A stretch of DNA of 64,000 nt from the NCBI GenBank assembly GCA_021464415.1, contig CM038465.1, positions 21,607,839-21,671,838 of the forward strand, written 5' to 3'. Origin of the DNA: Lonicera japonica. Lineage: Eukaryota; Streptophyta; Magnoliopsida; Dipsacales; Caprifoliaceae. Below the pieces are notes generated by a model. It saw nothing but the letters and a program-made list of their open reading frames with translations, did no database searches and was not told where the DNA came from. Within the stretch, counting starts at the first letter, position 1. Every line of letters starts with the position of its first letter. Shown in pieces: positions 1-64,000 of this stretch. The position numbers and the translations under genes were made by a program.

Positions 1-889
1 AGCAACTATCCCTAGTATGAGCTGACCACTTGCAATGATCACACCACAATTTCTGCTTTCCTCCCCGCTTATCACTGTCTACGGCTTTATCAAAGGCTAC
101 CAGTGCAGAACCCTCACCATTTGTACGGGGCTCCCGTTCATCTTTCAACATCACAGATCGTCGAGCCTCTTCTCTTCGTACCTCTGAAAACACCTCTCTG
201 ATAGTGGGCAAAGGAATTCTGCCTAAAATGCGACCCCGAACTTCGTCTAGGTCTTTGTTTAGTCCAGCCAAAAAGACAAACACCCGAACTCGCTCAACCT
301 TCTTCTTGTAACGAGCACTATCATTCGGGTTTTCCCACTCTTCAGTTTCAAACAAATCTAACTCTTGCCATATGGCCATCATGTCATGGTAGTAGGCTGT
401 AACCCCACGATCTCCTTGTTGCATCTTCCACAATTGATTATTGAGTTCGAACATTTGAGAATAGTTGTCTAGATTCGAGTACGTTTCCTTCACCGCGTGC
501 CAGATATCTCGAGCAGTCGGCAGGAACATATAGGGTTTACTAAGTCCAGCCTCCATAGAATTGATCAACCACGAGGTAACCATCGAATTCTCCTCGCGCC
601 ATGACTTAAAGCCCGGGTCGTTAGATGGGGGTGGTACTACCTCACCATTTACATAACCTAATTTTCTTTTGCCGTCAATAAACAGCCTCATTGATTGTGC
701 CCATTCGAGGTAATTCCTTCCATTTAATTTGTGACTAATATTAGCCACAGGATTATCACTCACCGAATAAATAATAGCAAATTGAGACATAGTATCTTTG
801 AACGTAGAAGACGGGCTTGTGGTGGAACCACTACAAGATTCTGTGACACCCGGACTACTAGCACCCACCATAGCAAGTTTATAGTTCAT
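1..889 (-). CDS. Ty1/copia gag, 3' part outside window
   Basis: An uninterrupted minus-strand frame runs from an ATG at 889 to the window edge (296 codons, no stop); a second in-frame ATG lies at 871 and a TAA lies a few codons upstream of 889. The product is a Copia-type Gag. Near residue 55 it has the N-terminal pattern seen in plant Copia Gags (KLNGRNYLEWAQSM), followed by the helical retrotran_gag/UBN2-type region with YCxxL-like spacing, and the last visible residues begin a zinc knuckle (CDHCKWSAHTRDSC). Gag packages element RNA in virus-like particles. PBS and LTR end lie upstream at 1386-1580, so this is the 5' half of an element whose pol lies left of the window. No break is visible. 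The lineage within Copia is uncertain. Confidence 0.85.
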   Translation of the reverse strand, partial: MNYKLAMVGASSPGVTESCSGSTTSPSSTFKDTMSQFAIIYSVSDNPVANISHKLNGRNYLEWAQSMRLFIDGKRKLGYVNGEVVPPPSNDPGFKSWREENSMVTSWLINSMEAGLSKPYMFLPTARDIWHAVKETYSNLDNYSQMFELNNQLWKMQQGDRGVTAYYHDMMAIWQELDLFETEEWENPNDSARYKKKVERVRVFVFLAGLNKDLDEVRGRILGRIPLPTIREVFSEVRREEARRSVMLKDEREPRTNGEGSALVAFDKAVDSDKRGGKQKLWCDHCKWSAHTRDSC

Positions 890-1385
890 ATGGTAAGAGA
901 ATTAACCTAACCAGACCAAGAACAGGGACTGAATAGTACTAGACAGAACTGAACAATATGGAACAGTAGCAAACTCACCGGAACAGTTGTAGATTAACTG
1001 AAACAGTACCAAAACGGATCAAACTCACCAAACCAAGACCAGAATACGGTGCGAAACTGTGAGACAACGAGTACTGGAAAATTTGGGACTGATCGGAGCT
1101 CAGACGCGCTGTCACGCGTGGCTGTAGTGGACGGCGCGTGAGATCCACGCGCGGAGGTTGGGTGGCGCGTGTAGGCGCGTGAAGGTCCGTTTCCCGGTGA
1201 TTTTTCCGGCGTGGGTTCTCCTGAAGATTCCGACCACTTCTGTAATGGTGGTGTGATGAAAAAACGACACACGTAACTGGTTTTTGAGATTGCACATACG
1301 TAACTAGGGTTTTGGCCGGAAAACTACAGTGGCGGCTAGGATAAAAATGCCTAAGGAGTTCCTAACCCTCCTTCCTAACCTCCTC
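890..1385 (-). other. Copia untranslated leader
   Basis: About 500 bases between the PBS and the gag ATG. No long frame on the element strand; the short frames on the same strand around 975-1297 look like chance. It includes a GC-rich stretch (1100-1200) with several GCGCG runs, unlike the AT-rich surroundings. Confidence 0.55.
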
Positions 1386-1393
1386 TGATACCA
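1386..1393 (-). other. Copia primer binding site
   Basis: Minus-strand TGGTATCAGAGG begins at 1393, the usual plant Copia PBS complementary to the 3' end of initiator tRNA-Met. It sits immediately inside the LTR end and fixes the element orientation as minus. Confidence 0.75.
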
Positions 1394-1394
1394 T

Positions 1395-1580
1395 ATAGAA
1401 ATAGAGAGAACTCTTGTATTTTATTCCATAATAATAAAGATTGAATACTAGGACATTATATAGGGAATAACATCCTACCTTATCTAAAATACCTATCAAG
1501 GTGGGATTCTACCATAAACAAAATAACATAAATAAATAACTAATCTAAATAATATTAAATTATCAATAAAGTCGGTGCAA
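1395..1580 (-). repeat. Copia 5' LTR (3' end, outer limit uncertain)
   Basis: On the minus strand the LTR ends with a stretch containing CTATATAATG (TATA-like), then AATAAAATACAAGAG and a CTCTCTATTTCTATA end, which is a familiar plant Copia LTR terminus next to the PBS. The expected terminal CA is not clean. I could not place the outer (TG) boundary; 1580 is an estimate. Confidence 0.45.
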
Positions 1581-3656
1581 CTGGAGATTATTAGATAAAC
1601 GAATGTGCAATTTTGTATCTGATAAAAGTTACTGTCTTCTAGTCCTCCTTGGTGACTCCGGTACATTAATAAGACTATGTTATGCTAGGTTGATCTCTAT
1701 GGGAGTTCAGGTCCCCAGCCAGTTTCGCCATTGGAATCTTAGAAAACCATGTTTTTCTTTTGCCCTATATGTTGTTCTTCACACAAACAAACTTTGCGGT
1801 TCTCTTCATGCATGCACACAACCCGATCTCAATCTCCTGAACACTTAATGTTCCTTTACTTCATTTTTTTTTAGGAATTGTGCTCTTGTCAACACTTGTA
1901 ACTCATTGCCACTGTAAAAGTTCTGATATTGAATACAACAAAGCTGGTCAGAAATTTATTAAGCAAAGAAAAGAAATGAAGATAAGGATTATTAAAAAAG
2001 AAGCTATACTCAAAACAAACCAACAGTTAACTGAAGCTATACTTGGACTAAAAGTGCACACATATCCTGAATCATAGCTTCCTGCTCCACAGCATTAACA
2101 TTAGTAATTTGGCGTGAATAATAAGGGACTTCAATTCAACAACTGAATTGTACCTGCAATTGACAAAGATGATATGCCTCTCCACCCTTCCATCTTAGAT
2201 TTGATAACATCAAAACTATCAGATAAGTGCATCCACCGGCTTACTTTAATAACTTTATTAGTAATTAAGGTTTACTTTCTAATTAGTCTGATGACAGAAA
2301 CTTGAATGATTTCTACATGACTGATGCATGTTATCTTCGATATTCAGGAAGTAAATTCAGCTTCAAATCTGGAAATAAGATAGGAGTGGGATGAATAGAA
2401 AAGGTGATTGCTTGCAGGTATAACGTGAAGCAAAAAACAAAGTTGTTCTTCATAGAAGATTCTGAACTCGTAAGTTCAAAGCAGGTATAAGGAATTTGAA
2501 ACTAATAATATTTTCTCCAACTCAAGGAGCAAATATTGACAACTGAGAATACACACATTATTGTTTGAAATACCCGTGTGTCGAGAGCATCAAACGGGTG
2601 GTGTTTCAGATTATGGGCATCTAGATTGGATAAAGTTATCTTCATTTAGGAGGATTGATGCCAACGCAACTAATCTTATGCCCCCAAAGTATTAAAAACA
2701 CACAAGGTTTAATTAAGGAGAAATGGAAAACTGAAAAAAGCCAATTTTTGAGAGTACCAGAAACACCTGTTACAGAAACAGTTATAATTTCTTCCACAGT
2801 GATCTGATTTACGAACCGTTTCTTGAATTGGAAATTAGACTTACCAGAGATTTCTCTTGATATGTGGATTAGCTCGTAAATCAGGCCATGGAGATCGCAC
2901 AAAGCCCGAGAGCAGACCCCATAACCATTGTTTGCAACATTCTGTTTTTAATGCCTTTCAATGTATTTGGTTATTTGAGTCTCCTTGTCTTCTTCTCTTA
3001 TTAATGTTATTTAGTAGTTTATTTATTCTGGTTCATGTACCTATGGGTGGAGGGACGTTCCATGCCATCTATATATATGAATTAACTTGGACCATTGACT
3101 AAACTAGTTTAATTCCCCCAGTTTCCCATAGGAAGGCAACAACCTTAATCCTCGTTTGATTCCATGGGTACATTCTGAGGAACAAATTGTACGGATAACA
3201 TGCTTTTATGTGTTCTCTACTGATGATCTGAATGTTGGTGGTTAAACAATCTGACTTTCATCAACCATTGGCTCCAACACAGCTAGAACCAGAACATGAT
3301 ACTATGAACCAACTTCTTAAGTCTATTCATGGTAGAGGCACTAGAACCTCTTAAGTTTCAAAATAAAGTGGAAATCATTGAAAATTTTGATGAGTGGAAG
3401 TTTGAGATGTCTTACCCTTATCCTTTGTGGCTTTCTTTTTCCTTCCCCTCTTTTTCGGTCGCGTTTGGCCCTGCTCAACACTAGTTTGCAAAATTTCTGT
3501 TTACTTAAGAAACACATCACTGTTAAAGTATTTTACCCTCTCGTTAAGAAGAGCACCATCTTGGATTAAAGCAATTCTCAGATCTTCCTTATTCAACGAA
3601 GCATAGGTGACTTTAAATTCTCAGTAGAACGAAGGGATAAACCTATTTGTGCCATG
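1581..3656. other. Intergenic, nothing recognised
   Basis: Short frames on both strands (the longest about 86 codons) show no domain, motif or codon pattern I recognise. Probably decayed repeat or intergenic sequence; no supported gene. Confidence 0.5.
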
Positions 3657-4323
3657 CTAGAAAGGAACAGGAGCCTTCCATGGCACAATCTCAGTCGGAG
3701 CAACTGATTTATTCTCCTCAAAGTCAGACCCAAATGCTTCAACATTATTCGTATCGATTGAGCTGGATTCAATACATAATTGATAATTCTTCCACTTGAA
3801 CACCAGCTGACTCATCCCTACCCAAAACATCCTCCACATCGACATTGCTTACCTCTCCTATCCACACTTTCTTCCCTCCCCTAATTTCCTGCCATTTATC
3901 TTCTAAATCATGGTTAGCAAGAGCAGATCCAACACAAATCTGCCCAGTTGAAGTCCCAATATATTCATCAAAATGCTTAATCTGTTGATAGACCCTTTCC
4001 TCCTCCTTGGCCCCCACTACCTGTTCCTTTCTACCACCAATCATCAGATTTCCCTGCATTGCCGGAGCCTGAAACCCTGGCACAACATCACCAAAGCCTT
4101 TATTCGCCATTATTTTACATTCAATGCGTCATGACCCTGCCTCATACATTTAGTGCAAAACTTAGGGATATTTTTATATTCAATAAATTGCCAAAAACCA
4201 CTGGAACCACTTCCCAGCCAGACATGCTTAGGGAATTTCTTCAAAATATCCATTTCAACAAAAACACGAGCCACACTAGGTCTAATCAGATTCGTAGTCA
4301 CAGCATCCATCTTCATTGGTGAG
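3657..4323 (-). pseudogene. LINE ORF1 remnant, zinc-knuckle and C-terminal part
   Basis: Minus-strand continuation of the LINE ORF1 whose N-terminal part lies at 9396-9897. At 4316-4113 the frame shows the signature of plant L1 ORF1 proteins: RPSVARVFVEMD, then FWQFIEYKNIPKFCTKCMRQGH, i.e. the end of the DUF4283 region and a zf-CCHC_4 knuckle (C-x2-C-x4-H). A stop (LNVK*) follows, then a shifted 113-codon frame (4110-3769) and a 62-codon frame (3845-3657) that read as the polar C-terminal part of ORF1. At least two frame breaks. No ORF2 (endonuclease/RT) follows to the left, so the LINE is truncated. ORF1 proteins bind element RNA. Confidence 0.75.
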
Positions 4324-4328
4324 CCTAA
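4324..4328. repeat. Target site duplication CCTAA (left)
   Basis: CCTAA lies immediately before the TGTGAG start of the left LTR and is repeated at 9391-9395 directly after the right LTR, as expected for Copia integration. Confidence 0.95.
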
Positions 4329-4732
4329 TGTGAGTTTGGCTCACATTTGGTGTATTTGGCAAAATTGTGGCAGTGGGCTAGTTTTTGGTCCAAGGCAAAT
4401 TTTTCCTTTAAGTGTTGTTTTTTGGCTCATTTGTTCATAAGTTTGTTTTTTGCCTAGAGTGAGTTGAGAGCTAAATTTTGCGAGAAATTTATGTGTGTGC
4501 TTGTAATCACTCTTTGTTCCCAATTATCAATAGAAGCTATCATCTGTGTGGATTAGTGGCGTTTACGCCGACACCACGGTAAAACCTTGTCTTGCGCAAT
4601 TATTTCTTTATTTCCTATTTCTCTATTGTGGGTGTATTTTTTTGTGTCGGTTCTTCTTTCGGGTAAACCATTTGGGCTTGTGAGATCCCTCGACGTTGCG
4701 TCGTGCTCGGTTGTGAGCGGTTTGGTGCAACA
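4329..4732 (+). repeat. Copia 5' LTR
   Basis: 404 bp, TG...CA. Differs from the right copy at five positions (C/T near 4480, C/T near 4570, G/C and T/C near 4635, T/C near 4726) and by one C near 4718. It starts with a small terminal palindrome (TGTGAG..CTCACA). Confidence 0.93.
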
Positions 4733-4734
4733 AA

Positions 4735-4748
4735 TTGGTATCAGAGGC
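4735..4748 (+). other. Copia primer binding site
   Basis: TTGGTATCAGAGGC two bases inside the LTR; complementary to initiator tRNA-Met, standard for plant Copia. Confidence 0.85.
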
Positions 4749-4864
4749 TAAAACGAGAAAGGTGGATTTTTATGTCGCACGCCAAGTGTTTGATAAAATT
4801 CCTAAGTGAGATTTTTTCAATCTTTGTCTCGTTGTTGGTTTGTCAAGTCCATTGGTGATTGAAG

Positions 4865-7800
4865 ATGACTACTTCTAAGATCTCAAAGGTGTCAGCGATA
4901 AAGTTTGATGTAGAGAAATTCGATGGAAAGTTGGTAAATTTCGGCATGTGCCAATGTCAAATGCGCGATGTCTTGATCCAACAGGAGTTGCATAAGGCAT
5001 TGTTGGGTGTGGAAGCTAAGCCCACGACGATGACATATGTTGAATGGGAAGAGTATGATTTGAAGGCTTGTAGCACTATCCGGTTGCATCTAGCTCAAAA
5101 TGTGATATACTACGTTATGCGTGAGAAATCCGCGGTTAGCATATGGAGGATACTGGAAGAGAAGTACATGATGAAGAGTATAGAGAACCGTCTCTATCTC
5201 AAGAAGAAGCTGTTCCGGTTTGAATATGCTAGAGGTACATCAATGAGTGAGCATGTCGATGAGTTTAACAAGATGATTTCTGATTTGTTAAACTTGAACG
5301 AGGACATGAAAGATGAGGATAAGGCTATTTTGTTGCTCAATTCACTTCCGGAATCCTATGACCATTTGAGCACCACTTTGTTATATGGTAAGGATTCAGT
5401 GAAATATGAGGACGTTTCTTCGGCACTGCTTGGTAATGAGCAGAGACAGAGGGAGAAATGTAGTACATCGTCCGATGCGTTGGTGACGCGGGGAAGGACA
5501 GATGATCGGAAACAAGTAAAGCACAACTCTCGGTCCAAGTCACGTACTAAGTATTTGGATAACATGGAATGTTACAAGTGCAAAAGGAAAGGGCATATGA
5601 AGAAGAATTGTCCTAACGCTTGGGTAGACAAGGGGAAGAAGAAGAATGCGGATGATACCGCGAATTCTGTTACTTCAGGGGATGTTGATTTCGAGAGTAT
5701 CTTAGTGGTTGCTCCTAGGGAAAGCTCAACGGACGAGTGGATTTTAGACTCGGGTTGTTCGTACCACATGTGTCCAAACAAGGACCTTTTCCATACCTTG
5801 ACGAAGGTAAATGGAGGAACTGTTTTGATGGGCAATGATCACGTTTGTAGGACGGAGGGTATTGGAACGGTCAAGTTGAAGCTACATGACGGAGCAGTCA
5901 GAATTCTGAATAAAGTCAGGTACATCCCGGATCTGAAGAAGAATTTGATTTCTTTGGGTTCTTTAGATTCCAACGGGTGCAAGATTGTACTCGAGAATGG
6001 AATGCTAAAGGTTACTTCCGGTGCCTTAGTGTTGATAAAGGGAAAGAAAGAGGGTAATCTCTATTTCCTTCAAGGTAGTACGGTGACGGGTAGCGTTTCT
6101 GTTTCTACGGAAGCTGGTGGAGCAAGTACAAGCTCGAATTTGACAAAATTATGGCATATGAGATTGGGACATGCCGGGGAGAAGGCAATGACGGTGTTAT
6201 GTAAGCAAGGTTTGCTTAAGGGTGCGAAGAGCTGCAAGCTAGAGTTTTGCGAGCATTGTGTGCTCGGGAAACAGACACGAGTAAAGTTTGGGACAGCTAT
6301 TCATTGCACGAAGGGGTTGCTTGACTACATACACACGGATGTCTAGGGACCTTTCAAGACGAAATCCTTAGGAGGTAATCATTACTTTGTTACATTTGTA
6401 GATGATTTCTCTAGGAGGATTTGGGTATATCTCATGAAGCACAAAGACGAGGTCTTTGGGGTGTTTCTAAGGTGGAAGAAGATGGTTGAAAATCAGCTTG
6501 GCAGGAAGATCAAGGTACTTAGATCCGATAACGGCGGAGAGTACACTAGTGATCCGTTTAAGGAGTACTGCCAAGATGAGGGAATTGTTCGCCATTTCAC
6601 GGTTAGAGGTACACCACAGCAAAACGGAGTAGCTGAGAGGATGAACCGTACCTTACTTGAAAAAGTGAGGTGTATGCTGTCAAATGCAAATTTGGGGAAA
6701 CAGTATTGGGCGGAGGCCTTATCCTATGCGAGCTACATTATTAACATGTTGCCATCTTCAGGGGTCGATTACAAAACTCCTATGGAGGTTTGGACAGGAT
6801 CTCATGCGAGTTACGATTCATTACACATATTTGGGTGTCCGGCTTATTATCACGTCCGTGAAGATAAGATTGATCCAAGAGCCCGGAAGGCGATCTTTAT
6901 GGGTTCAAGATTTGGAGTCAAGGGATACAAGTTGTGATGTCTACAAGACCGAAAAATGATCGTTAGTAGAGATGTTACATTTGACGAGGCGTCTTTGCTC
7001 AAGATGCCTACGGGAGAAAATGTAAAGGCTCTCGATGAGAGTGAGAAGAGTGGAGTGGTGCAAACGGAAGTTACTACGCCGGTGGTGACTATTCCGGTGT
7101 AATCAGAATTGACTAATCCGGTTGATTCTTTCGATAGTGATTCGGAGAATGGGGAGATTCCTATTGAGGGGTCTAGTCAACAACAACGAGAGGTACCGTC
7201 TTTGGCGAGCGGAAGGGAGCCGAGAGCTCGACGAGCACCGCAACGATTTGGCTATGAAGATAGTGTGGCATATGCATTGGTGGTTTATGGCGATGAACTG
7301 ACTTCTTATCGGGAGGCAGTGGCGGATAGTCATTGTGATGAATGGAAGGCGGCCATGGGTGAGGAGATGAATTCTCTTCACAAGAATGAAACCTGGGATC
7401 TTTGCAAGTTGCCAAAGGGGAAAAAGTCAATTGGGTGCAAATGGGTGTTTGCCAAGAAAGACGGGGTTCTAGATTCGGATGTTCGGTATAAAGCAAGATT
7501 GGTGGCTAAGGGATTTGCACAGAGGGAAGGAGTGGATTATAATGAAGTCTTCTCTCCGGTAGTAAAACACACTTCCATTAGAGTGCTATTAGCTATGGTT
7601 TTGCAGTTTGACTTAGAGCTTGAACAACTCGATGTCAAGACGGCGTTCTTGCATGGGGATCTAGAGGAGGAGATTTATATATCTCAACCGGAGGGGTTCA
7701 AGGTTGTTGGCAAGGAAGATTGTGTTTGTAAACTGAAGAAGTCTTTGTATGGGTTGAAGCAATTGCCTAGACAATGGTACAAAAAGTTTGACACATTCAT

Positions 7801-8857
7801 GATGGCTCAGAAATTCAAGCGGAGTGATTTTGATCATTGCGTTTATTTCAAGAAACTTAAGGGGGATTCATTTATCTACTTACTCTTATATGTTGATGAT
7901 ATGCTTATTTGTTCATCGAGTATGTCTGATATCAACATGGTGAAGGCTCAGCTGAGTCTCGAGTTTGAGATGATGGACTTGGGTGGAGCTAAGAAGATTC
8001 TGGGAATGGAGATAGTTAGAGAGAGGAAGAAAGGAAGATTGTGCCTCACTCAGAGGCAATATCTAGAGAAAGTGGTAGTCCGGTTTAAGATGCAGGACTC
8101 AAAGCCTGTGAGTGTCCCATTGGCTCCTCACTTCAAGCTTTCGGCAACTATGGCTCCAGAAACAGATGAAGAGGTTGATTATATGGCTCAAGTTCCGTAT
8201 GCTAGTGCGGTAGAAAGCTTGATGTATGCCATGGTGTGTACTCGACCGGATATTGCTCAGGCAGTGAGCATTGTTAGTAGGTTTATGGCAAATCTGGGAA
8301 AACAGCATTGGAATGCCGTTAAGTGGATTTTGCGGTATCTACAAGGAACGGAGAATAAGGGGTTGGTGTACCAGAGAAACGAGGGGTCTATTATTTGCGG
8401 GTATGTTGATTCGGACTATGCTGGGGATCTTGACAAGCGACGGTCGACCACGGGGTATGTTTTCACATTTAGTGGTGGTCCGATTAGCTGGAGGTCGATG
8501 TTGCAAGGTGTAGTGGCGTTGTCTACTATGGAAGCAGAGTATATTGCAGCAACAGAGGCGGTCAAGGAAGCATTGTGGCTTCAGGGTTTGATAGGTGATT
8601 TGGGGATGGTTCAGGAGAATGTCGATGTACATTGTGATAGCCAGAGCGCTATTCATTTGGCCAAGAACCAAGTTCATCACGGACGGACGAAGCACATCGA
8701 TGTCCGGTTTCATTTTATACGGGAGATTATTGAGAGTGGTGAAGTAATTTTGAAGAAAATTGGCACCAAGGATAATCCTGCAGATATGATGACGAAGGTG
8801 GTACCGACGACCAAGTTTGAGCATTGCTCGACTTTGGTTAACATTCTTCGGTGTTGA
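4865..8857 (+). pseudogene. Copia gag-pol polyprotein with three in-frame stops
   Basis: One frame of 1,331 codons, broken only by TAG 6344-6346, TGA 6935-6937 and TAA 7100-7102; no frameshift. The start is the ATG at 4865, just after the leader. Domains in order: Gag with zinc knuckle CYKCKRKGHMKKNC (about residue 236); protease WILDSGCSYHM (292); GAG-pre-integrase LWHMRLGHAGEKAM (429); integrase with HTD (491), DNGGEY (556) and QQNGVAERMNR (588); RT from YKARLVAKGFAQ with YVDDM (about 1009); RNase H with DSDYAGDLDKRRSTTGYVF (1179) and KHIDVRFHFIRE. The first two stops replace conserved tryptophans (HTD-x-W-GP and KGYKLW contexts), so they are mutations, not translation signals. The protease-RT residues themselves look intact. 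Confidence 0.92.
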
Positions 8858-8969
8858 GGGCCCGTTCGGGGGTGGAGGCTCTTCGGGGCTAGGTGTGATG
8901 CTATAGTAGTATTGATGGAGGAACAAGAGGAGTGAGGTGTGCAATTTGCTGGACGAGATAGCTACATGA

Positions 8970-8987
8970 TTCGCCAAGGTGGAGATT
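8970..8987 (+). other. Copia polypurine tract
   Basis: Purine-rich AAGGTGGAGA directly precedes the right LTR; expected primer site for plus-strand DNA synthesis. Confidence 0.6.
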
Positions 8988-9390
8988 TGTGAGTTTGGCT
9001 CACATTTGGTGTATTTGGCAAAATTGTGGCAGTGGGCTAGTTTTTGGTCCAAGGCAAATTTTTCCTTTAAGTGTTGTTTTTTGGCTCATTTGTTCATAAG
9101 TTTGTTTTTTGCCTAGAGTGAGTTGAGAGCTAAATTTTGTGAGAAATTTATGTGTGTGCTTGTAATCACTCTTTGTTCCCAATTATCAATAGAAGCTATC
9201 ATCTGTGTGGATTAGTGGCGTTTACGCTGACACCACGGTAAAACCTTGTCTTGCGCAATTATTTCTTTATTTCCTATTTCTCTATTGTGGGTCTACTTTT
9301 TTGTGTCGGTTCTTCTTTCGGGTAAACCATTTGGGCTTGTGAGATCCCTCGACGTTGCGTCGTGCTCGGTTGTGAGGGTTTGGCGCAACA
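8988..9390 (+). repeat. Copia 3' LTR
   Basis: 403 bp, TGTGAG...GCAACA, matching 4329-4732 at about 98.5%. Confidence 0.93.
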
Positions 9391-9395
9391 CCTAA
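9391..9395. repeat. Target site duplication CCTAA (right)
   Basis: Copy of 4324-4328. Confidence 0.95.
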
Positions 9396-9897
9396 CATAC
9401 TAGCAATGGAGAATAAACTTGATTTTTGAAAAAAAATGTATCGGAAGGTTACGGAAATTTAACCAAATGGGAGCAATTGAATTCTCAGCATCCACTTGGA
9501 AGTCCCTTGTCCGCTTAAAAATCTGCATCGGAAACCTTGGAACATACCACTGTTCTCATAACCAGATCCGGTGATAATTTTCCTCGCAGTTGAATCGAAG
9601 AAGAACATGCCGCCTATCCAATAAACGAACTGAACAAACAGATCTCAAGCTAGCTAAACATTTATAGACAGCCTTAGTTTCCTGCAACGATGGCCGCCCA
9701 TGAGAAAATCTACCAACCAAAGCAAATTTGAAGGGGGATGCTAAATTGGCAATGTCCTTGTTGCTGAAGAACATCGCTGGTTCACCACAATACGTACTAC
9801 GAGCTTTCAACGGAATACCAGGCGATCTCTTATTTCCAACATCAGCAAAAGATTTGGCCAAATTTAGTGAAGAGCACATTTTGGTTGATGAAACCAA
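9396..9897 (-). pseudogene. LINE ORF1 remnant, DUF4283 N-terminal part
   Basis: Minus-strand frame from about 9897: FALVGRFSHGRPSL, then RRHVLLRFNCEENYHRIW, the DUF4283 pattern of plant L1 ORF1. A stop follows that tryptophan-leucine, and beyond it the same frame still reads EQWYVP, FPMQIFKRTRDFQVD and APIWLNFRNLP up to the Copia insertion. The protein continues at 4323-3657 on the other side of the Copia element. Broken by the Copia, at least two stops and frameshifts. Confidence 0.75.
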
Positions 9898-9910
9898 ATC
9901 ACCTAAATAA

Positions 9911-10663
9911 TTGGAGTTCTAATTTTGCTGTTAGGGAGATTAAGTGAATGGCGCGGTCAAAGAATTATACTAAAGCCCATTGCCGTTAACTTCAATGATA
10001 CTTATTTCGCTTTTGCAAAAATAGTATCAAACATGTTAAAATGAAAAAAAAAATATAAAAAAATGAAAGAAAGAAAGATTTATTCAAATGCATTTTCCAT
10101 ATATATATATATGCAGAAGTCATTTTCAGTTGTACTGAGATGAAACTATAGCCAACTATAATTCTGAGTGGTTCCTAGCTGGTTATTCCGACCAAGTGAA
10201 CATAACAGGATTTTAATTTACAACTAGAGAAACTGTTGACAAATAAGTACATTGTTTAGATTTATATCCCCGTTTGTGGAGTTCATTTGTTACACTGCTG
10301 GCTCTATATTTGATTCTGAAATTAAAGTTCAGCTTTATTTACAGGTAGCAAACATCTAGGAAGCACAGGTCAGTGCCGTTGTCCGAAACTTTGTGGACAC
10401 TTACATGGGCACGAGACTTCTAAGACACTTCATCGACACACCAGCTGGCATTTGTCAATTTCGGCAATTTCAAATATATAGTCACACGTTAGGGACATGC
10501 CTCGGACATAAGAGAGACATAACGCAGATACGGCTAGAATGTAAACATATTTCTAAAGCGTATAATATGTGAAAATATATGTATAAATATACAGTTAGCT
10601 CTTACATATTTTGATTTAATATTCATTATGTTGTATATAAATATATACATAATTTGAATGAAA
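9911..10663. other. AT-rich intergenic, no gene seen
   Basis: Includes an A-rich stretch (10036-10075) and an (AT)n run near 10099-10110. No coding pattern or recognised repeat. Confidence 0.5.
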
Positions 10664-10673
10664 TAATTATTTT

Positions 10674-10805
10674 TGAGAGCATAGCTCAAGTGGGAGAGGC
10701 TTGAGAAAATTGGCTTCGTTCAAGCTCCACTAACTACATATATTATTTAAGGGCCTTGAGCCATTGGCTTTGAGCTTCTTTGAAATTTTTAATATTTTTA
10801 CTATT
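10674..10805 (+). mobile_element. Candidate tRNA-derived SINE
   Basis: A 132-bp unit with a pol III A-box-like TAGCTCAAGTGG (10682-10693) and a B-box-like GTTCAAGCTC (10718-10727), 36 bp start to start, ending in a T/A-rich tail. It is flanked by a 10-bp direct repeat TAATTATTTT (10664-10673 and 10806-10815), which would be the TSD. The flanks are AT-rich, so the duplication could be chance. It does not fold into an intact tRNA by eye, so a tRNA gene is not called. Confidence 0.42.
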
Positions 10806-11288
10806 TAATTATTTTATTAATTAAGTTAATTTCGTTTTTTAATTATAAAGTCATTTGACTGTGTCTTTTGAGACGTTGGGGAGGTTGCGACTTCTGCGTG
10901 ACATACTTCTATCCCCACGTTCAAACTGTTGCATTGTATCTATACATAGTTAGTATCTCTAAGAGAGAAAAACATACCAAAACAATATTCTTCTTCTTCA
11001 TTGTTTTTTTTTCTTTCATATTTTCATAATTCATTGTAGTACTTTGAGAGTTCCATTAGGGTTCTACAATTCATATTTTGGACAAACTTTAGAATATATA
11101 GCATCGCAATATATATTTATAGTATATTTTTATATATCGACTGTTTTGATCAACATGCATTATGTAAACGAGTTGTACCTTACATTACGAGGCAACTCAT
11201 TTACGTTTGATTAAGTGGGGTATCTAACAAGATTATGTGTTTTGGGTTTTTCATAGGGAAATGGAGTTCTCATATGTTCTTGAATAGC

Positions 11289-11478
11289 GCATGCAGAGGA
11301 GGCTACATTGAGACATGATAAATTGAATGATTTTATTGATGATGCTTATGAAATCCATATACCGAGTAACACTCTGGTAGTTGATGTTGAGTGTGGAGTA
11401 AAAATTAATCAAGATCACGAAGGAGATTTTTTGGCTCATGTTGATCCTAATGTCAACCAAGATAAGGATTATATTTAG
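11289..11478 (+). pseudogene. Unassigned coding-like fragment
   Basis: An ATG-less open stretch with protein-like composition: LNDFIDDAYEIHIPSNTLVVDVE, then DHEGDFLAHVDPNV, ending at TAG 11476-11478. I do not recognise the family. Together with 11990-12166 it could be parts of one gene or transposon ORF separated by the CACTA-like segment. Confidence 0.2.
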
Positions 11479-11689
11479 TTAAAAGCTGCGGTGTCAAGAC
11501 CATCGTACCCCAATTGTGAACAAGGACACATATCCTTGTATGCCATAATTTATTTGCATAACTTGTTTACCACAGTAGGTATTAATATTATTAGAATGTG
11601 ATTGAAACTTGATGTCAGAATACATTGTTTTATATTTACTTTTAAACAAAGAAAAAAAAATCTGGTTTTCAGATTTTTTAAATATATTT

Positions 11690-11993
11690 TTTAATTTAAT
11701 TTAATAATTGTCATCGTCAATAACAGTGATAAATAACTATGACAAAAGTGAGAAATAATGTTTTACAATGACTGTAGCAAACCTTTACCTTGCCATGGTC
11801 AATGATCGTGACAAATGGCCACAATCAAGGACAATGGCAATATATGTCATTGTTACAGATCAAACTCACACCTTTTTATCGAACATGTCACGGTTTTCGA
11901 CCTAACAAACGTGTTTGTCCCGGTGCTAGTTGCCACAGTCAATGATCGTTACGATCATTGACCGTGACAAATTCCTGTTTTTGGTGTAGTATC
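11690..11993 (-). mobile_element. CACTA-like terminus with subterminal repeats
   Basis: Read on the minus strand the segment starts TACTACACCAAAAACAGG, one base from a CACTA terminus, and is followed by repeated GTCACGGTCAATGATCG-type motifs in both orientations (11790-11815, 11938-11970), the subterminal repeat style of En/Spm elements. I could not find the partner terminus, so this is a terminus fragment or a solitary end. Confidence 0.4.
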
Positions 11994-12166
11994 TAAAGGT
12001 TCAGTACTTCTTTCTAGAGATGGAAAAGAAGTTCTTGTTGATTTTGATTCCACACAAACTTCACATTTACGATTAGAAACAATTGAGAATTTAGGTATTT
12101 ATTCCAAATTAATTGAAGAGGTGATGAGTATTAAAGGATTTTATGTCGACTTATTTCATTACAACT
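11990..12166 (+). pseudogene. Unassigned coding-like fragment
   Basis: Open from 11990 to a TAA at 12164-12166, no ATG start: SKGSVLLSRDGKEVLVDFDS, then LRLETIENLGIYSKLIEEV. Protein-like but not recognised. It abuts the CACTA-like terminus. Confidence 0.2.
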
Positions 12167-12622
12167 AAGGATATGAGAGAGTGATATGAAAAGAAACCAT
12201 AGTCAGAAAAAAAACTTTGTTGTTAATTAATTTCCTTCTCCTAACAGTACTTCCTACTTAATTTTCAAGGAAATTGAATTAATGGAATAACAAGCTATAT
12301 ATATATATATACATGGAGTTGTTAATTTAGTACAATATATCCTTATATATGCATATAGTAGCCAAAAAATGAAATGTGGTACTTAAGTAGTGAAAATTAT
12401 ACGATTATAGAGGTTGTTGAAGCAAAATCAACTTTTTCCCTATCTATGCAAAAGAGAAAACCAAAGATGACAAAAAGTTGCTTACCACATTAATAGTAAA
12501 CATCCCTAATAATAATAATATTAGGTTTATGCCACTTTGATAGATCGAGTATTTGTCCTTTCCTACGAGAGATTTTTGGTAGATAACTTCAAGGTAATCG
12601 CAGTTTATGTGTGTATATACAT

Positions 12623-13954
12623 CAAGGTTCTAAAAGGCACTAGGCGGACTTAGGATAGTGACCTAACGCCTAGTCGGGGCCTAGGCGGTTAGGTACAAGG
12701 CATTTTTTTAATTATATTTTTAATTTTTAAATATATCTAAAATTATATATTCAAAATAAAATATTGAAAAATGATCAAATCAAACATAGTACTCAAATAA
12801 ACATAAAAAGAAGTTCAAATGCTCAATTAACAAAAATACCACCAAACTAAGAAAGTCAAAGTTCCAGCCTATTAATTAAGAATTGTGAAGGAAAAAAAAA
12901 TACAAAGAGAAGATTCAAACCCTAATTGTATATAATACTTGTATAAAATACAAACAAGCGAAACATAGTCATTGGGCTCACTGTCGAAAATAAAATTGAA
13001 CACATGCTTACATCTATATGAAATTATCAATTTATAAGTAGCAACAATAATAACAACAACAATAATAACAATAATAAGTTAGTGAATAGAAAATGCAACA
13101 ATAAAAGAAAAATAAGAAGAAAGTTCAAGATAAGATTGAGGAAGTAAGGTAGCAAGGTGTGTGTTTATAAGTTATAACTAGTCAAAACAAGCTCTTTTTG
13201 AATATTTTCTAACGATTTCAATCGTTGGCTAAGGTTTTGTTTCAATTGGAGGAATGAAAGATGAATTTATTTATGATGGTTGGATTGTATCAATTTTTTT
13301 AAATGGTAATTTTTTAACAAAAAGAGAAATAGGCAGCTCCTTCAAAACAGGAAAAAAAAAGTCTATCCGCCTAACTTGCCTAGCTCCTGCCTAGCCCCGC
13401 CCAACTCGCTTAGGCACCCTCCTAAGGCCATCTCCAATGGAAATTTCTATTTTTTCATTTATATCCTAGGTGTCAATATTATTTTACAATATTTCTATAT
13501 CTAATTGGTAATATATTCACATAGGTAGAAAAGTATAGAAAAGATGGTCTCCAATGGTAATTTCTATTTTTGCATTTATTCTTTATTTGTCACTTATTTA
13601 AGACGAGAGAGAATTAGTGGGTTTTAAAATACTCAATGAGAATGTGCCATGTCATATAGGGGATTTCTGTCACCATTTCTACATGTAGAAATGGTGATAG
13701 AAATTACCAATATGACTCACCTTCCACATCACATAGAAATGGTGATGGAAAATACCATTGGAGTATATTTTTTCTATTTGGCTTTTCTATCATAGAAATT
13801 TGGTTGGATAGAAATCACCATTGGAGATGGCCTAAGCCCGCCTAATTTATTCCGGCGCTTAATTACCCGCCTAGGCACTAATCGGGACGTCTGGGCACCA
13901 CCTAACACTTAGGCGGCCGCTTAGCCCGCCTAGGTGCTGCCTTTTAGAACACTG
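12623..13954. mobile_element. hAT-like non-autonomous element (GCCTAGGCG-rich)
   Basis: Terminal inverted repeats start CAAGGTTCTAAAAGGCA on the left and, reversed, CAGTGTTCTAAAAGGCA on the right. Both subterminal regions are packed with CCTAGGCGG motifs. The flanks ATATACAT (12615-12622) and ATATATAT (13955-13962) match at 7 of 8 bases, fitting an 8-bp hAT TSD. No transposase. About 920 bp without the nested MITE at 13426-13832. Confidence 0.6.
13426..13832. mobile_element. Tourist-like (PIF/Harbinger) MITE nested in the hAT-like element
   Basis: 407 bp bounded by TIRs GGCCATCTCCAATGG...CCATTGGAGATGGCC, which extend with two mismatches to about 25 bp, and by TAA on both sides (13423-13425, 13833-13835), the 3-bp TSD of Harbinger-type elements. 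Internal copies of the TIR (TCTCCAATGGTAATTTC near 13547 and TACCATTGGAG near 13763) suggest a dimeric or self-nested structure. Confidence 0.75.
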
Positions 13955-13962
13955 ATATATAT

Positions 13963-14117
13963 GTGTGTGTATAAGTATTTATAATATTTTATTTTTCTCA
14001 ATAGATCTAATGATCTTAAGTTAAAAATATTTGAACTTTTTTCACATACATGTGATGTGTGACAATGTTAAGATATCAACTTTTCTGTAGATATGTAATT
14101 ATTTGTTTTATCTATAC

Positions 14118-14165
<48 letters not shown>

Positions 14166-14821
14166 TGTATATATATTTGGGGATAATGGCTTATGTTTCT
14201 GTGATCATTTGTTGTTATTTATGCATATGTGCTTCTCTCTCTATATATGTTTAAATGTGCTATATTTATATATATGATATACTAATTCCATTTTATTTCT
14301 ATCTATCTATATGTACATTATACATTTCTTAGGCTTCAAAATAACAACCAAATTCTTCCTTGCGCCACTAGAACTTCTTAATGTAATTGAATACTTCAAC
14401 CTAGTATTCAATTTGTCACACACATACATATTGTTATTATAAATTTATATAAAATAATAAGCTTTAGAGTTATGTTATTCTTCAGATGAAATTGAAAAAA
14501 TTGTGCATTATTGAACTTATGCATTGTCTATACATTATATTACTATTTATTCAAAACATTTCTTTTGTAGAAAATCTTTTACTAAGTATTTAAAAATATA
14601 TTTTTCTCATAGCTACATTTTTTTTACATGTTATTTTCATTTTCATTTTGTTAATAATTAATAATGTCAAATTTGGTGGATGTGAGCTACTCATTATATA
14701 CATATATATGTTCAAAAATTATCGTTAAAAAATCATTTATTACCCCTCCAAATTAAACAAAAATAAATTCATTTATCATAGCCCCTATTTTTTGGACAAT
14801 TTTGAGGTCTCTAAAATTTTT
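13963..14821. other. AT-rich spacer with microsatellite
   Basis: No gene. It holds the (TC)n tract and several ATATAT runs. Confidence 0.5.
14122..14160 (+). repeat. (TC)n microsatellite
   Basis: About 19 uninterrupted TC units. Confidence 0.95.
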
Positions 14822-16512
14822 TAATATGTGCTAATACAAATACAAACTTGATCCAGCTTTTCCAAAAGTTCTTTTAAGGGCTTTAAGAATCTGATCTTTG
14901 AGTTTGAAAAATTTTAAAATACTGTTTTGGTATATGACTTGCGAAAGCTAAATATATGGCAGAACTGTGTTACAGATACCAAAAATATTGCTAGTTGATA
15001 CAAATAATGTACATCAAATACAAAAATGTGCGTCAGTATCAAAACTTAGAAACTATATATATCATTCAAAAAAAAATAATAAATTGTGATTCGCATTTAA
15101 AAAAAATATTTAAACTTGATCTTAAAAACCCCTAATTAGTGGAAATGGAAAATTATGCAAACCTTTAATTTTTAATCTTATTTTAGAGCTATATGTCCAT
15201 GTGATAGTGAAAGCTCACCAAACGAGAGAGGGAGAGTCATATGATTGAATAATGAATGTTGATATTTCAAAATTACTTCTACCACAGAAATTAGCATGAT
15301 CGATTTATATTTTTCATATTTAATTCATTATCGTATTATAAAACACAATTATTAAAGGACAGTAATCAATAAAGGAAAAAATAATTCATGATAGTCCCTA
15401 TTTTTTGTTGGGTTATGTTTCCAGGAAAAAACAAATAATTGCTTCTACCTTCTTTATTAATTAGTCCCAATTTTTGATATATTTTTTTTTGTTTGTAGGA
15501 CAATTAATAATTTTTTTGTAGAGAATTTTGGTGTTTTCCAATGAATCCAATAAAGATAAAAACAAATGTAAATTAAAAAACAACAGAAACAAGAAGTGAC
15601 CTTTTTTTTAAAATTTTTATGGAAACATAGAGAGAAATCTTGAAAGTGATAAAAAGAAGAAGAAGAATGAACGGTGTTACTCCTATCTAACTAATTAAAT
15701 GGTATAATTCTAATCAAAATTAGGTGTTCAATAAACATGTGAATATCCTGGCCACTGATTTGTAATTAACGGTCTATAATGTTCCACTGTACTAGTAATA
15801 ATGCAAATTGGCCACTTTAGAAGAGCCAAATCCATGACATGTGTGGCTAAATTATAGTTTAGCTAGGTTAAATAAATGAGATATATTTCTTCTTGTGAAA
15901 GACCAAGCAAGTTATAGCTTTATATTTAATTTATTTTCTATAATGTGATAGAACAATTCAAAGTACCACTTATAATAACAGTAGAGATAATGATGGAAGA
16001 ACACAAGCCTATGTGAAGCCTTTTCTGTTTTTGGCAGAGACAAGTGCAATATGAAGCTCTTGCTCTCTCTGCCTCTCTTTCTTTTCTAAATATAAGATTG
16101 TATGTTTTTATTTGAAGATTCAGTGTATGAAATGGGTGGCTAAATTATAGTTACGTTAGGTTCAATAAATAAGATATCTCTTAAATGTACTTTTTCTTGT
16201 GAAAGACGAAGCAAGTGATAGTTTTATATTTAATTTATTTTCTGTAATGTGATAGAGCAATTAGTATCTTAATTAATGTGATATTTGCAGTGAAAAGAGA
16301 CGCATAAAAATTACCTTCTCTTAAATTGATTTTTGCCTTTTAATTATAATTTCTTTTTAATGAGTTCCTTTTGGGCCCAGTTTTTCGATATTAGTTACAT
16401 TTCACTTTATTAACATAATTTTGTTGAAAATAATTGTATTTTCTTATAAAATGTGTAATTTAAAAAAATTTTCTAGGGATATTATTTTGTATTTTATTCA
16501 AGATAACTATTT
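14822..16512 (+). repeat. Left arm of a 1.7-kb inverted repeat (partner 61185-62822)
   Basis: This segment recurs on the minus strand at 61185-62822 with an estimated 85-90% identity by eye, including matching landmarks: TAATATGTGC at the outer edge, TTAGCATGATCGATTTATA, GTGTTTTATAATACGATAAT (reversed) and TTTTGGGCCCAGTTTTTCG. Inside it a ~130-bp block (15836-15968) is repeated in the same orientation at about 16128-16262, and the partner arm has the same internal duplication. No coding frame. The arms are 44.7 kb apart. Confidence 0.85.
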
Positions 16513-17451
16513 AATAGCATCTCCAACTGTTGTGTAAATTTTTTTGCATAAATTTCATGTGTCAAGACACTTGATGGTGCAAATTATTAATTCAATTTAC
16601 CCTGCCAACCACAAGTTAACACGTGGATGGCCATATCAGCAATTAGACCTGCCCTAGTGGGAGGAGCTCGAAGGAGCCCTGTTGGGTCACCATAAGAGGT
16701 GCAGAATCCCTCACGAATTGGACCCCCGTTAGAGAGTTAATTACGTACAGCAAATTGCAGAACTGGGGCCCCAGAGCTCTTTCGACGAGCTCTGGAGCTC
16801 CTTTTCACCTAACCACTATGCTAAAGTGGTTAGCAGAAGTATGGGCGACTGCCACTTGCTCTGCAGAGTGCGTAGAACTCCTTTCACTTTCATTAAATGT
16901 ACACCAATTGCATTTAATGTATCGAAATTCATGAAGAAGCGAGGTCAGAGTTGGTGATGATAGAAGCATGGCTTCGGACCTGCTCTGAGAGCTCCGGCCA
17001 CACGTTTCCTTCAAGTCATATATATAAAAGAAGCATTTACTTCTTTCAACAACCTAAGAAGTACAAGAAAAACCTAAGAGTATAGAGAATTTAGCATTCA
17101 ATAGCAAGAAGACAAGAGAGAAATAGAAGCTCAAAGTACCCAGTAGAGCTTATAAAGTAGGGAAGTCAAAACTCACGTAGCTCGAGCACACTCTTATTGT
17201 AATAGTGTGAGGATAGAATAGTTAGAGAGGCTTCTGTGAGTTTGTAATATATGTCGGTTTCTGATCAATACAAAGCAAACCGAGTTCCTAGCTCTATTCC
17301 ACAGAGGAGGATTAACTCGTATCTTCATATGAGGCAAACTTCATCTATACATCTTTGACTCTTTTAGTTTGCTGTATTTACTATATCTACCATTTGATCT
17401 AATCATTTGACTGTGGGGTCTAAAACACCCTTCCAGTTTTTAGCACCAATG
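16513..17451 (+). repeat. Ty3/gypsy 5' LTR (left limit uncertain)
   Basis: The right end is fixed by a gypsy-type PBS; upstream lie TATATATAAAAG at 17020-17031 (promoter) and a long transcribed-leader-like stretch. The LTR start is not clear: candidates are TGTTG near 16530 and TGTTGGGTCACC near 16680. No second copy in the window, so the element is truncated. Confidence 0.5.
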
Positions 17452-17470
17452 GTTTAGCGCCGTCTGTGGA
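17452..17470 (+). other. Gypsy primer binding site
   Basis: TTTAGCGCCGTCTGTGGAA, one base from the TGGCGCCGTCTGTGG site common in plant Ty3/gypsy elements. Confidence 0.6.
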
Positions 17471-17527
17471 AACGTCGCGTTCTCAAGTCACATACACTCA
17501 TTTTCCAACAAAAACACACAACAAATC

Positions 17528-17677
17528 ATGCCTTCTAGAAAGTCTAAGCCAGACCCCCTGTTGGCATTGCAGGAGCAACAAGCTGCCCTGCAAATCTAGA
17601 TTAATAGGCTCATAGCCCAAAGGGAGACATCCCCCGATACGACCCACGATGATATTGCACAAAACCCACAAACATAA
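17528..17677 (+). pseudogene. Gypsy gag N-terminal stub
   Basis: The ATG at 17528 opens MPSRKSKPDPLLALQEQQAA, a polar Gag-like start. It is interrupted by TAG at 17597-17599; the frame continues to a TAA near 17675. The rest of the element is missing; the sequence then passes into the minus-strand gypsy. Confidence 0.5.
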
Positions 17678-18040
17678 CAAATTGGTTGTGCGAACCTCGG
17701 CACATATATACACAAAAATCGTAGCAAATTAATAAACATGACCGTTTCTACAATCAGATTATGGTGAAAATCGAAGACGCCACAACCAGGTGCGAAATAC
17801 CAATTGATAAGTCGAATGAACGCCATAGGCAAACCGATAAGTTCAAGTAGTTCGTGAAAAACCAAAGAGGATTAATATCACTCAATATTATTATGAATAA
17901 AATCTGAAAAATACATAGCATTCACCCTCTTTAAATAAGGTGTATAAAACTTAAGCAATACGAATAAAATCCAACAAGAAAACCTCAAAACGAAACAAAT
18001 CCTAATTAAACAAGGACTAGTCTCTTAAATTACTTAAAAG

Positions 18041-18041
18041 A

Positions 18042-18100
<59 letters not shown>
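18041..18100 (+). repeat. (AAT)n microsatellite
   Basis: About 20 AAT/ATA units, lying near the 3' end of the minus-strand gypsy element. Confidence 0.95.
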
Positions 18101-18102
<2 letters not shown>

Positions 18103-18125
18103 GCTAAAAATGCGTGGGCTTGACT

Positions 18126-18416
18126 TCACACTATTGGGCCGCATACACATGGTCTTCTCACTGAATTTGGGCTTGAATAAATGTAAATCAGCCTCCACTT
18201 TGTGCTCCACATTTTTTTTCCTTCAATGGGCTTAATTGTGCCTTCTTCTTGAGCCCAAATAGCTTGAATCAATTCATTAAGCGCTACCTTTAATTTCTTA
18301 GCCAAAGACCTTGTAATTGGGCTTGTTAGAACTTGAATGAACTCTGAATTGGCTTCATTCCACACAACAGCCTTGTCTCCATCATTCCCCTCCTCTTGAA
18401 AAGAATTTGCCCTCAA
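18126..18416 (-). pseudogene. Gypsy pol C-terminal tail
   Basis: The frame reads MRANSFQEEGNDGD and PITRSLAKKLKVALNELIQ. The NxFQEGGND...PxTRSRAKK pattern is a common tail of this plant gypsy family after integrase. It is separated from integrase by a frame break. Confidence 0.6.
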
Positions 18417-18584
18417 ATCATTACCGGCTTTAAACAGACTTAAGTTAGTGACGTTAAAAGTAGCGCTAACATTATACTCTTCTGGTAGATCAAGCTTATA
18501 AGCATTATCGTTGACGCGTTCAAGAACTTGAAAATGTCCATCTCCTCTAGGAAGAAGCTTAGAACGACATTGCTCCAGAAATCG

Positions 18585-19664
18585 TTATTTTCTCATATGT
18601 AGCCATACCCAATCTCCGAGTTCAAAAACTAGCTTTTGACGATCTTTATTCGCTTGCTTTGCATATTGCTCTGTCTTCCTTTCAATGTCGAGTCTTGTTT
18701 TCTCATGAATCTGCTTAACAAACTCAGCATTTTTCTTTCCATCAAGATTAGTATATTGAGAATAAGTTAATGGAGATAAATCTAATGGAGTTAAAGGATT
18801 AAATCCATACACAATTTCAAAAGGTGAAAATTGAGTAGCAGAATTAATGAATAGTGCGATTATAAGCAAACTCAACATGAGGTAAACATTTCTCCCATTT
18901 TCTAATATTCTTTTTAATGATAGCCATTAACAAAGTAGATAAAGTTATATTCACAATATCAGTTTGATCATCAGACTGTGGGTGACAAGTAGTAGAAAAT
19001 AACAACTTAGTTCCTAACTTACACCATAAGGTCTTCCAAAAGTAGCTTAAGAACTTAGTATCTCTATTTGAAACAATGGTCCTAGGGATACCATGCAATC
19101 TCATAATTTATCTAAAGAACAAATCAGCAACATGCGAAGCATTATCGGTTTTGTGACATGGAAAAAATAAGCCATTTTAGAAAATTTGTCCATGGCCACA
19201 AAAATCGAATCTCTACAATTCTTAGACCTAGGTAAACCCAAAACAAAATTCATGAAAATATCTATCCAAGGTTCACTAAGAATAGGTAATGATGTATATA
19301 AACCATGCGGTTACACATGGGATTTCGCTTGCCTACATGTGACACATCTTCCACAAATTCGCTCAACGTCTTTTTTCATACGTGACCAATAGAAGTGTTC
19401 TTGCAAAATATCTAAGGTCTTAGCAATCCCGAAGTATCTCATCAATCCTCCTTCATAGGCTTCTCTTACTAACAAGTCACGCATAAAGCAATTAGGCATA
19501 CATAATTTGTTTTCACGAAAAAAAAACCCATCATGCCTAAAGAACTTACCCACTGCGTTTTTCTCACATGCTTTATATTCCTCACAAAAATCAGTATTAA
19601 TTGGATACAATTCTTTTATATGTTCAAAACCAAGTAATTTAGCATCAATAGTAGAAATTAACAC
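18585..19664 (-). pseudogene. Gypsy integrase fragments
   Basis: Three minus-strand frames in order. 19664-19311 has the H2C2 zinc region (FYWSRMKKDVERICGRCVTC). 19104-18844 has the core end with [27 protein letters not shown] (normally an NRxL-type motif after the catalytic E; here Q-T-D-I, so the glutamate appears lost) and FAYNRTIH. 18878-18585 has the C-terminal part ([28 protein letters not shown]). The stretch between 19310 and 19104, holding the first catalytic Asp, is frame-broken. Confidence 0.75.
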
Positions 19665-20221
19665 ATACCTTCGTGAAAGCGCATCAGCAATAATGTTTTC
19701 TTTACCTTGCTTGTACCGAATGACATATGAAATGTCTCAATGAACTCCATCCAGTGCGCATGCGTCTTATTCAGCTTGTGTTGGCTCCTCAAATGTTTCA
19801 AAGACTCATGATCGGTGTGAATCATGAACTCCTTAGGCCAAAGGTAGTGTTTCCATGTTTCCAATGTTCTAACCAACGCGTACAACTCCTTATCATACGT
19901 CGGATAGTTCAAGGATGCCCCACTCAATCTGTCACTAAAATAAGTGATTGGTTTTCCTCTTTGCATAAGAACAACCCCTATTAGCAAACCCGATGCATCA
20001 CACTCAAGCTCGAAAGATTTAGTAAAATCCAGTAATGCAAGTACGTGTGCATGGGTCAACTTCTCCTTGATCAATTTGAATGTCTTCTCTTGCTCATTCC
20101 CCCATTTGAATCTCACGTTCTTCTTGATCACCTCAATCAGCGGCGCGACTATGGTACTAAAATCTTTCACAAACCACCGATAAAAGCTAGCAAGTCCATA
20201 GAAACTTCGTACATTCCCCAC
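19658..20221 (-). pseudogene. Gypsy RNase H fragment
   Basis: The 187-codon frame begins in the RT-RNase H connection ([22 protein letters not shown]) and runs through RNase [40 protein letters not shown] and [13 protein letters not shown]. Catalytic Asp and Glu positions are visible. The protein ends in the spacer before integrase. Confidence 0.8.
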
Positions 20222-20236
20222 ACTTATAGGATCCGG

Positions 20237-20960
20237 CTACTCTTGTATTGCACGTACTTTCTCCTCATCAACCTGTATACCTTGTGCACTCATAACAAAA
20301 CTAAGAAATACAAGCTTATCGGTGCAAAAAGTGCACTTCTTCATGTTAGTAAATAACTTTTCTTTTTTAAGCACTTCCAAAAATGATTTTAAATGCTCAA
20401 CATGATCTTTTAAGGTTTTGCAATAAATCAAGATATCATCAAAATAGATAACAACAAATCTGCTTATAAATGCACGCAAGACATGATTCATTAAACGCAT
20501 GAAAGTGCTCGGTGCATTAGTTAGCCCAAAGGGCATCACTAACCACTCAAATAAACCATGTTTGGTTTTAAAAGAAGTTTTCCATTCATCTCCTTCTTTC
20601 ATTATAATTTGATGTTATCCACTTTTTAAATCAATTTTAGAAAATACATAAGCTCCTTGCAACTCATCCAACATATTATCTAAGCGAGGAATAGGATGGT
20701 GATACTTTACCGTTATATTGTTGATAGCTCGACAATCAACGCACATTCTCCACTTCCTATCTTTCTAGGCACTAAAATCACCGGAACGGCGCATGGACTC
20801 ATGCTTTCTCTCACGTACCCTTTCTCCATTAGTTTAGACACTTGCCTTTGTAGTTCCTTTGTCTCCTTCGGGTTGCTTCGATATGTTGGTCTGTTTGGAA
20901 TGGTAGCGCCAAGTACAAGATCAATTTGATGCTCAATCCCTCTAATTGGCTATAATCCAT
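20237..20960 (-). pseudogene. Gypsy reverse transcriptase, broken
   Basis: The frame at 20602-20237 carries [33 protein letters not shown] and the catalytic [12 protein letters not shown]. Upstream, to 20960, the same strand reads [16 protein letters not shown] and other RT N-terminal motifs, but with stops at positions normally holding tryptophan or arginine and at least one frame change. Confidence 0.8.
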
Positions 20961-21099
20961 GTGGCATCTCTTCAGGAAAGACATCCGCATAATCCTAAAA
21001 CAAAGAAACAATAGAACTAGGCAAAGACGAGTTAAGTTTGTTAGTATTTAAATATGCCTCCTTGTACAAAAGTACAATCATCGGCTGACTTGAATACAA

Positions 21100-21790
21100 C
21101 GCTCTTTTAATTTCACTTGCTCTCACATAAAAGTCCTTTTGTTTTCTCTCTCTTTTATTTTTTGCAACTTTACTTTTTTTTCTTTTCCTCTCTTTCTCTT
21201 TTTTCTCACTCTCTTTCTTTTGCTCACTTTCTTTCTTTTGCTCACTCTCCTTTTGCAATTTCGATAATCTTCATACACTTGCTTTGGTAACATGGGGACA
21301 AGAGTAATCGTCTTATGGTTGAGCACAAAAGAATATTTGTTGGTGAATCCATCATGCTTCACTCAGTGATCAAATTTCCATGGCCGCCCTAATAATAGGT
21401 GTCCGGCTTGCATTGGTACGACGTTGCATAAAACCTCATCTTGATATTTTCCAATATGAAACGTGACTAATACTTACTTGTTCACCTTGATCTCTCCACT
21501 ATCATTCAACCATTGCAATTTATATGGCTTGGGATGCTTAATAATAGCCTTAGCTTCTTCACCATAATATTACTTGTCACATTCGTACAACTTCCGCTAT
21601 CAATGATCACACTACACACCTTGTTGTTCACGAGGCATCTAGTATGGAAGAGATTTTTTTTACAACCAACAAATCTCCTTGAACCGCAAGTTCCTCTTCT
21701 TCATCCACATCTTTCACATCTTCTAATGATGGCATATAATCAGCATTGGACTCTTCATCGGTCTCAATTTTCCTATTGTTTCGAATCACC
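21100..21790 (-). pseudogene. Gypsy protease/linker region, broken
   Basis: Minus strand: MVIRNNRKIETDEE and MPSLEDVKDVDEEEELAV (acidic linker, 21790-21660), then HDGFTNKYSFVLNHKTITLV and PKQVYEDY (21362-21280), motifs flanking the protease in this family. It is followed by a lysine/glutamate-rich repeat (KKESEQKKESE, 21260-21160) from an 18-bp DNA repeat. The catalytic aspartate motif is not readable. Confidence 0.65.
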
Positions 21791-21794
21791 ATAG
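21790..21794. repeat. Target site duplication CATAG (left)
   Basis: Matches 23813-23817. Removing the insert and one copy rejoins the gypsy zinc-knuckle frame to its acidic linker. Confidence 0.9.
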
Positions 21795-23812
21795 TGTGAG
21801 AACTCGCGTTCTCGACACCTGAGGTCCTCGTGAGCGGCGATTCCGATGTTGCTTTGAAAATCAATTTTGAAAAGAATAAAAGTCGCCAGTTTATTTTACT
21901 AAACAAACAAAAAAGGTTTGTGTAAAAGAGACGTTTTTATGAACTAAATATCTTCTTATACACAATTTATACGAAACCAGTTATTCGAAGGTTCGAGGAT
22001 TAAGTTACGAATTGGGAAGGTGATAGGCACCCAATTCACCCTTTCGGTCTCTTAAGTAGGATGTGCACGTGCATGTTATAATTCGGTTCTTGCATGCTAT
22101 TATTATTACTTTATAGCTTTCTGTGCTTATCTTATAAACTAGGATTTTAGGGATGGGATGAAAACGATGTGTTTCCTAATTCACCCATGATTTTAAAAAT
22201 AAGTGTGTGTGTGTGTGTGAGATTTGAAAAATAGAGAGTTTGATAATAGTAGATGCAATGAAACAAGTGATTTTATAAAGCTTTGGGCTTTTTGGAAACT
22301 GATTCGATGTGGAATCTTATATTCGATGTAATATAAGGCAACTTGACCGATCGTATATGGTCTATTGATTAAACATGTATAGATGGAAATATTGTTCTCA
22401 TAATCGAGCATTCATCACATATACACATCAATCCACGAGTTAGACTGGATATATAACGATTATCGATTCTTTCGTATAACAATACTGTTAATCCGGGCTT
22501 TTGAAAAAGTAAGAAAGTAATAATACTATTTTGGAATTGGATTAGGGTTTGTTGTACACCTTTGATTTTGAAAAATAATTTGAAAAGAGATTTTGAAAAG
22601 CTATCAAGTGATAAAAATTATGCAGACAAGAATATGAATTATAAAACTGATGAATAAATAAAATAAGAGAGAGAAAATTATACCTGAGCCCCCTTGGAGG
22701 GAGAGAAGAAGGATCTCTTGGTGTGTACCACGAAATTGATTGTTGATGAAAAATATGAATGGAGGGGGGGGGGATCTATTTATAGTTTAAACAAATGTTT
22801 GGAGAGCAAGAAAAATGATTGCAACCAGGACTCTTAGAGCTTATCACGAAACTTTTCCACCGTTGGATCATGCTAAATTTTGGATATGTGTTGTGAATAG
22901 AAATATTCTAGATTGTATCAAAATTTCAGGTCGATCGGAGTTCGAGAAGGACTCCTATTGCTCTGATTAGTACAAAGAGTTTGTTTCCACGTAGGAAAGG
23001 TACTTGTTGTAGATAAAGTCATTTGTTTGTACGACAAATCAAGTTCTAACCATTGGATGATTCTGATTTTTGGATATGTATTGACAATAGAAGTCTTTTA
23101 GACCCTGTATAAATTTGAATACGATCGAAGTTCGGGAAGGACCTGGTATCTTCAGATTGGTACAAAGAGTTTGTTCTCGCGTAGGAAATGTACTAGCGTA
23201 CAACAACCTCGACAATTTTGGATATGTTTTCCCTCCAAATGTTTTATAGCTTATATCCAAATTTGAGGTCAATCAGAAATCGGGAATGCCTCCATTTACT
23301 ATAATTTCTACAAAGGACATTTTGACTAGAATTGCACGGTAAACGAATTAATTCTTAATGATCTCATGTCCGATGAAGATAAATTTTGGATATTTTTGTT
23401 CCCCATGACAAGCCCTATATACTAACCAAATTGGAACTTAGTTTAACATCGGGAAGGCCTCCATTTGATCACCCGAAATGAACTCCCGATTTTCTAAATT
23501 TTTGGAGATTCGACGGTCGGATCAAGCTAATTTTTGAGTATGATGCTCCTTATGGTAATGTCTAACAACCCCTAAAGTTTGAGGATGATAATAAATGGAT
23601 AAAATCTCCTTTCTCAAGTTTTCAAGAGTTTCGGCAGTTACTGGTTCTGGTAATTCTTGTAACTTCTCGTCCGGGTGTCCTTTCGACTTCATTCTTTGAC
23701 CTGTATCACATGTATATAGTATGTATGTATCTAGAAATGCTCGTGCATGCATGTGTGCTTGTTTTCTTAGAGATCGGAATTCTTGCGAGGGTCACAAAAT
23801 GAGATGTTCACA
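21795..23812 (-). repeat. Solo LTR, distant relative of the Tat-type LTR
   Basis: A 2,018-bp TG...CA unit (TGTGAGAAC...GTTCACA) with 5-bp TSD CATAG, inserted in the minus-strand gypsy. On its minus strand near 22050-21900 it reads GACCGAAAGGGTGAATTGGG, TGCCTATCACCTTCCCAA, CTGGTTTCG and CTGGCGACT in the same order as the Tat-type LTR at 36760-36930, so it comes from a related, diverged family. No internal LTR start is seen, so it is a solo LTR rather than a short complete element. Confidence 0.8.
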
Positions 23813-24150
23813 CATAGCTCTTTGGTTGAGACAATGGTTCGCCTTGTGACCCCAGCATTGACACTTAAAACATTTAATATCACGATTTCGAGGTGTATTA
23901 TGATCAGATTTACCTTGGTTTTCAAGGCTATTCGTCCCTTGTTTTGGCTCGATTTTGGGCTTTGATGCGGCTGATTTCTTCTCTTTCTTTCAAAGGGGAT
24001 TTAATTTCCAAGATGGTGTGGTTGGACTTTGGTTTTAGTGTAGGCTACCCCTCCTCTTGAGTTGATGCTCAATCTTGACCGCCATGTGCACCATATCTTC
24101 CAACTCAACATAATGATGCAATTCCACTGCATTAGCAATTTCCCGGTGCA
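23813..24150 (-). pseudogene. Gypsy gag C-terminus with zinc knuckle
   Basis: Minus strand: VELHHYVELEDMVHMAVKIE, HQLKRRGS, a stop, then KCFKCQCWGHKANHCLNQRAM (C-x2-C-x4-H-x4-C). This is the capsid end and nucleocapsid of the gypsy whose pol lies at 21790-18126. The upstream part of gag is absent. Confidence 0.75.
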
Positions 24151-24760
24151 ATTATAATTCTTTGGTGGTGTGAATTATAATTTATGGAAGGGAATAATTC
24201 ATAGGAAGCTCAAACACTTATTTCTCCGTATGGTCATTATCTTAGCCTTATATATATGCTAGCCTTGACTCTTCTCATGGAAATAAGAATTCTCACAAAT
24301 TAGGATTTGCTCCATTGAGAGAGGGGAAAATCTTGGTGATACCGTAGCCCGATACTCCAATAATAAATCAATCGTAACTTTTGATCGCATCGTTGGATCG
24401 AGTTGAGTTTTGGATATGTCGTTCGGAAAGAAAAGATGCTAATATCAAATGAAAAATTAGGACAATTAGACGTCGTTTCGATGGCGATAACGATCGATTT
24501 CCACAGTCCAGCGAGACTTGAAACAATCAGACCAGATCGCAATTTGATGCTATCAAACCCTAGTATCTTTATATATAGCTTATACATGATCTGCAAAGGT
24601 GAAATCCCTTTCTTCCTATTAAGTTTTTCAAAATTATTTTTTTCAATCTATACGCAATATCAAACGATCATGTAGTTGTGTCTCCACCAACAATAAGTGT
24701 CACGTATGCTATAACAAAATCACCACAACGAACAAATGAAGGTTATTAAAAAGCTTTGGT
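24151..24760. other. No gene recognised
   Basis: AT-rich sequence between the gypsy remnant and the palindrome; short frames only. Confidence 0.45.
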
Positions 24761-25165
24761 TCGGTTTTCATTTTTGTAACCATAAACTAAATACAACCAC
24801 TTAAATAAAAAGCAGTTGCATTCTTTAAAAAGAAATTAGTACTATAAACAAAATAGTGTTAAATTAAGCTCACTTTCCTTGATTGTACATTAATCTCCAC
24901 TATATTATCTGAGCTTGTTAGCCGCATTTAACCCATCCCATCTCCTCTCATCACCTTTCTGCAAGTTTTTCTATTAATTTGCTCTGTGAATCCTAATTCT
25001 TGTTGTTCCTCATATTCTCTCTTAACTCGATCTTTTGTACAAATTCTCTGTATATATCAACTTATCCTGAACTCTTTAGTTTCTTATTAATTCATATTCC
25101 ATAAACCTCCCTTGATTTTTGTGATAGCGGATTATAGATTACAGTAGAAAAATAGCAAGGGTTGG

Positions 25166-25674
25166 ATGTGTTGTGCTATATTCTCAGTCATTTTCTTTCC
25201 TCTACTCATCATCTTCTTGGCTTTCATCATATTTACTTCGGTCAAATATAGCCCATCCTTTCCCCCAATTTAATTTAATCGGTGTCGAATATTTCCCGGT
25301 ATCATTGGACACTGAGAAAATATTAAATGTAAATATTTCATTGGTTGGTACTGTACCAACCCAAGTAAACACTCGGCTATTGAAGTACATGGCCTTGAAA
25401 TGATTCTTTCTCATATTGCTGGATGCGAAGTCCTTGCCACAACGTCTTTCCCTCCTTTCACAGTCAAGAAATTGGATCATTTATTTGTTAATGCTCCAAT
25501 GGTTAGCACCCGCCTCTCCATTTGGCCCGAACACCTTCAAATGACAAGGGAGGAGTTTGAAAACGATTTTCTCTACTTCAATCTTAAGGGAAAGTTTGGC
25601 TTGTACCAACGCCTCTGGAGATCATTTCATGTGCCACTTAAATTCTATTTTAACTGTAATTTTGGTGTGCATTG
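25166..25674 (+). pseudogene. NHL/LEA_2-type protein pseudogene, left palindrome arm
   Basis: The ATG at 25166 opens MCCAIFSVIFFPLLIIFLAF, a membrane segment, followed in a shifted frame by QFNLIGVEYFPVSLDTEKIL and NVNISLV, then after another shift TNPSKH and, to a TGA near 25673, FPPFTVKKLDHLFVN and VPLKFYFNCNFGV. A short N-terminus, one TM helix, the N-V-x-I-x-x-x-V-x-V-x-NP-x-K core and a C-terminal beta-rich end with K/C-x-V are features of NDR1/HIN1-like (LEA_2) membrane proteins, which act at the plasma membrane in stress or defence. Family assignment is by pattern only. Two frameshifts. Confidence 0.55.
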
Positions 25675-26449
25675 AGACGAGTCTTTATGACACCATAGTT
25701 ATGAGGAGATACAATGGGATATATAGTGTGCTTTTTACCTTTTTGTCCATAAATAATACTTGTATTTATATTTCAGTATGTTTACTTATTTTTAGTGCAC
25801 TTTTTATCATAGATGTGATTTTCCCAGTGACAAACCTATAATTGACAACTATTTAGAAGAATACAAATCGGATGAATATATGCTTTAGTCCATTGATTTC
25901 GAGGCCCATGTGACTGGCGTTATTTGTGGAACTTGTGCACTCTAATGCATGGACTTACAATTTAATTTTGGGCTTAAAAATTGGAAAAATGCATAAAAAT
26001 AAGTAACCCAATAACTTTTTAGCCCACCGCAAGTAGTTTTTGTTTTCTTATTTTTATGCATTTTTCCAATTTTTAAGCCCAAAAATAAATTGTAAGTCCC
26101 TAATAACATTTTAGCCCAGCGCAAGTAGTTTTTATTTTCTTATTTTTATGCCTTTTTCCAGTTTTTAAGCCCAAAAATAAATTGTAAGTCCATGTATTAG
26201 AATGCACAAGTTCCACAAAATAACGTTAGTTACTTGGGCATCGAAATCAATGGATTAAAGCATATATTCATCCGATTTGTATTCTTTTAAATAGTTGTGA
26301 ATTACAAGTTTGCCACTGGGAAAATCATATCTATGAAAAAAAGTGCACTAAAGAGAAGTAAACATAACAAAATATATATACAAGTATTATTTGTGGATGA
26401 AAAAGTACAAAGCGCACTATATATCCCATTGTATCTCCTCACAACTCTG

Positions 26450-26963
26450 GTGTCGTAAAGACCCATCTCGACGCACACTCAAATTATAGTTAAAATATAA
26501 TTTAAGTGGCACTTGAAATGATCTCCAGAGATACTGGTATAGGCCAAACTTTCCATTGAGATTGAAGTAGAGAAAATGGCTTTCAAACTCCTCCCTTATC
26601 ATTTGAAGGTGTTTGGGCTGAATGGAGAGGTTGGAGCATTAACAAATAAATGATCCAATTTCTTGACTGTGAAAGGAGGAAAGACGTGGTGGCAAGGACT
26701 TCACATCACGCAATGTTAGAAAGAGTTATGTCAAGGCCTTGTACTTCAATGGCCAAGTGTTTACTTGGGTTGGTAACTATAACAACCAAGGTAATATTTA
26801 CATTTAACATTTTCTCAGTGTCCAATGATACCGAGAAATATTCAACACTGGTTAAGTTAAATTGGGGAACTGATGGGTCATACTTGAACAAAGTAAATTT
26901 GATGAAGGCCAAGAAGATGATGAGTAGAGGAATGAAAATGACTGAGAGTATAACGCAGCACAT
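26450..26963 (-). pseudogene. NHL/LEA_2-type protein pseudogene, right palindrome arm
   Basis: Inverted copy of 25166-25674. From ATG 26963: CVILSVIFIPLLIIFLAFIK (TM), then VPQFNLTSVEYFSVSLDTEK, NVNITLVVIVTNPSKHLAIE and a stop near 26706. The C-terminal part (EEFESHFLYFNLNGKFGLYQ, VPLKLYFNYN) continues in another frame to about 26450. This copy keeps the NP-x-K core in frame, so it is the better of the two over the first half. Confidence 0.55.
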
Positions 26964-27350
26964 CTAATCCTTACTAGTTTTCTGCGGTAATGTGTAATCT
27001 GCCACCACAAAAATCAAGGGAGGTTTATGGACTATGAATTAATAAGAAACTAAGGAATCTAGGATAAGTTAATATATACAGAGAATTTGTAGCAAAGATC
27101 AAGCTAAGAGAAATATGAAGAACAACAAGAATTAGGATTCAAAGAGCAAACTAATAGAAAAACTTGAGGAAAGATGATGAGAGGAGATGGGATGGGTTAA
27201 ATGCGGCTAATGAGCTCAGATTATATAATGGAGATTAATGTACAATCAAGGAAACTAAGCTTAATTTAACACTATGCTGTTTATAGTACTAATTTGTTTT
27301 TAAAGAATGCTACTGCTTTTTATTTGAGTGGTAGTATTTAGTTTAGTCCA

Positions 27351-30300
27351 GTATATGTGTTAAATTCATGCATGGGTTTTGTGTAAAATTTTACACATTT
27401 CAAAATAAAAACAACAAAAGGAAAATATACTGTGAATTTGTGCCAATTAGAGAGCAAAATATACAGTGAATTTATCACGCAAGATTTTTTTACCTCATTT
27501 CTAGATAATTTAATGCCATTTCCCATTTCTTGCTCGACCTTCACTTTCTTCTTCTCCTGAAAATCCATAATTGAGCACCCTTATCGGAAAAAAGCCAACT
27601 AGCACCCACCATCTATGAATTCAATTCGGAAGATGCAGCTTGGTTGAAATTTGGGCTGCATATATATATATATCATGTCCCCTTTAGGAACCAATTTTTT
27701 ACTCTTTAATATGTAGTGCTAACATGTGTCTTGAGTACACGCAATAAAAATCTAAATATAAAAAGAACAAAAATACAAAATGCATTAAATGATGCATAAA
27801 TTCTCGTGCAAGATCCAATTCTTTCTATTTATAGTAAATTTAACATGTGCCCATAGGACACATATTATCACTACCCTATATATATATATATATTACCTAT
27901 ATTGTTAAATCGACGATCTCTTTGACATATTATAATTGAGGAAGCATAAAATTTCTTATAATAAGAATGGGCTCGCCCTTCACTTTGGAGGCCCATGCGT
28001 TGGGTATGGCTCGCTGACCTAGTGATGAAGGGGCCGAGGAGAGGAACTTGTAAAGGTGACATCAGCGCTGCGCCAAGTAAAATGGAACTTAGCCGACTTC
28101 ATTAAGAGATACGCCACGTAACCAACACGTGAAAAGGCACAAGGAAAATGTGTGGGGAGAATATTACTGAATCATACAGACCACTAACAGAATCATCCTG
28201 GTCCACACTGAATAGGGACAGTTGTGTGATGACAAAATTTGTTAAATATAGATAAAGGAAAAGTGCTGTAGTGTTATCTAAGCCTTACCCTCTTTAGTCA
28301 TTCTACTACTAACTCTAATGAGCATTTGTAACCCTAATTTTATACGTATAAATATAAAAGGGATCGCTCAAAAAAGGGATTCCCACCTTTGAATTCTCAT
28401 AATCCTAGTGTAGGAAGATAAAGTCGGTAGCTTGTCTTCTTCATTGTAAACAACCTTGAGAGCTAAATAACATCTACACACAAAGGATGGAGGTACTCTA
28501 GGCCTACTATCCATTGTTTAGGGGAACCATCTTCAAACAAAAACACTTGTCCATCCTTACACCATTTACTATTCCATTGAACCCATTAACAACTAATCTT
28601 CATTGTGGGTTGGGCCCAAGTTTTTAGTCACTTACAATAATATTACTTTATGAGAAAATAATATTTCTATATTATATATATATATATTAGCAACCTTGAA
28701 AATTATTTATTGATCGCACTTTCCATTTTAAACTAATTGTTCATAATATAGTTTTTATTTTGTTCTGATGTTTTATATATTGAGATCTTTCTGATTATTT
28801 ACTCAAAATACCTTTATAAGTTGTGACCATCCAAAAGCTTTTGGTTTCCATTTTTGGAAAACTTTCTTTCAAATGACAAACTGCTTCAAGTAGGTGGGGC
28901 AGAACCCTCAAATTATTAACTGTTTCAACGTCATGACTCACGAGAGACCACATTTGAAGCATGGGCCTGGGTGTACTCATTTCTTAATAAGACTAGCTAA
29001 TATGTCTATCTAAATGTGCTTGATATATATGGAAATTTTTTCATACATAGATATTTTGTTTATGAATTTGGTCATTTGATAAGATAAATAGAAGAATTTT
29101 TTTAATAATATTTAGTGGAGATAAGAATGAGATGTTCATATTTTTTTTATTATATCTTTCTAACTTATAGGATTTACAACGCCCGGTGTTAGGCTTTAAA
29201 TTCATATTTAGCAAAACTTATGCCAGTGCCAATTGTAGGGTAGATGATTTTGTATTTGGCAAACCCAACTTCATGCTATAGAATTGAAATTGGGGTACAG
29301 TTTTGGAATTCCGTTGTTTGCAACAACCAAAAGATGAGTGATTTGGTCTGTTCCATAAGTCTTTACTTAAGGGTACGTGTATTTGAGATAGAAGATGAAA
29401 AATGATTAAAACACTACTATTTTTTATGAAAAGTTGGAAAAAAAGATGATTGATTTGGTGAAAATGTTCTGTTACAATTTTTTATTTTTTTTAGATCAAA
29501 TCCTAGTTTAAGTTCACCACTTCAATTCTAATATATTTTGGTCTTGCTTGTGGCTGTATTCATCTTTTGTTCTACCTTTGGTTGATGTGCATGCAGTTGT
29601 ACAGTTTAGTTGTTTGATCTATTTTCAAATTCTACCTACCAAATATATATATATATATAGTTCTATGTGAAATTATTATTTTAGATTTTAAGAATGAACA
29701 AAAATTTGAACTAAATGAAAACTAAGAGTTGAATATACATATACACACATTTAGATACTTAGATAACTATAACAATTATATATCTATATACACCAAAAGA
29801 TAGGGGAATCGAATGATGCAGAGTGATGGTGGTACCATAAATTAAGTGATAAACGATAAGACAGTTCAATTTAAGTGAACACCAACACATACAATTAGCC
29901 TATAATTATATGAATTATAATTCCGTTCCTAGGATGATCAAAAGAATTATACTCATGTACATGTTTTGATTCTTCAGAAGTCAAGCCATGGTGAAAGGAA
30001 TCCTACATGTACAACAAACCGTAACATATTTGTAACTATAGTATACCCGTGCCATCCGATACGGTGAAACAAATATGATTTGATAATATAATAAAAAAGA
30101 GTAACATGTATAAATCTAAATCGACAAACATTATTCAATCTATTTTGAGCTCATTTTCTAATATAGTCTAACATTTTGAATAACTAGCTAAGGAGTTAAT
30201 ATATTTTCATACTGGAAAAACTAAAAGTAGATCGGATTGGACTGACTTGTTTTTAGTTTTTTAATGATACTTTTAAGCATATTTTTTTTATCTTATTTTG

Positions 30301-30660
30301 ATCTCGGAAAAATAATTTTTTAAATAATTAAAACTCAAGTCTAGATGTGAAAATAATCTAACCACGTTTACCAGTATCATTTGAAAATAGTCCATAAATT
30401 GGACTGATCTACCGTCAACACTTCTATAGTATGTCCTTAAGCATTATTAAAAAAAATATTGATTTTTTTTACATAATTATATAGTCAAGATGGATTTTGT
30501 TTAATTGATCTTGTTAGTACAATTTTAATATTAGTTTTTTTATTTTAAGTTATGTTATTTTTAATGTAGAAAAAATTATTGGTGTGTGAAAGTTCATTGT
30601 GTATATATTATTGGTGTGAGTCTTTTGAATTTTATGACATCTTAATGTGTCTATAAAACT
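27351..30660. other. AT-rich intergenic
   Basis: No supported gene. The minus-strand frame at 28980-28795 is not recognised. It holds (AT)n runs near 27661 and 27880 and the LTR-like block below. Confidence 0.5.
27960..28640 (+). repeat. Possible LTR remnant
   Basis: A less AT-rich block with a promoter-like TATAAATATAAAAGG (28348-28362) followed by a leader-like stretch to GTTGGGCCCAAG (28609-28620). The organisation resembles a gypsy LTR, but no terminal repeats, PBS or TSD could be defined. Confidence 0.25.
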
Positions 30661-30664
30661 CATC

Positions 30665-30667
30665 TAA
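30665..30667. repeat. TAA target site duplication of the outer MITE (left)
   Basis: TAA before GGCTCTGTTT; the partner TAA is at 60317-60319. Confidence 0.65.
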
Positions 30668-30736
30668 GGCTCTGTTTAATAGCAACATAGAAAATAAAAA
30701 AAAAAATAACTAATTTAGGTGAGAAGATGGAAAATA
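30668..30736 (+). mobile_element. Tourist-like MITE, left arm
   Basis: GGCTCTGTTTAATAGCAAC, CATAGAAAATAAAA and GTGAGAAGATGGAAAATAA match, in reverse complement, 60247-60316 over about 70 bp with a few mismatches and indels. The long TIR and flanking TAA fit a PIF/Harbinger MITE. The two arms are now 29.5 kb apart because the LINE nest sits between them. Confidence 0.75.
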
Positions 30737-33096
30737 ATCACCCACCTTCTGGCTTCACAAGCCCAGAATCAACACATATTAATGGCAGAGCAAACACAGC
30801 AGCAACATTTGCTGTCAAAACTACCCTCACTTGTTCCCACACAACCACAAGCTTTTCCTACAGCCACGGCACTACGCAGTGCAACTACACACAGTTCTAC
30901 AACAGATTCGGCATAAGTTATGCAGAATTTTGCCACTGCTCTGGTCCATTATGCTCCAATAGTCTCTACAGGTGGTCCACAAGATTTAGTTAATGTTATG
31001 CAAGCTCCCCTTATCCCTTTGCAAGAAAAGGTTGTTCATGGCTCTCACCATCCCACTACCTCTGACACTGCTGCACATAAACTACCTCTTAACAACATTG
31101 ATGTTAAGTTGATTCAGGTTCTACAACAGCAAAAATCTGTAGATGGGGCTGATAACATTTCTGGTCGAGCAATGTTGTCCAATACAACCTTGCTTTCCAA
31201 TGTTGTTTCGAGTGAGGAAAATGGTGTTTCCATGTCTACTTCAGGTGCCTCTAGTACGATAAAAAGCAATTTTAATGCTGTTCTTCCCACCATTATTGAG
31301 GTTGAAGACGACACTTCTTTAGAGCCAAGCATTATTTTTTCCAAACCGCCTAACCAAATCCAGGTTCCACTTTCTTTGCCCACTAGTTTTCAGGTCAATA
31401 CCACCGAACAGACTGCCAGTACTGCTCACTGTACAGCTTCCCCCCCATACCTGTAAATCTGTCAACTAAAACTATGACAAAAGACATTGCTATGTCCTAT
31501 GCTAATGCACTTGCCCCTAAAATTTCAACACCTAAACCTGCCAAACCCCAACTACCTGTCCCAACCAAGAATGGTAATCTAGTTACTATTAAACTAGATG
31601 ATCAAATGTACCAAACAGCCCTCCAAAAATGTGCAGCCATTCTTCTTGGCAGACTCATTCTCCATCGAGGTCAGCCTATTCTCAAGGCCACTGATCTTCA
31701 ACCTATCCTTTCCACTATTTGGAAACTGGGAAACAACTGGTCTTTTACTCTAATTGGCAAGGGGTATTATGTTCTCCACTTTGATGACTACAATGACTTT
31801 TTTAGAATCAAAAATTTTGGGCAAACTAAGTTAAGTTGTGGCATTATCAAGCTCTCTCAATGGGTTGCAGTTTTGTCCCTAGTAAGCAGAAGCAATCTAC
31901 AGCTCATGTGTGGGCCAGGCTTCATGATCTTCCTCTTGAATACTTTGATGAAGACATTGTTATGTCTATTGCTGGAGCAGCTGGAACCCCTCTTCAAGTG
32001 GATCAACACACTCTTAAATGGTCCCTTGGTCATTTTGTTAGAGTTCAAATTGATGTGGATCTTTCCTCTACCTTACCTCAGTAGGTTTTTGTTGAGAGAA
32101 CAGGCCTTGCATTTGAAATGCCTATCACTTATGAGGAATTACCTCATTTCTGTTCTCATTGCTCTATTATTGGTTATCTTGTGGCTGAATGTAGAGTTCT
32201 TATGAAAGCTCAACATAAGCACAGTCTAAACCAATCAGCAAAGGAAGGTAGCAAAGGAAAATTTCATAAAGGAAGAGAAGTCACTGACCTCCCATCATAC
32301 TCTAAGCAACATCCTACATCAAAGACCAACAGTAGTTTGCACATTTCTTTAGGTTCCACACCTGACCAGGCTGATAACTGTTCTTAATGTTAGTATAAAC
32401 CCGCAACAAACCATGTCTCTTCCTTCTCCAAAAGAAACAAATCCTGTTGTCACCTCCTCCATAATTGTAAACACTCCACAACCCCTCTTTCAGATCACAT
32501 TAAACCTACTTTTGTCTTCAATGCCCAACAATTTTCACCTCCTACCTCGAATCCTCCCCTACCTGCTACAGGTGTTTGCTCAGCCACATCTCCCACCCAT
32601 CATTGATCTGTCATCTAATACCATTAATACCACAGTTCCTGATTCTTCTGAAACCAACAACACCCAAACACATTCCCAACCTCCCCACAACCAAGCTCCT
32701 GAGAACATGCAACATAATAGGTTTGCCCCTCTCACTGGTATCTTTTGGGCTGATGATGACAATTCAGGTCACCTTGTAAAGGACACATGCTCCTCTCCCC
32801 TTACCAGCCCTTCCTCTGTCTTAGAATTCATTCCTTCAACCTCAAACACACCACAAAAATACAAGCTGCAAGAATTTGACTACCTCCCTGTCAACAAGCC
32901 TATCTCCAATAGGCAACTTAAAAAACAAGCTCGAAAAGATGAAGCCATTCGAATTGAACTGCATGATACATGTCTCTCACCACAAGCCATCAATGATTAT
33001 TTGACCATTCATCATATAAATAAAAAGCTCAATGCAAAGAAGAAAAATACAGAGACCGCCCCTCTTAGTTCATTACCCCCTCCTCACTATTTATGA
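30727..33096 (+). pseudogene. LINE ORF1 (DUF4283, zf-CCHC), broken
   Basis: Successive shifted frames. 30727-31456 is a Q/T/S-rich N-terminal region. 31474-31855 reads GNLVTIKLDDQMYQTAL and ILLGRLILHRGQPI...IWKLGNNW, the DUF4283 domain. 31836-32387 reads HVWARLHDLPLEYFDEDIV and LPHFCSHCSIIGYLVAECR, a CCHC knuckle with the final C in an unusual context. 32413-33096 is a proline/asparagine-rich C-terminal region. At least three frameshifts. ORF1 proteins of plant L1 elements bind the element RNA. Confidence 0.75.
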
Positions 33097-35402
33097 AAGT
33101 CCTTGCTTGAAATGTGAGAGGGTTGTGTAATCCTCAAACACAAACCACTCTTAAAGCATTTTGTGATAATCATAAGCCTGATCTCATTTGTATTTCAGAA
33201 CCTATGACAGCTTTTGATAAGATTCCTTGGCATTTTTGGCAATCTATTGACATGTCCATCCTTAACTGTAATGATAGAGGCTCTCACATCCCAAATCTTT
33301 GGGTTCTTCATTCTCACAAGATTACTCAATTCAATGCGGTCCTTATCACATCTCAACAAATCTCTTTCATAGTCATTATGGGGCAATAAACCTGTCTGAT
33401 AACCAGTGTTTATGCCCACAATGATTCCAAAATTCGTAGGCAGCTCTAGAATTCTTTCAATATTCTCCACAACACTTACAAGCTCCATTGGCTTGCCATT
33501 TGAGATTTCAACTGCATCCTTAGTGCTCATGAAAAGAGAGGTGGTAATCTTCCTAACCCCACTTCTTGCTTAGATTTTCGAAGAATGACTGATAGTTGCA
33601 GACTAATTCACTTGGATTCCATAGGCCCCTTTTACACTTGGTCCACAAAAGGTAGTAATGCTATCCATGTTAGACTTGACAGAGCCTTATGCAACAACAG
33701 TTGGTTCTCTGCATGGAGGAATGTTAACTGCCTTACTTTACCTAAAATTCACTCTAATCACCACCTTCTCCTTCTCTCAGCCACAAATTTCTTCTTTGAT
33801 GGCCCTAAGCCATTCAGATTCACATCTTCCTGGACCAAGCATACTCAGTTCATCGATATTGTCAAGCAATCATGGAACAAGCCCTCTCATTCTATTTGCC
33901 CTATGGTTACCCTTCAATTTAAACTAAAAACCCTTAAAAAAGACCTTATCTTTTGGAATAAAGAATTTTTTGGTAACATCCATGACAATGTGAAAAATGC
34001 CATGGCCCATCTTCAATCGCTTCAAAACTTGATTGATAACCAAGGTTATGTGGGTAACCTTGCTACTGAAGAAATGCTTGCACAGAAAAGGCTGCATATA
34101 GCTCTCTCATTTGAAGAGAATTTTTGGAAGCAAAAATCCAGAATCAAATGGCTTGCCGAAGAGGACAGAAACACTAAATTCTTCCATAAAGTTGCCAATT
34201 ACAAGCGAGCGACTAGTAGCATTTTTCACTTGTTTGATGGAGAGAGATTATTAAGTGATCCAACTGAGATTGGTGACCATGTTGTCAACTATTATCAAAA
34301 TCTTTACACCACCTCCAACAACATTCAAGCTAATAATCTAGTGGATAGAGTAGTCCAACATGCCATTTCTGATGCTGACAATACTGCCCTCACCTCTATC
34401 CTAACTGATAAGGAAATCAAAGCTGCTGTCTTCTCTCTCAGCCCACATTCTGCCCCTGGTCCTGATGGCTTTAGTGGCTTATGCTTTTATACTTGTTCGG
34501 ATATCATTGTAGAGGATTTTTGCAAAGCCATCAAAATGTTCTTTGTGAAGAATTGGCTGTTGCCTGGATTCAACTCAAATTTCATCACTCTTATTCCAAA
34601 ATCCCCTAATGCTGACACTATTGGTTGTTTTAGGCCAATTGCTTTGGCCAACTTTGCTTTCAAAGTTATTCCCAAAATTTTGCCTGACAGACTTGCTACC
34701 ATTGCTCCCAAAATCATCTCTCCCAATCAAATTGCTTTCACTAGAGGAAGATGTATCTACAATAGCATTGGCCTTACTTCTGAATGCTTTAATTTATTGG
34801 ACATAAAAGCTCATGGGGGTAATGTGGCTCTTAAAATTGACATTGCCAAGGCCTTTGACACCCTTGATTGGCAATTGCTCCTTGGTGTTTTAAAAGCTTT
34901 TTGTTTTAATGTTACCTTCATCAATTGGGTCTCCACTCTCTTGCACTCTGCCAGACTGTCAATTCTCATAAATGCCCCCCCAAGGTTACTTTACCTGTAA
35001 TAGAGGGGTTAGGCAAGGTGATCCACTTAGTTCTCTTCTTTTTTTGCCTAGTTGAAGAAGTTCTGAGTAGAAGTTTGAATCTAGCTGTTGCCAATGGTTC
35101 AATCAAGTGCATCTCCTCTCCTAGAAGAACTCCAGCTCCTTCCCACATCCTTTATGCAGATGATGTTCTTGTCTTTTGCAATAGTTCCATCAACTCTTTG
35201 AAAAGTGTTAAAAAGCTGTTCAAAGAATATTCTGAAGCTTCTGGCCAATGTATTAACCTTTCTAAAAGCAAGGTCTACATTAGAAAAGGGGTAGTGACTC
35301 GCAGGCAATCCATTTGCAATACCCTTGGCATGACACAAGAGAGAGCCCCTTTCATGTACTTAGGAGTTCCCATCTTCAAAGGCACTCCCAAAAAAGTTCA
35401 TC
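33093..35402 (+). pseudogene. LINE ORF2: endonuclease and reverse transcriptase, first part
   Basis: The ATG at 33093 opens MKVLA-stop-NVRGL, the AP-endonuclease start of plant L1 ORF2 with the conserved tryptophan changed to TGA. The endonuclease part is broken (33093-33580). 33585-35000 is open for 471 codons: WLAEEDRNTKFFHKVAN, SAPGPDGFSGLCF, LIPKSPNADTIGCFRPIALA and KIDIAKAFDTLDW. A frameshift at a run of seven C (about 34976-34982) moves to the next frame: RGVRQGDPLS, PSHILYADDVLVFC (catalytic YADD) and FMYLGVPIFKGTPKK. The Tat-type element then interrupts it. Confidence 0.85.
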
Positions 35403-35407
35403 TTTAG
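35403..35407. repeat. Target site duplication TTTAG (left)
   Basis: Direct repeat with 55093-55097 flanking the 19.7-kb element. Confidence 0.93.
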
Positions 35408-35516
35408 TGTAGACACCCCGATCCGTGATCCCCGCAAGAACCCTAAACGACCTACGAGACTACTGTTTTTGGAGCCCGGGACCCACCCGAGCATCCGAAA
35501 CTACCCCGGGGGGGTT

Positions 35517-35856
35517 TGTTGCGCGACAAACCTTTTTTATGAAGGATTGTCGCACGACATATCACATTGTCGCGCAACAATCATTGGAATGTCGCGCGAC
35601 AATCCCACTATGTCGCGCGACAATCTCTCTCTGCACCCGACCAACCACTTTCTGACACATCACAGTGTCAGGACCCATCACTTCAGCCGCTTGTCGCGCG
35701 ACAATCACACTATGTCGCGCGACAATCCCTCTCTGCACCCGACCAACCACTTTCTGACACATCACAGTGTCAGGACCCATCACTTCAGCCGATTGTCGCG
35801 CGACAAACAGATATGTCGCGCGACACTTGCCTTTTTTGGGGAAATGTCGCGCGACA
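35517..35856 (+). promoter_or_regulatory. TGTCGCGCGACA palindrome array, 5' LTR (10 copies)
   Basis: Perfect copies at 35590, 35611, 35692, 35713, 35794, 35814 and 35845 (first base); one-base variants at 35517 (TGTTGCGCGACA), 35548 (TGTCGCACGACA) and 35568 (TGTCGCGCAACA). Most are followed by AATC or AAAC. The last copy ends 15 bp before the TATA box. A ~102-bp unit (35611-35712, 35713-35813) containing CTGACAC-N6-GTGTCAG is tandemly duplicated. Probably the LTR enhancer. Confidence 0.85.
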
Positions 35857-35871
35857 ATCTTCCCTGAGCAG

Positions 35872-35879
35872 TATAAATA
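35872..35879 (+). promoter_or_regulatory. LTR TATA box
   Basis: TATAAATA within GCAGTATAAATAGGCC, just after the palindrome array; drives the sense genomic transcript. Confidence 0.8.
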
Positions 35880-37085
35880 GGCCAACACCCCCAAGGGTTA
35901 AGAGAGGACTGGAATCTAGAAATTCTGAGTTTTATTCTGATTTTATCAAGCATTTTATATTATCATCTTATCTCTGAAGAATTATCGAATCTATTCCCGA
36001 CACTCGACGTGTCCCGTCTCTGGAGGCGAATTCTCGGAAATATCTGAAGAAGGAGAAGATTATTATCGCCGGAGATCTCTCTGCCGTATTATATTCTCTT
36101 TCTCATTATTATTCTCGTCGGGAAGGTAAATAAAGTTTCTTCTCGTAATTAAATAAGATATTCGCATGTTGGGCTAGATTCCTAACGCGCTCGAAAAATA
36201 GGTCTACCTGTGTACTTGTTTTATTTCTGTTGTCTTGTCCACGTTTTATTTGAATAAACTTATTGCCAAGTTATAAATAGCCTACCGTTTTCAAAACAAA
36301 AGACCCTGATAAAACCATTTGCAAAACCAGAAGAGTAAGTATGTTATCGTCCGGATAAAAATTCTATTTTCAAAACCCAGACTGATACGACTTATCTAGG
36401 AATTAGAATCAACATATCCTGTCTTCTCTATAGACTGTGACGTGATTGATAACTCTCCCCAAAGAGTTCTAGTTCCATATTAAATTAGTCCCGACATAGA
36501 TCCGAACTTTTACAAAAGTAAACACAACACGAGAAAACCGTCATTATCTGGGGAAATAATACGGGATACTCTTTCAAAATAAAAGGTTTTGTCACTTGTA
36601 TTTACACCTTTTAAATAAAAACATCGGATCTCGGAACACAAAGGTTTTCATCACTTTCCCGTTTTCCCCCAGAAATTAGGGTTTTCATTTGAAGAGTAGT
36701 AGACTGTCAGTAAAAGCATCCAAGTTTTTCAACATAGAATAAACATATAAAGACCACTAGAGACCGAAAGGGCGGAATGGGTGCTTAACACCTTCCCAAA
36801 CCGTAATATAGTTCCCGAACCCTATAGAATCCTGGTTTCGCAGACAAATGTGTAAAGAAAGGCTTATCTGTAGCCTTTCCCCTTACACAACCCTTTTTGT
36901 CCGTTTTCTCGTAAAACGTACTGGCGACTCTGAACGAATCCCTTTGCATCTAGAATAGACGTAGGGACACATGATAAGAATCATCAAACAACTCCAAGCA
37001 AATGGAGCAACGGAATTCGTTCCGACGCTTCAGACGCCCAACGAGCGGGGACGAGACCCGGGGGTCGCATTTGCGGATTCTCACA

Positions 37086-37106
37086 GTGGCGACTCTGCTG
37101 GGGACC
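37086..37106 (+). other. Tat-type primer binding site
   Basis: GTGGCGACTCTGCTGGGGAC begins directly after the LTR. This PBS type is typical of Tat/Ogre elements, where it has been assigned to tRNA-Arg; I cannot verify the tRNA here. Confidence 0.8.
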
Positions 37107-37837
37107 ACTAGAGAACTAGACTCTTATATGTGGACTTTCGTTTATCTATTTGAACACTTGCTTTTCCTGCTTTCCCTACTTATGTTAATTGATTGAGAAG
37201 AAACATTTTTTTAGAAAAAGGGAATTTTTCAAAAATACGTAATCAAGATAATGATATTTGTAAACCCAACCTTTTTCACACGCACTATCACAAATCATGC
37301 ATTGGTTCTACGAGTGTGAATTTACCCCAAACCCTCGGAAGTATTATAAGTGAGTAGGGAGTTGGCTTGCTTGGGCCAACATAAACCGAAAGCATTTACT
37401 TCCGCTCTCCTTGGCCAAGTACGCCCCCGAGGTATATCGAGTGACGAGAACACTCACGTACCCGGGAAGTATATCAAAAGATTCTTGCACGTACCCGCCC
37501 CTGGGGTATATCGCAAGGTCTTGCCAAAAAGGAGGGAGCCTGAAGCCTTAACCGTTCGTACACCTGCGCTGCATATAAGATCGAGTCGAGTTAAAACACT
37601 TGTCAAACAGCCGTAGAGGATGTACCACTTTACGGCTTACTTTTCGACACCCTTTTTAAAATTCGAGGCTCTTCTCGGCAATTTTTAGTGGTTCTTTTGG
37701 CAAAAATCGAGTCGCATCACAGTCTTCCTTCATCTTCGCCACGTGATTTTCGTCTACAGTCGTGAAGCAACAACAGACTGGAAGGTTGGGCCGGCCGTGA
37801 TCACACCGGAAGACTAGTAAGACCAAGCACACCTGAA
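37107..37837 (+). other. Tat-type leader
   Basis: Untranslated stretch between PBS and gag ATG. It has three diverged GTACCCGCCC/GGTATATCG-type repeats (37420-37520). No convincing upstream ORF. Confidence 0.5.
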
Positions 37838-40800
37838 ATGGCCGATGAACGCGAGAATCGAGAGACAGATCAGAGCCGAGCCGAGGCATCATCAGCTCAG
37901 CCAACCCTAGCCGAAATGCACCGTTTACTCATGACCGTCAGCAGGGATCTGGCAAATCTCACGAACGAGCAACAGGGTACCCGAATCCGAATAGAAGAAT
38001 TGTCAGCCGAACGAACTGCACCACCGGGGTTTGATCGACTACCACCGAATCGTGATCCGAACCAAGGACAGTCTTCACAGGTACTCCCCCCAGTTCAAGG
38101 AACCGATCCACCCCAAACGGGCCCTATCGTAGCTGGTCCTGTTCAAACCGACCCCAACAATCAGAACCAATGGGCCCCAGATTCAGGCCCCACTTACCAA
38201 CAGCAAGAGCCACCCATAGTCTGGCCGCAACCCCAAGTACAACCCGGCTTTGACCCCCACTATCAACCATGGCCACAAGTTCCTGCAAGACCCATTCCAC
38301 CACCGGCCCCAGCAGCCCTCCCTAATGAATACCCAGACATCAACCGACTTCGGGCAGTATATGCAGAATCGGTAATAGCGCGAGAACAGCCCGACGAGGT
38401 GTCAAGAGAGAGTGAGGAAATGAAGAAGCTGAAAGAGCAGATGAGAGTCCTACAGAAGGGGGTGTCCCTAATAAAAGGAGCAGATGAGATCACAGACATG
38501 AATGCCTTCTCCCTATACCCAGAAGCAAGATTACCCCAGGGATTCAAACTCCCTTCCATCACCAAATTCACTGGAACCACGCCCCCTAAAACCCATCTAC
38601 AGTCCTACATCAGATCCATGCAAGTGTCCGGTTGTGGAGAGCCGGAATTAGCACAGGCCTTTCACATGACTCTCACGGGGGCCGCCCTGGGATGGTTTTT
38701 TGGTCTAGAAAGGCATCACACGCAGACTTGGGGAGATATCGTCAAGGAATTTATGACCAAATACGGGTCCAACGAAGATTTGGAAATTACCCGTAAACAC
38801 CTGGAAATGGCCAAACAGGGCGAGAAAGAAAGCTTCAGCGACTTTGTCACTCGCTGGAGGGAGATGGCCTCCCAAATGTCCAAACGACCCGATGAAGAAG
38901 AACAGCTGGAAATCATTCAGAAGAACTTCACTCCAGCCGTACTGAGTTGCATGGGAAAGCATGTATTCCCACACTTCAGGGCCCTGTTGAGTATGGGGTC
39001 ACAAGTAGAGGAAGAATTGGCCAAGAAAGCTGAAACCGATACCAAGAAAGCCGCTTACATCGGGAAAAAGACGGCCACTACCGCCGTGAACCAAATAAGC
39101 TCATACCCCTATCAACAGAACCCTTTTCAACAACCACAACAACCACCTCTGATGAGTTGGCCCGCACAAGGAGGCCCTTCAAACACCGAGGACAAGAAAA
39201 GGAGAAACTTCTGCACCCTCCCCACTACACTGGTAAAAAGTCTGGAGCTGCTTCGCAAGGCCGGACTAATCACCCCACTCAACCCGCGCCCTCCACCAAA
39301 TCCTATTCCAAGTACCTGGAAAATGAATGAGAATTGTGCGTATCATCAAGCTGCAGGGCATGACACGGAGCGTTGTTTGGCCCTTCGTCATCGTATTCAA
39401 GACCTCATTGAAGCCGGAACCATCCCCGCACCCGGCGGACCCAATGTTGTCAACAATCCACTCCCTAACCATGCTCCACCTGCAGGAATCAATGCCTTAA
39501 CCACTGATGAAGAAGGCTTTGACCCCGTAAGGTTCATACGAGATGACCCAGTCTACAGGGCACCCGTTGTACTGCCAGCAAAAACCCAAGTTACCCCGGG
39601 CCTCAATCCCATAATTGACCAATGGATGGCCAAAATGAACTTCCTACCCGGGCAGGGTTTAGGAAAGACGAATCAGGGGATCTCACAGCCGCTTGCAATC
39701 AAAACCAATCCCGGAAAATCTGGGATAGGATGGACCCAGAATAAGAAGAAACAGTCATGGAAATCCCAAAACAGGGAGACAATCTGTATGACAGAAACCT
39801 CCCCCGGGACTTTTAGTTGGTCGACAGAGCCGGAATCGTCAGAAGCTTCAGAGGAATCAGACCCGGCATCCCTTTGGATTCAACAGATCACCCGTTCAGG
39901 AAGGGTATATCAACCACCACCGACGGATGCTGAGAAAACACTACCACCTAAGGAAATGGGAGAAGATAGAGTGCTTGAGCAGTTGAAGAAGACCCAGGCA
40001 CACATCACCATTTGGGGCCTCTTGGTTGCCTCCAAACCCCACATGACCGCTTTCATCAAACTTCTGGACGAGGCCGTGATATCACCAAACTCCACACCCG
40101 AACAACTGCCAAACATGATCGGGTCGCTTACAATCCAAAGAAGTCTGTCATTTTCAGATGAGGATCTGTCTCCATTGGGGAGGAAACACAGCCTGGCTCT
40201 CCATATCACTGTCCGAACCCGAGGAAAGATTTTGCCACAAGTCCTTATCGACAATGGGTCAACCATAAACGTCTGCCCCTTGAAGACCGCTAGATGCCTG
40301 GGTATCTTGGATTCAGAGCTTTCTCCATCCGCCGTGACTGTCAGGGCCTACGACAATACCAGAAGGGCCGTTCTAGGTTCTCTGAAGCTCGATCTCATGG
40401 TTGGTCCCGAAAACTTTCCAGCCGACTTCCAAATCATAGATATTCCCTCCAGTTTTAACCTCCTGCTGGGAAGAGCGTGGCTACACGACATAGGAGCACT
40501 CCCCTCCTCCTTGCACCAAAAGATCAAGATACCGTTTGAAGGGAACATAATTACCATCCAAGGAGATCCTGAAAGGACCTTGGCGGATATGGAGTTACCA
40601 GTTTTAGGAATCGGGAGCCAGAGCATACAGTTGGGAGGCTTTTCTTACGAGCCTCAAGTGCAAACTCTTAGCACCCAGACAATCAGGTATCTTCCCCCTG
40701 ACAATATCCACGGTCTCAGCACCAAGATTACAAATATGTTGAGAATGATGAAATACTTGCCTGGAGCCGGTCTGGGAATAGGACAACCAGGACTACTTCA

Positions 40801-43501
40801 AGCATTGGAACCAGTAGCAAGGTACGAGAGGGAAGGTTTGGGGTACCAACACACTGAGGAAGACGATCAGCAAAAAGGGGGTCGGGGGCATCAATATCCG
40901 AGTTTCAGCTCCTTGAACGGGTTTTTTGTCAAAGAAGGAGAGGACTTTCCCTTTTGCGGTTTTCAGGAACCTTGGAGAAACAGCGACGGAGAGAGCCTAC
41001 CAGGATGGGAAATCTTCTATGAAGAGGACATATATGTCAAAGAAAGCATCGAACACAGTTTCTCCACCAAACTAACAATCGGGTTGAAAGAAGAAAATGA
41101 AGACAAGACAGATAAGGAAGAAGAAATGATCGGAGATCTCTTCGACATCATGGCACTAGGGGATGACGAGCCAAGGGATGACCCCGTACACCTGATATAC
41201 GCTGATCCAGACTACCAAAGAAAAGGGGAAATGAGTGAAATTGTAAGGGTGAGAGGTGAGAGTGAAAGAAAGGCTAGGAAAGAGCCACTCCTAGATTTAC
41301 TTTTTAAACTTATACCTGTAAACACTCTTATCAATGAAGAAAACTCTGTTTTACGTTATCCTGTTATTTGTAATCCTGTAATAGCTTATAAGGAGTTAGA
41401 AAGACTAAACGAACACCCTGAACGGGAGGAACAGCGTATACAGAGCGAGGAAGGAGACACTCTTGAAATTAACCTCGGGACAGAAGAGGAAAGAAAGGAG
41501 GTCCGCATCGGGGCAAGTCTGAGTGAAGCAGAAAAAGAGGAATTCACACAAATTCTGAAAGAGTACGTGGATGTCTTCGCCTGGTCTTATGCTGATATGC
41601 CAGGATTGAACAGTCAGATAGTCATGCACGAGATACATACCAAGCCGGAGTTCAGACCTGTCAAGCAAAAGTTAAGGAAACTTACGCCAGAATGGTCCCT
41701 GAAAGTAAAGGAAGAAGTAATGAAACAACTGAGTGTAGGGTTTTTACGAGTGATCGATTACCCTTCATGGTTAGCCAACATTGTGCCCGTTCCAAAGGCA
41801 AATGGGAAGGTCCGCATGTGTGTGGATTACCGGGATCTTAACAAAGCTTGTCCGAAAGACGATTTTCCATTGCCCAACATTGATTTGATAATAGATAACA
41901 CTGCAAATCACGCCCTAAAGTCATTTGTGGATGGTTTTGCCGGGTATAACCAGATCAAAATGCACCCGGATCACCAGGAGAAAACTGCATTCATCACACC
42001 ATGGGGAACATACTGCTACACCGTTATGCCATTTGGGCTGAAGAACGCTGGGGCAACCTATCAAAGAGCGGCCACCGCTATCTTCCACGATATGATCCAC
42101 AAAGAAGTAGAGGTGTACGTGGACGACATGATAATCAAATCAAAGGAGAGGGAAGGTCACATACCAGCCCTGCGAACCTTCTTCGACCGGCTCCGCCAGT
42201 ACCAGATGAGACTCAATCCGCAGAAATGTGTGTTCGGGGTGACCAAGGGAAAACTCCTAGGTTATGTTGTTAGTAAGGGAGGAATCGAGGTAGACCCTGC
42301 CAAGGTTCAAGCTATCCAAGAAATGCCTAAACCTCGTACCGAGAAAGAAGTCCGAGGATTTTTGGGTAATCTGCAGTACATCAGTAGGTTCATCTCTCAG
42401 CTCACTCAGACTTGCGAGCCCATCTTCAAGCTCCTGAGGAAATCTTCACCAGGAGAGTGGGACGGTCAGTGCCAAGAAGCTTTTGATAGAATCAAAGAAT
42501 ATCTCTCCAACCCCCCAGTTTTAGCCCCACCACAAATCGGACTACCCTTAATTTTATACCTAACCGTCACTGATTCAGCCGCGGGAGCAATGCTAGCCCA
42601 GCACCTGATTGATACCCGGAAAGAGCAGGCCATCTACTTCCTCAGCAAAAAACTGTCCCCATTTGAGATAAACTACACACCATTGGAGAAATCATGTACC
42701 GCTCTCGTCTGGGTAACGCAGAAACTACGACACTACATGCTAGTCTTCTCAGTCATCTTGACATCCCGGATTGATCCGTTGAAATACCTCTTCGAGAAAC
42801 CGGCTCTCTCGAACCGAATGGCAAAATGGCTGTTTTTACTCTTCGAATTCGACATCACCTACATGACCCAGAAGGCGGTCAAAGGCAAGATCATAGCTGA
42901 TTACCTGGCCCACAATCCAGTATTGGGGGACGTGCTGGAAGAAGCCGAGTTCCCAGATGAAACCATCATGAATGTCGAGGTTGATGAAGACTGGAAGTTG
43001 TACTTTGACGGGGCCGCCAATCGGAATGGAAACGGGATAGGTATCCTGTTAGTCTCTCCAGACCAAACTCACTCCCCGGTATCATATCGACTGGACTTCT
43101 TCTGCACCAACAACATGGCTGAATATGAAGCCTGCATACTCGGGTTAGAGATCGCTCTTCAAAGGGGTATAAGGAGGATACAGGTATACGGAGATTCAGC
43201 ACTAGTGGTTCACCAGGTTCTGAAAGAATGGAAGATCAGAGATGAGAAATTAGTCCCTTACCTCGCCCGACTGGAGGATGTCGCAGGAAAGTTCAAACAT
43301 ACGGAGTTTTACTATCTCCCCAGGTCTCAGAACAGTTTTGCTGACGCACTGGCAACCCTGGCATCTATGATCGATATCCCGGAAGGAATGGAAGAAATAA
43401 CTCTTACGGTGCAGAAGAAGGCAGAACCAGCACACTGCACGGCTTTGGAGGTAGAGAATGAAGGGGAAGGGGATTCAACCGCTTGGTTTTACGATATCTG
43501 A
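37838..43501 (+). CDS. Gag-protease-RT-RNase H-aRNase H polyprotein (to TGA)
   Basis: The ATG at 37838 opens 1,887 uninterrupted codons. Rough residues: proline/glutamine-rich N-terminus 1-240; capsid (Retrotrans_gag: SYIRSMQVSG...FSDFVTRWREMASQMS) 245-400; CAYHQAAGHDTERC knuckle-like motif near 500; G-patch-like glycine motifs FLPGQGLGK (about 605) and YLPGAGLGIGQPG (about 972); protease VLIDNGSTINV (about 805; DNG in place of DSG); RT 1290-1500 with VDYRDLNKACPKDDFPLP and VYVDDMIIK (1426); RNase H (1570-1690); archaeal-type RNase H LYFDGAANRNGNGIGILL with YEACILGLEIAL and GDSALVV (1720-1850), diagnostic of Tat elements. The TGA at 43499-43501 separates it from integrase, which continues in the same frame. 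All domains look intact. Confidence 0.93.
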   Translation: MADERENRETDQSRAEASSAQPTLAEMHRLLMTVSRDLANLTNEQQGTRIRIEELSAERTAPPGFDRLPPNRDPNQGQSSQVLPPVQGTDPPQTGPIVAGPVQTDPNNQNQWAPDSGPTYQQQEPPIVWPQPQVQPGFDPHYQPWPQVPARPIPPPAPAALPNEYPDINRLRAVYAESVIAREQPDEVSRESEEMKKLKEQMRVLQKGVSLIKGADEITDMNAFSLYPEARLPQGFKLPSITKFTGTTPPKTHLQSYIRSMQVSGCGEPELAQAFHMTLTGAALGWFFGLERHHTQTWGDIVKEFMTKYGSNEDLEITRKHLEMAKQGEKESFSDFVTRWREMASQMSKRPDEEEQLEIIQKNFTPAVLSCMGKHVFPHFRALLSMGSQVEEELAKKAETDTKKAAYIGKKTATTAVNQISSYPYQQNPFQQPQQPPLMSWPAQGGPSNTEDKKRRNFCTLPTTLVKSLELLRKAGLITPLNPRPPPNPIPSTWKMNENCAYHQAAGHDTERCLALRHRIQDLIEAGTIPAPGGPNVVNNPLPNHAPPAGINALTTDEEGFDPVRFIRDDPVYRAPVVLPAKTQVTPGLNPIIDQWMAKMNFLPGQGLGKTNQGISQPLAIKTNPGKSGIGWTQNKKKQSWKSQNRETICMTETSPGTFSWSTEPESSEASEESDPASLWIQQITRSGRVYQPPPTDAEKTLPPKEMGEDRVLEQLKKTQAHITIWGLLVASKPHMTAFIKLLDEAVISPNSTPEQLPNMIGSLTIQRSLSFSDEDLSPLGRKHSLALHITVRTRGKILPQVLIDNGSTINVCPLKTARCLGILDSELSPSAVTVRAYDNTRRAVLGSLKLDLMVGPENFPADFQIIDIPSSFNLLLGRAWLHDIGALPSSLHQKIKIPFEGNIITIQGDPERTLADMELPVLGIGSQSIQLGGFSYEPQVQTLSTQTIRYLPPDNIHGLSTKITNMLRMMKYLPGAGLGIGQPGLLQALEPVARYEREGLGYQHTEEDDQQKGGRGHQYPSFSSLNGFFVKEGEDFPFCGFQEPWRNSDGESLPGWEIFYEEDIYVKESIEHSFSTKLTIGLKEENEDKTDKEEEMIGDLFDIMALGDDEPRDDPVHLIYADPDYQRKGEMSEIVRVRGESERKARKEPLLDLLFKLIPVNTLINEENSVLRYPVICNPVIAYKELERLNEHPEREEQRIQSEEGDTLEINLGTEEERKEVRIGASLSEAEKEEFTQILKEYVDVFAWSYADMPGLNSQIVMHEIHTKPEFRPVKQKLRKLTPEWSLKVKEEVMKQLSVGFLRVIDYPSWLANIVPVPKANGKVRMCVDYRDLNKACPKDDFPLPNIDLIIDNTANHALKSFVDGFAGYNQIKMHPDHQEKTAFITPWGTYCYTVMPFGLKNAGATYQRAATAIFHDMIHKEVEVYVDDMIIKSKEREGHIPALRTFFDRLRQYQMRLNPQKCVFGVTKGKLLGYVVSKGGIEVDPAKVQAIQEMPKPRTEKEVRGFLGNLQYISRFISQLTQTCEPIFKLLRKSSPGEWDGQCQEAFDRIKEYLSNPPVLAPPQIGLPLILYLTVTDSAAGAMLAQHLIDTRKEQAIYFLSKKLSPFEINYTPLEKSCTALVWVTQKLRHYMLVFSVILTSRIDPLKYLFEKPALSNRMAKWLFLLFEFDITYMTQKAVKGKIIADYLAHNPVLGDVLEEAEFPDETIMNVEVDEDWKLYFDGAANRNGNGIGILLVSPDQTHSPVSYRLDFFCTNNMAEYEACILGLEIALQRGIRRIQVYGDSALVVHQVLKEWKIRDEKLVPYLARLEDVAGKFKHTEFYYLPRSQNSFADALATLASMIDIPEGMEEITLTVQKKAEPAHCTALEVENEGEGDSTAWFYDI

Positions 43502-44728
43502 AACCTGCTGAAGAACCATCAGTATCCTGAGAAAACAGACAAGAAAACACGGGTCACGCTCAGAAGATTAGCATCAGGGTTCATACTTTGTGCCGGAAGA
43601 TTGTATAAAAGGAACTACGACGGGACTCATCTTCAATGCCTCACCGAAAGAGAATCAGTCAGGGTAATGGATCAGATACATGGGGGCGATTGCGGACCTC
43701 ATATGAGCGGACATACACTTGCCCGCAAAATCATCAGACAAGGTTATTTTTGGTCTACTCTGCAAACTGACTGCGCTAATCACGTACGCCGTTGTCACAA
43801 GTGCCAAATTTATGCTAAATCCCAGAAGCTTCCTCCAAAAGAGTTGTACACCATGACTGCTCCCTGGCCTTTCGCAACCTGGGGAATCGACGTCATTGGG
43901 AAGATCTCGCCCAAAGCCAGCAACGGCCATGAATTCATACTAGTGGCCATCGACTACTTCACCAAATGGGTAGAAGCCGAGTCTTACCAGACCCTGGACG
44001 CCAAAAGAGTAGCCCGATTCATCAAAAGGAATATCGTTTGCCGATATGGGGTCCCACACGAGTTCATCTCAGATAACGGCACCCACTTCGAAGGAGAAGC
44101 TAATACCATCATGGAAGAATACGGTATTACCAGACACAGGTCTTCGCCATACAGGCCACAAACCAACGGGGCAGTTGAAGCCGCCAATAAAAATTTGAAG
44201 AATATCCTAAGTAAGATGACCGACACCTGTCGAGACTGGCCAGAAAAATTACCTTATGCATTGTGGGGATATCGCACCACCGAGAGGGTCTCCACCGGGG
44301 CAACCCCGTTCTCTCTTACATACGGGATGGAAGCAGTCCTCCCTGTTGAGTTAGAAGTCCCCTCCCTCAGGGTAATACTAGAAAATCAAGTCAATGAACT
44401 GGAGTGGGTCCATGCACGTTATAACGAGCTAGCCCTACTAGATGAAAAGAGGTTGAAAGCCGCGTACCACCATCAGGGGTATCAGAAGAGAATCGCTCGA
44501 GCATTTAACCGGAAGGTGAGGACTCGGGGTATCAATGAGAACGATATCGTATTGAAAGAAATTCGAGAACCAGCCAGAGATCCGAGGGGTAAGTTCGGGC
44601 AGAAGTGGACAGGGCCGTACATCGTCAAAGAAATCGATACAGGAGGTGCCGCCATACTCACTGATTTGGATGGGCAGTTACTACATTCACCAGTCAACAT
44701 GGATCGACTAAAGAAGTATTATCAGTAG
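43502..44728 (+). CDS. Integrase, in frame after the TGA
   Basis: Open from directly after the TGA to TAG at 44726-44728; the first ATG is at 43601 (375 codons), but homology to the RNase H-integrase spacer (KTRVTLRRLASGF, LYKRNYDGTHL) begins upstream of it, so the ancestral protein was continuous with 37838-43498. H2C2 zinc region (GPHMSGHTLARKIIRQGYFW, CHKCQ); core D in TWGIDVIGK, D in FISDNGTHF, E in RPQTNGAVEAANKNLK; C-terminal region ending in KWTGPYIVKEI and SPVNMDRLKKYY. All three catalytic residues are present. Without readthrough or reinitiation integrase would not be made. Confidence 0.9.
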   Translation, partial: NLLKNHQYPEKTDKKTRVTLRRLASGFILCAGRLYKRNYDGTHLQCLTERESVRVMDQIHGGDCGPHMSGHTLARKIIRQGYFWSTLQTDCANHVRRCHKCQIYAKSQKLPPKELYTMTAPWPFATWGIDVIGKISPKASNGHEFILVAIDYFTKWVEAESYQTLDAKRVARFIKRNIVCRYGVPHEFISDNGTHFEGEANTIMEEYGITRHRSSPYRPQTNGAVEAANKNLKNILSKMTDTCRDWPEKLPYALWGYRTTERVSTGATPFSLTYGMEAVLPVELEVPSLRVILENQVNELEWVHARYNELALLDEKRLKAAYHHQGYQKRIARAFNRKVRTRGINENDIVLKEIREPARDPRGKFGQKWTGPYIVKEIDTGGAAILTDLDGQLLHSPVNMDRLKKYYQ

Positions 44729-44852
44729 GTGTGGCATATAACAAGAACTACGTAAACCTGAGCCCCAACTCAAAACTTTTTGTTCTTTATAAAAATCAAA
44801 AAGGGGAACGTAGGCAACCTGAGAAGTGACTTCAGGCCCGGTTTAAACTTTG

Positions 44853-44867
44853 TAAATAAATTTATTT
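44853..44867. terminator. Palindromic bidirectional poly(A) signal candidate
   Basis: AAATAAATTTATTT gives AATAAA on both strands, 125 bp after the sense pol stop and about 90 bp after the antisense ORF stop (44952). It is well placed to end both convergent transcripts. Confidence 0.45.
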
Positions 44868-44951
44868 CCCACAAGCAGTCCCTCATATATTATTAAAAGG
44901 TGGTTCAGAACACCGAAGGTTACAAAAGAGACATAACAAATACGAAAGAAA

Positions 44952-46208
44952 CTAATCCCTAGGGGTTGGCCACACTGGGTCCTCAATAGCCAAATCGATC
45001 CGAGCTTCGTCCAAGATCTGATATGCAAAGACAATATTATCATCAGTAGCCTCCGTATCCATGAACCGGAACCACTCCATTTGAAAGGGGTCGTCGATCA
45101 GTTCTCCTTCCAGAGATTGCCAGCAAGAGCGGATGATATCAGCCCGGAGGGGCCGGGTAATACCAAAACGGGCATAATTGAACTGACAAGTCAGTCGAGC
45201 ACGCCACATCCTCTCTACCGATAAAGAAACATGTGGGGTCACAAATTTAGACTCAGAAGAGAAGTTGTTCAGACCAAGGGGAACCTCCTGAGGAATGTTA
45301 AACTGTCGAAGAAGACGCCCAGGGAGATAAAAGGAAGTAAACCAGAGCCCGCGGAGCCGAACGTAGTTCTGACCCCCAGTACTAAGTACCATCTTCCTCA
45401 GCTTCCACCAAGGAATGTTCCACCGGATAGCCCGAAAGTTCTCCGAAAACCACACCGTCCAATCAGAGGAAGACATGGTCAAAACACCAAAGAGAGGCCG
45501 ATGGAAGAAATGAGTCGGATTGTCGAGCCGAACTCCGCTGAAACCCACCGATCGAAAGCGCTCTAGCAGCCACATGTATAGCAGACGCGGGCTCCCCCGA
45601 AAGAAGGGCAAGGCCCCCCGTTGAACATCATCAAGACCATTCAGGGTCTCTGCAAGAATGATCGGCACTATAGACTCCCCATTCCTAGCCTGGTAAATCA
45701 GACTCAAGATAGTCGGATCAACACGGGAAGAACCCGTCACCAGCAGCATATCAGAAACCAGGCAAATCAGGGCCGCTGCAGTACGCCCCACGCCGTAAGA
45801 GGCCCTATCTTCATAACGATGAAAGAACCTCACCATTTTGTGGAGGTCAAGGAGCCCGTCGACAATGAAACCATCGCAGGCCGCTTGGGGAATGGCTAAC
45901 AGAGCAATTAGCATGTCGCGGGGACCGATTCCTTCTATAGGAACTGCCATCGGGAGACGAACGTCAGAACGTAACAGCCAGGAGAACTCCTCATAGGTCG
46001 GGCAGAGCTCATCTAGTCCAAAATAGAAGAGATGGTCCGCAGGACTCCAGAAATACAAGGCACCTAACAGAAAGGAGAAATCTACAGGACGATGGCACCA
46101 GCCCGCCAAAGGACTGAATGCACCAAAGTTCAAACCATTTTCAGAAGATATCAGAGCATCTCGAGCTTTAACATAAGAAAAATTAGAGTTGGTACGGTAG
46201 GAAGACAT
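44952..46208 (-). CDS. Antisense gene A: DUF7745-like protein, 418 aa
   Basis: Single intact frame, ATG 46208, stop 44952, opposite to gag-pol. It reads DHLFYFGLDELCPTYEEFSW, AAALICLVSDMLLVTGSS, then IVPIILAETLNGLD and RGSPRLLYMWLLERF. The order E-x-x-PTxEEY/F, a helical block, PxILAETxxxL and AxLLYxWxxxxF is that of DUF7745 proteins, often found in plant transposons and distantly like the plant mobile domain. Function unknown; no catalytic motif is evident. Promoter: TATAAATA at 46254-46247, only about 39 bp before the ATG, preceded by three TGTCGCGCGACA-type palindromes. It lies tail-to-tail with pol and downstream of antisense gene B. Family by pattern recognition only. Confidence 0.8.
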   Translation of the reverse strand: MSSYRTNSNFSYVKARDALISSENGLNFGAFSPLAGWCHRPVDFSFLLGALYFWSPADHLFYFGLDELCPTYEEFSWLLRSDVRLPMAVPIEGIGPRDMLIALLAIPQAACDGFIVDGLLDLHKMVRFFHRYEDRASYGVGRTAAALICLVSDMLLVTGSSRVDPTILSLIYQARNGESIVPIILAETLNGLDDVQRGALPFFRGSPRLLYMWLLERFRSVGFSGVRLDNPTHFFHRPLFGVLTMSSSDWTVWFSENFRAIRWNIPWWKLRKMVLSTGGQNYVRLRGLWFTSFYLPGRLLRQFNIPQEVPLGLNNFSSESKFVTPHVSLSVERMWRARLTCQFNYARFGITRPLRADIIRSCWQSLEGELIDDPFQMEWFRFMDTEATDDNIVFAYQILDEARIDLAIEDPVWPTPRD

Positions 46209-46246
46209 TTTGGAGAGGTGTGGGGATGAAGGAAGGAAGATGGGTG

Positions 46247-46254
46247 TATTTATA
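46247..46254 (-). promoter_or_regulatory. TATA box of antisense gene A
   Basis: Minus-strand TATAAATA, identical in core to the LTR TATA box; implies a very short 5' UTR of roughly 15 bases. Confidence 0.65.
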
Positions 46255-46280
46255 GCAAAAAAGAGGGTCCTGTACCTGTT

Positions 46281-46356
46281 TGTCGCGCAACAAACCCATT
46301 TTCAGGGGGAAGTGTCGCGCGACAAACCCATGACCAGGAGGGATTGTCGCGCGACA
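46281..46356 (-). promoter_or_regulatory. Palindrome cluster at antisense gene A promoter (3 copies)
   Basis: TGTCGCGCAACA at 46281-46292 (one mismatch), TGTCGCGCGACA at 46313-46324 and 46345-46356, with regular 32-bp spacing, the nearest ending 26 bp from the TATA box. Each is followed on the plus strand by AACCCAT or similar. Confidence 0.8.
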
Positions 46357-46670
46357 AACCCATCTGGGGGTCACCCTACTTTCTTCCTTATACATAATGG
46401 TCATCTTTGCCAAAAGAATCACTTCTGGATACTTTTCTGTTCTCACTTTGTTCTTTTTTGCAGGAAACATAAGTATCACTACACTACAAGGTATGACTTT
46501 TGAATTACCGACTCTTATATATATATGTATATATCTTGCACAGACAGAGAATAAAAGTATAATCAAACACAGATAAAGATATTTTATAAAACCAATAAAA
46601 GAACAGTTTTTAAATATCTGTCTAAACATGTATCTGTCAAAACTAACACTAAAATGCAGAAAAGGGAAAA

Positions 46671-47039
46671 CTAATCTACTCGGGCGCGTTTTGACACGCT
46701 CCCACTATCTCCCGAGCCCTCCTCGGGGGTAAGATCAACAACTGGGACGCTGGGAACAGAAGGAACTGCCGCCTGAGAAGGCCCCGTGGACTGGACCGGT
46801 GCCGTAGGACGGATCACCGACGATCGGGAACGCCTGGAAGTCCGACTACTGCTCCTCCGAGAATCCGTCCGGGCATGGGAGGAAGTCAGGGGGTCGTCCG
46901 GCCGTAAAGAGATGTCGATAGCCCTCTGATAGTCACGCATATAGGCTGGAGGGTCTCGACCGACATACTGGAGCAGGTTCCAGCTGTAAAGGTACTGGGC
47001 GTACCAAGCCCGAAGATCTGCCACCCGTACGCTCACTCT
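46671..47039 (-). CDS. PMD gene exon 5
   Basis: 122 codons plus stop, RVSVRVADLRAWYAQYLYSW to the SKRARVD end, after TTTTTACAG|. It contains repeated RRSSSRTSRRSRSS, possibly nuclear targeting. Confidence 0.8.
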   Translation of the reverse strand, partial: RVSVRVADLRAWYAQYLYSWNLLQYVGRDPPAYMRDYQRAIDISLRPDDPLTSSHARTDSRRSSSRTSRRSRSSVIRPTAPVQSTGPSQAAVPSVPSVPVVDLTPEEGSGDSGSVSKRARVD

Positions 47040-50000
47040 CTGTAAAAAGGACATGAAAGAGAATCAGCACAGTCAAAATAGATGGAGATAGACATAAGGG
47101 TATCGAGAAAAGGAAAAAAGTAAAAGTACCTCGTCATCAGGGCGACCACCCAAAAAGTCAAAAGTATCCTCAGGAAGAGGATACTCCGGGACGGAATATC
47201 GACGTAATCCAGCGCCAACATAAGGAATATCCCTGGGGAGTGGGGGTAGATCTACCCACGGAATAGACGACCCCGCCGGAACACCAGCGGAAGTAGACCC
47301 GCCCTCCTCACGGATCGGGAACAAGGGAGGCCGGGATGAAGAACCCCCGAAACCTGGAGATCGGGTAGGAGGACCCATGACAGTCGCCGGAAGAGGAGTC
47401 AACGTGGCGTAAGTACGGACCCCCGGAGGATCCACTATGGCCGACGCCCTCAGAGGAGGTACCCCACTAGAAGGAGAAGCCACCGCAGCTGGGGGAGTCC
47501 GCCCGAACTGCTCGTAATCTGCCCCGAGGTCCGCGGGCTCCCAGGACCTCTCAGACAATCCCGCTCTCCCCACAGCAGCCTCAGCAGCAGCAAAAAGGAC
47601 ACCCGGAGACACAGAAGGGCCGGTCGGAAACTCGAAACCCTCAGTACGCTGCTCCCTCACAGGTGTCGCCTGAGGTGACGGCTCCGGAACGGCTGTCGCA
47701 TCACCTCCCTCGCCCTCTGGCCGACCACCGCCCTCAGCCGCAGCAGGAACATCCCTCTCTCCCTCAGGATCCTCATCCTCGGAATCCGGAATGTTGTCCC
47801 TCTGATCGGGGACAGGTGGCAAATGACCCGGAACCACCCTAGCTAAATGGGTCTGTCCCCGTATGTAATGAGGATCACCCCCCAATGCCCGATACCTCTC
47901 ATAGAAGACCCGTCCCCGAGTCCCCTTCGGCTCCCTCATCAGGTAACGGGCAGCAAAAATAGCATAGTCTCCATCCTCGACGAACGTCTGGAAGCCGAGT
48001 CCGTCAACCAAAGCCTGCACCGTCACCGGGTCGATCTCGCCCGTCCGCCTCATCAGAACAGGAGGGAACAATGGAACACGAGGCCACTGGGATGGCGTGT
48101 GCTGACGAATGACCCTCTCACCCAAGTAGAAGAGAAGGCCGTACTCATCCCGGATAAGTCGCCTGGTCCTCGAGGCGGTCAGAGCACGACCATACCCATG
48201 ATGAGGACCCAGATCACCCCAAGGGGCCCACTCAACCTGAAAAGAGAACAAGTTTTTTATTCTCAGTAAATTATATATCTTATCTAACTATTGAAGAACA
48301 AGAAAACTAAAAATATTTTACCTGCTCCTCCCGCAGATCATGAACAGCAGCAGCTCCGGTCTTCCGAGTTCGGTATACATAGGGAGCCCTGTAGTTCCCC
48401 GCAGTGAATCGGCGGAGAAAAGGGAACTGGTCCTCGTTCTCGACGAGGAGATCCACCTGGGCGCGACCCAGGCGGGTGTAAGCTACAAACCAGCTCTGAA
48501 AAGGAAAAATAGAGAACATCAGCAATAATCAAACAGGTAATACGTGAAGGACTAAAAAGCGAAAAGACCAAGAGTATGTACCTCCCACAGCAGAGAAAAG
48601 CCCTTGAGATTCAGGGCTAAATGGCGAGAGACCTGGTCCATGGCATCATAAAGGACTGCAAGAATGAAGCCTCCCCAGTCATAGTCAAACAGGAGGCTGA
48701 AGTCCCGAAGATAGGGCAACCACCAAAGATGAGCCGTGTCCCCACCACGAGCCTCGAATAAATCATGGAGTGTCAATAGAAGAAAGACGCGGGCATACTG
48801 GCGCGCCTCCTGACGGGTCATAGGAACCCCTGAAGCAGCTAGTCGAGCCCTCTCTGTGGCTAACCGCGTAACCAAGACGCCCCGAGGAATCGTGTCACCG
48901 GAACTCCGTCGCTCCGGAAACCATCCTAATGAACTAACGATGCCCTCGGCTGTCAGACGCAAGGGGACGTCGATCTGAATGGGGACCCCCCCCTGAAGGG
49001 ATCCCGGTCAAAGCAAACAAATCGAGGGGGGTCATCGTCATCTCCCCCCAGCTCCAGTGAAAGGTATGGGTGGTGTCCCACCAGTGGCAAGCCAGAGCCG
49101 ATACTAAAACTGTCGCCCTAGATACTCGCTCTGGGAGGGCGTCGAAGAGGGAGCCGAAAGGAGTCGCAAAGATCAACTCCTGGACAGGGGCCGGTGCCCG
49201 TCGCCACTCCGAGGATATAGTGTTGGGGGAACCCCAACCTCGGCCAACCCATTGCGAACAAAAGAACGAGTATGGGGTTATAAGGGTAAATTATGTAATT
49301 TCCAAAACCTGAGGGTACTTTGGTGTAATTATGAGAGTTATGGGGTTATAAGGGTAAATTATGTAATTTCCAAAACCTGAGGGTACTTTGGTGCAATTAT
49401 GAGAGTTATAGGGGTTATAAGGGTAAATTATGTAATTTCCAAAACCTGAGGGTACTTTGGTGCAATTATGAGAGTTATAGGGGTTATAAGGGTAAATTAT
49501 GTAATTTCCAAAACCTGAGGGTACTTTGGTGCAATTATGAGAGTTATAGGGGTTATAAGGGTAAATTATGTAATTTCCAAAACCTGAGGGTACTTTGGTG
49601 CAATTATGAGAGTTATAGGGGTTATAAGGGTAAATTATGTAATTTCCAAAACCTGAGGGTACTTTGGTGTAATTATGAGAGTTATGGGGTTATAAGGGTA
49701 AATTATGTAATTTCCAAAACCTGAGGGTACTTTGGTGCAATTATGAGAGTTATGGGGTTATAAGGGTAAATTATGTAATTTTCAAAACCTGAGGGTACTT
49801 TGGTGTAATTATGAGAGTTATAGGGGTTATAAGGGTAAATTATGTAATTTCCAAAACCTGAGGGTACTTTGGTGTAATTATGAGAGTTATGGGGTTATAA
49901 GGGTAAATTATGTAATTTCCAAAACCTGAGGGTACTTTGGTGTAATTATGAGAGTTATGGGGTTATAAGGGTAAATTATGTAATTTCCAAAACCTGAGGG

Positions 50001-51477
50001 TACTTTGGTGTAATTATGAGAGTTATGGGGTTATAAGGGTAAATTATGTAATTTCCAAAACCTGAGGGTACTTTGGTGTAATTATGAGAGTTATAGGGGT
50101 TATAAGGGTAAATTATGTAATTTCCAAAACCTGAGGGTACTTTGGTGTAATTATGAGAGTTATAGGGGTTATAAGGGTAAATTATGTAATTTCCAAAACC
50201 TGAGGGTACTTTGGTGCAATTATGAGAGTTATAGGGGTTATAAGGGTAAATTATGTAATTTCCAAAACCTGAGGGTACTTTGGTGCAATTATGAGAGTTA
50301 TAGGGGTTATAAGGGTAAATTATGTAATTTCCAAAACCTGAGGGTACTTTGGTGCAATTATGAGAGTTATAGGGGTTATAAGGGTAAATTATGTAATTTC
50401 CAAAACCTGAGGGTACTTTGGTGTAATTATGAGAGTTATGGGGTTATAAGGGTAAATTATGTAATTTTCAAAACCTGAGGGTACTTTGGTGCAATTATGA
50501 GAGTTATGGGGTTATAAGGGTAAATTATGTAATTTCAAAACCTGAGGGTACTTTGGTGTAATTATGAGAGTTATAGGGGTTATAAGGGTAAATTATGTAA
50601 TTTCCAAAACCTGAGGGTACTTTGGTGTAATTATGAGAGTTATGGGGTTATAAGGGTAAATTATGTAATTTCCAAAACCTGAGGGTACTTTGGTGTAATT
50701 ATGAGAATTATAGGGGTTATAAGGGTAAATTATGTAATTTCCAAAACCTGAGGGTACTTTGGTGTAATTATGAGAGTTATAGGGGTTATAAGGGTAAATT
50801 ATGTAATTTCCAAAACCTGAGGGTACTTTGGTGTAATTATGAGAGTTATAGGGTTATAAGGGTAAATTATGTAATTTCCAAAAAACCTGAGGGTACTTTG
50901 GTGTAATTATGAGAGTTATAGGGTTATAAGGGTAAAATATGTAATTTCCAAAACCTGAGGGTACTTTGGTGTAATTATGAGAGTTATAGGGGTTATAAGG
51001 GTAAATTATGTAATTTTCAAAACCTGAGGGTACTTTGGTGTAATTATGAGAGTTATAGAGTTATGGGGGTACATTATGTAATTTTCTAAACTAAGAGGTA
51101 TCACAGGTAAAAGTATGTGTTCGCTAAAAATCGGGCGTTATTCCTAGTCAGACATGCATACTAACATTATCTAAAACGAATACAGGAAACGACAAGAAGC
51201 AGAACAGATAAATGCACGAAAGAAGACATACCAGAGATCGACGACGAATCTCGTGAGAAACGGGCTCCATCAAAAGCCACGGGACGTCCGGGACCGGAGC
51301 AGCTCGGATAGCATCCCGATAGACCACCGCCCGACCGCGGTCTATCCCATCCTCATCATACCAGTCCAAGTCCGCCCAGTCGTCGTGATGAGGGCTGCAG
51401 CGAAGAACGCCCTGAGCGTCAGTAAAGGTGACCTCCTCCTGGTCACCCTCCAATCGGTCGAGATGAGCAGGGTCCAT
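46671..51477 (-). CDS. Antisense gene B: plant mobile domain (PMD) protein, 5 exons
   Basis: Proposed exons: 51477-51232, 49206-48582, 48495-48322, 48236-47130, 47039-46671. All junctions are GT-AG and phase 0 (donors GTATGT, GTACAT, GTAAAA, GTACTT; three acceptors are TTTTCAG or TTTACAG). Predicted about 839 aa. Exon 2 carries the PMD signature (LVSALACHWWDTTHTFHWSW, GEMTMTPLDLFALTGIP; later ARVFLLLTLHDLFEAR and HLWWLPYLRDF). Exon 4 has TPSQWPRVPLFP and a long acidic/proline-rich region. Exon 5 ends in an R/S-rich tail with SKRARVD (NLS-like). PMD proteins of plants (MAIN/MAIL1 family) act in transposon silencing and gene expression, and PMD genes are frequent in transposons. Defect: an eight-C run in exon 2 shifts the frame. 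The exon 2 acceptor (AG at 49208-49207) is the least certain. Confidence 0.8.
47130..48236 (-). CDS. PMD gene exon 4
   Basis: 369 codons from VEWAPWGDLGPHHGYG to GGRPDDE; the PMD end, then a low-complexity region rich in P, E, G and A. Bounded by TTTTCAG| and GAG|GTACTT. Confidence 0.8.
48322..48495 (-). CDS. PMD gene exon 3
   Basis: 58 codons, SWFVAYTRLGRAQ to VHDLREEQ, bounded by TTTTTCAG| and CAG|GTAAAA. Confidence 0.8.
48582..49206 (-). CDS. PMD gene exon 2 with one-base frameshift
   Basis: Carries the first half of the PMD. The run of eight C at 48986-48993 puts the frame out by one; both flanking frames are open and homologous to one protein, so one base is extra. It ends GAG|GTACAT. 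Confidence 0.75.
49274..51090. repeat. Tandem array, ~69-bp unit, 26 copies plus a degenerate one
   Basis: Unit runs GTTATAAGGGTAAATTATG, TAATTTCCAAAACCTGAGGG, TACTTTGGTGYAATTATGAG, AGTTATRGG. Copies differ mainly at Y (C/T), TTCC/TTTC and GGG/GGGG near the unit junction. The degenerate last copy is near 51060-51090. The array lies wholly in intron 1 (51231-49207) of the antisense PMD gene. Hypervariable tandem repeats in the 3' region are a known trait of Tat/Ogre elements and a source of satellites. Confidence 0.95.
51232..51477 (-). CDS. PMD gene exon 1
   Basis: 82 codons from MDPAHLDRLEGDQEEV to HEIRRRSL; acidic. It ends at CTG|GTATGT. ATG chosen because it follows a TATA box (51632-51625) and a pyrimidine-rich (minus strand) leader. 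Confidence 0.75.
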
Positions 51478-51624
51478 CGATATAGGTAGAATATATGTGA
51501 AAAAGTCGGAAAAGTCAAAAACACGGCAGAGCTTCCGCGCTTGGGAGAGAAGAAAAGAGAGAAAAAAAGAGCTAGAGAGAGAAAGAGAAAGGAGAGAATG
51601 AGGTGGAATGAGCTCAGCAAGGGG

Positions 51625-51632
51625 TTTATATA
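51625..51632 (-). promoter_or_regulatory. TATA box of antisense gene B
   Basis: Minus-strand TATATAAA, about 148 bp before the ATG at 51477, downstream of three palindromes. Confidence 0.65.
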
Positions 51633-51643
51633 GTGGGTCAGTT

Positions 51644-51708
51644 TGTCGCGCGACAAATGGCCACATTGTCGCGCGACAAAGAGCCAGACACCGAAGTGTC
51701 GCGCGACA
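51644..51708 (-). promoter_or_regulatory. Palindrome cluster at antisense gene B promoter (3 copies)
   Basis: Perfect TGTCGCGCGACA at 51644-51655, 51667-51678 and 51697-51708; the nearest is 11 bp from the TATA box. Confidence 0.85.
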
Positions 51709-52075
51709 ATCCCCCCTCCTCCCTGATTTTTTTGACCTTTGTCTCATTTTATCTTCTGCAGAGGCACTTCGGAGAAGCAGTTTTCAGAAAATTGCTAAAA
51801 ACCGCACACCCATGATAAAAAGTTCAAAGAGAAAACTTCCAAATCATCTCTCCGAAAAAAATGCGAAAACAGAATGCCGCGATTAAAAGTAGTCTCTGAT
51901 CTCACAGAAGGACCGAGACCATCAAATAATAAAAAGCAGAATAGCGAGATAAGACGGGAATAGAAAAAATTGAAAGAGTAGAAAAGAGGAGAAACCCGCA
52001 TGAGCGCCCAAAGCGAGCGAGAGAAACAGACATGTAGAGTGAGAGGGAGAGCCACACCGAAAGTGATAGCTAGGC

Positions 52076-52076
<1 letters not shown>

Positions 52077-52114
<38 letters not shown>
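52077..52114 (+). repeat. Poly(A) tract of 38
   Basis: Uninterrupted A run inside the 3' region of the Tat-type element, between the PMD promoter and the minisatellites. Confidence 0.95.
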
Positions 52115-52115
<1 letters not shown>

Positions 52116-52535
52116 GGCTTTAGGGTGAGTAAGGCTCCTGATCACGACAAAGGGATGAAAAGACTCCTGGTCAAAAACAGAGAGGGCCAGGAAAAGTCTT
52201 TTCCAAAAGAGGGAGAAATAAGGGCATCGAAAAAACAGAAAACGATGTGGGCCCGCCAAAAGAGAAACTAAGAAAAGAATAAAGATCAGAGATTGAACTT
52301 TCAAACAAATTTTCTTTTCAGCACGATACAGAAAAGATGATTTGGAAAACCTCGGACCATCACTCTGCGGAGAGCAAAGAAATCCGAAAACTGCCTTCGG
52401 AGTGAAACATCTTCACTCGAGGAAAACATGAGAGTAAAGTTCAGAAAGATACAGGGAAACGGACATCCCGAATAGACCCTGAGAAGTTCTTTTTACCTTC
52501 GCAAAATCTACTCTCTCTCACTCTAGCAGTCTAAG
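52115..52535. other. Tat-type 3' region, non-coding
   Basis: Purine-rich, no gene seen on either strand. Confidence 0.5.
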
Positions 52536-52539
52536 AGAG

Positions 52540-52700
52540 GCAATTCACCAACACAAACCCTCTCCGGAGGCAATTCACAAACACAAGCCCTCTCCGGAGG
52601 CATTCACCAACACAAGCCCTCTCCGGAGGCAAATTCACAAACACAAGCCCTCTCCGGAGGCAATACACAAAATCACAAGCCCTCTCCAGAGGCAAAAGTT
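52540..52700 (+). repeat. ~30-bp minisatellite (CCTCTCCGGAGG)
   Basis: Five copies of a unit CAATTCACMAACACAARCCC-TCTCCGGAGG with small indels. The same CCTCTCCGGAGGC core reappears twice at 53235-53282. Confidence 0.85.
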
Positions 52701-52739
52701 ACTCATGAAAGTCCTCCCAGAGGCATTTTTTCCTTCTTC

Positions 52740-53190
52740 TTTCAGATCTAGAAGCCCTCCCAGAGAGGCACAACGGTAGTCCTCCCGCCTGAGGCGAAGC
52801 CCTCCCAGAGAGGCACAACGGTAGTCCTCCCGCCTGAGGCGAAGCCCTCCCAGAGAGGCACAACGGTAGTCCTCCCGCCTGAGGCGAAGCCCTCCCAGAG
52901 AGGCACAACGGTAGTCCTCCCGCCTGAGGCGAAGCCCTCCCAGAGAGGCACAACGGTAGTCCTCCCACCTGAGGCGAAGCCCTCCCAGAGAGGCACAAAC
53001 GGTAGTCCTCCCACCTGAGGCGAAGCCCTCCCAGAGAGGCACAACGGTAGTCCTCCCATCTGAGGCGCAATGGTAGTCCTCCCACCTGAGGCGCAAAAAA
53101 GATCAATGGTAGTCCTCCCATCTGAGGCGCAACGGTAGTCCTCCCACCTGAGGCGCAAAAAAGATCAATGGTAGTCCTCCCATCTGAGGC
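52740..53190 (+). repeat. ~43-bp minisatellite
   Basis: About seven copies of AAGCCCTCCCAGAGAGGCAC-AACGGTAGTCCTCCCGCCTG-AGGCG, then four or more shortened copies (GGTAGTCCTCCCATCTGAGG). It is open in all three antisense frames because the unit lacks stops, which is not evidence of a gene. Confidence 0.9.
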
Positions 53191-53508
53191 AAGTGGAGCA
53201 AGTCAAAGCCCTCGAAAGAGGCAACGAGGTAACAAAAGCCCTCTCCGGAGGCAAAACCAAACACGAAGCCCTCTCCGGAGGCACTCACAAGCACTTTTTG
53301 CATAAACACTCCGATAGAGTTCATGCGGGAGCCATGGATCATGGTCTCTTCCAGTCGCCTCAATTCCTTGCAAGCAAGGAGCTTGAGTCGAGAGGGTCTG
53401 TAGACACCCCGATCCGTGATCCCCGCAAGAACCCTAAACGACCTACGAGACTACTGTTTTTGGAGCCCGGGACCCACCCGAGCATCCGAAACTACCTCGG
53501 GGGGGGTT

Positions 53509-53870
53509 TGTTGCGCGACAAACCTTTTTTATGAAGGATTGTCGCACGACATATCACATTGTCGCGCGACAATCATTGGAATGTCGCGCGACAATCCCAC
53601 TATGTCGCGCGACAATCTCTCTCTGCACCCGACCAACCACTTTCTGACACATCACAGTGTCAGGACCCATCACTTCAGCCGCTTGTCGCGCGACAATCAC
53701 ACTATGTCGCGCGACAATCACACTATGTCGCGCGACAATCCCTCTCTGCATCCGACCAACCACTTTCTGACACATCACAGTGTCAGGACCCATCACTTCA
53801 GCCGATTGTCGCGCGACAAACAGATATGTCGCGCGACACTTGCCTTTTTTGGGGAAATGTCGCGCGACAA
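53509..53870 (+). promoter_or_regulatory. Palindrome array, 3' LTR (11 copies)
   Basis: Same as in the 5' LTR plus one extra unit (about 53693-53734); the copy equivalent to 35568 is perfect here. TATA box at 53885-53892. Confidence 0.85.
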
Positions 53871-53884
53871 TCTTCCCCGAGCAG

Positions 53885-53892
53885 TATAAATA
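53885..53892 (+). promoter_or_regulatory. 3' LTR TATA box
   Basis: TATAAATA; could start readout transcription into the LINE remnant to the right. Confidence 0.7.
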
Positions 53893-55092
53893 GGCCAACA
53901 CCCCCAAGGGTTAAGAGAGGACTGGAATCTAGAAATTTTGAGTTTTATTCTAATTTTATCAAGCATTTTATATTATCATCTTATCTCTGAAGAATTATCG
54001 AATCTATTCCCGACACTCGACGTGTCCCGTCTCTGGAGGCGAATTCTCGGAAATATCTGAAGAAGGAGAAGATTATTATCGCCGGAGATCTCTCTGCCGT
54101 ATTATATTCTCTTTCTCATTATTATTCTCGTCGGGAAGGTAAATAAAGTTTCTTCTCGTAATTAAATAAGATATTCGCATGTTAGATTCCTAACGCGCTC
54201 GAAAAATAGGTCTATCTGTGTACTTGTTTTATTTCTGTTGTCTTGTCCACGTTTTATTTGAATAAACTTATTGCCAAGTTATAAATAGTCTACCGTTTTC
54301 AAAACAAAAGACCCTGATAAAACCATTTGCAAAACCAGAAGAGTAAGTATGTTATCGTCCGGATAAAATTCTGTTTTCAAAACCCAGACTGATACGACTT
54401 ATCTAGGAATTAGAATCAACATATCCTGTCTTCTCTATAGACTGCGACGTGATTGATAACTCTCCCCAAAGAGTTCTAGTTCCATATTAAATTAGTCCCG
54501 ACATAGATCCGAACTTTTACAAAAGTAAACACAACACGAGAAAACCGTCATTATCTGAGGAAATAATACGGGATACTCTTTCAAAATAAAAGGTTTTGTC
54601 ACTTGTATTTACACCTTTTAAATAAAAACATCGGATCTCGGAACACAAAGGTTTTCATCACTTTCCCGTTTTCCCCCAGAAATTAGGGTTTTCATTTGAA
54701 GAGTAGTAGACTGTCAGTAAAAGCATCCAAGTTTTTCAACATAGAATAAACATATAAAGACCACTAGAGACCGAAAGGGCGGAATGGGTGCTTAACACCT
54801 TCCCAAACCGTAATATAGTTCCCGAACCCTATAGAATCCTGGTTTCGCAGACAAATGTGTAAAGAAAGGCTTATCTGTAGCCTTTCCCCTTACACAACCC
54901 TTTTTGTCCGTTTTCTCGTAAAACGTACTGGCGACTCTGAACGAATCCCTTTGCATCTAGAATAGACGTAGGGACACATGATAAGAATCATCAAACAACT
55001 CCAAGCAAATGGAGCAACGGAATTCGTTCCGACGCTTCAGACGCCCAACGAGCGGGGACGAGACCCGGGGGTCGCATTTGCGGATTCTCACA

Positions 55093-55097
55093 TTTAG
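55093..55097. repeat. Target site duplication TTTAG (right)
   Basis: Copy of 35403-35407. Confidence 0.93.
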
Positions 55098-56113
55098 GTT
55101 CTTGCTGACAAAGTCAAATCTAAATTAGAGGGTTGGCAAGGTTCCATGCTTTCCCTTGCTGGTAGGGTGGAACTGGTTAAGGGTATTGTTACCCCTATGC
55201 TTCTTCATTCCTTTATGATCTATAAATGGCTTGTGCTTCTTCTTAAGTAGTTGGAACAATGGATGAGAAATTTTATTTGGAGTAGTGACATACAAACTAG
55301 AAAACTCATAACTGTTGCTTGGAGCAAAATATGTGTGCCTAAAGATGCTAGTGGTCTAGATATTAAGAATCTTAGAGCTCTTAACAATGCTGCACTACTC
55401 AAGTTCACTTGGAATATTTTGCAATCTGAAGCCCTCTGGAGCAATTTTTTGAAAGCTAAATTTCGAATAAGTTTCGGATACTCCACTGCCTCTTACCAAA
55501 CCTCTTCTCTCTGGTCAGGTGTAAGAACTTCGCTTACTTCCATAAAGCTGCACTCACAATGGGTTATTGGCAATGGCAGCTCTATTCAACTTTGGCAGGA
55601 TGAATGGTTTGAAAACCTTCCCATTCCTCCAGTTCACATTCCTCCTGATCAGTGCCTCTCATTATGGATTGAAGAAGGCAGATGGAACATACCTTCTTGG
55701 TTTATTAATTTATTTCCCTCCAAAGCCCAACAAATTTCTAATATCCCTCTCCTAATTGCCACCCAAAAAGACACTATAATTTGGCCTTATTCTACAAAAG
55801 GTCACCTGACCTTCAATGATGCTTATAACTTCTTCCATCAATTCACATGCCGTAATTAGTTTAAGCACATTTGGAACTCCTTCACCCTTCCTAGAGCTTC
55901 CTCCCTCTTGTGGAGAGTAGTTCACAATGCCCTCCCATCTCAAGTTTCTCTCCAAAACAAAGGCATTTCTACTGCCTCTAGATGCTCATTGTGTACAGCC
56001 GATATTGAAACCTCCTCTCATTTCCTCATTCAATGCGATTTTGCTTTCAATGTGTGGAAATGGTACTTATCCTCTTTCAATATTCATGTCTTTCCCATCT
56101 CCAGTACCTCTGA
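55098..56113 (+). pseudogene. LINE ORF2, middle part (RT end and zf-RVT)
   Basis: Continues the LINE across the insertion: VLADKVKSKLEGWQGSMLSL and AGRVELVKGIVTPM, then after a stop WMRNFIWSSD and DIKNLRALNNAALLKFTW. Following a TAG at 55857-55859 the zf-RVT region reads LLWRVVHNALPSQVSL and CSLCTADIETSSHFLIQCDF. It is cut at 56113 by the solo LTR. Confidence 0.85.
56109..56113. repeat. Target site duplication TCTGA (left)
   Basis: Repeated at 58962-58966. Confidence 0.88.
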
Positions 56114-58961
56114 TGTAACACCCCCGCCTTAATCTACAGGACAACACCCGTAATTAAGATCTGGAGTGCTACTAACCCATCTTAGATTGACTAAAATGGG
56201 TATATATGAAAAACATATAAAGAAATTAAGATAGTACTGTCATGCTCGTTAAACAACAACTTCATAATCATGCTAAAGATAGTAGTATTGTACATAAACA
56301 TGCATCCATGCATATAGTCATTACATAAAATTGATCAAGTAAATCCAACTTTTATATATATAACTTCGGGCTAGCCGTGGCTGCCCCTGAGAACATATAA
56401 ACGACAAAAGCACTTCTGTATCAGAGCCACTAACGCGTTCCCGATCCCGTCACGTCCCTGACCTCTTTGGACTCCTGGCTACCTGTAAAGTTTTAGAAAA
56501 ACGGGGTGAGCATATCGCTCAGTAGGGGGTAAGGGAAAATGGTGAAACTTTGAAAACATAACTTGATTTATTATCGTAAACAAAGTAATTCCTTTCAGAG
56601 TACAATATAAACATTAATTGTAACATATCGTAGACGTCATTGGATCATGATAATGCTTGCTCATGCATATGCAGGTTACCTCCTTTTGTGTCAACCCATC
56701 TCCACACCTTGGTGATACGTGCCAGTGAGAATCCGAGCCAACATGGCCTTATAAAATTCATCCGCTCCAAGAGAATATAATATAACCATAGTTTGCTTCA
56801 ATAAGAATCCGAACTGGCATCACAATATAGAATCTGTCGCCCCAAACGGCATACCAATATTACCATACCCAGGAAGTGGAACCACAATCCTGTCCATCTT
56901 CCTTAGAAAAGAATCGAATTCATGATGCGTTGCCAATGCCAAGGTTCCCGGGTCTTTTGCCGGTGGCTTATTGGCGGCCAAACAATATCCCCCAGGGGTT
57001 TAGGGCTTTTCAACCCAAGGGCACCGGGCCTTGCCTATTTTCCCATCCCGGCAAGCACCATGAAAACATATATTCATACAGAATTCACATCACCCTTGGT
57101 CATCCACGACCAAGCATAATCATTTCCAAGAGATCAATCAACCAATCGTATCAGATAAGACAATATCAAGATAGAAATGAAGCTTCCATGAATTGCCATA
57201 AGAAATAAACCTCCATGTAGCCTCCGAGCAGAGATATATATATAATGAAGCTTTCAGCATCATAATAAAAGACATACGCCCATTCGATGGGCCATAAGAG
57301 GATCCGAGCTTGCCAGAGAATCTTCAAGATTGCGGTTGACACAACAATGGTGCAGAACATGCATATATGCTCTTTATGACAACTAAAAACAACACATGCC
57401 ACTTAAACTTCATTCATCATGTAGCCATGCTCCTTGTCGTATACATAACCCATTTACGAATTCACTTAGAAACAACCAAGCATGTATATTCAAGGAACAT
57501 CACATACAAGTCTATATTACATAGATGTCAAGTTCAAGTGGCATATCTTGTCTCAACTAATGCATCATAGATACAATAGAAACCACATATGCCATATAAA
57601 CTCTAACCAATTTACGTCCATGTTCTTTGGTGTATACAAACCCTTTACTAATCATTTTCTTGTCAAACCAACACATATACATCCAAAGAACATTCATATG
57701 AATCAATAACATATAATCATGGAGCTTAGATGGCATATTTTGCTTCATATCATAGAATCATAGCTTAATCATGCTTGGTTTATGAATATCAAATGATATA
57801 GTCAACATATTAACATTCATGTACATAATCATCCATATATAATCAACAACAAATATGCACTTTATAAATCACGTATATGTATATAATAACTCATCTTTCG
57901 ATAAATAAAATCATAATATTGAGTTTTGAAAATATTTAACCCCTACCTCATGTATATAGACCAAAAGAAAGAAGAAAGCTATAAACCGAAGCCCCGTTCG
58001 GTAAAATCCTTAAGCTCTCGTCTCACCGCGTTCATAACATAGCCAAATCCTCGAATTAATGGAGTATAAACCCAACCCAAGTAACCAAAACTCATGCCTA
58101 AGCTTTTATAGAAGAAAACCAAGGTAGAAGATGATGAATAGTACCTTAGAGATGGGTTTGGATGTTTTCGAGCTTGAATCTTCGATCGTGGATGAAAGAT
58201 GCGTAGAAATCTTTCTCTTTCTCTCTCTAGAACCCTCTAGAACTCCCTAGAGGAGTGTGGAAATGTTTGGTACGAAGTTTGGATGAAAAAGGACCAAAAA
58301 TGGCTTAAAAACGTGCTTAAGTCGGTGGGAATAGTTAACTAGCGGACCAGTATGCAAAATACCGAATACCGGTCCGTGGAGCACAAATTTCCCAAAATTT
58401 TGGTGCCGGACCGGTATGCCAAGAACGCCATACCGGTCCGCGCTTTAATTTTTGGGCCCTGGAGCACTGTTTTTAGTTTGGCCATAACTTTTCGTTCCGA
58501 ACTCCGATTGAGGCGTTCTTTATATGCACGGAAAGGTATTTCAAAGCTCTACAACTTTGTAAGAGAAAGTGTTCCCAAATTATGGATATATTTTTCCCAT
58601 AAATTCACCGAAGACAGCGCTCTGCCAAAGCGCTATCGAATGATCAGAATTTGACGATGGACCTACTTTGCACCCTGGTTTGACCCACGAGGAGTGTGAA
58701 TTGGACTTCGGCCAAAACACGAAAGTTATAGAATGGTACAAATACTAGACACTTATGCAAACGGAATCTCATTCCGATAAATAGAGAAGAAATTACGATA
58801 GCTCAAAGATAGCTAGAAATAACAAATCGCAAAAGACCAAAACTTCTTATTTACCAACCAAAATCAATTCAAACCACCCGAGTCACATAAAGATCACTCA
58901 TATGAGTATAAATGAGCTAATATAATTCAATTTAATACAAATTAAAGTATGGGGTATTACA
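56114..58961 (-). repeat. Solo LTR, 2,848 bp
   Basis: TGTAACACCCC...GGGGTATTACA with 5-bp TSD TCTGA. On the minus strand it starts TGTAATACCCCATAC and ends GGGGGTGTTACA, the style of long chromovirus (Tekay/Del-like) LTRs in eudicots, which is why I orient it minus. No internal domains, no second LTR. It contains repeated ACCGGTATGC/ATACCGGTCCG blocks at 58345-58440. The lineage is an inference. Confidence 0.8.
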
Positions 58962-58966
58962 TCTGA
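58962..58966. repeat. Target site duplication TCTGA (right)
   Basis: Copy of 56109-56113. Confidence 0.88.
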
Positions 58967-59760
58967 TCCGTGGGCATTCTTTTCCAATAGAAAGTTCAGT
59001 TCTCAAATCTTCAATGTGTTGACTGCTGGAGCCACCTTAATCTTCCACAATATTTGGAAATGTAGAAATGATGCAATCTTCAACAACATCAAACCTAATT
59101 TCTCTGCCTTCAAACATCTTATCACTAATTGCATCTTTGAGCTGAGTGATGCCATTCCTGGTACCATGTAAAACACGGTTTTTGACCTTCTCTCCCTCAA
59201 GAAGTTCCACATTACTGGCAGGCCTCCTAAGTGTCAAAAAGTGAAAGAAGTTTTCTGGACTCCTCCTCCTCCAGGCTGGTTAAAGGTTAACACTGATGGC
59301 ATGGCTGCTGGTTGCCTTGGGCCCTCCTCTATAGGTGGTATATTTAGAAACTGTAGAGGCTTCTGCAAAGGTGCTTTCTGTGGTAACATTGGTTCTCACA
59401 ATGCTTCCTATGCTGAAGTTAACGCCCTCATTCAAGCCATTGAGTTTGCTTGGCTCAAAGGTTGGAAGAAAATTTGGTTTGAAATGGACTCTATATCTAC
59501 ATTGCATTGCCTACTCAACACCTGCTCCTTTGTTCCTTGGCAACTCTCTATTAGATGAAACAATTGTAGGCACTTTCTCTCACAAATGCATTTCTTTGCC
59601 TCTCATTCCTTCAGGGAAGCCAACTCTGTGGCTGACAAACTCTCTAAGATAGGCCTCTCTTTCCCTCACATTCAATGGTGGTCTTCTCCTCCCTCTCAGA
59701 TTGCTCAACTTTACACCCATGATCTCACCTGCAGGCCTAATTACAGATTTAGCTAGGCAT
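58967..59760 (+). pseudogene. LINE ORF2 C-terminus (RNase H)
   Basis: The frame resumes with WAFFSNRKFSSQIFN and HNIWKCRNDAIFNN, then RNase H: PPPGWLKVNTDGMAAG, NASYAEVNALIQAIEFAW and KIWFEMDS (Asp, Glu and Asp visible). A stop interrupts at about 59169, and a frameshift near 59550 precedes the last motif (HREANSVADKLSKIG-like, readable in another frame at 59610-59650). Confidence 0.8.
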
Positions 59761-60246
59761 TTGTTTAGCAATTGTTTGCTCTGTTTGAGTTCTCAATTTC
59801 CATCTCTTTTGACTTGTTTTTGGCAAAGGATGTATTTTTTGTCTTTGTACACTTACTGTTGCTGCTTTGTTTGGCTCTTGATCTTCACGCACATGTTAGA
59901 TCAATTCACAAACATTTTTTTGTATAGGATATTAATTTCCTATTGTTGGCCTACAATGTACTTGTACATCTTTTCTTTCAAGCCTAGATGGTGGGCTTTT
60001 GTAACCCTCTTTTACTTTTATTATTTTTTATGGCAGTACCTTAGTGCCTAAGGGCCTAGTGGATTTTCTCTAAAAAAAGTTGAGGGATATGGTGAGATTA
60101 ATTCTTACCTTTTGCTTTTTTTCATGACAAAATTTTCTTTGGGTGATGGTGGGGAATTTTTTTCCACAAAATATTAAAGGAGGATGGAGGATGTATACTC
60201 ACAAAAATGAGCATGAGATGGAAAGGATCGCACAATATGCCTCAAT

Positions 60247-60316
60247 TTATTTTCCATCTTCTCACTTAAACTAGTTGTTTTTATTTTCATTTTCTATGTT
60301 GCTATCAAACGGAGCC
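60247..60316 (-). mobile_element. Tourist-like MITE, right arm
   Basis: Reverse complement of 30668-30736, followed by TAA (60317-60319). 60078-60246 is probably residual MITE interior. Confidence 0.75.
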
Positions 60317-60319
60317 TAA

Positions 60320-61184
60320 GAGTGTATAAATAATGCACACTATAACATGTGAATTTTTAACCATTAGATTATTATACGTTTTGAAGAAAGTTTTGGTGAA
60401 AGATGGTGTTTTATAATATAGATTCGGCCCTTCAAAATGGTTTATTTAAGGTAATTAAAAATAAAATTTGTCACAACCTGATAATAATGCTATTTCTTTT
60501 TAGGCAATTTTGTACTGAAGCTTGGTAATTAACTGGTAGGGTGTGATCTTTGTAAGGATTATAAGGCTATTTCTCTTTAGTTGAAAATATTAAATTTTAA
60601 AATGATTATGAGAGAAATGTTTTAATTAGAATGTAACTCAACATGCTTAAACACATGTTTTGTATTATAATTTGTCCATGAAACGAAAAAAAAAATGAGT
60701 AAAAATATAAAATAAGAAATTACAACTTTTATTCTAAATGACTAAATTAGGCCTTTCCGTTCCTTAATCAACATCATACATGCCCAATCGTAGTGGCCCA
60801 CTGGCACTACAAATGTAAGAAGTAAGCACAACTCTTCGTTAATCTTTATTTGGCACAAATGTGAAATTTATGATTTTTTGTTTTAATATATTAATTTTTA
60901 TCAAGTAAAAGTAAAACAAATAATAAAATTAAATTTATTTGTGAAATACAAACAATCAACTTAACCTTTCGATTTGAGTGGATGTAAACATGCATGCTTT
61001 TAGGTCTTCTAAAAGTAATCTTATTATTTTTTTCTGACTAAAACTGTGTGTATTAGATTGAGCGGTTATGATTATTTGCTAAATGAAGAAAATAAGAATA
61101 TCTTTTTCGTAAAAATAATTGTTGCATTAAAGTATTGTACAGTATGCCCTATCAAGGTTTAACGAAAGAATTTAAATAGACATC
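60320..61184. other. AT-rich intergenic, no gene seen
   Basis: No coding pattern or repeat recognised. Confidence 0.5.
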
Positions 61185-62822
61185 ATGAATAAAATACAAA
61201 ATAACACTTCCAAGACATTTTTTTTAAGTTACACATTTTATAAGAAAATAAAATTATTTTCAACAAAATTATGTTAATAAAATGAAACGTAACTATTACC
61301 GAAAAACTGGGCCAAAAGGAACTCATTAAAAAGAAATTATAATTAATAAGAAAATATCAATTTAAGAGTGTAATTTTTATGCGTCTCTTTTTTACTGCAA
61401 ATATCATATTAAGATACTAATTGCTCTATCACATTATAGAAAATAAATTAAATATAAAACTCTCACTTGTGTCGTTTTTTACAGGAAGAAGTATATTTAA
61501 GACAAATATCTTATTTATTTAACCTAACTTAACTATAATTTAGCCACCGATTCCATGCACTAAATCCACAAATAAAAACATACAATCTTATATTTTGGAA
61601 AAAAAAGAGAGGCAAAGAGAGTAATAGCTTATTATTGCACTTCTTCGCTAAAAACAGAAAAGGCTTCACACGGGCTTGTGCTTTTCCATCATTATCTCTG
61701 CTATTATTATAAGTGGTAATTTGAATTGCTCTATGACATTATAGAAAATAAATTAAATATAAAACTATAGCTTGCTTCGTCTTTCACAGGAAGAAGTATA
61801 TCTAAAGCATGTATTTCATTTATTTAACCTAACTTAACTGTAATTTAGCCACCCATGCATGTCATGGATTTGGCTCCTCTAAAGTGGCCAATTTGACATT
61901 AACGGTACAGTGGAACATTATAGACCGTTTAATTAGCTAGATACGAGTAAATGCCGTTCATTCTTCTCCTTTAAGGTTTCTCTCTTCTTCTTCTTCTTCT
62001 TATTTTTTTTATCACTTACAAGATTTCTCTCTCCTATATTTGTACAAATTTAAAAATTTTATTTCTTGTATCTATTGTTTTTTAATGTGCATTTTTTTTT
62101 ATCTTTATTGGATTCATTGAAAAACACCAAAATTCTCTTCAAAAAAAATATTAATTGTCCTACAAATAAAAAAAGATCAAAAATTGGGGCTAATAAAGAA
62201 GGTAGAAGCAAATTATTTGTTTTTTTCCTAGAAACATAACCCAACCAAAAATAGGGACTGTCATGAATTAATTTTTCCTTTGATAATTGTGTTTTATAAT
62301 ACGATAATGAATTAACTAAGAAAAATATAAATCGATAATGCTAATTTCTGTAGTAGAAGTAATTTTGAAATAGCAATTTTCATTATTCGATCAACCATAT
62401 GACTCTGCCTCTCTCATTTGGTGAACTTTCACTGTCACATGGACATATGGCTCTAAAATAAGATTAAAAATTAAAGGGTTGCATAATTTTCCATTTCCAC
62501 TAATTAATAAGGGTTTTTTAAGATCAAGTTAATTTTTTTGAAATGAGGTTCACAATTAATTAATTTTTTCGAATGATATAGTTTATAAGTTTTGGTACTC
62601 ACACATATTTTTGTATTTGGTGTACATTATTTGTATCAACTAGCAATATTTTTGGTACTTGTAACACAGTTCCGCCAAATATTTAGCTTTCGCAAGAGTC
62701 ATATACCAAAACAGCATTGTAAAATTTTTTAAACGTAAAGATCATATCATAAAAGCCCTTAAAAGAAGTTTTTAAAAATCTGGATTAAGTTTGTATCTGT
62801 ATTGGCACATATTAAAAAAAAA
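61185..62822 (-). repeat. Right arm of the 1.7-kb inverted repeat
   Basis: Reverse-complement partner of 14822-16512, colinear across its length, including the internal duplicated block (about 61420-61560 and 61720-61860). The inner edge, near a TTTAAATAGACATCATGAATA match, and the outer edge, at GCACATATTA, are both abrupt. Confidence 0.85.
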
Positions 62823-63860
62823 TTATAATTATATTATAATATATAAATATATGTATATATAATAAGTTATATCACGTCATTATTTACCATAAATTAGCAA
62901 GAAAATCAAGTGCATATCATAGTACTCATCGTATATATAGTTAATATAACATATAACAGATCATCGCTCCTAAATATAACAAAAATGTATAAATTTAGGG
63001 AGATACTCACCATAGTATATATGCAAGACTAGCAAAGTTAACAATTTTAATCCACTCCCGCCAACTTGAATGTTGTTTTGCCCTAAAAGGAACACGTAAA
63101 CTTAAAATTTAAAAGAACAAGGAGGGATGTAAGTTATCATCTGGATAAGCGATTTATCAAAGAAAGTAGAACCTGCACACTAGATAAAACTTTAAGCACA
63201 AGAGATTTGTTAATCGTTCCAATAATATAAATGGCATCCAAAAATATGTGAAAATAAATCCAAAGCTTAATATATCACCATTAAATATTTAATTTCTTGA
63301 ATTCATCATAAATCAATAATCTAAAAAATTGGGGATCATCCCAATAAAACATGTATATCACCATAAGCTTAAAAATATAATCAAAATAAATATAGCAATT
63401 TAGCTCAAGATAATAAAACTTCATTATATAATCATGACCTACTAGATAAGAAAATTAGTTAATTGGTGGTGGCCATGGGTCTTGAGATATACGAAAAAAT
63501 TATGATCATTGTTAAAAGAATTATAAGTATCATATATATTGATGGTGTCAAAATCTAGAAGTAGATAATTAACCAATCAATAAGCGAATATCGGTGAATA
63601 AAAAATAAATGCGGCGCAATGATGAACATATGACTTTTTTTTAAGGTAGGTTCCCCCGGTAGCGCTTATGCTATTCCAGTGGTACGTCCTCCTTTTGTGT
63701 GTGCTTGCTTTGTATTAGCTCAAAGGCAATTAATTTGGATGATAATACAAGATACCAACTTCTCTCTCTCTATAATTTCCTTAATTATATTTATAAGTAT
63801 AGAATTAGGATTACAAATATTTCAATAGAATAAATAATAAACTGTGTAGGAGAGAGTGTA
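62823..63860. other. AT-rich intergenic, no gene seen
   Basis: Nothing recognised apart from AT-rich runs. Confidence 0.5.
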
Positions 63861-63869
63861 TAAGGGTTG

Positions 63870-64000
63870 TTTGTATTTTTTGGAGTATGAAAATAGAGAG
63901 TATATGACCCTTCTATTTTTTGGGGGTATGAAAAGAGAGGGTATAAGACCCTTTCTATTTTTTGGGGTATGAAAAGAAAGAGTATATGACTCTTCTATTT
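63870..64000 (+). repeat. ~40-bp tandem repeat reaching the window end
   Basis: Three copies of TTTTTGGGGTATGAAAAGAG-AGAGTATATGACCCTTCTAT with small changes; continues beyond the window. Confidence 0.8.

Follow-up and report, generated by a model that had tools for sequence, protein, structure and literature searches.

A family-specific CpG palindrome at the sense and antisense promoters of a Tat-clade retrotransposon in Lonicera japonica: candidate operators of a putative element-encoded regulator

A Tat-clade LTR retrotransposon of Lonicera japonica carries one 12-bp palindrome, TGTCGCGCGACA (motif 1), at three promoters, i.e., the LTR promoter of gag-pol and those of two antisense genes, A and B. 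Between its family (family 1) and a sister family of the same genome (family 2), the palindrome has been replaced in concert at these three separate promoters. We consider it fairly probable that the palindromes are operators of one sequence-specific regulator acting at all three promoters, which is probably encoded by the element and would have changed together with its operator.

Architecture of the element and distribution of motif 1

The window, i.e., the whole stretch of DNA analysed, comprises 64,000 nt of Lonicera japonica (GCA_021464415.1, contig CM038465.1, 21,607,839-21,671,838, forward strand). Its features, in window positions, are as follows:

35403-35407 and 55093-55097: 5-bp duplication TTTAG flanking the element, read from the sequence
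35408..37085, plus strand: 5' LTR, starting TGTAGACACC and ending CTCACA, 97.7% identical to the 3' LTR by self-BLAST
35517..35856, plus strand: 10-palindrome array in U3 of the 5' LTR, 7 exact and 3 one-mismatch, spacings 31, 20, 22, 21, 81, 21, 81, 20, 31
35872..35879, plus strand: LTR-promoter TATA box, TATAAATA, 15 bp past the last palindrome
37838..43501, plus strand: gag-pol ORF, 1887 aa, with gag, RT, RNase H and a second RNase H (RVT_3)
43502..44728, plus strand: integrase part of pol (PF00665), open from 43502, behind an in-frame stop in this copy
44952..46208, minus strand: antisense gene A, 418 aa, DUF7745/PMD-superfamily by its relatives
46247..46254, minus strand: gene A TATA box, TATAAATA on that strand
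46281..46356, no strand: palindrome triplet upstream of gene A, two exact and one one-mismatch, spacings 32 and 32
46671..51489, minus strand: antisense gene B, a split gene for a PMD (PF10536) protein
51489-51148, 49290-48934, 49007-48552, 48528-48307, 48287-47073 and 47063-46671, minus strand: putative coding pieces of gene B, exon ends inferred by eye
49268..51091, no strand: minisatellite of ~69-bp units (self-BLAST offsets) in the presumed large gene B intron
51625..51632, minus strand: gene B TATA box, TATATAAA on that strand
51644..51708, no strand: palindrome triplet upstream of gene B, all exact, spacings 23 and 30
53399..55092, plus strand: 3' LTR, from self-BLAST with ends read
53509..53869, plus strand: 11-palindrome array in U3 of the 3' LTR, 9 exact and 2 one-mismatch, one 21-bp unit more than in the 5' LTR

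By its domain content, the element belongs to the Tat clade (Ogre-like) of Ty3/gypsy LTR retrotransposons. An additional RNase H lies between RNase H and integrase, as in Tat elements (RT_RNaseH ~1541-1671, RVT_3 1730-1841, then the integrase frame), and ~8.7 kb between pol and the 3' LTR hold a PMD-type extra ORF, as in Ogre/Retand-type elements; both traits are shared with the Tat/Ogre lineage, for which the accessible text of PMC6317226 gives the second RNase H in this position and extra ORFs with a PMD (in 57% of Ogre), and describes no palindromic promoter arrays. Transposase_28 (TRP28, Retand type) is absent from the Pfam matches up to E=10 in the region between pol and the 3' LTR. The gag-pol ORF also shows a G-patch match at residues 597-631, and the DNA directly after the 5' LTR reads GTGGCGACTCTGCTGGGGACC.

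By domain matches, the products of the antisense genes look like plant-mobile-domain-superfamily (PMD) proteins, gene A weakly. Its own Pfam scores fall under the cut-offs (PMD 17, DUF7745 12.6 bits); its homologues P0002 (44%), P0004 and P0005 (32%) all exceed that of DUF7745, and P0004 that of PMD as well. Of the 100 best-scoring copies, 95 have a stop-free gene A frame, AlphaFold2 with 7 sequences yielded a mean pLDDT of only 38.6, i.e., no confident fold, and DUF7745 returned no match in a literature text search. In gene B, PF10536 scores 37.9 bits in one piece, over the cut-off, and 22.2 bits in the next, under it; a protein search with the family-2 PMD piece returned 8 unnamed matches.

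An exact scan of the window for TGTCGCGCGACA gave 21 sites vs none in 100 shuffles, and 28 sites were found at up to two mismatches, with 0.39 expected. All but one (21 exact, six one-mismatch) lie within 35517-53869, the exception being a two-mismatch site at 4773, and they divide into 10 in the 5' LTR, 11 in the 3' LTR, and three each before genes A and B. The gap between palindrome and TATA box is 15 bp in both LTRs, 26 bp at gene A, and 11 bp at gene B. The initial annotation had reported this 10/11/3/3 split and the coordinates, a TATA distance of 11-26 bp, and, for exact sites and one-base variants, confinement to the element, all of which the rescan reproduced. Each palindrome contains three CpGs, and, AT runs aside, TGTCGCGCGACA is the sole recurrent 12-mer palindrome in the window; at up to two mismatches, it is absent from the 69-bp minisatellite (49268-51091) and from the repeats at 52537-53190.

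The same specificity is seen in the genome as sampled, where the exact motif occurs 29,561 times vs once for the reversed control pattern, and all 50 exact positions listed, from the first 4.6 Mb of contig C1, are LTRs or gene A/B promoters of family 1. At up to one mismatch, motif 1 is present in 64/64 family-1 pieces examined, which comprise 14 LTRs, 45 gene A loci, and 5 gene B promoters; the expectation that family copies keep it before both antisense genes was thus upheld. With P0005 as the query, mostly family-1 copies were returned, and 11/11 promoter pieces hand-picked from these matches carry motif 1, in a sample that omits one of the four best matches, located at a contig start.

Replacement of the palindrome in a sister family

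Family 2, whose RT-RH segment is 77% identical to that of family 1, has the same promoter layout but bears a different palindrome, CCAACCGTACGGTTGG (motif 2), in its LTR, gene A, and gene B promoters. Motif 2 is found in 26 of the 27 family-2 pieces (5 LTR, 19 gene A, 3 gene B) and motif 1 in none of them, and conversely motif 2 is absent from all 64 family-1 pieces at up to three mismatches. On C1, clusters of motif 2 mark both LTRs as well as genes A and B in three family-2 elements, and the motif-2 core occurs 5006+5063 times genome-wide vs 26+35 for the control. The family-2 sites adjoin TATA boxes, the box being cut off or altered in some short pieces, and are separated by linkers of 19-20, 22, 46-47, and 54 bp. 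Both motifs have a common CG-YR-CG core and differ in their outer bases, as expected of diverged homologous binders. TGTCGC half-sites persist in 5/5 family-2 LTR pieces (three mismatches to motif 1, in one case two), and the switch is therefore not absolute at the half-site level; the gene A and gene B promoters of family 2 lack TGTCGC.

The identity between one element of each family is 77% in RT-RH, 43.6% in gene A, and 38-51% in the gene B pieces, the first five of which, but not the last, have an aligning counterpart in the sister family; this faster divergence of A and B may merely reflect stronger constraint on pol. Within family 1, gene A identity equals that of RT-RH, and the gene B pieces match this value or fall somewhat below it; all such within-family ratios are driven towards 1 by the neutral decay of inserted copies. 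In a third, old element (L083/L089), neither motif is present before gene A, and the gene A and gene B units are in no clear agreement. One candidate third motif from this element was not enriched (8+8 vs 19+16 for the control), and the other gave at least 61 vs 4, a weak enrichment scattered among the matches listed.

The sites are conserved above their surroundings. Between LTRs, motif columns are 96.4% identical vs 85.8% for other U3 columns, and CpGs are kept in 89.3% of comparisons inside motifs, 82.8% in other U3, and 71.1% elsewhere in the LTR. Gaps are commoner in motif columns than elsewhere in U3 (17.3% vs 9.8%), which means that palindrome number turns over fast. For 14 hand-picked linkers, helical phasing reached R = 0.72 at 10.4 bp (Rayleigh ~7e-4), which is only suggestive because the linkers are non-independent and the fit is poor for the 34- and 81-bp ones.

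Proposed regulator and alternative explanations

Concerted change at three promoters is what a dedicated, family-specific DNA-binding regulator predicts. The swap of the word at all three suggests, at the level of sequence, that the element makes its own reader, which by analogy is most likely one of the antisense proteins, acting in the manner of VANDAL VANC or Spm TnpA. Such a regulator, probably dimeric, would bind the palindromes at the LTR promoter of gag-pol and at the two antisense promoters, and would probably be encoded by gene A (DUF7745/PMD-type) or gene B (PMD), whereby it would control its own gene plus the whole element in a feedback loop. It would serve as an activator and/or as an anti-silencing factor, keeping the CpG-dense sites accessible, possibly through demethylation, and sister families would have switched regulator and operator together. 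The initial annotation had proposed a cis-regulatory module co-controlling gag-pol and the two accessory genes; the concerted replacement strengthens this proposal, within which control itself is still presumptive.

Host transcription factors might bind the sites instead, each family having recruited a different factor and spread its sites over all promoters for a common host signal, an explanation we regard as rather unlikely. In several plant retrotransposons, such as Tnt1, Tto1, and ONSEN, repeated motifs in U3 serve as host-factor binding sites, the motif-1 half TGTCG resembles an auxin response factor (ARF) core, and E2F sites of the TTTCGCGCGAAA type differ from motif 1 by one base per half. 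However, neither motif fits the strict consensus strings tried, i.e., ARF (TGTCGG), E2F (TTTSSCGC), and CAMTA (VCGCGB). The suggested likeness to ARF cores found no support: TGTCGG/CCGACA is absent from both motifs, the half-sites abut rather than standing at the preferred ARF spacing of 7-8 bp, and TGTCGC does not recur in the antisense promoters of family 2. Furthermore, a host factor should have host targets, whereas all 50 exact positions listed, from the first 4.6 Mb of a single contig, belong to family 1, and a separate factor, acting at three promoters, would be required for each of the two families.

It is improbable, in our judgement, that no trans-acting factor is involved and that CpG-rich short repeats were spread by slippage, template switching, or gene conversion and homogenised per family. 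Tandem duplications of ~21 and 102 bp do occur in the LTR arrays, one 21-bp unit distinguishes the two LTRs, and VANC targets likewise grow as tandem repeats, according to the text available from PMC5735166. The claim of the initial annotation that unrelated flanks speak against simple duplication stands for gene B, whose flanks match at best at 8-10 of 20 positions (95th percentile of chance, 10), but not fully for gene A, where 11-13 of 20 flanking positions agree with those of LTR site 1, and some sites may therefore descend from short duplications. Homogenisation would account for the spread of the sites but not for their placement, all 27 in the element lying in promoter regions and none in its minisatellite or the repeats at 52537-53190, nor does it sit well with their conservation above neighbouring U3 columns. 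Very improbable, finally, is a role as host silencing targets, i.e., as a methylation or RdDM nucleation signal rather than operators of the element. The three CpGs per motif-1 palindrome and the action of the host PMD proteins MAIN and MAIL1 in silencing (PMC5418596, in the part available) would suit such a role, whereas an element should lose silencing targets and these sites are preserved and multiplied, with another CpG palindrome at the same three promoters in the sister family.

Comparison with known systems and significance

The reading we favour, an element-encoded regulator of family-specific operators, has its closest counterpart in VANDAL21 and VANDAL6 of Arabidopsis, where, according to the accessible text of PMC5735166 and PMC10398659, a short motif is arrayed in non-coding parts and is dense in its own family alone, its copy number varies by tandem repeats, and it changes between related families while the architecture is kept and the accessory protein diverges; the VANC21 motif YAGTATTAY is bound in vivo and in vitro, and methylation loss has been shown. 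Motif 1 is likewise dense in its own family, in the window scan as in the listed positions and pieces, and differs between two related families of retained architecture. The VANC precedent named in the initial annotation is thus apt in architecture, although VANDAL is a DNA transposon with vanC, and the present element is an LTR retrotransposon with gag-pol, CpG palindromes as candidate sites from sequence, and antisense PMD/DUF7745 genes.

TnpA has a 12-bp repeated binding site, and its sites are subterminal in Spm/En, a CACTA DNA transposon, whereas here they lie in the LTRs and at two antisense promoters. TnpA of maize is an element-encoded self-activator associated with loss of methylation (as cited in the consulted part of PMC10398659), to which the present regulator is a candidate parallel only. 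Among LTR retrotransposons, antisense aORFs are known from Grande (gene23), RIRE2, and Retand (TRP28), and gene23 has its own promoter, a nuclear product, and a proposed regulatory role; these genes are of TRP28 or other types, in contrast to PMD/DUF7745 here, and a cis motif common to LTR and antisense promoter is not mentioned for them in the available portions of PMC7264820 and PMC11963269. PMD proteins are also associated with a promoter motif in the case of MAIN/MAIL1 and DOWN, for which direct recognition or an unknown factor was proposed (PMC7156037 and PMC9899485, as far as accessible). Unlike the palindromes, the DOWN motif (CATGCAGTTT in MORC1) is non-palindromic and belongs to host genes, and its exact form is absent from the whole window. 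Of 14 papers in which the 12-mer or a related form was matched by letters, none, judged by title, concerns a plant retrotransposon motif.

More broadly, we would give even chances to the view, drawn from these sequence comparisons, that Tat-clade elements carry their own regulon, in which antisense PMD-superfamily proteins read family-specific CG-YR-CG palindromes at the LTR and upstream of their own genes and co-evolve with these operators, and sister families in one genome would therefore be insulated from one another. According to the consulted text of PMC7264820, PMC11963269, and PMC5418596, no function is known for the Tat-type antisense genes or the plant mobile domain. If the proposal is true, retrotransposon-borne PMD proteins would gain a function, none having been reported for them in the portions of the literature consulted, and an ancestral DNA-binding role would be suggested for the host silencing factors MAIN and MAIL1, a testable biochemical ancestry. 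The two families form a natural swap system, with two protein sets and two DNA words in one genome, and should an antisense protein recognise the word of its own family, family-specific self-regulation, as shown for the DNA transposons VANDAL and Spm, would extend to plant LTR retrotransposons.

The element and its palindromes

The Tat-clade (Ogre-like) LTR retrotransposon of the window, here called family 1, is flanked by TTTAG on either side, next to its LTRs:

35408-37085: 5' LTR, 97.7% identical to the 3' LTR (self-comparison)
53399-55092: 3' LTR, 97.7% identical to the 5' LTR

The coding order is gag, RT, RNase H, second RNase H, in-frame stop (window copy), and integrase. In the available text of PMC6317226, a second RNase H placed between RNase H and integrase is a mark of Ogre and Retand, the Tat lineages of angiosperms; 57% of Ogre elements carry extra ORFs with PMD. 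G-patch matches (PF01585, two stretches, best residues 597-631) are located in the gag-pol polyprotein (37838-43501). Antisense genes A and B are probably members of one superfamily, since gene B is a PMD gene (PF10536 above the cut-off in one piece, below it in the next), while the gene A homologues P0002, P0004, and P0005 exceed the DUF7745 cut-off and P0004 the PMD cut-off as well; gene A itself scores under both. The closest protein match of gene A (Lonicera macranthoides, 94% identity) displays LSRDT and CRAT upstream of the start, at a spacing of 32 nucleotides; these are the translation expected of two palindromes, which, as read from the protein alone, is consistent with conservation. 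In gene B, what is presumably a large intron is filled by a minisatellite (~69-bp units, 49268-51091) containing no palindromes, and two more tandem arrays (units of ~30 and ~45 bp, 52537-53190) lie directly ahead of the 3' LTR.

The initial annotation had claimed that one 12-bp palindrome, TGTCGCGCGACA (motif 1), marks all promoters of the element, with 10 and 11 sites in the 5' and 3' LTRs and 3 before each antisense gene, at 11-26 bp from a TATA box and with no copies outside. The window scan bears out these counts: the 21 exact and 6 one-mismatch copies all lie within 35517-53869, the gaps measure 15, 15, 26, and 11 bp, and the only site outside the element is a lone two-mismatch one at 4773. 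Exact copies were absent from 100 shuffles of the window, in which no second 12-mer palindrome recurs, AT runs excepted. LTR site 1 (35517-35528) reads TTTGTTGCGCGACAAACC in the window; in the other copies L005, L006, L007, L010-L013, and L015, its place is taken by another palindrome-like core, TTTGTTGGCCAA(A)CAAACC or something close to it.

Distribution and conservation of motif 1

Across 886 Mb in 967 contigs, exact motif 1 occurs 29,561 times, versus once for the reversed word. The first 50 listed positions, covered by 12 fetched stretches, are all (50/50) in LTRs or gene A/B promoters of family 1. The copies at these positions are ~76-93% identical to the window LTR in their main alignments and hold 4 to 9 LTR sites each, counting up to two mismatches; the four with an internal part have two sites before gene A and three before gene B. 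Three sites are found at 30/30 best-match gene A loci (L017-L046, the window's own copy among them) and two at each of 11 more, hand-picked among the loci matched by a distant query. The motif is kept upstream of both antisense genes in the other family-1 copies sampled.

When motif positions were set on one LTR and read off the other, column identity was 6790/7045 (96.4%) in motifs, 43508/50727 (85.8%) in other U3, and 160094/185483 (86.3%) in the rest of the LTR; CpG retention was 1550/1735 (89.3%), 2250/2717 (82.8%), and 5076/7136 (71.1%), respectively. Among 176 directional pairs, which are non-independent, motif identity exceeded that of other U3 in 168, and motif CpG retention exceeded that of the rest of the LTR in 153 and of other U3 in 126. 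Gaps are commoner in motif columns (17.3% vs 9.8% for other U3) because whole units are gained or lost.

A sister family with a different palindrome

The gene A homologues nearest P0002 (68-72%; 4114 candidates, of which 101 were scored as matches) represent another abundant family, family 2. Five of its gene A promoters contain two to four CCAACCGTACGGTTGG-type units (motif 2), 19-20 bp apart and upstream of a TATA box, and no motif 1 even at three mismatches. A genome scan with CCGYRCGGTTGG returned 5006 and 5063 matches, versus 26 and 35 for the control. Among the listed positions, contig C1 holds three elements with four motif-2 clusters each, in all of which the A cluster adjoins a P0002-type gene A match:

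Motif-2 clusters in family-2 elements on C1
Element 1: LTR 589130-589338; gene B 592179-592213; gene A 596089-596158; LTR 606741-606949
Element 2: 307-324 kb, four clusters alike
Element 3: 8.57-8.59 Mb, four clusters alike

Further listed clusters on C1 lie at 56, 250, 262, 296-304, 505, and 578 kb, the last LTR-like. The palindromes were borne out in the sequences of ten clusters, most of them followed by a TATA box; a few short pieces have an altered box or end before it is complete. Motif 2 is also present in 12/13 added gene A upstream pieces, chosen by hand among 118 DUF7745 matches so that frame length varied. At L005:9000-10000 (C1, ~577.5-578.5 kb), a family-2-like LTR stretch with two motif-2 palindromes and several half units (GGGCGTGCGGCT) adjoins a family-1 element.

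Overall, family 1 has motif 1 in 64/64 pieces and motif 2 in 0/64, and family 2 has motif 2 in 26/27 (the exception being L083) and motif 1 in 0/27, some pieces sharing one element; 29/45 family-1 gene A entries are whole, untrimmed 4.25-kb loci, which have no sites beyond the three in the promoter. Both words have a CG-YR-CG centre and differ in their outer bases, as would be expected from related binding proteins. The family-1 centres (148 sites, up to two mismatches) are CG 116, CA 17, TG 11, and other 4; those of family 2 (59 sites, preselected for the CGNNCG frame) are TA 48, CA 6, and TG 5.

A putative reader of the palindromes

Each of the two words stands at three promoter kinds, and they changed as a set. 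Mere drift of the motif would not give the same change in the LTR promoter and in those of genes A and B; a shared reader with changed specificity would require it. The antisense proteins are the most divergent between families: against one family-2 element, identity is 419/544 (77%) for RT-RH, 180/413 (44%) for gene A, 69/143 (48%) for the PMD core, and 38-51% for other gene B pieces, the last piece having no match there. Within family 1, RT-RH is 88 and 94% identical, gene A 86-95%, and gene B pieces 75-93%. This pattern fits co-evolution of reader and word; however, it could also arise if pol is more constrained and inserted copies decay neutrally.

Some evidence points the other way. TGTCGC half-sites are retained in 5/5 family-2 LTR pieces (L053, L055, L056, L059, and L060), where motif-1 half-sites TGTCGCACG are interspersed with motif-2 units; these may be remnants of an array present in a common ancestor, or mixed-dimer sites. 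An old element (L083/L089, C8:35.20-35.21 Mb), which may be a third family, has decayed other units (ACCGTACTGTATAGG and similar) before gene A and TGCCGYRCGGCA-like units, ~19-20 bp apart, before gene B (PMD), with no clearly common word between the two promoters. Of two patterns read from it, genome scans gave no enrichment for one (8+8 vs 19+16) and weak enrichment for the other (61 vs 4).

Related mechanisms have been described, as far as the accessible text of each source goes. Within its own family, VANC21 binds arrays of YAGTATTAY; VANC6 targets sequences with other motifs, and VANC target arrays grow through tandem repetition (PMC5735166). Activation of Spm by TnpA is accompanied by demethylation (cited in PMC10398659). 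The DOWN promoter motif is tied to the host PMD proteins MAIN and MAIL1, whose recognition of it the authors propose to be direct or via an unknown factor (PMC7156037, PMC9899485). Anti-silencing by MULE-captured PMDs is a speculation of Ikeda et al. (PMC5418596), and Vicient proposed a regulatory role for Retand antisense proteins (PMC11963269). A literature search covering few subscription journals revealed, in the text accessible, no published case of a promoter palindrome common to LTR and antisense genes.

The palindrome feature is real, conserved, and specific as far as sampled. The single cis-regulatory module of the initial annotation, spanning the LTR promoter and those of both antisense genes, is strongly supported by the two-family comparison, and a putative element-encoded reader is its best explanation: a protein of the element would read the palindromes at all three promoters, and word and reader specificity would change together between families.
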